Both the position numbers and the translations under genes were made by a program. A stretch of 64,000 nucleotides of DNA. Source: Allodiplogaster sudhausi. Lineage: Eukaryota; Nematoda; Chromadorea; Rhabditida; Diplogasteridae. The notes under the pieces are model-generated. The model saw nothing but the letters and a program-made list of their open reading frames with translations. It had not been told where the DNA came from and ran no database searches. The DNA lies in NCBI GenBank assembly GCA_945643635.1, contig CALZFC010000255.1, positions 124,001 through 188,000 on the forward strand, read 5' to 3'. Shown here piece after piece: positions 1 through 64,000 of this stretch (position 1 is the stretch's first letter; the number at the start of each line of letters is the position of its first letter).

Positions 1-330
1 CAGCAAAAAAATATTTTTATACTTGAGGACAATAACTTTATGTATTATAGGCTTGTTCTACGAAAAATTGTAGGTGTTTACGCCCATAAGACATGTCGAT
101 TGGAAACTGTTTGCTTCGATTTTGACTACTCAGAAGATGAACACGAAATTCTGATTTAACCAGATTATTGGCCTGGTTTTTTCTTCATTCTTGTAGTAGG
201 AAGCTGAAATTTTTCCAGGTGGTTTCTAGGCCCCTATGGACTGTCCATGCAAAATTTCACGTCGATTGAACAAAATTTTTGACGACCACGACTACGCAGC
301 CGATGGTCATAAATTCCGAAGGCTATAAAT
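1..330. repeat. 330-bp unit (one-T deletion type), first of 11
   Basis: Reads AAAAATTGTAGG instead of AAAAATTTGTAGG. The same type occurs at 5152, 33910, 34571, 36225, 37548, 38540, 42137, 42798, 44743 and 47295. The deletion opens a 39-codon frame (40-159 here) that is stopped at phase 88 in 331-bp units; see the rejected list. No other difference from the reference unit was seen. Confidence 0.92.
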
Positions 331-622
331 CAGCAAAAAAATATTTTTATACTTGAGGACAATAACTTTATGTATTATAGGCTTGTTCTACGAAAAATTT
401 GTAGGTGTTTACTTTGACTACTCAGAAGATGAACACGAAATTCTGATTTAACCAGATTATTGGCCTGGTTTTTTCTTCATTCTTGTAGTAGGAAGCTGAA
501 ATTTTTCCAGGTGGTTTCTAGGCCCCTATGGACTGTCCATGCAAAATTTCACGTCGATTGAACAAAATTTTTGACGACCACGACTACGCAGCCGATGGTC
601 ATAAATTCCGAAGGCTATAAAT
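331..622. repeat. 292-bp short unit with ATTTGTAGG junction
   Basis: Lacks phases 83-121 and otherwise matches the reference unit. The same form is at 1285-1576 and, far to the right, at 57415, 58953 and 59576. Its presence at both ends of the window suggests that the short form arose once and was spread, with the TGTG change added later on the right. Confidence 0.92.
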
Positions 623-1576
623 CAGCAAAAAAATATTTTTATACTTGAGGACAATAACTTTATGTATTATAGGCTTGTTCTACGAAAAATTTGTAGGTGT
701 TTACGCCCATAAGACATGTCGATTGGAAACTGTTTGCTTCGATTTTGACTACTCAGAAGATGAACACGAAATTCTGATTTAACCAGATTATTGGCCTGGT
801 TTTTTCTTCATTCTTGTAGTAGGAAGCTGAAATTTTTCCAGGTGGTTTCTAGGCCCCTATGGACTGTCCATGCAAAATTTCACGTCGATTGAACAAAATT
901 TTTGACGACCACGACTACGCAGCCGATGGTCATAAATTCCGAAGGCTATAAATCAGCAAAAAAATATTTTTATACTTGAGGACAATAACTTTATGTATTA
1001 TAGGCTTGTTCTACGAAAAATTTGTAGGTGTTTACGCCCATAAGACATGTCGATTGGAAACTGTTTGCTTCGATTTTGACTACTCAGAAGATGAACACGA
1101 AATTCTGATTTAACCAGATTATTGGCCTGGTTTTTTCTTCATTCTTGTAGTAGGAAGCTGAAATTTTTCCAGGTGGTTTCTAGGCCCCTATGGACTGTCC
1201 ATGCAAAATTTCACGTCGATTGAACAAAATTTTTGACGACCACGACTACGCAGCCGATGGTCATAAATTCCGAAGGCTATAAATCAGCAAAAAAATATTT
1301 TTATACTTGAGGACAATAACTTTATGTATTATAGGCTTGTTCTACGAAAAATTTGTAGGTGTTTACTTTGACTACTCAGAAGATGAACACGAAATTCTGA
1401 TTTAACCAGATTATTGGCCTGGTTTTTTCTTCATTCTTGTAGTAGGAAGCTGAAATTTTTCCAGGTGGTTTCTAGGCCCCTATGGACTGTCCATGCAAAA
1501 TTTCACGTCGATTGAACAAAATTTTTGACGACCACGACTACGCAGCCGATGGTCATAAATTCCGAAGGCTATAAAT

Positions 1577-1879
1577 CAGCAAAAAAATATTTTTATACTT
1601 GAGGACAATAACTTTATGTATTATAGGCTTGTTCTACGAAAAATAGGAAAAGACATGTAGGTGTTTTACTTTGACTACTCAGAAGATGAACACGAAATTC
1701 TGATTTAACCAGATTATTGGCCTGGTTTTTTCTTCATTCTTGTAGTAGGAAGCTGAAATTTTTCCAGGTGGTTTCTAGGCCCCTATGGACTGTCCATGCA
1801 AAATTTCACGTCGATTGAACAAAATTTTTGACGACCACGACTACGCAGCCGATGGTCATAAATTCCGAAGGCTATAAAT
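1577..1879. repeat. 303-bp rearranged unit with apparent templated insertion
   Basis: After CGAAAAAT it reads AGGAAAAGACATGTAGGTG, then GTTTTAC joined to TTTGAC. Relative to a 292-bp unit, two T are lost, about 12 bases are inserted and one T is added. The AAGACATGT within the insert equals phases 89-97, which lie in the 39-bp segment this unit lacks. The insert therefore looks copied from the deleted segment during repair or template switching. Confidence 0.88.
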
Positions 1880-2872
1880 CAGCAAAAAAATATTTTTATA
1901 CTTGAGGACAATAACTTTATGTATTATAGGCTTGTTCTACGAAAAATTTGTAGGTGTTTACGCCCATAAGACATGTCGATTGGAAACTGTTTGCTTCGAT
2001 TTTGACTACTCAGAAGATGAACACGAAATTCTGATTTAACCAGATTATTGGCCTGGTTTTTTCTTCATTCTTGTAGTAGGAAGCTGAAATTTTTCCAGGT
2101 GGTTTCTAGGCCCCTATGGACTGTCCATGCAAAATTTCACGTCGATTGAACAAAATTTTTGACGACCACGACTACGCAGCCGATGGTCATAAATTCCGAA
2201 GGCTATAAATCAGCAAAAAAATATTTTTATACTTGAGGACAATAACTTTATGTATTATAGGCTTGTTCTACGAAAAATTTGTAGGTGTTTACGCCCATAA
2301 GACATGTCGATTGGAAACTGTTTGCTTCGATTTTGACTACTCAGAAGATGAACACGAAATTCTGATTTAACCAGATTATTGGCCTGGTTTTTTCTTCATT
2401 CTTGTAGTAGGAAGCTGAAATTTTTCCAGGTGGTTTCTAGGCCCCTATGGACTGTCCATGCAAAATTTCACGTCGATTGAACAAAATTTTTGACGACCAC
2501 GACTACGCAGCCGATGGTCATAAATTCCGAAGGCTATAAATCAGCAAAAAAATATTTTTATACTTGAGGACAATAACTTTATGTATTATAGGCTTGTTCT
2601 ACGAAAAATTTGTAGGTGTTTACGCCCATAAGACATGTCGATTGGAAACTGTTTGCTTCGATTTTGACTACTCAGAAGATGAACACGAAATTCTGATTTA
2701 ACCAGATTATTGGCCTGGTTTTTTCTTCATTCTTGTAGTAGGAAGCTGAAATTTTTCCAGGTGGTTTCTAGGCCCCTATGGACTGTCCATGCAAAATTTC
2801 ACGTCGATTGAACAAAATTTTTGACGACCACGACTACGCAGCCGATGGTCATAAATTCCGAAGGCTATAAAT

Positions 2873-3165
2873 CAGCAAAAAAATATTTTTATACTTGAGG
2901 ACAATAACTTTATGTATTATAGGCTTGTTCTACGAAAAATTTGTAGGTGTTTACTTTTGACTACTCAGAAGATGAACACGAAATTCTGATTTAACCAGAT
3001 TATTGGCCTGGTTTTTTCTTCATTCTTGTAGTAGGAAGCTGAAATTTTTCCAGGTGGTTTCTAGGCCCCTATGGACTGTCCATGCAAAATTTCACGTCGA
3101 TTGAACAAAATTTTTGACGACCACGACTACGCAGCCGATGGTCATAAATTCCGAAGGCTATAAAT
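2873..3165. repeat. 293-bp short unit (right endpoint one base earlier)
   Basis: Reads TTTACTTTTGAC, so phases 83-120 are missing instead of 83-121. The same form is at 6144-6436, 47923-48215 and, with a TGTG junction, 51001-51293. A one-T slip from the 292-bp form (T3 to T4) would give the same sequence, so an independent deletion is not proven. Confidence 0.9.
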
Positions 3166-6100
3166 CAGCAAAAAAATATTTTTATACTTGAGGACAATAA
3201 CTTTATGTATTATAGGCTTGTTCTACGAAAAATTTGTAGGTGTTTACGCCCATAAGACATGTCGATTGGAAACTGTTTGCTTCGATTTTGACTACTCAGA
3301 AGATGAACACGAAATTCTGATTTAACCAGATTATTGGCCTGGTTTTTTCTTCATTCTTGTAGTAGGAAGCTGAAATTTTTCCAGGTGGTTTCTAGGCCCC
3401 TATGGACTGTCCATGCAAAATTTCACGTCGATTGAACAAAATTTTTGACGACCACGACTACGCAGCCGATGGTCATAAATTCCGAAGGCTATAAATCAGC
3501 AAAAAAATATTTTTATACTTGAGGACAATAACTTTATGTATTATAGGCTTGTTCTACGAAAAATTTGTAGGTGTTTACGCCCATAAGACATGTCGATTGG
3601 AAACTGTTTGCTTCGATTTTGACTACTCAGAAGATGAACACGAAATTCTGATTTAACCAGATTATTGGCCTGGTTTTTTCTTCATTCTTGTAGTAGGAAG
3701 CTGAAATTTTTCCAGGTGGTTTCTAGGCCCCTATGGACTGTCCATGCAAAATTTCACGTCGATTGAACAAAATTTTTGACGACCACGACTACGCAGCCGA
3801 TGGTCATAAATTCCGAAGGCTATAAATCAGCAAAAAAATATTTTTATACTTGAGGACAATAACTTTATGTATTATAGGCTTGTTCTACGAAAAATTTGTA
3901 GGTGTTTACGCCCATAAGACATGTCGATTGGAAACTGTTTGCTTCGATTTTGACTACTCAGAAGATGAACACGAAATTCTGATTTAACCAGATTATTGGC
4001 CTGGTTTTTTCTTCATTCTTGTAGTAGGAAGCTGAAATTTTTCCAGGTGGTTTCTAGGCCCCTATGGACTGTCCATGCAAAATTTCACGTCGATTGAACA
4101 AAATTTTTGACGACCACGACTACGCAGCCGATGGTCATAAATTCCGAAGGCTATAAATCAGCAAAAAAATATTTTTATACTTGAGGACAATAACTTTATG
4201 TATTATAGGCTTGTTCTACGAAAAATTTGTAGGTGTTTACGCCCATAAGACATGTCGATTGGAAACTGTTTGCTTCGATTTTGACTACTCAGAAGATGAA
4301 CACGAAATTCTGATTTAACCAGATTATTGGCCTGGTTTTTTCTTCATTCTTGTAGTAGGAAGCTGAAATTTTTCCAGGTGGTTTCTAGGCCCCTATGGAC
4401 TGTCCATGCAAAATTTCACGTCGATTGAACAAAATTTTTGACGACCACGACTACGCAGCCGATGGTCATAAATTCCGAAGGCTATAAATCAGCAAAAAAA
4501 TATTTTTATACTTGAGGACAATAACTTTATGTATTATAGGCTTGTTCTACGAAAAATTTGTAGGTGTTTACGCCCATAAGACATGTCGATTGGAAACTGT
4601 TTGCTTCGATTTTGACTACTCAGAAGATGAACACGAAATTCTGATTTAACCAGATTATTGGCCTGGTTTTTTCTTCATTCTTGTAGTAGGAAGCTGAAAT
4701 TTTTCCAGGTGGTTTCTAGGCCCCTATGGACTGTCCATGCAAAATTTCACGTCGATTGAACAAAATTTTTGACGACCACGACTACGCAGCCGATGGTCAT
4801 AAATTCCGAAGGCTATAAATCAGCAAAAAAATATTTTTATACTTGAGGACAATAACTTTATGTATTATAGGCTTGTTCTACGAAAAATTTGTAGGTGTTT
4901 ACGCCCATAAGACATGTCGATTGGAAACTGTTTGCTTCGATTTTGACTACTCAGAAGATGAACACGAAATTCTGATTTAACCAGATTATTGGCCTGGTTT
5001 TTTCTTCATTCTTGTAGTAGGAAGCTGAAATTTTTCCAGGTGGTTTCTAGGCCCCTATGGACTGTCCATGCAAAATTTCACGTCGATTGAACAAAATTTT
5101 TGACGACCACGACTACGCAGCCGATGGTCATAAATTCCGAAGGCTATAAATCAGCAAAAAAATATTTTTATACTTGAGGACAATAACTTTATGTATTATA
5201 GGCTTGTTCTACGAAAAATTGTAGGTGTTTACGCCCATAAGACATGTCGATTGGAAACTGTTTGCTTCGATTTTGACTACTCAGAAGATGAACACGAAAT
5301 TCTGATTTAACCAGATTATTGGCCTGGTTTTTTCTTCATTCTTGTAGTAGGAAGCTGAAATTTTTCCAGGTGGTTTCTAGGCCCCTATGGACTGTCCATG
5401 CAAAATTTCACGTCGATTGAACAAAATTTTTGACGACCACGACTACGCAGCCGATGGTCATAAATTCCGAAGGCTATAAATCAGCAAAAAAATATTTTTA
5501 TACTTGAGGACAATAACTTTATGTATTATAGGCTTGTTCTACGAAAAATTTGTAGGTGTTTACGCCCATAAGACATGTCGATTGGAAACTGTTTGCTTCG
5601 ATTTTGACTACTCAGAAGATGAACACGAAATTCTGATTTAACCAGATTATTGGCCTGGTTTTTTCTTCATTCTTGTAGTAGGAAGCTGAAATTTTTCCAG
5701 GTGGTTTCTAGGCCCCTATGGACTGTCCATGCAAAATTTCACGTCGATTGAACAAAATTTTTGACGACCACGACTACGCAGCCGATGGTCATAAATTCCG
5801 AAGGCTATAAATCAGCAAAAAAATATTTTTATACTTGAGGACAATAACTTTATGTATTATAGGCTTGTTCTACGAAAAATTTGTAGGTGTTTACGCCCAT
5901 AAGACATGTCGATTGGAAACTGTTTGCTTCGATTTTGACTACTCAGAAGATGAACACGAAATTCTGATTTAACCAGATTATTGGCCTGGTTTTTTCTTCA
6001 TTCTTGTAGTAGGAAGCTGAAATTTTTCCAGGTGGTTTCTAGGCCCCTATGGACTGTCCATGCAAAATTTCACGTCGATTGAACAAAATTTTTGACGACC

Positions 6101-6442
6101 ACGACTACGCAGCCGATGGTCATAAATTCCGAAGGCTATAAATCAGCAAAAAAATATTTTTATACTTGAGGACAATAACTTTATGTATTATAGGCTTGTT
6201 CTACGAAAAATTTGTAGGTGTTTACTTTTGACTACTCAGAAGATGAACACGAAATTCTGATTTAACCAGATTATTGGCCTGGTTTTTTCTTCATTCTTGT
6301 AGTAGGAAGCTGAAATTTTTCCAGGTGGTTTCTAGGCCCCTATGGACTGTCCATGCAAAATTTCACGTCGATTGAACAAAATTTTTGACGACCACGACTA
6401 CGCAGCCGATGGTCATAAATTCCGAAGGCTATAAATCAGCAA

Positions 6443-6454
6443 AAAAATATTTTT
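6443..6454. other. AT palindrome in an A-tract/T-tract
   Basis: AAAAATATTTTT (phases 7-18) is a perfect 12-base palindrome inside an A7-TA-T5 run. Phased A- and T-tracts commonly bend DNA or disfavour nucleosomes, so this may mark linker DNA once per unit. It occurs in every unit. Confidence 0.6.
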
Positions 6455-6498
6455 ATACTTGAGGACAATAACTTTATGTATTATAGGCTTGTTCTACG

Positions 6499-6561
6499 AA
6501 AAATTTGTAGGTGTTTACGCCCATAAGACATGTCGATTGGAAACTGTTTGCTTCGATTTTG
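6499..6561. other. Variable window of the monomer (phases 63-125)
   Basis: Shown in the reference unit; nearly every difference found among units maps here (one small ACT duplication at 45714 extends to about phase 130). Variants: T3 to T2 or TGT at phases 68-70; one added A in the preceding A-run; duplications of GT, GTA, GTAG or TAGGTGTT at 71-80; loss of 38 to 40 bases beginning at phase 83; T to G at phase 102; mixed deletion and insertion events. The homologous part of half B does not vary. Whether this is a break site, an excluded tract during homogenisation, or a relaxed linker is inference. Confidence 0.85.
6519..6557. other. 39-bp segment absent from 292-bp units (phases 83-121)
   Basis: Full units read TTTAC then GCCCATAAG up to CTTCGAT then TTTGAC; 292-bp units read TTTACTTTGAC, so phases 83-121 are missing. 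There is no shared base at the junction (C82 against T121, G83 against T122), so the join is blunt. The segment overlaps sequence with a counterpart in half B (GTCGATTG at phase 96), which makes the full form ancestral and the short form a deletion. Confidence 0.88.
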
Positions 6562-6594
6562 ACTACTCAGAAGATGAACACGAAATTCTGATTT

Positions 6595-6619
6595 AACCAG
6601 ATTATTGGCCTGGTTTTTT
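6595..6619. other. Hairpin with trailing T6 tract (phases 159-183)
   Basis: AACCAG and CTGGTT form a perfect 6-bp stem with a 9-base loop, directly followed by T-rich sequence; the last two stem bases belong to the T6 run at 6614-6619. It resembles an intrinsic terminator or a polymerase III stop, but no transcription unit is established here and the stem is weak. It is present in every unit, spanning the half A/half B boundary. Confidence 0.4.
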
Positions 6620-6672
6620 CTTCATTCTTGTAGTAGGAAGCTGAAATTTTTCCAGGTGGTTTCTAGGCCCCT

Positions 6673-6685
6673 ATGGACTGTCCAT
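6673..6685. other. Perfect dyad ATGGAC-T-GTCCAT
   Basis: Six-base arms around one central base (phases 237-249) in half B, present in every unit. A short spacer and perfect arms fit a binding site for a dimeric protein, for instance a satellite-binding factor, but no known consensus was matched. The corresponding place in half A is within the stretch missing there, so the dyad occurs once per unit. Confidence 0.5.
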
Positions 6686-6760
6686 GCAAAATTTCACGTC
6701 GATTGAACAAAATTTTTGACGACCACGACTACGCAGCCGATGGTCATAAATTCCGAAGGC

Positions 6761-6767
6761 TATAAAT
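6761..6767. promoter_or_regulatory. TATA-like motif TATAAAT at unit end
   Basis: TATAAAT (phases 325-331) sits just before phase 1 of the next unit and about 40 bases before the ATG at phase 40. It matches a TATA-box consensus and might drive satellite transcripts. In 37% G+C DNA such a motif is expected by chance often enough that this is only a candidate. Confidence 0.2.
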
Positions 6768-9700
6768 CAGCAAAAAAATATTTTTATACTTGAGGACAAT
6801 AACTTTATGTATTATAGGCTTGTTCTACGAAAAATTTGTAGGTGTTTACGCCCATAAGACATGTCGATTGGAAACTGTTTGCTTCGATTTTGACTACTCA
6901 GAAGATGAACACGAAATTCTGATTTAACCAGATTATTGGCCTGGTTTTTTCTTCATTCTTGTAGTAGGAAGCTGAAATTTTTCCAGGTGGTTTCTAGGCC
7001 CCTATGGACTGTCCATGCAAAATTTCACGTCGATTGAACAAAATTTTTGACGACCACGACTACGCAGCCGATGGTCATAAATTCCGAAGGCTATAAATCA
7101 GCAAAAAAATATTTTTATACTTGAGGACAATAACTTTATGTATTATAGGCTTGTTCTACGAAAAATTTGTAGGTGTTTACGCCCATAAGACATGTCGATT
7201 GGAAACTGTTTGCTTCGATTTTGACTACTCAGAAGATGAACACGAAATTCTGATTTAACCAGATTATTGGCCTGGTTTTTTCTTCATTCTTGTAGTAGGA
7301 AGCTGAAATTTTTCCAGGTGGTTTCTAGGCCCCTATGGACTGTCCATGCAAAATTTCACGTCGATTGAACAAAATTTTTGACGACCACGACTACGCAGCC
7401 GATGGTCATAAATTCCGAAGGCTATAAATCAGCAAAAAAATATTTTTATACTTGAGGACAATAACTTTATGTATTATAGGCTTGTTCTACGAAAAATTTG
7501 TAGGTGTTTACGCCCATAAGACATGTCGATTGGAAACTGTTTGCTTCGATTTTGACTACTCAGAAGATGAACACGAAATTCTGATTTAACCAGATTATTG
7601 GCCTGGTTTTTTCTTCATTCTTGTAGTAGGAAGCTGAAATTTTTCCAGGTGGTTTCTAGGCCCCTATGGACTGTCCATGCAAAATTTCACGTCGATTGAA
7701 CAAAATTTTTGACGACCACGACTACGCAGCCGATGGTCATAAATTCCGAAGGCTATAAATCAGCAAAAAAATATTTTTATACTTGAGGACAATAACTTTA
7801 TGTATTATAGGCTTGTTCTACGAAAAATTTGTAGGTGTTTACGCCCATAAGACATGTCGATTGGAAACTGTTTGCTTCGATTTTGACTACTCAGAAGATG
7901 AACACGAAATTCTGATTTAACCAGATTATTGGCCTGGTTTTTTCTTCATTCTTGTAGTAGGAAGCTGAAATTTTTCCAGGTGGTTTCTAGGCCCCTATGG
8001 ACTGTCCATGCAAAATTTCACGTCGATTGAACAAAATTTTTGACGACCACGACTACGCAGCCGATGGTCATAAATTCCGAAGGCTATAAATCAGCAAAAA
8101 AATATTTTTATACTTGAGGACAATAACTTTATGTATTATAGGCTTGTTCTACGAAAAATTTGTAGGTGTTTACGCCCATAAGACATGTCGATTGGAAACT
8201 GTTTGCTTCGATTTTGACTACTCAGAAGATGAACACGAAATTCTGATTTAACCAGATTATTGGCCTGGTTTTTTCTTCATTCTTGTAGTAGGAAGCTGAA
8301 ATTTTTCCAGGTGGTTTCTAGGCCCCTATGGACTGTCCATGCAAAATTTCACGTCGATTGAACAAAATTTTTGACGACCACGACTACGCAGCCGATGGTC
8401 ATAAATTCCGAAGGCTATAAATCAGCAAAAAAATATTTTTATACTTGAGGACAATAACTTTATGTATTATAGGCTTGTTCTACGAAAAATTTGTAGGTGT
8501 TTACGCCCATAAGACATGTCGATTGGAAACTGTTTGCTTCGATTTTGACTACTCAGAAGATGAACACGAAATTCTGATTTAACCAGATTATTGGCCTGGT
8601 TTTTTCTTCATTCTTGTAGTAGGAAGCTGAAATTTTTCCAGGTGGTTTCTAGGCCCCTATGGACTGTCCATGCAAAATTTCACGTCGATTGAACAAAATT
8701 TTTGACGACCACGACTACGCAGCCGATGGTCATAAATTCCGAAGGCTATAAATCAGCAAAAAAATATTTTTATACTTGAGGACAATAACTTTATGTATTA
8801 TAGGCTTGTTCTACGAAAAATTTGTAGGTGTTTACGCCCATAAGACATGTCGATTGGAAACTGTTTGCTTCGATTTTGACTACTCAGAAGATGAACACGA
8901 AATTCTGATTTAACCAGATTATTGGCCTGGTTTTTTCTTCATTCTTGTAGTAGGAAGCTGAAATTTTTCCAGGTGGTTTCTAGGCCCCTATGGACTGTCC
9001 ATGCAAAATTTCACGTCGATTGAACAAAATTTTTGACGACCACGACTACGCAGCCGATGGTCATAAATTCCGAAGGCTATAAATCAGCAAAAAAATATTT
9101 TTATACTTGAGGACAATAACTTTATGTATTATAGGCTTGTTCTACGAAAAATTTGTAGGTGTTTACGCCCATAAGACATGTCGATTGGAAACTGTTTGCT
9201 TCGATTTTGACTACTCAGAAGATGAACACGAAATTCTGATTTAACCAGATTATTGGCCTGGTTTTTTCTTCATTCTTGTAGTAGGAAGCTGAAATTTTTC
9301 CAGGTGGTTTCTAGGCCCCTATGGACTGTCCATGCAAAATTTCACGTCGATTGAACAAAATTTTTGACGACCACGACTACGCAGCCGATGGTCATAAATT
9401 CCGAAGGCTATAAATCAGCAAAAAAATATTTTTATACTTGAGGACAATAACTTTATGTATTATAGGCTTGTTCTACGAAAAATTTGTAGGTGTTTACGCC
9501 CATAAGACATGTCGATTGGAAACTGTTTGCTTCGATTTTGACTACTCAGAAGATGAACACGAAATTCTGATTTAACCAGATTATTGGCCTGGTTTTTTCT
9601 TCATTCTTGTAGTAGGAAGCTGAAATTTTTCCAGGTGGTTTCTAGGCCCCTATGGACTGTCCATGCAAAATTTCACGTCGATTGAACAAAATTTTTGACG

Positions 9701-12700
9701 ACCACGACTACGCAGCCGATGGTCATAAATTCCGAAGGCTATAAATCAGCAAAAAAATATTTTTATACTTGAGGACAATAACTTTATGTATTATAGGCTT
9801 GTTCTACGAAAAATTTGTAGGTGTTTACGCCCATAAGACATGTCGATTGGAAACTGTTTGCTTCGATTTTGACTACTCAGAAGATGAACACGAAATTCTG
9901 ATTTAACCAGATTATTGGCCTGGTTTTTTCTTCATTCTTGTAGTAGGAAGCTGAAATTTTTCCAGGTGGTTTCTAGGCCCCTATGGACTGTCCATGCAAA
10001 ATTTCACGTCGATTGAACAAAATTTTTGACGACCACGACTACGCAGCCGATGGTCATAAATTCCGAAGGCTATAAATCAGCAAAAAAATATTTTTATACT
10101 TGAGGACAATAACTTTATGTATTATAGGCTTGTTCTACGAAAAATTTGTAGGTGTTTACGCCCATAAGACATGTCGATTGGAAACTGTTTGCTTCGATTT
10201 TGACTACTCAGAAGATGAACACGAAATTCTGATTTAACCAGATTATTGGCCTGGTTTTTTCTTCATTCTTGTAGTAGGAAGCTGAAATTTTTCCAGGTGG
10301 TTTCTAGGCCCCTATGGACTGTCCATGCAAAATTTCACGTCGATTGAACAAAATTTTTGACGACCACGACTACGCAGCCGATGGTCATAAATTCCGAAGG
10401 CTATAAATCAGCAAAAAAATATTTTTATACTTGAGGACAATAACTTTATGTATTATAGGCTTGTTCTACGAAAAATTTGTAGGTGTTTACGCCCATAAGA
10501 CATGTCGATTGGAAACTGTTTGCTTCGATTTTGACTACTCAGAAGATGAACACGAAATTCTGATTTAACCAGATTATTGGCCTGGTTTTTTCTTCATTCT
10601 TGTAGTAGGAAGCTGAAATTTTTCCAGGTGGTTTCTAGGCCCCTATGGACTGTCCATGCAAAATTTCACGTCGATTGAACAAAATTTTTGACGACCACGA
10701 CTACGCAGCCGATGGTCATAAATTCCGAAGGCTATAAATCAGCAAAAAAATATTTTTATACTTGAGGACAATAACTTTATGTATTATAGGCTTGTTCTAC
10801 GAAAAATTTGTAGGTGTTTACGCCCATAAGACATGTCGATTGGAAACTGTTTGCTTCGATTTTGACTACTCAGAAGATGAACACGAAATTCTGATTTAAC
10901 CAGATTATTGGCCTGGTTTTTTCTTCATTCTTGTAGTAGGAAGCTGAAATTTTTCCAGGTGGTTTCTAGGCCCCTATGGACTGTCCATGCAAAATTTCAC
11001 GTCGATTGAACAAAATTTTTGACGACCACGACTACGCAGCCGATGGTCATAAATTCCGAAGGCTATAAATCAGCAAAAAAATATTTTTATACTTGAGGAC
11101 AATAACTTTATGTATTATAGGCTTGTTCTACGAAAAATTTGTAGGTGTTTACGCCCATAAGACATGTCGATTGGAAACTGTTTGCTTCGATTTTGACTAC
11201 TCAGAAGATGAACACGAAATTCTGATTTAACCAGATTATTGGCCTGGTTTTTTCTTCATTCTTGTAGTAGGAAGCTGAAATTTTTCCAGGTGGTTTCTAG
11301 GCCCCTATGGACTGTCCATGCAAAATTTCACGTCGATTGAACAAAATTTTTGACGACCACGACTACGCAGCCGATGGTCATAAATTCCGAAGGCTATAAA
11401 TCAGCAAAAAAATATTTTTATACTTGAGGACAATAACTTTATGTATTATAGGCTTGTTCTACGAAAAATTTGTAGGTGTTTACGCCCATAAGACATGTCG
11501 ATTGGAAACTGTTTGCTTCGATTTTGACTACTCAGAAGATGAACACGAAATTCTGATTTAACCAGATTATTGGCCTGGTTTTTTCTTCATTCTTGTAGTA
11601 GGAAGCTGAAATTTTTCCAGGTGGTTTCTAGGCCCCTATGGACTGTCCATGCAAAATTTCACGTCGATTGAACAAAATTTTTGACGACCACGACTACGCA
11701 GCCGATGGTCATAAATTCCGAAGGCTATAAATCAGCAAAAAAATATTTTTATACTTGAGGACAATAACTTTATGTATTATAGGCTTGTTCTACGAAAAAT
11801 TTGTAGGTGTTTACGCCCATAAGACATGTCGATTGGAAACTGTTTGCTTCGATTTTGACTACTCAGAAGATGAACACGAAATTCTGATTTAACCAGATTA
11901 TTGGCCTGGTTTTTTCTTCATTCTTGTAGTAGGAAGCTGAAATTTTTCCAGGTGGTTTCTAGGCCCCTATGGACTGTCCATGCAAAATTTCACGTCGATT
12001 GAACAAAATTTTTGACGACCACGACTACGCAGCCGATGGTCATAAATTCCGAAGGCTATAAATCAGCAAAAAAATATTTTTATACTTGAGGACAATAACT
12101 TTATGTATTATAGGCTTGTTCTACGAAAAATTTGTAGGTGTTTACGCCCATAAGACATGTCGATTGGAAACTGTTTGCTTCGATTTTGACTACTCAGAAG
12201 ATGAACACGAAATTCTGATTTAACCAGATTATTGGCCTGGTTTTTTCTTCATTCTTGTAGTAGGAAGCTGAAATTTTTCCAGGTGGTTTCTAGGCCCCTA
12301 TGGACTGTCCATGCAAAATTTCACGTCGATTGAACAAAATTTTTGACGACCACGACTACGCAGCCGATGGTCATAAATTCCGAAGGCTATAAATCAGCAA
12401 AAAAATATTTTTATACTTGAGGACAATAACTTTATGTATTATAGGCTTGTTCTACGAAAAATTTGTAGGTGTTTACGCCCATAAGACATGTCGATTGGAA
12501 ACTGTTTGCTTCGATTTTGACTACTCAGAAGATGAACACGAAATTCTGATTTAACCAGATTATTGGCCTGGTTTTTTCTTCATTCTTGTAGTAGGAAGCT
12601 GAAATTTTTCCAGGTGGTTTCTAGGCCCCTATGGACTGTCCATGCAAAATTTCACGTCGATTGAACAAAATTTTTGACGACCACGACTACGCAGCCGATG

Positions 12701-15700
12701 GTCATAAATTCCGAAGGCTATAAATCAGCAAAAAAATATTTTTATACTTGAGGACAATAACTTTATGTATTATAGGCTTGTTCTACGAAAAATTTGTAGG
12801 TGTTTACGCCCATAAGACATGTCGATTGGAAACTGTTTGCTTCGATTTTGACTACTCAGAAGATGAACACGAAATTCTGATTTAACCAGATTATTGGCCT
12901 GGTTTTTTCTTCATTCTTGTAGTAGGAAGCTGAAATTTTTCCAGGTGGTTTCTAGGCCCCTATGGACTGTCCATGCAAAATTTCACGTCGATTGAACAAA
13001 ATTTTTGACGACCACGACTACGCAGCCGATGGTCATAAATTCCGAAGGCTATAAATCAGCAAAAAAATATTTTTATACTTGAGGACAATAACTTTATGTA
13101 TTATAGGCTTGTTCTACGAAAAATTTGTAGGTGTTTACGCCCATAAGACATGTCGATTGGAAACTGTTTGCTTCGATTTTGACTACTCAGAAGATGAACA
13201 CGAAATTCTGATTTAACCAGATTATTGGCCTGGTTTTTTCTTCATTCTTGTAGTAGGAAGCTGAAATTTTTCCAGGTGGTTTCTAGGCCCCTATGGACTG
13301 TCCATGCAAAATTTCACGTCGATTGAACAAAATTTTTGACGACCACGACTACGCAGCCGATGGTCATAAATTCCGAAGGCTATAAATCAGCAAAAAAATA
13401 TTTTTATACTTGAGGACAATAACTTTATGTATTATAGGCTTGTTCTACGAAAAATTTGTAGGTGTTTACGCCCATAAGACATGTCGATTGGAAACTGTTT
13501 GCTTCGATTTTGACTACTCAGAAGATGAACACGAAATTCTGATTTAACCAGATTATTGGCCTGGTTTTTTCTTCATTCTTGTAGTAGGAAGCTGAAATTT
13601 TTCCAGGTGGTTTCTAGGCCCCTATGGACTGTCCATGCAAAATTTCACGTCGATTGAACAAAATTTTTGACGACCACGACTACGCAGCCGATGGTCATAA
13701 ATTCCGAAGGCTATAAATCAGCAAAAAAATATTTTTATACTTGAGGACAATAACTTTATGTATTATAGGCTTGTTCTACGAAAAATTTGTAGGTGTTTAC
13801 GCCCATAAGACATGTCGATTGGAAACTGTTTGCTTCGATTTTGACTACTCAGAAGATGAACACGAAATTCTGATTTAACCAGATTATTGGCCTGGTTTTT
13901 TCTTCATTCTTGTAGTAGGAAGCTGAAATTTTTCCAGGTGGTTTCTAGGCCCCTATGGACTGTCCATGCAAAATTTCACGTCGATTGAACAAAATTTTTG
14001 ACGACCACGACTACGCAGCCGATGGTCATAAATTCCGAAGGCTATAAATCAGCAAAAAAATATTTTTATACTTGAGGACAATAACTTTATGTATTATAGG
14101 CTTGTTCTACGAAAAATTTGTAGGTGTTTACGCCCATAAGACATGTCGATTGGAAACTGTTTGCTTCGATTTTGACTACTCAGAAGATGAACACGAAATT
14201 CTGATTTAACCAGATTATTGGCCTGGTTTTTTCTTCATTCTTGTAGTAGGAAGCTGAAATTTTTCCAGGTGGTTTCTAGGCCCCTATGGACTGTCCATGC
14301 AAAATTTCACGTCGATTGAACAAAATTTTTGACGACCACGACTACGCAGCCGATGGTCATAAATTCCGAAGGCTATAAATCAGCAAAAAAATATTTTTAT
14401 ACTTGAGGACAATAACTTTATGTATTATAGGCTTGTTCTACGAAAAATTTGTAGGTGTTTACGCCCATAAGACATGTCGATTGGAAACTGTTTGCTTCGA
14501 TTTTGACTACTCAGAAGATGAACACGAAATTCTGATTTAACCAGATTATTGGCCTGGTTTTTTCTTCATTCTTGTAGTAGGAAGCTGAAATTTTTCCAGG
14601 TGGTTTCTAGGCCCCTATGGACTGTCCATGCAAAATTTCACGTCGATTGAACAAAATTTTTGACGACCACGACTACGCAGCCGATGGTCATAAATTCCGA
14701 AGGCTATAAATCAGCAAAAAAATATTTTTATACTTGAGGACAATAACTTTATGTATTATAGGCTTGTTCTACGAAAAATTTGTAGGTGTTTACGCCCATA
14801 AGACATGTCGATTGGAAACTGTTTGCTTCGATTTTGACTACTCAGAAGATGAACACGAAATTCTGATTTAACCAGATTATTGGCCTGGTTTTTTCTTCAT
14901 TCTTGTAGTAGGAAGCTGAAATTTTTCCAGGTGGTTTCTAGGCCCCTATGGACTGTCCATGCAAAATTTCACGTCGATTGAACAAAATTTTTGACGACCA
15001 CGACTACGCAGCCGATGGTCATAAATTCCGAAGGCTATAAATCAGCAAAAAAATATTTTTATACTTGAGGACAATAACTTTATGTATTATAGGCTTGTTC
15101 TACGAAAAATTTGTAGGTGTTTACGCCCATAAGACATGTCGATTGGAAACTGTTTGCTTCGATTTTGACTACTCAGAAGATGAACACGAAATTCTGATTT
15201 AACCAGATTATTGGCCTGGTTTTTTCTTCATTCTTGTAGTAGGAAGCTGAAATTTTTCCAGGTGGTTTCTAGGCCCCTATGGACTGTCCATGCAAAATTT
15301 CACGTCGATTGAACAAAATTTTTGACGACCACGACTACGCAGCCGATGGTCATAAATTCCGAAGGCTATAAATCAGCAAAAAAATATTTTTATACTTGAG
15401 GACAATAACTTTATGTATTATAGGCTTGTTCTACGAAAAATTTGTAGGTGTTTACGCCCATAAGACATGTCGATTGGAAACTGTTTGCTTCGATTTTGAC
15501 TACTCAGAAGATGAACACGAAATTCTGATTTAACCAGATTATTGGCCTGGTTTTTTCTTCATTCTTGTAGTAGGAAGCTGAAATTTTTCCAGGTGGTTTC
15601 TAGGCCCCTATGGACTGTCCATGCAAAATTTCACGTCGATTGAACAAAATTTTTGACGACCACGACTACGCAGCCGATGGTCATAAATTCCGAAGGCTAT

Positions 15701-18700
15701 AAATCAGCAAAAAAATATTTTTATACTTGAGGACAATAACTTTATGTATTATAGGCTTGTTCTACGAAAAATTTGTAGGTGTTTACGCCCATAAGACATG
15801 TCGATTGGAAACTGTTTGCTTCGATTTTGACTACTCAGAAGATGAACACGAAATTCTGATTTAACCAGATTATTGGCCTGGTTTTTTCTTCATTCTTGTA
15901 GTAGGAAGCTGAAATTTTTCCAGGTGGTTTCTAGGCCCCTATGGACTGTCCATGCAAAATTTCACGTCGATTGAACAAAATTTTTGACGACCACGACTAC
16001 GCAGCCGATGGTCATAAATTCCGAAGGCTATAAATCAGCAAAAAAATATTTTTATACTTGAGGACAATAACTTTATGTATTATAGGCTTGTTCTACGAAA
16101 AATTTGTAGGTGTTTACGCCCATAAGACATGTCGATTGGAAACTGTTTGCTTCGATTTTGACTACTCAGAAGATGAACACGAAATTCTGATTTAACCAGA
16201 TTATTGGCCTGGTTTTTTCTTCATTCTTGTAGTAGGAAGCTGAAATTTTTCCAGGTGGTTTCTAGGCCCCTATGGACTGTCCATGCAAAATTTCACGTCG
16301 ATTGAACAAAATTTTTGACGACCACGACTACGCAGCCGATGGTCATAAATTCCGAAGGCTATAAATCAGCAAAAAAATATTTTTATACTTGAGGACAATA
16401 ACTTTATGTATTATAGGCTTGTTCTACGAAAAATTTGTAGGTGTTTACGCCCATAAGACATGTCGATTGGAAACTGTTTGCTTCGATTTTGACTACTCAG
16501 AAGATGAACACGAAATTCTGATTTAACCAGATTATTGGCCTGGTTTTTTCTTCATTCTTGTAGTAGGAAGCTGAAATTTTTCCAGGTGGTTTCTAGGCCC
16601 CTATGGACTGTCCATGCAAAATTTCACGTCGATTGAACAAAATTTTTGACGACCACGACTACGCAGCCGATGGTCATAAATTCCGAAGGCTATAAATCAG
16701 CAAAAAAATATTTTTATACTTGAGGACAATAACTTTATGTATTATAGGCTTGTTCTACGAAAAATTTGTAGGTGTTTACGCCCATAAGACATGTCGATTG
16801 GAAACTGTTTGCTTCGATTTTGACTACTCAGAAGATGAACACGAAATTCTGATTTAACCAGATTATTGGCCTGGTTTTTTCTTCATTCTTGTAGTAGGAA
16901 GCTGAAATTTTTCCAGGTGGTTTCTAGGCCCCTATGGACTGTCCATGCAAAATTTCACGTCGATTGAACAAAATTTTTGACGACCACGACTACGCAGCCG
17001 ATGGTCATAAATTCCGAAGGCTATAAATCAGCAAAAAAATATTTTTATACTTGAGGACAATAACTTTATGTATTATAGGCTTGTTCTACGAAAAATTTGT
17101 AGGTGTTTACGCCCATAAGACATGTCGATTGGAAACTGTTTGCTTCGATTTTGACTACTCAGAAGATGAACACGAAATTCTGATTTAACCAGATTATTGG
17201 CCTGGTTTTTTCTTCATTCTTGTAGTAGGAAGCTGAAATTTTTCCAGGTGGTTTCTAGGCCCCTATGGACTGTCCATGCAAAATTTCACGTCGATTGAAC
17301 AAAATTTTTGACGACCACGACTACGCAGCCGATGGTCATAAATTCCGAAGGCTATAAATCAGCAAAAAAATATTTTTATACTTGAGGACAATAACTTTAT
17401 GTATTATAGGCTTGTTCTACGAAAAATTTGTAGGTGTTTACGCCCATAAGACATGTCGATTGGAAACTGTTTGCTTCGATTTTGACTACTCAGAAGATGA
17501 ACACGAAATTCTGATTTAACCAGATTATTGGCCTGGTTTTTTCTTCATTCTTGTAGTAGGAAGCTGAAATTTTTCCAGGTGGTTTCTAGGCCCCTATGGA
17601 CTGTCCATGCAAAATTTCACGTCGATTGAACAAAATTTTTGACGACCACGACTACGCAGCCGATGGTCATAAATTCCGAAGGCTATAAATCAGCAAAAAA
17701 ATATTTTTATACTTGAGGACAATAACTTTATGTATTATAGGCTTGTTCTACGAAAAATTTGTAGGTGTTTACGCCCATAAGACATGTCGATTGGAAACTG
17801 TTTGCTTCGATTTTGACTACTCAGAAGATGAACACGAAATTCTGATTTAACCAGATTATTGGCCTGGTTTTTTCTTCATTCTTGTAGTAGGAAGCTGAAA
17901 TTTTTCCAGGTGGTTTCTAGGCCCCTATGGACTGTCCATGCAAAATTTCACGTCGATTGAACAAAATTTTTGACGACCACGACTACGCAGCCGATGGTCA
18001 TAAATTCCGAAGGCTATAAATCAGCAAAAAAATATTTTTATACTTGAGGACAATAACTTTATGTATTATAGGCTTGTTCTACGAAAAATTTGTAGGTGTT
18101 TACGCCCATAAGACATGTCGATTGGAAACTGTTTGCTTCGATTTTGACTACTCAGAAGATGAACACGAAATTCTGATTTAACCAGATTATTGGCCTGGTT
18201 TTTTCTTCATTCTTGTAGTAGGAAGCTGAAATTTTTCCAGGTGGTTTCTAGGCCCCTATGGACTGTCCATGCAAAATTTCACGTCGATTGAACAAAATTT
18301 TTGACGACCACGACTACGCAGCCGATGGTCATAAATTCCGAAGGCTATAAATCAGCAAAAAAATATTTTTATACTTGAGGACAATAACTTTATGTATTAT
18401 AGGCTTGTTCTACGAAAAATTTGTAGGTGTTTACGCCCATAAGACATGTCGATTGGAAACTGTTTGCTTCGATTTTGACTACTCAGAAGATGAACACGAA
18501 ATTCTGATTTAACCAGATTATTGGCCTGGTTTTTTCTTCATTCTTGTAGTAGGAAGCTGAAATTTTTCCAGGTGGTTTCTAGGCCCCTATGGACTGTCCA
18601 TGCAAAATTTCACGTCGATTGAACAAAATTTTTGACGACCACGACTACGCAGCCGATGGTCATAAATTCCGAAGGCTATAAATCAGCAAAAAAATATTTT

Positions 18701-21700
18701 TATACTTGAGGACAATAACTTTATGTATTATAGGCTTGTTCTACGAAAAATTTGTAGGTGTTTACGCCCATAAGACATGTCGATTGGAAACTGTTTGCTT
18801 CGATTTTGACTACTCAGAAGATGAACACGAAATTCTGATTTAACCAGATTATTGGCCTGGTTTTTTCTTCATTCTTGTAGTAGGAAGCTGAAATTTTTCC
18901 AGGTGGTTTCTAGGCCCCTATGGACTGTCCATGCAAAATTTCACGTCGATTGAACAAAATTTTTGACGACCACGACTACGCAGCCGATGGTCATAAATTC
19001 CGAAGGCTATAAATCAGCAAAAAAATATTTTTATACTTGAGGACAATAACTTTATGTATTATAGGCTTGTTCTACGAAAAATTTGTAGGTGTTTACGCCC
19101 ATAAGACATGTCGATTGGAAACTGTTTGCTTCGATTTTGACTACTCAGAAGATGAACACGAAATTCTGATTTAACCAGATTATTGGCCTGGTTTTTTCTT
19201 CATTCTTGTAGTAGGAAGCTGAAATTTTTCCAGGTGGTTTCTAGGCCCCTATGGACTGTCCATGCAAAATTTCACGTCGATTGAACAAAATTTTTGACGA
19301 CCACGACTACGCAGCCGATGGTCATAAATTCCGAAGGCTATAAATCAGCAAAAAAATATTTTTATACTTGAGGACAATAACTTTATGTATTATAGGCTTG
19401 TTCTACGAAAAATTTGTAGGTGTTTACGCCCATAAGACATGTCGATTGGAAACTGTTTGCTTCGATTTTGACTACTCAGAAGATGAACACGAAATTCTGA
19501 TTTAACCAGATTATTGGCCTGGTTTTTTCTTCATTCTTGTAGTAGGAAGCTGAAATTTTTCCAGGTGGTTTCTAGGCCCCTATGGACTGTCCATGCAAAA
19601 TTTCACGTCGATTGAACAAAATTTTTGACGACCACGACTACGCAGCCGATGGTCATAAATTCCGAAGGCTATAAATCAGCAAAAAAATATTTTTATACTT
19701 GAGGACAATAACTTTATGTATTATAGGCTTGTTCTACGAAAAATTTGTAGGTGTTTACGCCCATAAGACATGTCGATTGGAAACTGTTTGCTTCGATTTT
19801 GACTACTCAGAAGATGAACACGAAATTCTGATTTAACCAGATTATTGGCCTGGTTTTTTCTTCATTCTTGTAGTAGGAAGCTGAAATTTTTCCAGGTGGT
19901 TTCTAGGCCCCTATGGACTGTCCATGCAAAATTTCACGTCGATTGAACAAAATTTTTGACGACCACGACTACGCAGCCGATGGTCATAAATTCCGAAGGC
20001 TATAAATCAGCAAAAAAATATTTTTATACTTGAGGACAATAACTTTATGTATTATAGGCTTGTTCTACGAAAAATTTGTAGGTGTTTACGCCCATAAGAC
20101 ATGTCGATTGGAAACTGTTTGCTTCGATTTTGACTACTCAGAAGATGAACACGAAATTCTGATTTAACCAGATTATTGGCCTGGTTTTTTCTTCATTCTT
20201 GTAGTAGGAAGCTGAAATTTTTCCAGGTGGTTTCTAGGCCCCTATGGACTGTCCATGCAAAATTTCACGTCGATTGAACAAAATTTTTGACGACCACGAC
20301 TACGCAGCCGATGGTCATAAATTCCGAAGGCTATAAATCAGCAAAAAAATATTTTTATACTTGAGGACAATAACTTTATGTATTATAGGCTTGTTCTACG
20401 AAAAATTTGTAGGTGTTTACGCCCATAAGACATGTCGATTGGAAACTGTTTGCTTCGATTTTGACTACTCAGAAGATGAACACGAAATTCTGATTTAACC
20501 AGATTATTGGCCTGGTTTTTTCTTCATTCTTGTAGTAGGAAGCTGAAATTTTTCCAGGTGGTTTCTAGGCCCCTATGGACTGTCCATGCAAAATTTCACG
20601 TCGATTGAACAAAATTTTTGACGACCACGACTACGCAGCCGATGGTCATAAATTCCGAAGGCTATAAATCAGCAAAAAAATATTTTTATACTTGAGGACA
20701 ATAACTTTATGTATTATAGGCTTGTTCTACGAAAAATTTGTAGGTGTTTACGCCCATAAGACATGTCGATTGGAAACTGTTTGCTTCGATTTTGACTACT
20801 CAGAAGATGAACACGAAATTCTGATTTAACCAGATTATTGGCCTGGTTTTTTCTTCATTCTTGTAGTAGGAAGCTGAAATTTTTCCAGGTGGTTTCTAGG
20901 CCCCTATGGACTGTCCATGCAAAATTTCACGTCGATTGAACAAAATTTTTGACGACCACGACTACGCAGCCGATGGTCATAAATTCCGAAGGCTATAAAT
21001 CAGCAAAAAAATATTTTTATACTTGAGGACAATAACTTTATGTATTATAGGCTTGTTCTACGAAAAATTTGTAGGTGTTTACGCCCATAAGACATGTCGA
21101 TTGGAAACTGTTTGCTTCGATTTTGACTACTCAGAAGATGAACACGAAATTCTGATTTAACCAGATTATTGGCCTGGTTTTTTCTTCATTCTTGTAGTAG
21201 GAAGCTGAAATTTTTCCAGGTGGTTTCTAGGCCCCTATGGACTGTCCATGCAAAATTTCACGTCGATTGAACAAAATTTTTGACGACCACGACTACGCAG
21301 CCGATGGTCATAAATTCCGAAGGCTATAAATCAGCAAAAAAATATTTTTATACTTGAGGACAATAACTTTATGTATTATAGGCTTGTTCTACGAAAAATT
21401 TGTAGGTGTTTACGCCCATAAGACATGTCGATTGGAAACTGTTTGCTTCGATTTTGACTACTCAGAAGATGAACACGAAATTCTGATTTAACCAGATTAT
21501 TGGCCTGGTTTTTTCTTCATTCTTGTAGTAGGAAGCTGAAATTTTTCCAGGTGGTTTCTAGGCCCCTATGGACTGTCCATGCAAAATTTCACGTCGATTG
21601 AACAAAATTTTTGACGACCACGACTACGCAGCCGATGGTCATAAATTCCGAAGGCTATAAATCAGCAAAAAAATATTTTTATACTTGAGGACAATAACTT

Positions 21701-24700
21701 TATGTATTATAGGCTTGTTCTACGAAAAATTTGTAGGTGTTTACGCCCATAAGACATGTCGATTGGAAACTGTTTGCTTCGATTTTGACTACTCAGAAGA
21801 TGAACACGAAATTCTGATTTAACCAGATTATTGGCCTGGTTTTTTCTTCATTCTTGTAGTAGGAAGCTGAAATTTTTCCAGGTGGTTTCTAGGCCCCTAT
21901 GGACTGTCCATGCAAAATTTCACGTCGATTGAACAAAATTTTTGACGACCACGACTACGCAGCCGATGGTCATAAATTCCGAAGGCTATAAATCAGCAAA
22001 AAAATATTTTTATACTTGAGGACAATAACTTTATGTATTATAGGCTTGTTCTACGAAAAATTTGTAGGTGTTTACGCCCATAAGACATGTCGATTGGAAA
22101 CTGTTTGCTTCGATTTTGACTACTCAGAAGATGAACACGAAATTCTGATTTAACCAGATTATTGGCCTGGTTTTTTCTTCATTCTTGTAGTAGGAAGCTG
22201 AAATTTTTCCAGGTGGTTTCTAGGCCCCTATGGACTGTCCATGCAAAATTTCACGTCGATTGAACAAAATTTTTGACGACCACGACTACGCAGCCGATGG
22301 TCATAAATTCCGAAGGCTATAAATCAGCAAAAAAATATTTTTATACTTGAGGACAATAACTTTATGTATTATAGGCTTGTTCTACGAAAAATTTGTAGGT
22401 GTTTACGCCCATAAGACATGTCGATTGGAAACTGTTTGCTTCGATTTTGACTACTCAGAAGATGAACACGAAATTCTGATTTAACCAGATTATTGGCCTG
22501 GTTTTTTCTTCATTCTTGTAGTAGGAAGCTGAAATTTTTCCAGGTGGTTTCTAGGCCCCTATGGACTGTCCATGCAAAATTTCACGTCGATTGAACAAAA
22601 TTTTTGACGACCACGACTACGCAGCCGATGGTCATAAATTCCGAAGGCTATAAATCAGCAAAAAAATATTTTTATACTTGAGGACAATAACTTTATGTAT
22701 TATAGGCTTGTTCTACGAAAAATTTGTAGGTGTTTACGCCCATAAGACATGTCGATTGGAAACTGTTTGCTTCGATTTTGACTACTCAGAAGATGAACAC
22801 GAAATTCTGATTTAACCAGATTATTGGCCTGGTTTTTTCTTCATTCTTGTAGTAGGAAGCTGAAATTTTTCCAGGTGGTTTCTAGGCCCCTATGGACTGT
22901 CCATGCAAAATTTCACGTCGATTGAACAAAATTTTTGACGACCACGACTACGCAGCCGATGGTCATAAATTCCGAAGGCTATAAATCAGCAAAAAAATAT
23001 TTTTATACTTGAGGACAATAACTTTATGTATTATAGGCTTGTTCTACGAAAAATTTGTAGGTGTTTACGCCCATAAGACATGTCGATTGGAAACTGTTTG
23101 CTTCGATTTTGACTACTCAGAAGATGAACACGAAATTCTGATTTAACCAGATTATTGGCCTGGTTTTTTCTTCATTCTTGTAGTAGGAAGCTGAAATTTT
23201 TCCAGGTGGTTTCTAGGCCCCTATGGACTGTCCATGCAAAATTTCACGTCGATTGAACAAAATTTTTGACGACCACGACTACGCAGCCGATGGTCATAAA
23301 TTCCGAAGGCTATAAATCAGCAAAAAAATATTTTTATACTTGAGGACAATAACTTTATGTATTATAGGCTTGTTCTACGAAAAATTTGTAGGTGTTTACG
23401 CCCATAAGACATGTCGATTGGAAACTGTTTGCTTCGATTTTGACTACTCAGAAGATGAACACGAAATTCTGATTTAACCAGATTATTGGCCTGGTTTTTT
23501 CTTCATTCTTGTAGTAGGAAGCTGAAATTTTTCCAGGTGGTTTCTAGGCCCCTATGGACTGTCCATGCAAAATTTCACGTCGATTGAACAAAATTTTTGA
23601 CGACCACGACTACGCAGCCGATGGTCATAAATTCCGAAGGCTATAAATCAGCAAAAAAATATTTTTATACTTGAGGACAATAACTTTATGTATTATAGGC
23701 TTGTTCTACGAAAAATTTGTAGGTGTTTACGCCCATAAGACATGTCGATTGGAAACTGTTTGCTTCGATTTTGACTACTCAGAAGATGAACACGAAATTC
23801 TGATTTAACCAGATTATTGGCCTGGTTTTTTCTTCATTCTTGTAGTAGGAAGCTGAAATTTTTCCAGGTGGTTTCTAGGCCCCTATGGACTGTCCATGCA
23901 AAATTTCACGTCGATTGAACAAAATTTTTGACGACCACGACTACGCAGCCGATGGTCATAAATTCCGAAGGCTATAAATCAGCAAAAAAATATTTTTATA
24001 CTTGAGGACAATAACTTTATGTATTATAGGCTTGTTCTACGAAAAATTTGTAGGTGTTTACGCCCATAAGACATGTCGATTGGAAACTGTTTGCTTCGAT
24101 TTTGACTACTCAGAAGATGAACACGAAATTCTGATTTAACCAGATTATTGGCCTGGTTTTTTCTTCATTCTTGTAGTAGGAAGCTGAAATTTTTCCAGGT
24201 GGTTTCTAGGCCCCTATGGACTGTCCATGCAAAATTTCACGTCGATTGAACAAAATTTTTGACGACCACGACTACGCAGCCGATGGTCATAAATTCCGAA
24301 GGCTATAAATCAGCAAAAAAATATTTTTATACTTGAGGACAATAACTTTATGTATTATAGGCTTGTTCTACGAAAAATTTGTAGGTGTTTACGCCCATAA
24401 GACATGTCGATTGGAAACTGTTTGCTTCGATTTTGACTACTCAGAAGATGAACACGAAATTCTGATTTAACCAGATTATTGGCCTGGTTTTTTCTTCATT
24501 CTTGTAGTAGGAAGCTGAAATTTTTCCAGGTGGTTTCTAGGCCCCTATGGACTGTCCATGCAAAATTTCACGTCGATTGAACAAAATTTTTGACGACCAC
24601 GACTACGCAGCCGATGGTCATAAATTCCGAAGGCTATAAATCAGCAAAAAAATATTTTTATACTTGAGGACAATAACTTTATGTATTATAGGCTTGTTCT

Positions 24701-27700
24701 ACGAAAAATTTGTAGGTGTTTACGCCCATAAGACATGTCGATTGGAAACTGTTTGCTTCGATTTTGACTACTCAGAAGATGAACACGAAATTCTGATTTA
24801 ACCAGATTATTGGCCTGGTTTTTTCTTCATTCTTGTAGTAGGAAGCTGAAATTTTTCCAGGTGGTTTCTAGGCCCCTATGGACTGTCCATGCAAAATTTC
24901 ACGTCGATTGAACAAAATTTTTGACGACCACGACTACGCAGCCGATGGTCATAAATTCCGAAGGCTATAAATCAGCAAAAAAATATTTTTATACTTGAGG
25001 ACAATAACTTTATGTATTATAGGCTTGTTCTACGAAAAATTTGTAGGTGTTTACGCCCATAAGACATGTCGATTGGAAACTGTTTGCTTCGATTTTGACT
25101 ACTCAGAAGATGAACACGAAATTCTGATTTAACCAGATTATTGGCCTGGTTTTTTCTTCATTCTTGTAGTAGGAAGCTGAAATTTTTCCAGGTGGTTTCT
25201 AGGCCCCTATGGACTGTCCATGCAAAATTTCACGTCGATTGAACAAAATTTTTGACGACCACGACTACGCAGCCGATGGTCATAAATTCCGAAGGCTATA
25301 AATCAGCAAAAAAATATTTTTATACTTGAGGACAATAACTTTATGTATTATAGGCTTGTTCTACGAAAAATTTGTAGGTGTTTACGCCCATAAGACATGT
25401 CGATTGGAAACTGTTTGCTTCGATTTTGACTACTCAGAAGATGAACACGAAATTCTGATTTAACCAGATTATTGGCCTGGTTTTTTCTTCATTCTTGTAG
25501 TAGGAAGCTGAAATTTTTCCAGGTGGTTTCTAGGCCCCTATGGACTGTCCATGCAAAATTTCACGTCGATTGAACAAAATTTTTGACGACCACGACTACG
25601 CAGCCGATGGTCATAAATTCCGAAGGCTATAAATCAGCAAAAAAATATTTTTATACTTGAGGACAATAACTTTATGTATTATAGGCTTGTTCTACGAAAA
25701 ATTTGTAGGTGTTTACGCCCATAAGACATGTCGATTGGAAACTGTTTGCTTCGATTTTGACTACTCAGAAGATGAACACGAAATTCTGATTTAACCAGAT
25801 TATTGGCCTGGTTTTTTCTTCATTCTTGTAGTAGGAAGCTGAAATTTTTCCAGGTGGTTTCTAGGCCCCTATGGACTGTCCATGCAAAATTTCACGTCGA
25901 TTGAACAAAATTTTTGACGACCACGACTACGCAGCCGATGGTCATAAATTCCGAAGGCTATAAATCAGCAAAAAAATATTTTTATACTTGAGGACAATAA
26001 CTTTATGTATTATAGGCTTGTTCTACGAAAAATTTGTAGGTGTTTACGCCCATAAGACATGTCGATTGGAAACTGTTTGCTTCGATTTTGACTACTCAGA
26101 AGATGAACACGAAATTCTGATTTAACCAGATTATTGGCCTGGTTTTTTCTTCATTCTTGTAGTAGGAAGCTGAAATTTTTCCAGGTGGTTTCTAGGCCCC
26201 TATGGACTGTCCATGCAAAATTTCACGTCGATTGAACAAAATTTTTGACGACCACGACTACGCAGCCGATGGTCATAAATTCCGAAGGCTATAAATCAGC
26301 AAAAAAATATTTTTATACTTGAGGACAATAACTTTATGTATTATAGGCTTGTTCTACGAAAAATTTGTAGGTGTTTACGCCCATAAGACATGTCGATTGG
26401 AAACTGTTTGCTTCGATTTTGACTACTCAGAAGATGAACACGAAATTCTGATTTAACCAGATTATTGGCCTGGTTTTTTCTTCATTCTTGTAGTAGGAAG
26501 CTGAAATTTTTCCAGGTGGTTTCTAGGCCCCTATGGACTGTCCATGCAAAATTTCACGTCGATTGAACAAAATTTTTGACGACCACGACTACGCAGCCGA
26601 TGGTCATAAATTCCGAAGGCTATAAATCAGCAAAAAAATATTTTTATACTTGAGGACAATAACTTTATGTATTATAGGCTTGTTCTACGAAAAATTTGTA
26701 GGTGTTTACGCCCATAAGACATGTCGATTGGAAACTGTTTGCTTCGATTTTGACTACTCAGAAGATGAACACGAAATTCTGATTTAACCAGATTATTGGC
26801 CTGGTTTTTTCTTCATTCTTGTAGTAGGAAGCTGAAATTTTTCCAGGTGGTTTCTAGGCCCCTATGGACTGTCCATGCAAAATTTCACGTCGATTGAACA
26901 AAATTTTTGACGACCACGACTACGCAGCCGATGGTCATAAATTCCGAAGGCTATAAATCAGCAAAAAAATATTTTTATACTTGAGGACAATAACTTTATG
27001 TATTATAGGCTTGTTCTACGAAAAATTTGTAGGTGTTTACGCCCATAAGACATGTCGATTGGAAACTGTTTGCTTCGATTTTGACTACTCAGAAGATGAA
27101 CACGAAATTCTGATTTAACCAGATTATTGGCCTGGTTTTTTCTTCATTCTTGTAGTAGGAAGCTGAAATTTTTCCAGGTGGTTTCTAGGCCCCTATGGAC
27201 TGTCCATGCAAAATTTCACGTCGATTGAACAAAATTTTTGACGACCACGACTACGCAGCCGATGGTCATAAATTCCGAAGGCTATAAATCAGCAAAAAAA
27301 TATTTTTATACTTGAGGACAATAACTTTATGTATTATAGGCTTGTTCTACGAAAAATTTGTAGGTGTTTACGCCCATAAGACATGTCGATTGGAAACTGT
27401 TTGCTTCGATTTTGACTACTCAGAAGATGAACACGAAATTCTGATTTAACCAGATTATTGGCCTGGTTTTTTCTTCATTCTTGTAGTAGGAAGCTGAAAT
27501 TTTTCCAGGTGGTTTCTAGGCCCCTATGGACTGTCCATGCAAAATTTCACGTCGATTGAACAAAATTTTTGACGACCACGACTACGCAGCCGATGGTCAT
27601 AAATTCCGAAGGCTATAAATCAGCAAAAAAATATTTTTATACTTGAGGACAATAACTTTATGTATTATAGGCTTGTTCTACGAAAAATTTGTAGGTGTTT

Positions 27701-30700
27701 ACGCCCATAAGACATGTCGATTGGAAACTGTTTGCTTCGATTTTGACTACTCAGAAGATGAACACGAAATTCTGATTTAACCAGATTATTGGCCTGGTTT
27801 TTTCTTCATTCTTGTAGTAGGAAGCTGAAATTTTTCCAGGTGGTTTCTAGGCCCCTATGGACTGTCCATGCAAAATTTCACGTCGATTGAACAAAATTTT
27901 TGACGACCACGACTACGCAGCCGATGGTCATAAATTCCGAAGGCTATAAATCAGCAAAAAAATATTTTTATACTTGAGGACAATAACTTTATGTATTATA
28001 GGCTTGTTCTACGAAAAATTTGTAGGTGTTTACGCCCATAAGACATGTCGATTGGAAACTGTTTGCTTCGATTTTGACTACTCAGAAGATGAACACGAAA
28101 TTCTGATTTAACCAGATTATTGGCCTGGTTTTTTCTTCATTCTTGTAGTAGGAAGCTGAAATTTTTCCAGGTGGTTTCTAGGCCCCTATGGACTGTCCAT
28201 GCAAAATTTCACGTCGATTGAACAAAATTTTTGACGACCACGACTACGCAGCCGATGGTCATAAATTCCGAAGGCTATAAATCAGCAAAAAAATATTTTT
28301 ATACTTGAGGACAATAACTTTATGTATTATAGGCTTGTTCTACGAAAAATTTGTAGGTGTTTACGCCCATAAGACATGTCGATTGGAAACTGTTTGCTTC
28401 GATTTTGACTACTCAGAAGATGAACACGAAATTCTGATTTAACCAGATTATTGGCCTGGTTTTTTCTTCATTCTTGTAGTAGGAAGCTGAAATTTTTCCA
28501 GGTGGTTTCTAGGCCCCTATGGACTGTCCATGCAAAATTTCACGTCGATTGAACAAAATTTTTGACGACCACGACTACGCAGCCGATGGTCATAAATTCC
28601 GAAGGCTATAAATCAGCAAAAAAATATTTTTATACTTGAGGACAATAACTTTATGTATTATAGGCTTGTTCTACGAAAAATTTGTAGGTGTTTACGCCCA
28701 TAAGACATGTCGATTGGAAACTGTTTGCTTCGATTTTGACTACTCAGAAGATGAACACGAAATTCTGATTTAACCAGATTATTGGCCTGGTTTTTTCTTC
28801 ATTCTTGTAGTAGGAAGCTGAAATTTTTCCAGGTGGTTTCTAGGCCCCTATGGACTGTCCATGCAAAATTTCACGTCGATTGAACAAAATTTTTGACGAC
28901 CACGACTACGCAGCCGATGGTCATAAATTCCGAAGGCTATAAATCAGCAAAAAAATATTTTTATACTTGAGGACAATAACTTTATGTATTATAGGCTTGT
29001 TCTACGAAAAATTTGTAGGTGTTTACGCCCATAAGACATGTCGATTGGAAACTGTTTGCTTCGATTTTGACTACTCAGAAGATGAACACGAAATTCTGAT
29101 TTAACCAGATTATTGGCCTGGTTTTTTCTTCATTCTTGTAGTAGGAAGCTGAAATTTTTCCAGGTGGTTTCTAGGCCCCTATGGACTGTCCATGCAAAAT
29201 TTCACGTCGATTGAACAAAATTTTTGACGACCACGACTACGCAGCCGATGGTCATAAATTCCGAAGGCTATAAATCAGCAAAAAAATATTTTTATACTTG
29301 AGGACAATAACTTTATGTATTATAGGCTTGTTCTACGAAAAATTTGTAGGTGTTTACGCCCATAAGACATGTCGATTGGAAACTGTTTGCTTCGATTTTG
29401 ACTACTCAGAAGATGAACACGAAATTCTGATTTAACCAGATTATTGGCCTGGTTTTTTCTTCATTCTTGTAGTAGGAAGCTGAAATTTTTCCAGGTGGTT
29501 TCTAGGCCCCTATGGACTGTCCATGCAAAATTTCACGTCGATTGAACAAAATTTTTGACGACCACGACTACGCAGCCGATGGTCATAAATTCCGAAGGCT
29601 ATAAATCAGCAAAAAAATATTTTTATACTTGAGGACAATAACTTTATGTATTATAGGCTTGTTCTACGAAAAATTTGTAGGTGTTTACGCCCATAAGACA
29701 TGTCGATTGGAAACTGTTTGCTTCGATTTTGACTACTCAGAAGATGAACACGAAATTCTGATTTAACCAGATTATTGGCCTGGTTTTTTCTTCATTCTTG
29801 TAGTAGGAAGCTGAAATTTTTCCAGGTGGTTTCTAGGCCCCTATGGACTGTCCATGCAAAATTTCACGTCGATTGAACAAAATTTTTGACGACCACGACT
29901 ACGCAGCCGATGGTCATAAATTCCGAAGGCTATAAATCAGCAAAAAAATATTTTTATACTTGAGGACAATAACTTTATGTATTATAGGCTTGTTCTACGA
30001 AAAATTTGTAGGTGTTTACGCCCATAAGACATGTCGATTGGAAACTGTTTGCTTCGATTTTGACTACTCAGAAGATGAACACGAAATTCTGATTTAACCA
30101 GATTATTGGCCTGGTTTTTTCTTCATTCTTGTAGTAGGAAGCTGAAATTTTTCCAGGTGGTTTCTAGGCCCCTATGGACTGTCCATGCAAAATTTCACGT
30201 CGATTGAACAAAATTTTTGACGACCACGACTACGCAGCCGATGGTCATAAATTCCGAAGGCTATAAATCAGCAAAAAAATATTTTTATACTTGAGGACAA
30301 TAACTTTATGTATTATAGGCTTGTTCTACGAAAAATTTGTAGGTGTTTACGCCCATAAGACATGTCGATTGGAAACTGTTTGCTTCGATTTTGACTACTC
30401 AGAAGATGAACACGAAATTCTGATTTAACCAGATTATTGGCCTGGTTTTTTCTTCATTCTTGTAGTAGGAAGCTGAAATTTTTCCAGGTGGTTTCTAGGC
30501 CCCTATGGACTGTCCATGCAAAATTTCACGTCGATTGAACAAAATTTTTGACGACCACGACTACGCAGCCGATGGTCATAAATTCCGAAGGCTATAAATC
30601 AGCAAAAAAATATTTTTATACTTGAGGACAATAACTTTATGTATTATAGGCTTGTTCTACGAAAAATTTGTAGGTGTTTACGCCCATAAGACATGTCGAT

Positions 30701-33700
30701 TGGAAACTGTTTGCTTCGATTTTGACTACTCAGAAGATGAACACGAAATTCTGATTTAACCAGATTATTGGCCTGGTTTTTTCTTCATTCTTGTAGTAGG
30801 AAGCTGAAATTTTTCCAGGTGGTTTCTAGGCCCCTATGGACTGTCCATGCAAAATTTCACGTCGATTGAACAAAATTTTTGACGACCACGACTACGCAGC
30901 CGATGGTCATAAATTCCGAAGGCTATAAATCAGCAAAAAAATATTTTTATACTTGAGGACAATAACTTTATGTATTATAGGCTTGTTCTACGAAAAATTT
31001 GTAGGTGTTTACGCCCATAAGACATGTCGATTGGAAACTGTTTGCTTCGATTTTGACTACTCAGAAGATGAACACGAAATTCTGATTTAACCAGATTATT
31101 GGCCTGGTTTTTTCTTCATTCTTGTAGTAGGAAGCTGAAATTTTTCCAGGTGGTTTCTAGGCCCCTATGGACTGTCCATGCAAAATTTCACGTCGATTGA
31201 ACAAAATTTTTGACGACCACGACTACGCAGCCGATGGTCATAAATTCCGAAGGCTATAAATCAGCAAAAAAATATTTTTATACTTGAGGACAATAACTTT
31301 ATGTATTATAGGCTTGTTCTACGAAAAATTTGTAGGTGTTTACGCCCATAAGACATGTCGATTGGAAACTGTTTGCTTCGATTTTGACTACTCAGAAGAT
31401 GAACACGAAATTCTGATTTAACCAGATTATTGGCCTGGTTTTTTCTTCATTCTTGTAGTAGGAAGCTGAAATTTTTCCAGGTGGTTTCTAGGCCCCTATG
31501 GACTGTCCATGCAAAATTTCACGTCGATTGAACAAAATTTTTGACGACCACGACTACGCAGCCGATGGTCATAAATTCCGAAGGCTATAAATCAGCAAAA
31601 AAATATTTTTATACTTGAGGACAATAACTTTATGTATTATAGGCTTGTTCTACGAAAAATTTGTAGGTGTTTACGCCCATAAGACATGTCGATTGGAAAC
31701 TGTTTGCTTCGATTTTGACTACTCAGAAGATGAACACGAAATTCTGATTTAACCAGATTATTGGCCTGGTTTTTTCTTCATTCTTGTAGTAGGAAGCTGA
31801 AATTTTTCCAGGTGGTTTCTAGGCCCCTATGGACTGTCCATGCAAAATTTCACGTCGATTGAACAAAATTTTTGACGACCACGACTACGCAGCCGATGGT
31901 CATAAATTCCGAAGGCTATAAATCAGCAAAAAAATATTTTTATACTTGAGGACAATAACTTTATGTATTATAGGCTTGTTCTACGAAAAATTTGTAGGTG
32001 TTTACGCCCATAAGACATGTCGATTGGAAACTGTTTGCTTCGATTTTGACTACTCAGAAGATGAACACGAAATTCTGATTTAACCAGATTATTGGCCTGG
32101 TTTTTTCTTCATTCTTGTAGTAGGAAGCTGAAATTTTTCCAGGTGGTTTCTAGGCCCCTATGGACTGTCCATGCAAAATTTCACGTCGATTGAACAAAAT
32201 TTTTGACGACCACGACTACGCAGCCGATGGTCATAAATTCCGAAGGCTATAAATCAGCAAAAAAATATTTTTATACTTGAGGACAATAACTTTATGTATT
32301 ATAGGCTTGTTCTACGAAAAATTTGTAGGTGTTTACGCCCATAAGACATGTCGATTGGAAACTGTTTGCTTCGATTTTGACTACTCAGAAGATGAACACG
32401 AAATTCTGATTTAACCAGATTATTGGCCTGGTTTTTTCTTCATTCTTGTAGTAGGAAGCTGAAATTTTTCCAGGTGGTTTCTAGGCCCCTATGGACTGTC
32501 CATGCAAAATTTCACGTCGATTGAACAAAATTTTTGACGACCACGACTACGCAGCCGATGGTCATAAATTCCGAAGGCTATAAATCAGCAAAAAAATATT
32601 TTTATACTTGAGGACAATAACTTTATGTATTATAGGCTTGTTCTACGAAAAATTTGTAGGTGTTTACGCCCATAAGACATGTCGATTGGAAACTGTTTGC
32701 TTCGATTTTGACTACTCAGAAGATGAACACGAAATTCTGATTTAACCAGATTATTGGCCTGGTTTTTTCTTCATTCTTGTAGTAGGAAGCTGAAATTTTT
32801 CCAGGTGGTTTCTAGGCCCCTATGGACTGTCCATGCAAAATTTCACGTCGATTGAACAAAATTTTTGACGACCACGACTACGCAGCCGATGGTCATAAAT
32901 TCCGAAGGCTATAAATCAGCAAAAAAATATTTTTATACTTGAGGACAATAACTTTATGTATTATAGGCTTGTTCTACGAAAAATTTGTAGGTGTTTACGC
33001 CCATAAGACATGTCGATTGGAAACTGTTTGCTTCGATTTTGACTACTCAGAAGATGAACACGAAATTCTGATTTAACCAGATTATTGGCCTGGTTTTTTC
33101 TTCATTCTTGTAGTAGGAAGCTGAAATTTTTCCAGGTGGTTTCTAGGCCCCTATGGACTGTCCATGCAAAATTTCACGTCGATTGAACAAAATTTTTGAC
33201 GACCACGACTACGCAGCCGATGGTCATAAATTCCGAAGGCTATAAATCAGCAAAAAAATATTTTTATACTTGAGGACAATAACTTTATGTATTATAGGCT
33301 TGTTCTACGAAAAATTTGTAGGTGTTTACGCCCATAAGACATGTCGATTGGAAACTGTTTGCTTCGATTTTGACTACTCAGAAGATGAACACGAAATTCT
33401 GATTTAACCAGATTATTGGCCTGGTTTTTTCTTCATTCTTGTAGTAGGAAGCTGAAATTTTTCCAGGTGGTTTCTAGGCCCCTATGGACTGTCCATGCAA
33501 AATTTCACGTCGATTGAACAAAATTTTTGACGACCACGACTACGCAGCCGATGGTCATAAATTCCGAAGGCTATAAATCAGCAAAAAAATATTTTTATAC
33601 TTGAGGACAATAACTTTATGTATTATAGGCTTGTTCTACGAAAAATTTGTAGGTGTTTACGCCCATAAGACATGTCGATTGGAAACTGTTTGCTTCGATT

Positions 33701-33909
33701 TTGACTACTCAGAAGATGAACACGAAATTCTGATTTAACCAGATTATTGGCCTGGTTTTTTCTTCATTCTTGTAGTAGGAAGCTGAAATTTTTCCAGGTG
33801 GTTTCTAGGCCCCTATGGACTGTCCATGCAAAATTTCACGTCGATTGAACAAAATTTTTGACGACCACGACTACGCAGCCGATGGTCATAAATTCCGAAG
33901 GCTATAAAT

Positions 33910-36900
33910 CAGCAAAAAAATATTTTTATACTTGAGGACAATAACTTTATGTATTATAGGCTTGTTCTACGAAAAATTGTAGGTGTTTACGCCCATAAGA
34001 CATGTCGATTGGAAACTGTTTGCTTCGATTTTGACTACTCAGAAGATGAACACGAAATTCTGATTTAACCAGATTATTGGCCTGGTTTTTTCTTCATTCT
34101 TGTAGTAGGAAGCTGAAATTTTTCCAGGTGGTTTCTAGGCCCCTATGGACTGTCCATGCAAAATTTCACGTCGATTGAACAAAATTTTTGACGACCACGA
34201 CTACGCAGCCGATGGTCATAAATTCCGAAGGCTATAAATCAGCAAAAAAATATTTTTATACTTGAGGACAATAACTTTATGTATTATAGGCTTGTTCTAC
34301 GAAAAATTTGTAGGTGTTTACGCCCATAAGACATGTCGATTGGAAACTGTTTGCTTCGATTTTGACTACTCAGAAGATGAACACGAAATTCTGATTTAAC
34401 CAGATTATTGGCCTGGTTTTTTCTTCATTCTTGTAGTAGGAAGCTGAAATTTTTCCAGGTGGTTTCTAGGCCCCTATGGACTGTCCATGCAAAATTTCAC
34501 GTCGATTGAACAAAATTTTTGACGACCACGACTACGCAGCCGATGGTCATAAATTCCGAAGGCTATAAATCAGCAAAAAAATATTTTTATACTTGAGGAC
34601 AATAACTTTATGTATTATAGGCTTGTTCTACGAAAAATTGTAGGTGTTTACGCCCATAAGACATGTCGATTGGAAACTGTTTGCTTCGATTTTGACTACT
34701 CAGAAGATGAACACGAAATTCTGATTTAACCAGATTATTGGCCTGGTTTTTTCTTCATTCTTGTAGTAGGAAGCTGAAATTTTTCCAGGTGGTTTCTAGG
34801 CCCCTATGGACTGTCCATGCAAAATTTCACGTCGATTGAACAAAATTTTTGACGACCACGACTACGCAGCCGATGGTCATAAATTCCGAAGGCTATAAAT
34901 CAGCAAAAAAATATTTTTATACTTGAGGACAATAACTTTATGTATTATAGGCTTGTTCTACGAAAAATTTGTAGGTGTTTACGCCCATAAGACATGTCGA
35001 TTGGAAACTGTTTGCTTCGATTTTGACTACTCAGAAGATGAACACGAAATTCTGATTTAACCAGATTATTGGCCTGGTTTTTTCTTCATTCTTGTAGTAG
35101 GAAGCTGAAATTTTTCCAGGTGGTTTCTAGGCCCCTATGGACTGTCCATGCAAAATTTCACGTCGATTGAACAAAATTTTTGACGACCACGACTACGCAG
35201 CCGATGGTCATAAATTCCGAAGGCTATAAATCAGCAAAAAAATATTTTTATACTTGAGGACAATAACTTTATGTATTATAGGCTTGTTCTACGAAAAATT
35301 TGTAGGTGTTTACGCCCATAAGACATGTCGATTGGAAACTGTTTGCTTCGATTTTGACTACTCAGAAGATGAACACGAAATTCTGATTTAACCAGATTAT
35401 TGGCCTGGTTTTTTCTTCATTCTTGTAGTAGGAAGCTGAAATTTTTCCAGGTGGTTTCTAGGCCCCTATGGACTGTCCATGCAAAATTTCACGTCGATTG
35501 AACAAAATTTTTGACGACCACGACTACGCAGCCGATGGTCATAAATTCCGAAGGCTATAAATCAGCAAAAAAATATTTTTATACTTGAGGACAATAACTT
35601 TATGTATTATAGGCTTGTTCTACGAAAAATTTGTAGGTGTTTACGCCCATAAGACATGTCGATTGGAAACTGTTTGCTTCGATTTTGACTACTCAGAAGA
35701 TGAACACGAAATTCTGATTTAACCAGATTATTGGCCTGGTTTTTTCTTCATTCTTGTAGTAGGAAGCTGAAATTTTTCCAGGTGGTTTCTAGGCCCCTAT
35801 GGACTGTCCATGCAAAATTTCACGTCGATTGAACAAAATTTTTGACGACCACGACTACGCAGCCGATGGTCATAAATTCCGAAGGCTATAAATCAGCAAA
35901 AAAATATTTTTATACTTGAGGACAATAACTTTATGTATTATAGGCTTGTTCTACGAAAAATTTGTAGGTGTTTACGCCCATAAGACATGTCGATTGGAAA
36001 CTGTTTGCTTCGATTTTGACTACTCAGAAGATGAACACGAAATTCTGATTTAACCAGATTATTGGCCTGGTTTTTTCTTCATTCTTGTAGTAGGAAGCTG
36101 AAATTTTTCCAGGTGGTTTCTAGGCCCCTATGGACTGTCCATGCAAAATTTCACGTCGATTGAACAAAATTTTTGACGACCACGACTACGCAGCCGATGG
36201 TCATAAATTCCGAAGGCTATAAATCAGCAAAAAAATATTTTTATACTTGAGGACAATAACTTTATGTATTATAGGCTTGTTCTACGAAAAATTGTAGGTG
36301 TTTACGCCCATAAGACATGTCGATTGGAAACTGTTTGCTTCGATTTTGACTACTCAGAAGATGAACACGAAATTCTGATTTAACCAGATTATTGGCCTGG
36401 TTTTTTCTTCATTCTTGTAGTAGGAAGCTGAAATTTTTCCAGGTGGTTTCTAGGCCCCTATGGACTGTCCATGCAAAATTTCACGTCGATTGAACAAAAT
36501 TTTTGACGACCACGACTACGCAGCCGATGGTCATAAATTCCGAAGGCTATAAATCAGCAAAAAAATATTTTTATACTTGAGGACAATAACTTTATGTATT
36601 ATAGGCTTGTTCTACGAAAAATTTGTAGGTGTTTACGCCCATAAGACATGTCGATTGGAAACTGTTTGCTTCGATTTTGACTACTCAGAAGATGAACACG
36701 AAATTCTGATTTAACCAGATTATTGGCCTGGTTTTTTCTTCATTCTTGTAGTAGGAAGCTGAAATTTTTCCAGGTGGTTTCTAGGCCCCTATGGACTGTC
36801 CATGCAAAATTTCACGTCGATTGAACAAAATTTTTGACGACCACGACTACGCAGCCGATGGTCATAAATTCCGAAGGCTATAAATCAGCAAAAAAATATT

Positions 36901-39900
36901 TTTATACTTGAGGACAATAACTTTATGTATTATAGGCTTGTTCTACGAAAAATTTGTAGGTGTTTACGCCCATAAGACATGTCGATTGGAAACTGTTTGC
37001 TTCGATTTTGACTACTCAGAAGATGAACACGAAATTCTGATTTAACCAGATTATTGGCCTGGTTTTTTCTTCATTCTTGTAGTAGGAAGCTGAAATTTTT
37101 CCAGGTGGTTTCTAGGCCCCTATGGACTGTCCATGCAAAATTTCACGTCGATTGAACAAAATTTTTGACGACCACGACTACGCAGCCGATGGTCATAAAT
37201 TCCGAAGGCTATAAATCAGCAAAAAAATATTTTTATACTTGAGGACAATAACTTTATGTATTATAGGCTTGTTCTACGAAAAATTTGTAGGTGTTTACGC
37301 CCATAAGACATGTCGATTGGAAACTGTTTGCTTCGATTTTGACTACTCAGAAGATGAACACGAAATTCTGATTTAACCAGATTATTGGCCTGGTTTTTTC
37401 TTCATTCTTGTAGTAGGAAGCTGAAATTTTTCCAGGTGGTTTCTAGGCCCCTATGGACTGTCCATGCAAAATTTCACGTCGATTGAACAAAATTTTTGAC
37501 GACCACGACTACGCAGCCGATGGTCATAAATTCCGAAGGCTATAAATCAGCAAAAAAATATTTTTATACTTGAGGACAATAACTTTATGTATTATAGGCT
37601 TGTTCTACGAAAAATTGTAGGTGTTTACGCCCATAAGACATGTCGATTGGAAACTGTTTGCTTCGATTTTGACTACTCAGAAGATGAACACGAAATTCTG
37701 ATTTAACCAGATTATTGGCCTGGTTTTTTCTTCATTCTTGTAGTAGGAAGCTGAAATTTTTCCAGGTGGTTTCTAGGCCCCTATGGACTGTCCATGCAAA
37801 ATTTCACGTCGATTGAACAAAATTTTTGACGACCACGACTACGCAGCCGATGGTCATAAATTCCGAAGGCTATAAATCAGCAAAAAAATATTTTTATACT
37901 TGAGGACAATAACTTTATGTATTATAGGCTTGTTCTACGAAAAATTTGTAGGTGTTTACGCCCATAAGACATGTCGATTGGAAACTGTTTGCTTCGATTT
38001 TGACTACTCAGAAGATGAACACGAAATTCTGATTTAACCAGATTATTGGCCTGGTTTTTTCTTCATTCTTGTAGTAGGAAGCTGAAATTTTTCCAGGTGG
38101 TTTCTAGGCCCCTATGGACTGTCCATGCAAAATTTCACGTCGATTGAACAAAATTTTTGACGACCACGACTACGCAGCCGATGGTCATAAATTCCGAAGG
38201 CTATAAATCAGCAAAAAAATATTTTTATACTTGAGGACAATAACTTTATGTATTATAGGCTTGTTCTACGAAAAATTTGTAGGTGTTTACGCCCATAAGA
38301 CATGTCGATTGGAAACTGTTTGCTTCGATTTTGACTACTCAGAAGATGAACACGAAATTCTGATTTAACCAGATTATTGGCCTGGTTTTTTCTTCATTCT
38401 TGTAGTAGGAAGCTGAAATTTTTCCAGGTGGTTTCTAGGCCCCTATGGACTGTCCATGCAAAATTTCACGTCGATTGAACAAAATTTTTGACGACCACGA
38501 CTACGCAGCCGATGGTCATAAATTCCGAAGGCTATAAATCAGCAAAAAAATATTTTTATACTTGAGGACAATAACTTTATGTATTATAGGCTTGTTCTAC
38601 GAAAAATTGTAGGTGTTTACGCCCATAAGACATGTCGATTGGAAACTGTTTGCTTCGATTTTGACTACTCAGAAGATGAACACGAAATTCTGATTTAACC
38701 AGATTATTGGCCTGGTTTTTTCTTCATTCTTGTAGTAGGAAGCTGAAATTTTTCCAGGTGGTTTCTAGGCCCCTATGGACTGTCCATGCAAAATTTCACG
38801 TCGATTGAACAAAATTTTTGACGACCACGACTACGCAGCCGATGGTCATAAATTCCGAAGGCTATAAATCAGCAAAAAAATATTTTTATACTTGAGGACA
38901 ATAACTTTATGTATTATAGGCTTGTTCTACGAAAAATTTGTAGGTGTTTACGCCCATAAGACATGTCGATTGGAAACTGTTTGCTTCGATTTTGACTACT
39001 CAGAAGATGAACACGAAATTCTGATTTAACCAGATTATTGGCCTGGTTTTTTCTTCATTCTTGTAGTAGGAAGCTGAAATTTTTCCAGGTGGTTTCTAGG
39101 CCCCTATGGACTGTCCATGCAAAATTTCACGTCGATTGAACAAAATTTTTGACGACCACGACTACGCAGCCGATGGTCATAAATTCCGAAGGCTATAAAT
39201 CAGCAAAAAAATATTTTTATACTTGAGGACAATAACTTTATGTATTATAGGCTTGTTCTACGAAAAATTTGTAGGTGTTTACGCCCATAAGACATGTCGA
39301 TTGGAAACTGTTTGCTTCGATTTTGACTACTCAGAAGATGAACACGAAATTCTGATTTAACCAGATTATTGGCCTGGTTTTTTCTTCATTCTTGTAGTAG
39401 GAAGCTGAAATTTTTCCAGGTGGTTTCTAGGCCCCTATGGACTGTCCATGCAAAATTTCACGTCGATTGAACAAAATTTTTGACGACCACGACTACGCAG
39501 CCGATGGTCATAAATTCCGAAGGCTATAAATCAGCAAAAAAATATTTTTATACTTGAGGACAATAACTTTATGTATTATAGGCTTGTTCTACGAAAAATT
39601 TGTAGGTGTTTACGCCCATAAGACATGTCGATTGGAAACTGTTTGCTTCGATTTTGACTACTCAGAAGATGAACACGAAATTCTGATTTAACCAGATTAT
39701 TGGCCTGGTTTTTTCTTCATTCTTGTAGTAGGAAGCTGAAATTTTTCCAGGTGGTTTCTAGGCCCCTATGGACTGTCCATGCAAAATTTCACGTCGATTG
39801 AACAAAATTTTTGACGACCACGACTACGCAGCCGATGGTCATAAATTCCGAAGGCTATAAATCAGCAAAAAAATATTTTTATACTTGAGGACAATAACTT

Positions 39901-42900
39901 TATGTATTATAGGCTTGTTCTACGAAAAATTTGTAGGTGTTTACGCCCATAAGACATGTCGATTGGAAACTGTTTGCTTCGATTTTGACTACTCAGAAGA
40001 TGAACACGAAATTCTGATTTAACCAGATTATTGGCCTGGTTTTTTCTTCATTCTTGTAGTAGGAAGCTGAAATTTTTCCAGGTGGTTTCTAGGCCCCTAT
40101 GGACTGTCCATGCAAAATTTCACGTCGATTGAACAAAATTTTTGACGACCACGACTACGCAGCCGATGGTCATAAATTCCGAAGGCTATAAATCAGCAAA
40201 AAAATATTTTTATACTTGAGGACAATAACTTTATGTATTATAGGCTTGTTCTACGAAAAATTTGTAGGTGTTTACGCCCATAAGACATGTCGATTGGAAA
40301 CTGTTTGCTTCGATTTTGACTACTCAGAAGATGAACACGAAATTCTGATTTAACCAGATTATTGGCCTGGTTTTTTCTTCATTCTTGTAGTAGGAAGCTG
40401 AAATTTTTCCAGGTGGTTTCTAGGCCCCTATGGACTGTCCATGCAAAATTTCACGTCGATTGAACAAAATTTTTGACGACCACGACTACGCAGCCGATGG
40501 TCATAAATTCCGAAGGCTATAAATCAGCAAAAAAATATTTTTATACTTGAGGACAATAACTTTATGTATTATAGGCTTGTTCTACGAAAAATTTGTAGGT
40601 GTTTACGCCCATAAGACATGTCGATTGGAAACTGTTTGCTTCGATTTTGACTACTCAGAAGATGAACACGAAATTCTGATTTAACCAGATTATTGGCCTG
40701 GTTTTTTCTTCATTCTTGTAGTAGGAAGCTGAAATTTTTCCAGGTGGTTTCTAGGCCCCTATGGACTGTCCATGCAAAATTTCACGTCGATTGAACAAAA
40801 TTTTTGACGACCACGACTACGCAGCCGATGGTCATAAATTCCGAAGGCTATAAATCAGCAAAAAAATATTTTTATACTTGAGGACAATAACTTTATGTAT
40901 TATAGGCTTGTTCTACGAAAAATTTGTAGGTGTTTACGCCCATAAGACATGTCGATTGGAAACTGTTTGCTTCGATTTTGACTACTCAGAAGATGAACAC
41001 GAAATTCTGATTTAACCAGATTATTGGCCTGGTTTTTTCTTCATTCTTGTAGTAGGAAGCTGAAATTTTTCCAGGTGGTTTCTAGGCCCCTATGGACTGT
41101 CCATGCAAAATTTCACGTCGATTGAACAAAATTTTTGACGACCACGACTACGCAGCCGATGGTCATAAATTCCGAAGGCTATAAATCAGCAAAAAAATAT
41201 TTTTATACTTGAGGACAATAACTTTATGTATTATAGGCTTGTTCTACGAAAAATTTGTAGGTGTTTACTCTACTCAGAAGATGAACACGAAATTCTGATT
41301 TAACCAGATTATTGGCCTGGTTTTTTCTTCATTCTTGTAGTAGGAAGCTGAAATTTTTCCAGGTGGTTTCTAGGCCCCTATGGACTGTCCATGCAAAATT
41401 TCACGTCGATTGAACAAAATTTTTGACGACCACGACTACGCAGCCGATGGTCATAAATTCCGAAGGCTATAAATCAGCAAAAAAATATTTTTATACTTGA
41501 GGACAATAACTTTATGTATTATAGGCTTGTTCTACGAAAAATTTGTAGGTGTTTACGCCCATAAGACATGTCGATTGGAAACTGTTTGCTTCGATTTTGA
41601 CTACTCAGAAGATGAACACGAAATTCTGATTTAACCAGATTATTGGCCTGGTTTTTTCTTCATTCTTGTAGTAGGAAGCTGAAATTTTTCCAGGTGGTTT
41701 CTAGGCCCCTATGGACTGTCCATGCAAAATTTCACGTCGATTGAACAAAATTTTTGACGACCACGACTACGCAGCCGATGGTCATAAATTCCGAAGGCTA
41801 TAAATCAGCAAAAAAATATTTTTATACTTGAGGACAATAACTTTATGTATTATAGGCTTGTTCTACGAAAAATTTGTAGGTGTTTACGCCCATAAGACAT
41901 GTCGATTGGAAACTGTTTGCTTCGATTTTGACTACTCAGAAGATGAACACGAAATTCTGATTTAACCAGATTATTGGCCTGGTTTTTTCTTCATTCTTGT
42001 AGTAGGAAGCTGAAATTTTTCCAGGTGGTTTCTAGGCCCCTATGGACTGTCCATGCAAAATTTCACGTCGATTGAACAAAATTTTTGACGACCACGACTA
42101 CGCAGCCGATGGTCATAAATTCCGAAGGCTATAAATCAGCAAAAAAATATTTTTATACTTGAGGACAATAACTTTATGTATTATAGGCTTGTTCTACGAA
42201 AAATTGTAGGTGTTTACGCCCATAAGACATGTCGATTGGAAACTGTTTGCTTCGATTTTGACTACTCAGAAGATGAACACGAAATTCTGATTTAACCAGA
42301 TTATTGGCCTGGTTTTTTCTTCATTCTTGTAGTAGGAAGCTGAAATTTTTCCAGGTGGTTTCTAGGCCCCTATGGACTGTCCATGCAAAATTTCACGTCG
42401 ATTGAACAAAATTTTTGACGACCACGACTACGCAGCCGATGGTCATAAATTCCGAAGGCTATAAATCAGCAAAAAAATATTTTTATACTTGAGGACAATA
42501 ACTTTATGTATTATAGGCTTGTTCTACGAAAAATTTGTAGGTGTTTACGCCCATAAGACATGTCGATTGGAAACTGTTTGCTTCGATTTTGACTACTCAG
42601 AAGATGAACACGAAATTCTGATTTAACCAGATTATTGGCCTGGTTTTTTCTTCATTCTTGTAGTAGGAAGCTGAAATTTTTCCAGGTGGTTTCTAGGCCC
42701 CTATGGACTGTCCATGCAAAATTTCACGTCGATTGAACAAAATTTTTGACGACCACGACTACGCAGCCGATGGTCATAAATTCCGAAGGCTATAAATCAG
42801 CAAAAAAATATTTTTATACTTGAGGACAATAACTTTATGTATTATAGGCTTGTTCTACGAAAAATTGTAGGTGTTTACGCCCATAAGACATGTCGATTGG

Positions 42901-44451
42901 AAACTGTTTGCTTCGATTTTGACTACTCAGAAGATGAACACGAAATTCTGATTTAACCAGATTATTGGCCTGGTTTTTTCTTCATTCTTGTAGTAGGAAG
43001 CTGAAATTTTTCCAGGTGGTTTCTAGGCCCCTATGGACTGTCCATGCAAAATTTCACGTCGATTGAACAAAATTTTTGACGACCACGACTACGCAGCCGA
43101 TGGTCATAAATTCCGAAGGCTATAAATCAGCAAAAAAATATTTTTATACTTGAGGACAATAACTTTATGTATTATAGGCTTGTTCTACGAAAAATTTGTA
43201 GGTGTTTACGCCCATAAGACATGTCGATTGGAAACTGTTTGCTTCGATTTTGACTACTCAGAAGATGAACACGAAATTCTGATTTAACCAGATTATTGGC
43301 CTGGTTTTTTCTTCATTCTTGTAGTAGGAAGCTGAAATTTTTCCAGGTGGTTTCTAGGCCCCTATGGACTGTCCATGCAAAATTTCACGTCGATTGAACA
43401 AAATTTTTGACGACCACGACTACGCAGCCGATGGTCATAAATTCCGAAGGCTATAAATCAGCAAAAAAATATTTTTATACTTGAGGACAATAACTTTATG
43501 TATTATAGGCTTGTTCTACGAAAAATTTGTAGGTGTTTACGCCCATAAGACATGTCGATTGGAAACTGTTTGCTTCGATTTTGACTACTCAGAAGATGAA
43601 CACGAAATTCTGATTTAACCAGATTATTGGCCTGGTTTTTTCTTCATTCTTGTAGTAGGAAGCTGAAATTTTTCCAGGTGGTTTCTAGGCCCCTATGGAC
43701 TGTCCATGCAAAATTTCACGTCGATTGAACAAAATTTTTGACGACCACGACTACGCAGCCGATGGTCATAAATTCCGAAGGCTATAAATCAGCAAAAAAA
43801 TATTTTTATACTTGAGGACAATAACTTTATGTATTATAGGCTTGTTCTACGAAAAATTTGTAGGTGTTTACGCCCATAAGACATGTCGATTGGAAACTGT
43901 TTGCTTCGATTTTGACTACTCAGAAGATGAACACGAAATTCTGATTTAACCAGATTATTGGCCTGGTTTTTTCTTCATTCTTGTAGTAGGAAGCTGAAAT
44001 TTTTCCAGGTGGTTTCTAGGCCCCTATGGACTGTCCATGCAAAATTTCACGTCGATTGAACAAAATTTTTGACGACCACGACTACGCAGCCGATGGTCAT
44101 AAATTCCGAAGGCTATAAATCAGCAAAAAAATATTTTTATACTTGAGGACAATAACTTTATGTATTATAGGCTTGTTCTACGAAAAATTTGTAGGTGTTT
44201 ACGCCCATAAGACATGTCGATTGGAAACTGTTTGCTTCGATTTTGACTACTCAGAAGATGAACACGAAATTCTGATTTAACCAGATTATTGGCCTGGTTT
44301 TTTCTTCATTCTTGTAGTAGGAAGCTGAAATTTTTCCAGGTGGTTTCTAGGCCCCTATGGACTGTCCATGCAAAATTTCACGTCGATTGAACAAAATTTT
44401 TGACGACCACGACTACGCAGCCGATGGTCATAAATTCCGAAGGCTATAAAT
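33910..44451. repeat. Zone of mostly full units with scattered one-T deletions (32 units)
   Basis: Units of 330 bp start at 33910, 34571, 36225, 37548, 38540, 42137 and 42798; one 288-bp unit starts at 41187; the other 24 are 331 bp. The 330-bp units differ by one T at phases 68-70 (AAAAATTG instead of AAAAATTTG). They are interspersed singly among 331-bp units rather than forming their own block, as expected if the variant is being spread by conversion or unequal exchange. The zone lies between the homogeneous block and the highly variable zone. Confidence 0.92.
41187..41474. repeat. 288-bp short unit, larger deletion
   Basis: Reads GTTTACTCTACTCAG, so sequence from phase 83 to about 126 is gone, with one T at the join. 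The left endpoint again falls at phase 82. It is the only short unit between 6437 and 44451 and is surrounded by full units, so it looks like an independent event rather than a spread 292-bp form. Confidence 0.9.
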
Positions 44452-44742
44452 CAGCAAAAAAATATTTTTATACTTGAGGACAATAACTTTATGTATTATA
44501 GGCTTGTTCTACGAAAAATGTGTAGGTGTTTACTTGACTACTCAGAAGATGAACACGAAATTCTGATTTAACCAGATTATTGGCCTGGTTTTTTCTTCAT
44601 TCTTGTAGTAGGAAGCTGAAATTTTTCCAGGTGGTTTCTAGGCCCCTATGGACTGTCCATGCAAAATTTCACGTCGATTGAACAAAATTTTTGACGACCA
44701 CGACTACGCAGCCGATGGTCATAAATTCCGAAGGCTATAAAT
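44452..44742. repeat. 291-bp short unit, first with ATGTGTAGG junction
   Basis: Reads AAAAATGTGTAGG, then TTTACTTGAC (phases 83-122 missing). It marks the left limit of the ATGTGTAGG form that dominates from 48.2 kb on, and gives a third right endpoint next to the same left endpoint. Confidence 0.9.
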
Positions 44743-45072
44743 CAGCAAAAAAATATTTTTATACTTGAGGACAATAACTTTATGTATTATAGGCTTGTTC
44801 TACGAAAAATTGTAGGTGTTTACGCCCATAAGACATGTCGATTGGAAACTGTTTGCTTCGATTTTGACTACTCAGAAGATGAACACGAAATTCTGATTTA
44901 ACCAGATTATTGGCCTGGTTTTTTCTTCATTCTTGTAGTAGGAAGCTGAAATTTTTCCAGGTGGTTTCTAGGCCCCTATGGACTGTCCATGCAAAATTTC
45001 ACGTCGATTGAACAAAATTTTTGACGACCACGACTACGCAGCCGATGGTCATAAATTCCGAAGGCTATAAAT

Positions 45073-45382
45073 CAGCAAAAAAATATTTTTATACTTGAGG
45101 ACAATAACTTTATGTATTATAGGCTTGTTCTACGAAAAATTTGTAGGTGTTTACGGTGTCGATTGGAAACTGTTTGACTACTCAGAAGATGAACACGAAA
45201 TTCTGATTTAACCAGATTATTGGCCTGGTTTTTTCTTCATTCTTGTAGTAGGAAGCTGAAATTTTTCCAGGTGGTTTCTAGGCCCCTATGGACTGTCCAT
45301 GCAAAATTTCACGTCGATTGAACAAAATTTTTGACGACCACGACTACGCAGCCGATGGTCATAAATTCCGAAGGCTATAAAT
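45073..45382. repeat. 310-bp unit with two separate deletions
   Basis: Reads TTTACGGTGTCGATTGG, so about 10 bases after phase 83 are lost. It then reads CTGTTTGACTAC, losing 11 bases between two TTTG copies (4-base microhomology). Both events lie in the variable window. It shows an intermediate state with part of the 39-bp segment kept. Confidence 0.9.
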
Positions 45383-45713
45383 CAGCAAAAAAATATTTTT
45401 ATACTTGAGGACAATAACTTTATGTATTATAGGCTTGTTCTACGAAAAATGTGTAGGTGTTTACGCCCATAAGACATGTCGATTGGAAACTGTTTGCTTC
45501 GATTTTGACTACTCAGAAGATGAACACGAAATTCTGATTTAACCAGATTATTGGCCTGGTTTTTTCTTCATTCTTGTAGTAGGAAGCTGAAATTTTTCCA
45601 GGTGGTTTCTAGGCCCCTATGGACTGTCCATGCAAAATTTCACGTCGATTGAACAAAATTTTTGACGACCACGACTACGCAGCCGATGGTCATAAATTCC
45701 GAAGGCTATAAAT

Positions 45714-46009
45714 CAGCAAAAAAATATTTTTATACTTGAGGACAATAACTTTATGTATTATAGGCTTGTTCTACGAAAAATTTGTAGGTGTTTACTTGTG
45801 ACTACTACTCAGAAGATGAACACGAAATTCTGATTTAACCAGATTATTGGCCTGGTTTTTTCTTCATTCTTGTAGTAGGAAGCTGAAATTTTTCCAGGTG
45901 GTTTCTAGGCCCCTATGGACTGTCCATGCAAAATTTCACGTCGATTGAACAAAATTTTTGACGACCACGACTACGCAGCCGATGGTCATAAATTCCGAAG
46001 GCTATAAAT
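45714..46009. repeat. 296-bp short unit with ACT duplication
   Basis: Reads TTTACTTGTGACTACTACTCAG: one G added in the T-run and an extra ACT. This is the variant that reaches furthest right (about phase 130). The junction is ATTTGTAGG. Confidence 0.88.
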
Positions 46010-47624
46010 CAGCAAAAAAATATTTTTATACTTGAGGACAATAACTTTATGTATTATAGGCTTGTTCTACGAAAAATGTGTAGGTGTTTACGCCCATAAG
46101 ACATGTCGATTGGAAACTGTTTGCTTCGATTTTGACTACTCAGAAGATGAACACGAAATTCTGATTTAACCAGATTATTGGCCTGGTTTTTTCTTCATTC
46201 TTGTAGTAGGAAGCTGAAATTTTTCCAGGTGGTTTCTAGGCCCCTATGGACTGTCCATGCAAAATTTCACGTCGATTGAACAAAATTTTTGACGACCACG
46301 ACTACGCAGCCGATGGTCATAAATTCCGAAGGCTATAAATCAGCAAAAAAATATTTTTATACTTGAGGACAATAACTTTATGTATTATAGGCTTGTTCTA
46401 CGAAAAATGTGTAGGTGTTTACTTTGACTACTCAGAAGATGAACACGAAATTCTGATTTAACCAGATTATTGGCCTGGTTTTTTCTTCATTCTTGTAGTA
46501 GGAAGCTGAAATTTTTCCAGGTGGTTTCTAGGCCCCTATGGACTGTCCATGCAAAATTTCACGTCGATTGAACAAAATTTTTGACGACCACGACTACGCA
46601 GCCGATGGTCATAAATTCCGAAGGCTATAAATCAGCAAAAAAATATTTTTATACTTGAGGACAATAACTTTATGTATTATAGGCTTGTTCTACGAAAAAT
46701 TTGTAGGTGTTTACGCCCATAAGACATGTCGATTGGAAACTGTTTGCTTCGATTTTGACTACTCAGAAGATGAACACGAAATTCTGATTTAACCAGATTA
46801 TTGGCCTGGTTTTTTCTTCATTCTTGTAGTAGGAAGCTGAAATTTTTCCAGGTGGTTTCTAGGCCCCTATGGACTGTCCATGCAAAATTTCACGTCGATT
46901 GAACAAAATTTTTGACGACCACGACTACGCAGCCGATGGTCATAAATTCCGAAGGCTATAAATCAGCAAAAAAATATTTTTATACTTGAGGACAATAACT
47001 TTATGTATTATAGGCTTGTTCTACGAAAAATTTGTAGGTGTTTACGCCCATAAGACATGTCGATTGGAAACTGTTTGCTTCGATTTTGACTACTCAGAAG
47101 ATGAACACGAAATTCTGATTTAACCAGATTATTGGCCTGGTTTTTTCTTCATTCTTGTAGTAGGAAGCTGAAATTTTTCCAGGTGGTTTCTAGGCCCCTA
47201 TGGACTGTCCATGCAAAATTTCACGTCGATTGAACAAAATTTTTGACGACCACGACTACGCAGCCGATGGTCATAAATTCCGAAGGCTATAAATCAGCAA
47301 AAAAATATTTTTATACTTGAGGACAATAACTTTATGTATTATAGGCTTGTTCTACGAAAAATTGTAGGTGTTTACGCCCATAAGACATGTCGATTGGAAA
47401 CTGTTTGCTTCGATTTTGACTACTCAGAAGATGAACACGAAATTCTGATTTAACCAGATTATTGGCCTGGTTTTTTCTTCATTCTTGTAGTAGGAAGCTG
47501 AAATTTTTCCAGGTGGTTTCTAGGCCCCTATGGACTGTCCATGCAAAATTTCACGTCGATTGAACAAAATTTTTGACGACCACGACTACGCAGCCGATGG
47601 TCATAAATTCCGAAGGCTATAAAT

Positions 47625-47922
47625 CAGCAAAAAAATATTTTTATACTTGAGGACAATAACTTTATGTATTATAGGCTTGTTCTACGAAAAATGTAGGTGT
47701 TTAGGTGTTTACTTTGACTACTCAGAAGATGAACACGAAATTCTGATTTAACCAGATTATTGGCCTGGTTTTTTCTTCATTCTTGTAGTAGGAAGCTGAA
47801 ATTTTTCCAGGTGGTTTCTAGGCCCCTATGGACTGTCCATGCAAAATTTCACGTCGATTGAACAAAATTTTTGACGACCACGACTACGCAGCCGATGGTC
47901 ATAAATTCCGAAGGCTATAAAT
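47625..47922. repeat. 298-bp short unit with TAGGTGTT duplication
   Basis: Reads AAAAATGTAGGTGTTTAGGTGTTTAC, a tandem copy of TAGGTGTT ending at the usual left endpoint, then TTTGAC. The unit at 51586-51884 (299 bp) has the same duplication joined to TTTTGAC, so the duplication has been combined with two different right joins. Confidence 0.9.
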
Positions 47923-49169
47923 CAGCAAAAAAATATTTTTATACTTGAGGACAATAACTTTATGTATTATAGGCTTGTTCTACGAAAAATTTGTAGGTGT
48001 TTACTTTTGACTACTCAGAAGATGAACACGAAATTCTGATTTAACCAGATTATTGGCCTGGTTTTTTCTTCATTCTTGTAGTAGGAAGCTGAAATTTTTC
48101 CAGGTGGTTTCTAGGCCCCTATGGACTGTCCATGCAAAATTTCACGTCGATTGAACAAAATTTTTGACGACCACGACTACGCAGCCGATGGTCATAAATT
48201 CCGAAGGCTATAAATCAGCAAAAAAATATTTTTATACTTGAGGACAATAACTTTATGTATTATAGGCTTGTTCTACGAAAAATGTGTAGGTGTTTACTTT
48301 GACTACTCAGAAGATGAACACGAAATTCTGATTTAACCAGATTATTGGCCTGGTTTTTTCTTCATTCTTGTAGTAGGAAGCTGAAATTTTTCCAGGTGGT
48401 TTCTAGGCCCCTATGGACTGTCCATGCAAAATTTCACGTCGATTGAACAAAATTTTTGACGACCACGACTACGCAGCCGATGGTCATAAATTCCGAAGGC
48501 TATAAATCAGCAAAAAAATATTTTTATACTTGAGGACAATAACTTTATGTATTATAGGCTTGTTCTACGAAAAATGTGTAGGTGTTTACGCCCATAAGAC
48601 ATGTCGATTGGAAACTGTTTGCTTCGATTTTGACTACTCAGAAGATGAACACGAAATTCTGATTTAACCAGATTATTGGCCTGGTTTTTTCTTCATTCTT
48701 GTAGTAGGAAGCTGAAATTTTTCCAGGTGGTTTCTAGGCCCCTATGGACTGTCCATGCAAAATTTCACGTCGATTGAACAAAATTTTTGACGACCACGAC
48801 TACGCAGCCGATGGTCATAAATTCCGAAGGCTATAAATCAGCAAAAAAATATTTTTATACTTGAGGACAATAACTTTATGTATTATAGGCTTGTTCTACG
48901 AAAAATGTGTAGGTGTTTACGCCCATAAGACATGTCGATTGGAAACTGTTTGCTTCGATTTTGACTACTCAGAAGATGAACACGAAATTCTGATTTAACC
49001 AGATTATTGGCCTGGTTTTTTCTTCATTCTTGTAGTAGGAAGCTGAAATTTTTCCAGGTGGTTTCTAGGCCCCTATGGACTGTCCATGCAAAATTTCACG
49101 TCGATTGAACAAAATTTTTGACGACCACGACTACGCAGCCGATGGTCATAAATTCCGAAGGCTATAAAT

Positions 49170-49464
49170 CAGCAAAAAAATATTTTTATACTTGAGGACA
49201 ATAACTTTATGTATTATAGGCTTGTTCTACGAAAAATGTAGGTGTGGTGTTTACTTTGACTACTCAGAAGATGAACACGAAATTCTGATTTAACCAGATT
49301 ATTGGCCTGGTTTTTTCTTCATTCTTGTAGTAGGAAGCTGAAATTTTTCCAGGTGGTTTCTAGGCCCCTATGGACTGTCCATGCAAAATTTCACGTCGAT
49401 TGAACAAAATTTTTGACGACCACGACTACGCAGCCGATGGTCATAAATTCCGAAGGCTATAAAT
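49170..49464. repeat. 295-bp short unit with GGTGT duplication
   Basis: Reads AATGTAGGTGTGGTGTTTAC then TTTGAC: an extra GTGTG-like step within the GTAGGTG segment. It differs from the other 295-bp unit at 50706. Confidence 0.88.
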
Positions 49465-49763
49465 CAGCAAAAAAATATTTTTATACTTGAGGACAATAAC
49501 TTTATGTATTATAGGCTTGTTCTACGAAAAATGTGTGTAGGTGTTTACTTGATTTTGACTACTCAGAAGATGAACACGAAATTCTGATTTAACCAGATTA
49601 TTGGCCTGGTTTTTTCTTCATTCTTGTAGTAGGAAGCTGAAATTTTTCCAGGTGGTTTCTAGGCCCCTATGGACTGTCCATGCAAAATTTCACGTCGATT
49701 GAACAAAATTTTTGACGACCACGACTACGCAGCCGATGGTCATAAATTCCGAAGGCTATAAAT
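49465..49763. repeat. 299-bp short unit with extra GT and a partly restored right flank
   Basis: Reads AAAAATGTGTGTAGGTG (one GT more than the ATGTGTAGG form) and TTTACTTGATTTTGAC, so it keeps GATTTTGAC (from phase 119) after two extra T. It is the most distinct right join among the short units. Confidence 0.88.
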
Positions 49764-50055
49764 CAGCAAAAAAATATTTTTATACTTGAGGACAATAACT
49801 TTATGTATTATAGGCTTGTTCTACGAAAAATGTGTAGGTGTTTACTTTGACTACTCAGAAGATGAACACGAAATTCTGATTTAACCAGATTATTGGCCTG
49901 GTTTTTTCTTCATTCTTGTAGTAGGAAGCTGAAATTTTTCCAGGTGGTTTCTAGGCCCCTATGGACTGTCCATGCAAAATTTCACGTCGATTGAACAAAA
50001 TTTTTGACGACCACGACTACGCAGCCGATGGTCATAAATTCCGAAGGCTATAAAT

Positions 50056-50374
50056 CAGCAAAAAAATATTTTTATACTTGAGGACAATAACTTTATGTAT
50101 TATAGGCTTGTTCTACGAAAAATGTAGGTACGCCCATAAGTGTTTGGAAACTGTTTGCTTCGATTTTGACTACTCAGAAGATGAACACGAAATTCTGATT
50201 TAACCAGATTATTGGCCTGGTTTTTTCTTCATTCTTGTAGTAGGAAGCTGAAATTTTTCCAGGTGGTTTCTAGGCCCCTATGGACTGTCCATGCAAAATT
50301 TCACGTCGATTGAACAAAATTTTTGACGACCACGACTACGCAGCCGATGGTCATAAATTCCGAAGGCTATAAAT
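50056..50374. repeat. 319-bp unit with displaced TGTTT
   Basis: Reads AATGTAGGTACGCCCATAAG, missing the usual GTTT after GTAGGT, then TGTTTGGAAACTG in place of ACATGTCGATTGGAAACTG. A TGTTT like the one lost upstream appears about 15 bases downstream, as though moved or recopied. The rest of the segment to phase 125 is kept. Confidence 0.88.
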
Positions 50375-50705
50375 CAGCAAAAAAATATTTTTATACTTGA
50401 GGACAATAACTTTATGTATTATAGGCTTGTTCTACGAAAAATGTGTAGGTGTTTACGCCCATAAGACATGTCGATTGGAAACTGTTTGCTTCGATTTTGA
50501 CTACTCAGAAGATGAACACGAAATTCTGATTTAACCAGATTATTGGCCTGGTTTTTTCTTCATTCTTGTAGTAGGAAGCTGAAATTTTTCCAGGTGGTTT
50601 CTAGGCCCCTATGGACTGTCCATGCAAAATTTCACGTCGATTGAACAAAATTTTTGACGACCACGACTACGCAGCCGATGGTCATAAATTCCGAAGGCTA
50701 TAAAT

Positions 50706-51000
50706 CAGCAAAAAAATATTTTTATACTTGAGGACAATAACTTTATGTATTATAGGCTTGTTCTACGAAAAATGTAGGTAGGTGTTTACTTTTGACTACT
50801 CAGAAGATGAACACGAAATTCTGATTTAACCAGATTATTGGCCTGGTTTTTTCTTCATTCTTGTAGTAGGAAGCTGAAATTTTTCCAGGTGGTTTCTAGG
50901 CCCCTATGGACTGTCCATGCAAAATTTCACGTCGATTGAACAAAATTTTTGACGACCACGACTACGCAGCCGATGGTCATAAATTCCGAAGGCTATAAAT
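50706..51000. repeat. 295-bp short unit with GTAG duplication
   Basis: Reads AAAAATGTAGGTAGGTGTTTAC then TTTTGAC: GTAG is repeated in tandem and the right join is of the 293-bp kind. Confidence 0.88.
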
Positions 51001-52507
51001 CAGCAAAAAAATATTTTTATACTTGAGGACAATAACTTTATGTATTATAGGCTTGTTCTACGAAAAATGTGTAGGTGTTTACTTTTGACTACTCAGAAGA
51101 TGAACACGAAATTCTGATTTAACCAGATTATTGGCCTGGTTTTTTCTTCATTCTTGTAGTAGGAAGCTGAAATTTTTCCAGGTGGTTTCTAGGCCCCTAT
51201 GGACTGTCCATGCAAAATTTCACGTCGATTGAACAAAATTTTTGACGACCACGACTACGCAGCCGATGGTCATAAATTCCGAAGGCTATAAATCAGCAAA
51301 AAAATATTTTTATACTTGAGGACAATAACTTTATGTATTATAGGCTTGTTCTACGAAAAATGTGTAGGTGTTTACTTTGACTACTCAGAAGATGAACACG
51401 AAATTCTGATTTAACCAGATTATTGGCCTGGTTTTTTCTTCATTCTTGTAGTAGGAAGCTGAAATTTTTCCAGGTGGTTTCTAGGCCCCTATGGACTGTC
51501 CATGCAAAATTTCACGTCGATTGAACAAAATTTTTGACGACCACGACTACGCAGCCGATGGTCATAAATTCCGAAGGCTATAAATCAGCAAAAAAATATT
51601 TTTATACTTGAGGACAATAACTTTATGTATTATAGGCTTGTTCTACGAAAAATGTAGGTGTTTAGGTGTTTACTTTTGACTACTCAGAAGATGAACACGA
51701 AATTCTGATTTAACCAGATTATTGGCCTGGTTTTTTCTTCATTCTTGTAGTAGGAAGCTGAAATTTTTCCAGGTGGTTTCTAGGCCCCTATGGACTGTCC
51801 ATGCAAAATTTCACGTCGATTGAACAAAATTTTTGACGACCACGACTACGCAGCCGATGGTCATAAATTCCGAAGGCTATAAATCAGCAAAAAAATATTT
51901 TTATACTTGAGGACAATAACTTTATGTATTATAGGCTTGTTCTACGAAAAATGTGTAGGTGTTTACTTTGACTACTCAGAAGATGAACACGAAATTCTGA
52001 TTTAACCAGATTATTGGCCTGGTTTTTTCTTCATTCTTGTAGTAGGAAGCTGAAATTTTTCCAGGTGGTTTCTAGGCCCCTATGGACTGTCCATGCAAAA
52101 TTTCACGTCGATTGAACAAAATTTTTGACGACCACGACTACGCAGCCGATGGTCATAAATTCCGAAGGCTATAAATCAGCAAAAAAATATTTTTATACTT
52201 GAGGACAATAACTTTATGTATTATAGGCTTGTTCTACGAAAAATGTGTAGGTGTTTACGCCCATAAGACATGTCGATTGGAAACTGTTTGCTTCGATTTT
52301 GACTACTCAGAAGATGAACACGAAATTCTGATTTAACCAGATTATTGGCCTGGTTTTTTCTTCATTCTTGTAGTAGGAAGCTGAAATTTTTCCAGGTGGT
52401 TTCTAGGCCCCTATGGACTGTCCATGCAAAATTTCACGTCGATTGAACAAAATTTTTGACGACCACGACTACGCAGCCGATGGTCATAAATTCCGAAGGC
52501 TATAAAT

Positions 52508-52800
52508 CAGCAAAAAAATATTTTTATACTTGAGGACAATAACTTTATGTATTATAGGCTTGTTCTACGAAAAATGTAGTAGGTGTTTACTTTGACTACT
52601 CAGAAGATGAACACGAAATTCTGATTTAACCAGATTATTGGCCTGGTTTTTTCTTCATTCTTGTAGTAGGAAGCTGAAATTTTTCCAGGTGGTTTCTAGG
52701 CCCCTATGGACTGTCCATGCAAAATTTCACGTCGATTGAACAAAATTTTTGACGACCACGACTACGCAGCCGATGGTCATAAATTCCGAAGGCTATAAAT
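52508..52800. repeat. 293-bp short unit with GTA duplication
   Basis: Reads AAAAATGTAGTAGGTGTTTAC then TTTGAC. It reaches the same length as the 293-bp unit at 2873 by a different route (duplication of GTA, not an extra T at the right join). Confidence 0.88.
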
Positions 52801-54630
52801 CAGCAAAAAAATATTTTTATACTTGAGGACAATAACTTTATGTATTATAGGCTTGTTCTACGAAAAATGTGTAGGTGTTTACTTTGACTACTCAGAAGAT
52901 GAACACGAAATTCTGATTTAACCAGATTATTGGCCTGGTTTTTTCTTCATTCTTGTAGTAGGAAGCTGAAATTTTTCCAGGTGGTTTCTAGGCCCCTATG
53001 GACTGTCCATGCAAAATTTCACGTCGATTGAACAAAATTTTTGACGACCACGACTACGCAGCCGATGGTCATAAATTCCGAAGGCTATAAATCAGCAAAA
53101 AAATATTTTTATACTTGAGGACAATAACTTTATGTATTATAGGCTTGTTCTACGAAAAATGTGTAGGTGTTTACTTTGACTACTCAGAAGATGAACACGA
53201 AATTCTGATTTAACCAGATTATTGGCCTGGTTTTTTCTTCATTCTTGTAGTAGGAAGCTGAAATTTTTCCAGGTGGTTTCTAGGCCCCTATGGACTGTCC
53301 ATGCAAAATTTCACGTCGATTGAACAAAATTTTTGACGACCACGACTACGCAGCCGATGGTCATAAATTCCGAAGGCTATAAATCAGCAAAAAAATATTT
53401 TTATACTTGAGGACAATAACTTTATGTATTATAGGCTTGTTCTACGAAAAATGTGTAGGTGTTTACTTTGACTACTCAGAAGATGAACACGAAATTCTGA
53501 TTTAACCAGATTATTGGCCTGGTTTTTTCTTCATTCTTGTAGTAGGAAGCTGAAATTTTTCCAGGTGGTTTCTAGGCCCCTATGGACTGTCCATGCAAAA
53601 TTTCACGTCGATTGAACAAAATTTTTGACGACCACGACTACGCAGCCGATGGTCATAAATTCCGAAGGCTATAAATCAGCAAAAAAATATTTTTATACTT
53701 GAGGACAATAACTTTATGTATTATAGGCTTGTTCTACGAAAAATGTGTAGGTGTTTACGCCCATAAGACATGTCGATTGGAAACTGTTTGCTTCGATTTT
53801 GACTACTCAGAAGATGAACACGAAATTCTGATTTAACCAGATTATTGGCCTGGTTTTTTCTTCATTCTTGTAGTAGGAAGCTGAAATTTTTCCAGGTGGT
53901 TTCTAGGCCCCTATGGACTGTCCATGCAAAATTTCACGTCGATTGAACAAAATTTTTGACGACCACGACTACGCAGCCGATGGTCATAAATTCCGAAGGC
54001 TATAAATCAGCAAAAAAATATTTTTATACTTGAGGACAATAACTTTATGTATTATAGGCTTGTTCTACGAAAAATGTGTAGGTGTTTACGCCCATAAGAC
54101 ATGTCGATTGGAAACTGTTTGCTTCGATTTTGACTACTCAGAAGATGAACACGAAATTCTGATTTAACCAGATTATTGGCCTGGTTTTTTCTTCATTCTT
54201 GTAGTAGGAAGCTGAAATTTTTCCAGGTGGTTTCTAGGCCCCTATGGACTGTCCATGCAAAATTTCACGTCGATTGAACAAAATTTTTGACGACCACGAC
54301 TACGCAGCCGATGGTCATAAATTCCGAAGGCTATAAATCAGCAAAAAAATATTTTTATACTTGAGGACAATAACTTTATGTATTATAGGCTTGTTCTACG
54401 AAAAATGTGTAGGTGTTTACTTTGACTACTCAGAAGATGAACACGAAATTCTGATTTAACCAGATTATTGGCCTGGTTTTTTCTTCATTCTTGTAGTAGG
54501 AAGCTGAAATTTTTCCAGGTGGTTTCTAGGCCCCTATGGACTGTCCATGCAAAATTTCACGTCGATTGAACAAAATTTTTGACGACCACGACTACGCAGC
54601 CGATGGTCATAAATTCCGAAGGCTATAAAT

Positions 54631-54961
54631 CAGCAAAAAAATATTTTTATACTTGAGGACAATAACTTTATGTATTATAGGCTTGTTCTACGAAAAATGT
54701 GTAGGTGTTTACGCCCATAAGACATGTCGATGGGAAACTGTTTGCTTCGATTTTGACTACTCAGAAGATGAACACGAAATTCTGATTTAACCAGATTATT
54801 GGCCTGGTTTTTTCTTCATTCTTGTAGTAGGAAGCTGAAATTTTTCCAGGTGGTTTCTAGGCCCCTATGGACTGTCCATGCAAAATTTCACGTCGATTGA
54901 ACAAAATTTTTGACGACCACGACTACGCAGCCGATGGTCATAAATTCCGAAGGCTATAAAT
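54631..54961. repeat. 331-bp unit with GATGGG (F* type), first of seven
   Basis: T to G at phase 102 (GTCGATGGG). The same change is in units at 57084, 58291, 59245, 59868, 62361 and 63315, and I saw it nowhere left of 54.6 kb. Half B reads GTCGATTG at the matching place, so T is ancestral and G derived. It is a good local marker for unit duplication in the right zone. Confidence 0.9.
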
Positions 54962-57900
54962 CAGCAAAAAAATATTTTTATACTTGAGGACAATAACTTT
55001 ATGTATTATAGGCTTGTTCTACGAAAAATGTGTAGGTGTTTACTTTGACTACTCAGAAGATGAACACGAAATTCTGATTTAACCAGATTATTGGCCTGGT
55101 TTTTTCTTCATTCTTGTAGTAGGAAGCTGAAATTTTTCCAGGTGGTTTCTAGGCCCCTATGGACTGTCCATGCAAAATTTCACGTCGATTGAACAAAATT
55201 TTTGACGACCACGACTACGCAGCCGATGGTCATAAATTCCGAAGGCTATAAATCAGCAAAAAAATATTTTTATACTTGAGGACAATAACTTTATGTATTA
55301 TAGGCTTGTTCTACGAAAAATGTGTAGGTGTTTACTTTGACTACTCAGAAGATGAACACGAAATTCTGATTTAACCAGATTATTGGCCTGGTTTTTTCTT
55401 CATTCTTGTAGTAGGAAGCTGAAATTTTTCCAGGTGGTTTCTAGGCCCCTATGGACTGTCCATGCAAAATTTCACGTCGATTGAACAAAATTTTTGACGA
55501 CCACGACTACGCAGCCGATGGTCATAAATTCCGAAGGCTATAAATCAGCAAAAAAATATTTTTATACTTGAGGACAATAACTTTATGTATTATAGGCTTG
55601 TTCTACGAAAAATGTGTAGGTGTTTACTTTGACTACTCAGAAGATGAACACGAAATTCTGATTTAACCAGATTATTGGCCTGGTTTTTTCTTCATTCTTG
55701 TAGTAGGAAGCTGAAATTTTTCCAGGTGGTTTCTAGGCCCCTATGGACTGTCCATGCAAAATTTCACGTCGATTGAACAAAATTTTTGACGACCACGACT
55801 ACGCAGCCGATGGTCATAAATTCCGAAGGCTATAAATCAGCAAAAAAATATTTTTATACTTGAGGACAATAACTTTATGTATTATAGGCTTGTTCTACGA
55901 AAAATGTGTAGGTGTTTACGCCCATAAGACATGTCGATTGGAAACTGTTTGCTTCGATTTTGACTACTCAGAAGATGAACACGAAATTCTGATTTAACCA
56001 GATTATTGGCCTGGTTTTTTCTTCATTCTTGTAGTAGGAAGCTGAAATTTTTCCAGGTGGTTTCTAGGCCCCTATGGACTGTCCATGCAAAATTTCACGT
56101 CGATTGAACAAAATTTTTGACGACCACGACTACGCAGCCGATGGTCATAAATTCCGAAGGCTATAAATCAGCAAAAAAATATTTTTATACTTGAGGACAA
56201 TAACTTTATGTATTATAGGCTTGTTCTACGAAAAATGTGTAGGTGTTTACTTTGACTACTCAGAAGATGAACACGAAATTCTGATTTAACCAGATTATTG
56301 GCCTGGTTTTTTCTTCATTCTTGTAGTAGGAAGCTGAAATTTTTCCAGGTGGTTTCTAGGCCCCTATGGACTGTCCATGCAAAATTTCACGTCGATTGAA
56401 CAAAATTTTTGACGACCACGACTACGCAGCCGATGGTCATAAATTCCGAAGGCTATAAATCAGCAAAAAAATATTTTTATACTTGAGGACAATAACTTTA
56501 TGTATTATAGGCTTGTTCTACGAAAAATGTGTAGGTGTTTACTTTGACTACTCAGAAGATGAACACGAAATTCTGATTTAACCAGATTATTGGCCTGGTT
56601 TTTTCTTCATTCTTGTAGTAGGAAGCTGAAATTTTTCCAGGTGGTTTCTAGGCCCCTATGGACTGTCCATGCAAAATTTCACGTCGATTGAACAAAATTT
56701 TTGACGACCACGACTACGCAGCCGATGGTCATAAATTCCGAAGGCTATAAATCAGCAAAAAAATATTTTTATACTTGAGGACAATAACTTTATGTATTAT
56801 AGGCTTGTTCTACGAAAAATGTGTAGGTGTTTACGCCCATAAGACATGTCGATTGGAAACTGTTTGCTTCGATTTTGACTACTCAGAAGATGAACACGAA
56901 ATTCTGATTTAACCAGATTATTGGCCTGGTTTTTTCTTCATTCTTGTAGTAGGAAGCTGAAATTTTTCCAGGTGGTTTCTAGGCCCCTATGGACTGTCCA
57001 TGCAAAATTTCACGTCGATTGAACAAAATTTTTGACGACCACGACTACGCAGCCGATGGTCATAAATTCCGAAGGCTATAAATCAGCAAAAAAATATTTT
57101 TATACTTGAGGACAATAACTTTATGTATTATAGGCTTGTTCTACGAAAAATGTGTAGGTGTTTACGCCCATAAGACATGTCGATGGGAAACTGTTTGCTT
57201 CGATTTTGACTACTCAGAAGATGAACACGAAATTCTGATTTAACCAGATTATTGGCCTGGTTTTTTCTTCATTCTTGTAGTAGGAAGCTGAAATTTTTCC
57301 AGGTGGTTTCTAGGCCCCTATGGACTGTCCATGCAAAATTTCACGTCGATTGAACAAAATTTTTGACGACCACGACTACGCAGCCGATGGTCATAAATTC
57401 CGAAGGCTATAAATCAGCAAAAAAATATTTTTATACTTGAGGACAATAACTTTATGTATTATAGGCTTGTTCTACGAAAAATTTGTAGGTGTTTACTTTG
57501 ACTACTCAGAAGATGAACACGAAATTCTGATTTAACCAGATTATTGGCCTGGTTTTTTCTTCATTCTTGTAGTAGGAAGCTGAAATTTTTCCAGGTGGTT
57601 TCTAGGCCCCTATGGACTGTCCATGCAAAATTTCACGTCGATTGAACAAAATTTTTGACGACCACGACTACGCAGCCGATGGTCATAAATTCCGAAGGCT
57701 ATAAATCAGCAAAAAAATATTTTTATACTTGAGGACAATAACTTTATGTATTATAGGCTTGTTCTACGAAAAATGTGTAGGTGTTTACTTTGACTACTCA
57801 GAAGATGAACACGAAATTCTGATTTAACCAGATTATTGGCCTGGTTTTTTCTTCATTCTTGTAGTAGGAAGCTGAAATTTTTCCAGGTGGTTTCTAGGCC

Positions 57901-58290
57901 CCTATGGACTGTCCATGCAAAATTTCACGTCGATTGAACAAAATTTTTGACGACCACGACTACGCAGCCGATGGTCATAAATTCCGAAGGCTATAAATCA
58001 GCAAAAAAATATTTTTATACTTGAGGACAATAACTTTATGTATTATAGGCTTGTTCTACGAAAAATGTGTAGGTGTTTACTTTGACTACTCAGAAGATGA
58101 ACACGAAATTCTGATTTAACCAGATTATTGGCCTGGTTTTTTCTTCATTCTTGTAGTAGGAAGCTGAAATTTTTCCAGGTGGTTTCTAGGCCCCTATGGA
58201 CTGTCCATGCAAAATTTCACGTCGATTGAACAAAATTTTTGACGACCACGACTACGCAGCCGATGGTCATAAATTCCGAAGGCTATAAAT

Positions 58291-59867
58291 CAGCAAAAAA
58301 ATATTTTTATACTTGAGGACAATAACTTTATGTATTATAGGCTTGTTCTACGAAAAATGTGTAGGTGTTTACGCCCATAAGACATGTCGATGGGAAACTG
58401 TTTGCTTCGATTTTGACTACTCAGAAGATGAACACGAAATTCTGATTTAACCAGATTATTGGCCTGGTTTTTTCTTCATTCTTGTAGTAGGAAGCTGAAA
58501 TTTTTCCAGGTGGTTTCTAGGCCCCTATGGACTGTCCATGCAAAATTTCACGTCGATTGAACAAAATTTTTGACGACCACGACTACGCAGCCGATGGTCA
58601 TAAATTCCGAAGGCTATAAATCAGCAAAAAAATATTTTTATACTTGAGGACAATAACTTTATGTATTATAGGCTTGTTCTACGAAAAATGTGTAGGTGTT
58701 TACGCCCATAAGACATGTCGATTGGAAACTGTTTGCTTCGATTTTGACTACTCAGAAGATGAACACGAAATTCTGATTTAACCAGATTATTGGCCTGGTT
58801 TTTTCTTCATTCTTGTAGTAGGAAGCTGAAATTTTTCCAGGTGGTTTCTAGGCCCCTATGGACTGTCCATGCAAAATTTCACGTCGATTGAACAAAATTT
58901 TTGACGACCACGACTACGCAGCCGATGGTCATAAATTCCGAAGGCTATAAATCAGCAAAAAAATATTTTTATACTTGAGGACAATAACTTTATGTATTAT
59001 AGGCTTGTTCTACGAAAAATTTGTAGGTGTTTACTTTGACTACTCAGAAGATGAACACGAAATTCTGATTTAACCAGATTATTGGCCTGGTTTTTTCTTC
59101 ATTCTTGTAGTAGGAAGCTGAAATTTTTCCAGGTGGTTTCTAGGCCCCTATGGACTGTCCATGCAAAATTTCACGTCGATTGAACAAAATTTTTGACGAC
59201 CACGACTACGCAGCCGATGGTCATAAATTCCGAAGGCTATAAATCAGCAAAAAAATATTTTTATACTTGAGGACAATAACTTTATGTATTATAGGCTTGT
59301 TCTACGAAAAATGTGTAGGTGTTTACGCCCATAAGACATGTCGATGGGAAACTGTTTGCTTCGATTTTGACTACTCAGAAGATGAACACGAAATTCTGAT
59401 TTAACCAGATTATTGGCCTGGTTTTTTCTTCATTCTTGTAGTAGGAAGCTGAAATTTTTCCAGGTGGTTTCTAGGCCCCTATGGACTGTCCATGCAAAAT
59501 TTCACGTCGATTGAACAAAATTTTTGACGACCACGACTACGCAGCCGATGGTCATAAATTCCGAAGGCTATAAATCAGCAAAAAAATATTTTTATACTTG
59601 AGGACAATAACTTTATGTATTATAGGCTTGTTCTACGAAAAATTTGTAGGTGTTTACTTTGACTACTCAGAAGATGAACACGAAATTCTGATTTAACCAG
59701 ATTATTGGCCTGGTTTTTTCTTCATTCTTGTAGTAGGAAGCTGAAATTTTTCCAGGTGGTTTCTAGGCCCCTATGGACTGTCCATGCAAAATTTCACGTC
59801 GATTGAACAAAATTTTTGACGACCACGACTACGCAGCCGATGGTCATAAATTCCGAAGGCTATAAAT
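58291..59867. repeat. Candidate higher-order repeat F*-F-S-F*-S, copy 1
   Basis: Five units of 331, 331, 292, 331 and 292 bp (1577 bp), with GATGGG in the first and fourth. The same order recurs at 62361-63937. The copies differ only in the short units (ATTTGTAGG here, ATGTGTAGG there), as far as I could see. Confidence 0.6.
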
Positions 59868-62691
59868 CAGCAAAAAAATATTTTTATACTTGAGGACAAT
59901 AACTTTATGTATTATAGGCTTGTTCTACGAAAAATGTGTAGGTGTTTACGCCCATAAGACATGTCGATGGGAAACTGTTTGCTTCGATTTTGACTACTCA
60001 GAAGATGAACACGAAATTCTGATTTAACCAGATTATTGGCCTGGTTTTTTCTTCATTCTTGTAGTAGGAAGCTGAAATTTTTCCAGGTGGTTTCTAGGCC
60101 CCTATGGACTGTCCATGCAAAATTTCACGTCGATTGAACAAAATTTTTGACGACCACGACTACGCAGCCGATGGTCATAAATTCCGAAGGCTATAAATCA
60201 GCAAAAAAATATTTTTATACTTGAGGACAATAACTTTATGTATTATAGGCTTGTTCTACGAAAAATGTGTAGGTGTTTACTTTGACTACTCAGAAGATGA
60301 ACACGAAATTCTGATTTAACCAGATTATTGGCCTGGTTTTTTCTTCATTCTTGTAGTAGGAAGCTGAAATTTTTCCAGGTGGTTTCTAGGCCCCTATGGA
60401 CTGTCCATGCAAAATTTCACGTCGATTGAACAAAATTTTTGACGACCACGACTACGCAGCCGATGGTCATAAATTCCGAAGGCTATAAATCAGCAAAAAA
60501 ATATTTTTATACTTGAGGACAATAACTTTATGTATTATAGGCTTGTTCTACGAAAAATGTGTAGGTGTTTACGCCCATAAGACATGTCGATTGGAAACTG
60601 TTTGCTTCGATTTTGACTACTCAGAAGATGAACACGAAATTCTGATTTAACCAGATTATTGGCCTGGTTTTTTCTTCATTCTTGTAGTAGGAAGCTGAAA
60701 TTTTTCCAGGTGGTTTCTAGGCCCCTATGGACTGTCCATGCAAAATTTCACGTCGATTGAACAAAATTTTTGACGACCACGACTACGCAGCCGATGGTCA
60801 TAAATTCCGAAGGCTATAAATCAGCAAAAAAATATTTTTATACTTGAGGACAATAACTTTATGTATTATAGGCTTGTTCTACGAAAAAATGTGTAGGTGT
60901 TTACTTTGACTACTCAGAAGATGAACACGAAATTCTGATTTAACCAGATTATTGGCCTGGTTTTTTCTTCATTCTTGTAGTAGGAAGCTGAAATTTTTCC
61001 AGGTGGTTTCTAGGCCCCTATGGACTGTCCATGCAAAATTTCACGTCGATTGAACAAAATTTTTGACGACCACGACTACGCAGCCGATGGTCATAAATTC
61101 CGAAGGCTATAAATCAGCAAAAAAATATTTTTATACTTGAGGACAATAACTTTATGTATTATAGGCTTGTTCTACGAAAAATGTGTAGGTGTTTACGCCC
61201 ATAAGACATGTCGATTGGAAACTGTTTGCTTCGATTTTGACTACTCAGAAGATGAACACGAAATTCTGATTTAACCAGATTATTGGCCTGGTTTTTTCTT
61301 CATTCTTGTAGTAGGAAGCTGAAATTTTTCCAGGTGGTTTCTAGGCCCCTATGGACTGTCCATGCAAAATTTCACGTCGATTGAACAAAATTTTTGACGA
61401 CCACGACTACGCAGCCGATGGTCATAAATTCCGAAGGCTATAAATCAGCAAAAAAATATTTTTATACTTGAGGACAATAACTTTATGTATTATAGGCTTG
61501 TTCTACGAAAAATGTGTAGGTGTTTACTTTGACTACTCAGAAGATGAACACGAAATTCTGATTTAACCAGATTATTGGCCTGGTTTTTTCTTCATTCTTG
61601 TAGTAGGAAGCTGAAATTTTTCCAGGTGGTTTCTAGGCCCCTATGGACTGTCCATGCAAAATTTCACGTCGATTGAACAAAATTTTTGACGACCACGACT
61701 ACGCAGCCGATGGTCATAAATTCCGAAGGCTATAAATCAGCAAAAAAATATTTTTATACTTGAGGACAATAACTTTATGTATTATAGGCTTGTTCTACGA
61801 AAAATGTGTAGGTGTTTACGCCCATAAGACATGTCGATTGGAAACTGTTTGCTTCGATTTTGACTACTCAGAAGATGAACACGAAATTCTGATTTAACCA
61901 GATTATTGGCCTGGTTTTTTCTTCATTCTTGTAGTAGGAAGCTGAAATTTTTCCAGGTGGTTTCTAGGCCCCTATGGACTGTCCATGCAAAATTTCACGT
62001 CGATTGAACAAAATTTTTGACGACCACGACTACGCAGCCGATGGTCATAAATTCCGAAGGCTATAAATCAGCAAAAAAATATTTTTATACTTGAGGACAA
62101 TAACTTTATGTATTATAGGCTTGTTCTACGAAAAATGTGTAGGTGTTTACTTTGACTACTCAGAAGATGAACACGAAATTCTGATTTAACCAGATTATTG
62201 GCCTGGTTTTTTCTTCATTCTTGTAGTAGGAAGCTGAAATTTTTCCAGGTGGTTTCTAGGCCCCTATGGACTGTCCATGCAAAATTTCACGTCGATTGAA
62301 CAAAATTTTTGACGACCACGACTACGCAGCCGATGGTCATAAATTCCGAAGGCTATAAATCAGCAAAAAAATATTTTTATACTTGAGGACAATAACTTTA
62401 TGTATTATAGGCTTGTTCTACGAAAAATGTGTAGGTGTTTACGCCCATAAGACATGTCGATGGGAAACTGTTTGCTTCGATTTTGACTACTCAGAAGATG
62501 AACACGAAATTCTGATTTAACCAGATTATTGGCCTGGTTTTTTCTTCATTCTTGTAGTAGGAAGCTGAAATTTTTCCAGGTGGTTTCTAGGCCCCTATGG
62601 ACTGTCCATGCAAAATTTCACGTCGATTGAACAAAATTTTTGACGACCACGACTACGCAGCCGATGGTCATAAATTCCGAAGGCTATAAAT
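58953..62691. repeat. Six consecutive short-full dimers of about 623 bp
   Basis: Dimers start at 58953, 59576, 60199, 60822 (624 bp), 61446 and 62069. Strict alternation over 12 units suggests amplification of the 623-bp dimer as a unit. The first two dimers share both marker variants (S' with F*) and look like a direct duplication. Confidence 0.75.
60822..61114. repeat. 293-bp short unit with one extra A
   Basis: Reads CGAAAAAATGTGTAGG (six A instead of five), then TTTACTTTGAC. It is the only unit I saw with a longer A-run at phase 63. Confidence 0.88.
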
Positions 62692-63937
62692 CAGCAAAAA
62701 AATATTTTTATACTTGAGGACAATAACTTTATGTATTATAGGCTTGTTCTACGAAAAATGTGTAGGTGTTTACGCCCATAAGACATGTCGATTGGAAACT
62801 GTTTGCTTCGATTTTGACTACTCAGAAGATGAACACGAAATTCTGATTTAACCAGATTATTGGCCTGGTTTTTTCTTCATTCTTGTAGTAGGAAGCTGAA
62901 ATTTTTCCAGGTGGTTTCTAGGCCCCTATGGACTGTCCATGCAAAATTTCACGTCGATTGAACAAAATTTTTGACGACCACGACTACGCAGCCGATGGTC
63001 ATAAATTCCGAAGGCTATAAATCAGCAAAAAAATATTTTTATACTTGAGGACAATAACTTTATGTATTATAGGCTTGTTCTACGAAAAATGTGTAGGTGT
63101 TTACTTTGACTACTCAGAAGATGAACACGAAATTCTGATTTAACCAGATTATTGGCCTGGTTTTTTCTTCATTCTTGTAGTAGGAAGCTGAAATTTTTCC
63201 AGGTGGTTTCTAGGCCCCTATGGACTGTCCATGCAAAATTTCACGTCGATTGAACAAAATTTTTGACGACCACGACTACGCAGCCGATGGTCATAAATTC
63301 CGAAGGCTATAAATCAGCAAAAAAATATTTTTATACTTGAGGACAATAACTTTATGTATTATAGGCTTGTTCTACGAAAAATGTGTAGGTGTTTACGCCC
63401 ATAAGACATGTCGATGGGAAACTGTTTGCTTCGATTTTGACTACTCAGAAGATGAACACGAAATTCTGATTTAACCAGATTATTGGCCTGGTTTTTTCTT
63501 CATTCTTGTAGTAGGAAGCTGAAATTTTTCCAGGTGGTTTCTAGGCCCCTATGGACTGTCCATGCAAAATTTCACGTCGATTGAACAAAATTTTTGACGA
63601 CCACGACTACGCAGCCGATGGTCATAAATTCCGAAGGCTATAAATCAGCAAAAAAATATTTTTATACTTGAGGACAATAACTTTATGTATTATAGGCTTG
63701 TTCTACGAAAAATGTGTAGGTGTTTACTTTGACTACTCAGAAGATGAACACGAAATTCTGATTTAACCAGATTATTGGCCTGGTTTTTTCTTCATTCTTG
63801 TAGTAGGAAGCTGAAATTTTTCCAGGTGGTTTCTAGGCCCCTATGGACTGTCCATGCAAAATTTCACGTCGATTGAACAAAATTTTTGACGACCACGACT
63901 ACGCAGCCGATGGTCATAAATTCCGAAGGCTATAAAT
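62361..63937. repeat. Candidate higher-order repeat F*-F-S-F*-S, copy 2
   Basis: Second copy of the 1577-bp five-unit order, starting 4070 bp after the first. With only two copies and three marker types, chance recurrence is not excluded. Confidence 0.6.
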
Positions 63938-64000
63938 CAGCAAAAAAATATTTTTATACTTGAGGACAATAACTTTATGTATTATAGGCTTGTTCTACGA
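63938..64000. repeat. Partial satellite unit at right window edge
   Basis: Phases 1-63 of a further unit, cut by the end of the window just before the variable segment, so its type (full or short) cannot be told. It shows that the array continues to the right. Confidence 0.97.

Follow-up and report, generated by a model that had tools for sequence, protein, structure and literature searches.

Variation in a 64-kb satellite array is confined to one short tract of its 331-bp unit, whose lesions resemble scars of recurrent breakage and end joining

Ordinary mutations usually obscure the record of how satellite DNA is broken, mended and homogenised. The variable parts of partly conserved satellites carry drifted substitutions, and Cas9 editing of multi-copy repeats leaves many copies that bear filler and short indels at set positions. 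In excerpts of PMC5615363, satellite monomers are described as partially conserved, and the CENP-B box of alpha satellite and the beetle and clam satellites share with the array reported here an unequal variation over the unit. Break-prone centromeric satellites, associated with topoisomerase II and structure-specific nucleases, are alike in having breaks in satellite DNA, their centromeric position being a feature of the known systems. For topoisomerase II alpha in human alpha satellite, the exact cleavage position is presented as contested in the excerpts of PMC7618268, and the "nonrandom distribution" of the excerpts of PMC3411249 designates places near genes, not phases of a unit.

The window, meaning the whole 64,000-nucleotide stretch of DNA analysed (positions 1-64,000; no strand is assigned to the array or to the features below), is a tandem array of 198 complete units and 63 further bases, with a consensus of 331 bp and a commonest short form of 292 bp. 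Long, head-to-tail and made of near-identical units, the array is a satellite. Units were extracted by an exact 32-base anchor, which gave 198 complete units, and no anchor was lost to mutation since the longest unit is 331 bp. They fall into 21 distinct types, 14 of which occur once; the consensus is matched by 122 of the 198 units and departed from by 76. The unit has two halves, A and B, and the counterpart in half B of the half-A variable tract lies at about phases 211-292.

Every difference among the 198 units falls within phases 68-126, a tract of 59 bases (690-748 in unit 2, the first consensus unit, starting at 623), or one that starts at phase 63 if the inserted A of type U is left-shifted, this additional A standing at the end of an A5 run (63-67). 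These limits follow from the shortest prefix and suffix that a variant has in common with the consensus, 67 and 205 bases, respectively. Outside phases 68-127, the 198 units are identical at 271 phases each, corresponding to 53,658 bases, and the partial last unit is likewise without differences. The initial annotation, which had placed the differences between phases 63 and 130, was thus correct within a few bases; its view that the rest of the unit is identical, the homologous part of half B included, was confirmed in 198/198 units (833-914 for the half-B region of unit 2), and the substitutions that it feared to have overlooked elsewhere were absent from the 64-kb window. With 331 placements allowed, uniform placement would bring all 14 once-seen types into the tract with a probability of about 1e-8. 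If only 8 events were independent, an arc of 59 bases or less was found in 0 of 20,000 simulations (analytic value about 5e-5), and if only 6 were, the chance of such an arc is about 0.001. Uniform placement can therefore be discarded even if no more than 8 events were independent, and distinct lesion states (19, counted by hand) occur in the tract at no less than 29 times the 95% upper limit of their density outside it.

The lesions are mostly indels, substitutions accounting for 2 of the 19 lesion states of the same hand count. Break ends recur in about three places: phases 68-70, the left end 82|83, which stays fixed, and right ends between 118 and 126. Deletions of 38, 39 and 40 bp have exactly the left end 82|83 in common and vary in their right end; the 39-bp deletion of unit 1 (type F), for example, joins phase 82 to phase 122 at 412-413. 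Unit 5 (type H, 1577-1879) combines a left-zone insertion, a 39-bp deletion and one additional T beside phase 82. In unit 137 (type K, 45,073-45,382), the segment 83-121 is changed at both ends while phases 95-110 are retained (phases set by hand), and this type can be read, also by hand, as an excised segment restored after the loss of 11 bp at each end. Type P is changed at about phases 92-100. The commonest left state is T69G, found in 46 units including type U, and short local duplications of differing length are present at the left zone in types M/S, N, Q and T. A right lesion accompanies 8/8 complex left lesions and 24/57 simple ones (p 0.002, the units not being independent).

The changes are very unevenly spread along the array, a pattern of regional damage. 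Units 20-102 (6437-33,909) are 83 successive units identical to the consensus throughout, tract included. They are followed by a transition zone of units 103-134 (33,910-44,451) in which seven lesions are the loss of a single T at phases 68-70 and a further, larger one is that of type I (41,187-41,474), and then by a heavily scarred zone of units 135-197 (44,452-63,937), in which 61/63 units are altered and 12 of the 14 once-seen types (J to U) are located. A separate search for periods in the order of unit types over units 135-197 (24 lags) gave p 0.019 at lag 5 and p 0.035 at lag 16 and was unconvincing.

As read from the sequence, the lesions have the character of end-joining scars, since the deletions carry filler and their break ends recur. 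The 11-base left-break insert of unit 145 (type M, 47,625-47,922; type S, 51,586-51,884, has the same left lesion) matches adjacent DNA over its full length. Among nine inserts tested with limits set by hand, those of M/S (p 0.0005) and N (p 0.008) match the DNA beside the break; the other seven are without significant templating, and N would fail correction for nine tests. On polymerase-theta-type criteria, this corresponds to 2/9 inserts with p <0.01 under the hand-set limits, together with zero microhomology at the main deletions. This zero is weak evidence because 187/375 comparable deletions would also have none, and one reading of the right side of type K gives 4 bp of microhomology.

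We consider it probable that the array, otherwise very homogeneous, has suffered double-strand breaks that recur at directed sites and are mended by mutagenic end joining. In each 331-bp unit, one half-A tract of about 59 bp would be far more prone to breakage than the remainder, the breaks being double-stranded, directed by sequence and grouped in some three zones (phases 68-70, 82|83 and 118-126). Error-prone end joining would then rejoin the ends, in part by copying nearby sequence in the manner of polymerase theta, and some scars may have been multiplied by local exchange or have arisen repeatedly. No ordinary mutation is seen elsewhere, on this proposal, because the whole array is recent or strongly homogenised. 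The initial annotation had offered two branches, a site repeatedly broken and repaired or a tract skipped by homogenisation. The former agrees with the filler-bearing indels, with a left end that stays fixed beside several right ends, with outcomes that recur and with 2/9 inserts clearly copied. The latter fits badly, since ordinary substitutions should collect in an uncorrected tract, whereas only 2/19 states are substitutions and 83 units in a row are identical inside the tract too. Several points count against breakage. T69G has the look of a simple substitution and may have been inherited as a variant, and on the T69G background types T and O require only small left insertions. The right ends may descend from a single founding deletion that was modified afterwards, in which case the count of independent breaks is too high. 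As the agent, a natural nuclease with sequence specificity, whether selfish or of the host, can be suggested only tentatively; it would cut a fixed unit site in the germline, with the array recording repair scars and the altered units gathered regionally. A freely diffusing nuclease gives no regional or historical reason for 83 pristine units in a row.

Directed breakage would also include, as an unlikely special case, a programmable nuclease aimed at the satellite in the sequenced animal or cell line. A SpCas9 cut position (after phase 69, with AGG at 73-75) coincides with the left zone, and one-T loss would be a usual outcome of Cas9 cutting. This single coincidence is weak because each unit has 25 such positions, of which the tract contains 4 (69, 89, 90 and 98), and none falls at 82|83 or 118-126; T69G across 46 units would be an odd result for editing, and edited lines are rarely behind reference assemblies. 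Lesions 3 bp upstream of an NGG are found at the left zone only, and SpCas9 editing was not retained for the array overall. Forks blocked by a protein bound near the palindrome GACATGTC (phases 91-98), with the flanks rearranged by replication stalling and template switching and without a dedicated nuclease, are a rather doubtful source of the lesions. The palindrome is roughly central in the tract and is flanked by the break zones, type K retains phases 95-110 and the local copies of M/S and N are compatible with template switching; against this, the changes of type P fall inside the palindrome, the longest palindrome of the unit (12 bp, 7-18) is outside the tract and invariant, and the main deletions lack microhomology (a weak point against stalling). 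Nor is the fold of the tract unusual (z 0.24, one 70-base strand), the invariant half-B counterpart folding better (z -1.73). As the tract does not fold better than shuffled sequence, a hairpin or cruciform fragile site is not supported.

An ordinary satellite with conserved and variable parts, in which old variants persist in one tract while the rest is constrained or homogenised, would agree with the partly conserved monomers reported in the excerpts of PMC5615363, and is nevertheless quite improbable here given the sharp edges of the tract, indels rather than mainly substitutions, all 14 once-seen types inside it and the long block that is pristine there too. The satellite is very unlikely to be the target of a site-specific mobile element whose nuclease is the breaker and whose failed insertions or excision footprints are the scars. 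At a fixed target, abortive insertion is expected to result in small deletions with filler, and the left-zone duplications of M/S, N, Q and T are readable as footprints, but their lengths differ, break zones up to 57 bp apart exceed one target site, and the 64 kb hold no element, the longest unit being 331 bp. Least probable of all is an artefact of assembly or sequencing, or of PCR jumping at a hairpin. Such arrays are hard to assemble; errors would nevertheless be expected evenly and in long homopolymers, which are constant here, instead of in blocks of 83 pristine units and of 61/63 altered ones, and jumping at a hairpin is at odds with a tract without unusual fold. Homopolymer slippage was rejected, A7 (5-11) and T6 (178-183) being constant in 198 units. 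Outside phases 68-126 there are nine homopolymer runs of at least 4, eight of which never vary; the ninth (A5, 63-67) adjoins the tract and may have gained an A in type U.

Searches for relatives of the unit gave no match for a 25-base exact pattern in viral contigs or prokaryote genome contigs (none eukaryotic), for a second exact pattern in genome contigs (none eukaryotic), for a degenerate pattern in viral contigs, for a 332-base stretch among plasmids and phages or for a 677-base stretch among E. coli genomes. One 53-residue frame, of several open in the unit, had no protein match. Rfam, run on positions 1000-2000 of the window, returned three bacterial-RNA matches (20.3 bits, E 0.21, the gathering score being 50), which were taken as chance. 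Twelve short unit strings had no text match in the papers searched, and no paper was found with "331 bp" or "331-bp" and satellite terms. Within the portions of the literature covered on satellite scars, templated insertion and Cas9 or site-specific elements in satellites, no matching case was noticed, which is not proof of absence.

As nothing else in the array varies, each scar is readable as an event at a known base. Should the breaks be natural, the sequence would point to the site where an enzyme or bound protein is to be sought, and site-specific satellite breakage would become directly testable by experiment. By its title, one paper ties satellite unit variability to repair and may be a precedent. 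Compared with partly conserved satellites, the contrast along the unit is absolute here and the changes resemble end-joining scars. Relative to topoisomerase II alpha cleavage of human alpha satellite, as it appears in the excerpts of PMC7618268, the scars of this array stand at fixed phases. Cas9-edited repeats show the same kind of indels and filler, and differ in that an NGG cut position is found here at the left zone only.

The self-match of the 64-kb window was strongest at a lag of 331, and the window consists of one tandem array. Cutting at an exact 32-base anchor gave 198 complete units and 63 bases, with a maximum unit length of 331: 144 units of 331 bp, 26 of 292 bp, 11 of 330 bp, six of 293 bp and 11 units of nine rarer lengths. 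These units represent 21 types (distinct unit sequences), namely A, identical to the consensus (122 units), B (21), C (15), D (11), E (7), F (5), G (3) and the 14 types H to U, seen once each. The unit is a diverged dimer whose halves, A and B, can be aligned with each other. Most of the segment removed by a 39-bp deletion is matched by a stretch of half B, so that the short form probably derives from the long one. The commonest short unit, of 292 bp (e.g. 331-622), equals 2 x 146, near two nucleosome cores without linker, which is possibly a coincidence.

The initial annotation held that all differences lie in one short tract, and this was borne out, since phases 68-126 of half A (phase being the base position within the 331-bp consensus) hold every one of them. 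The invariance claimed for the rest of the unit also holds: outside 68-127, all 198 units have the same base at each of the 271 phases (53,658 bases), and the homologous part of half B (about phases 211-292) exhibited no variation in the aligned stretch. Uniform placement is excluded for at least eight independent events (0/20,000 simulations, analytic probability about 5e-5), and with only six its probability is about 0.001. The confinement of variation to one tract is real and unusual. Each unit has nine homopolymer runs of at least four bases outside 68-126, including an A7 and a T6; eight are constant and the ninth, an A5 at 63-67, touches the variable tract and may have gained one A in type U. 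Variation was seen in a T3 and a T4, both within the tract, and this pattern therefore argues against homopolymer slippage and sequencing error, which are both disfavoured.

In the left zone (phases 68-70), 45 units carry T69G, type U carries T69G plus the extra A, 11 units have lost one T, and eight (types H, M, N, O, P, Q, S and T) show other changes. The term complex for such left lesions holds relative to the consensus, since against the T69G form type T has one base added and the left side of O two. By hand count there are 10 left states, M and S sharing one. M (47625-47922) and S (51586-51884) share one left lesion but have different right junctions, which suggests exchange or a second lesion on the same unit type. 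Nine inserts, their limits set by hand, were tested for a match to neighbouring DNA, which was found beyond chance for the M/S insert (p 0.0005) and for that of N (p 0.008, significance being lost if corrected for nine tests); the inserts of H, K, L, O, P, Q and T did not reach p<0.05.

On the right side, 31 units have a 39-bp deletion, six a 38-bp and one a 40-bp deletion, seven carry T102G, 148 are intact, and I, K, L, O and P have unique forms. The nine right states, by hand count, bring the total for both sides to 19, with O and P counted on both, so that independent events may be fewer than 19. The 38-, 39- and 40-bp deletions have a common left end, 82|83, and shifting right ends, and type H has an extra T beside 82|83; exceptions are K, which retains G83, and P, which has no such deletion. 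Microhomology is zero at all three deletions, which is weak evidence because 187 of 375 comparable deletions would likewise have none.

Every unit from 20 to 102 (6437-33909) is identical to the consensus, a run of 83 compared to a longest run of 27 in 20,000 shuffles. This stretch of about 27 kb without one base difference suggests that the array was amplified very recently or is strongly homogenised here. Seven of units 0-19 are altered, and from unit 135 (position 44452) onward 61 of 63 are, with only units 142 and 143 unaltered. Twelve of the 14 types seen once (J-U) occur from unit 135 on, H being unit 5 and I unit 125, and the unit order showed no clear higher-order period. With an intact left zone, a right lesion is present in 5/125 units before unit 135 vs 6/8 after it (p 1.8e-6, indicative as units are not independent), so the excess of right lesions follows the region and does not depend on T69G. 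Since T69 or G69 occurs with both an intact and a deleted right side (all four combinations, types A, C, F and B), we infer exchange within 13 bp, or the same lesion arising repeatedly.

The lesion pattern leads us to favour, as rather probable, recurrent breakage at a fixed site of the unit followed by mutagenic end joining. Of the two proposals of the initial annotation, a site repeatedly broken and repaired is thereby retained as the favoured reading, with the breaks deduced from the lesions. Right lesions accompany complex left lesions in 8/8 cases and simple ones in 24/57 (p 0.002); several breaks would have been open together, or already deleted units would have been cut again. In type K, which retains phases 95-110, the excised segment may have been reinserted after loss of 11 bp from each end; alternatively, its right side can be read as a deletion with 4-bp microhomology. 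The boldest reading would make a natural dedicated nuclease the breaking agent.

An engineered origin or a mobile element, of which short local duplications could be footprints, would not be exclusive of recurrent fixed-site breakage, because both amount to directed breakage. Under SpCas9 geometry, the one examined, there are 25 NGG cut positions per unit, four within the tract, and their fit is to the left zone only, with none at 82|83 or in the right break zone at 118-126. Folding was not explanatory as a cause of site choice. Near the tract middle, the 8-bp palindrome GACATGTC at phases 91-98 may, speculatively, be a protein site; however, type P carries changes at these phases, and the unit's longest palindrome is invariant and located outside the tract. 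Short inverted repeats occur at roughly matching places in both halves, this palindrome in half A and ATGGAC-T-GTCCAT at 237-249 in half B, perhaps as a protein site.

No comparable array was found in the literature searched, whose coverage mostly left out subscription journals. In satellites, part or whole of the monomer can be conserved and constraint is possible, according to a review of satellites (PMC5615363), and the title of a 2006 paper on a frog satellite refers to a mechanism of repair. In a review of centromere breaks (PMC7618268), topoisomerase II alpha is reported to be able in vitro to cut hairpins formed by human alpha satellite, and the position of its cleavage in the biological context is described as contested.
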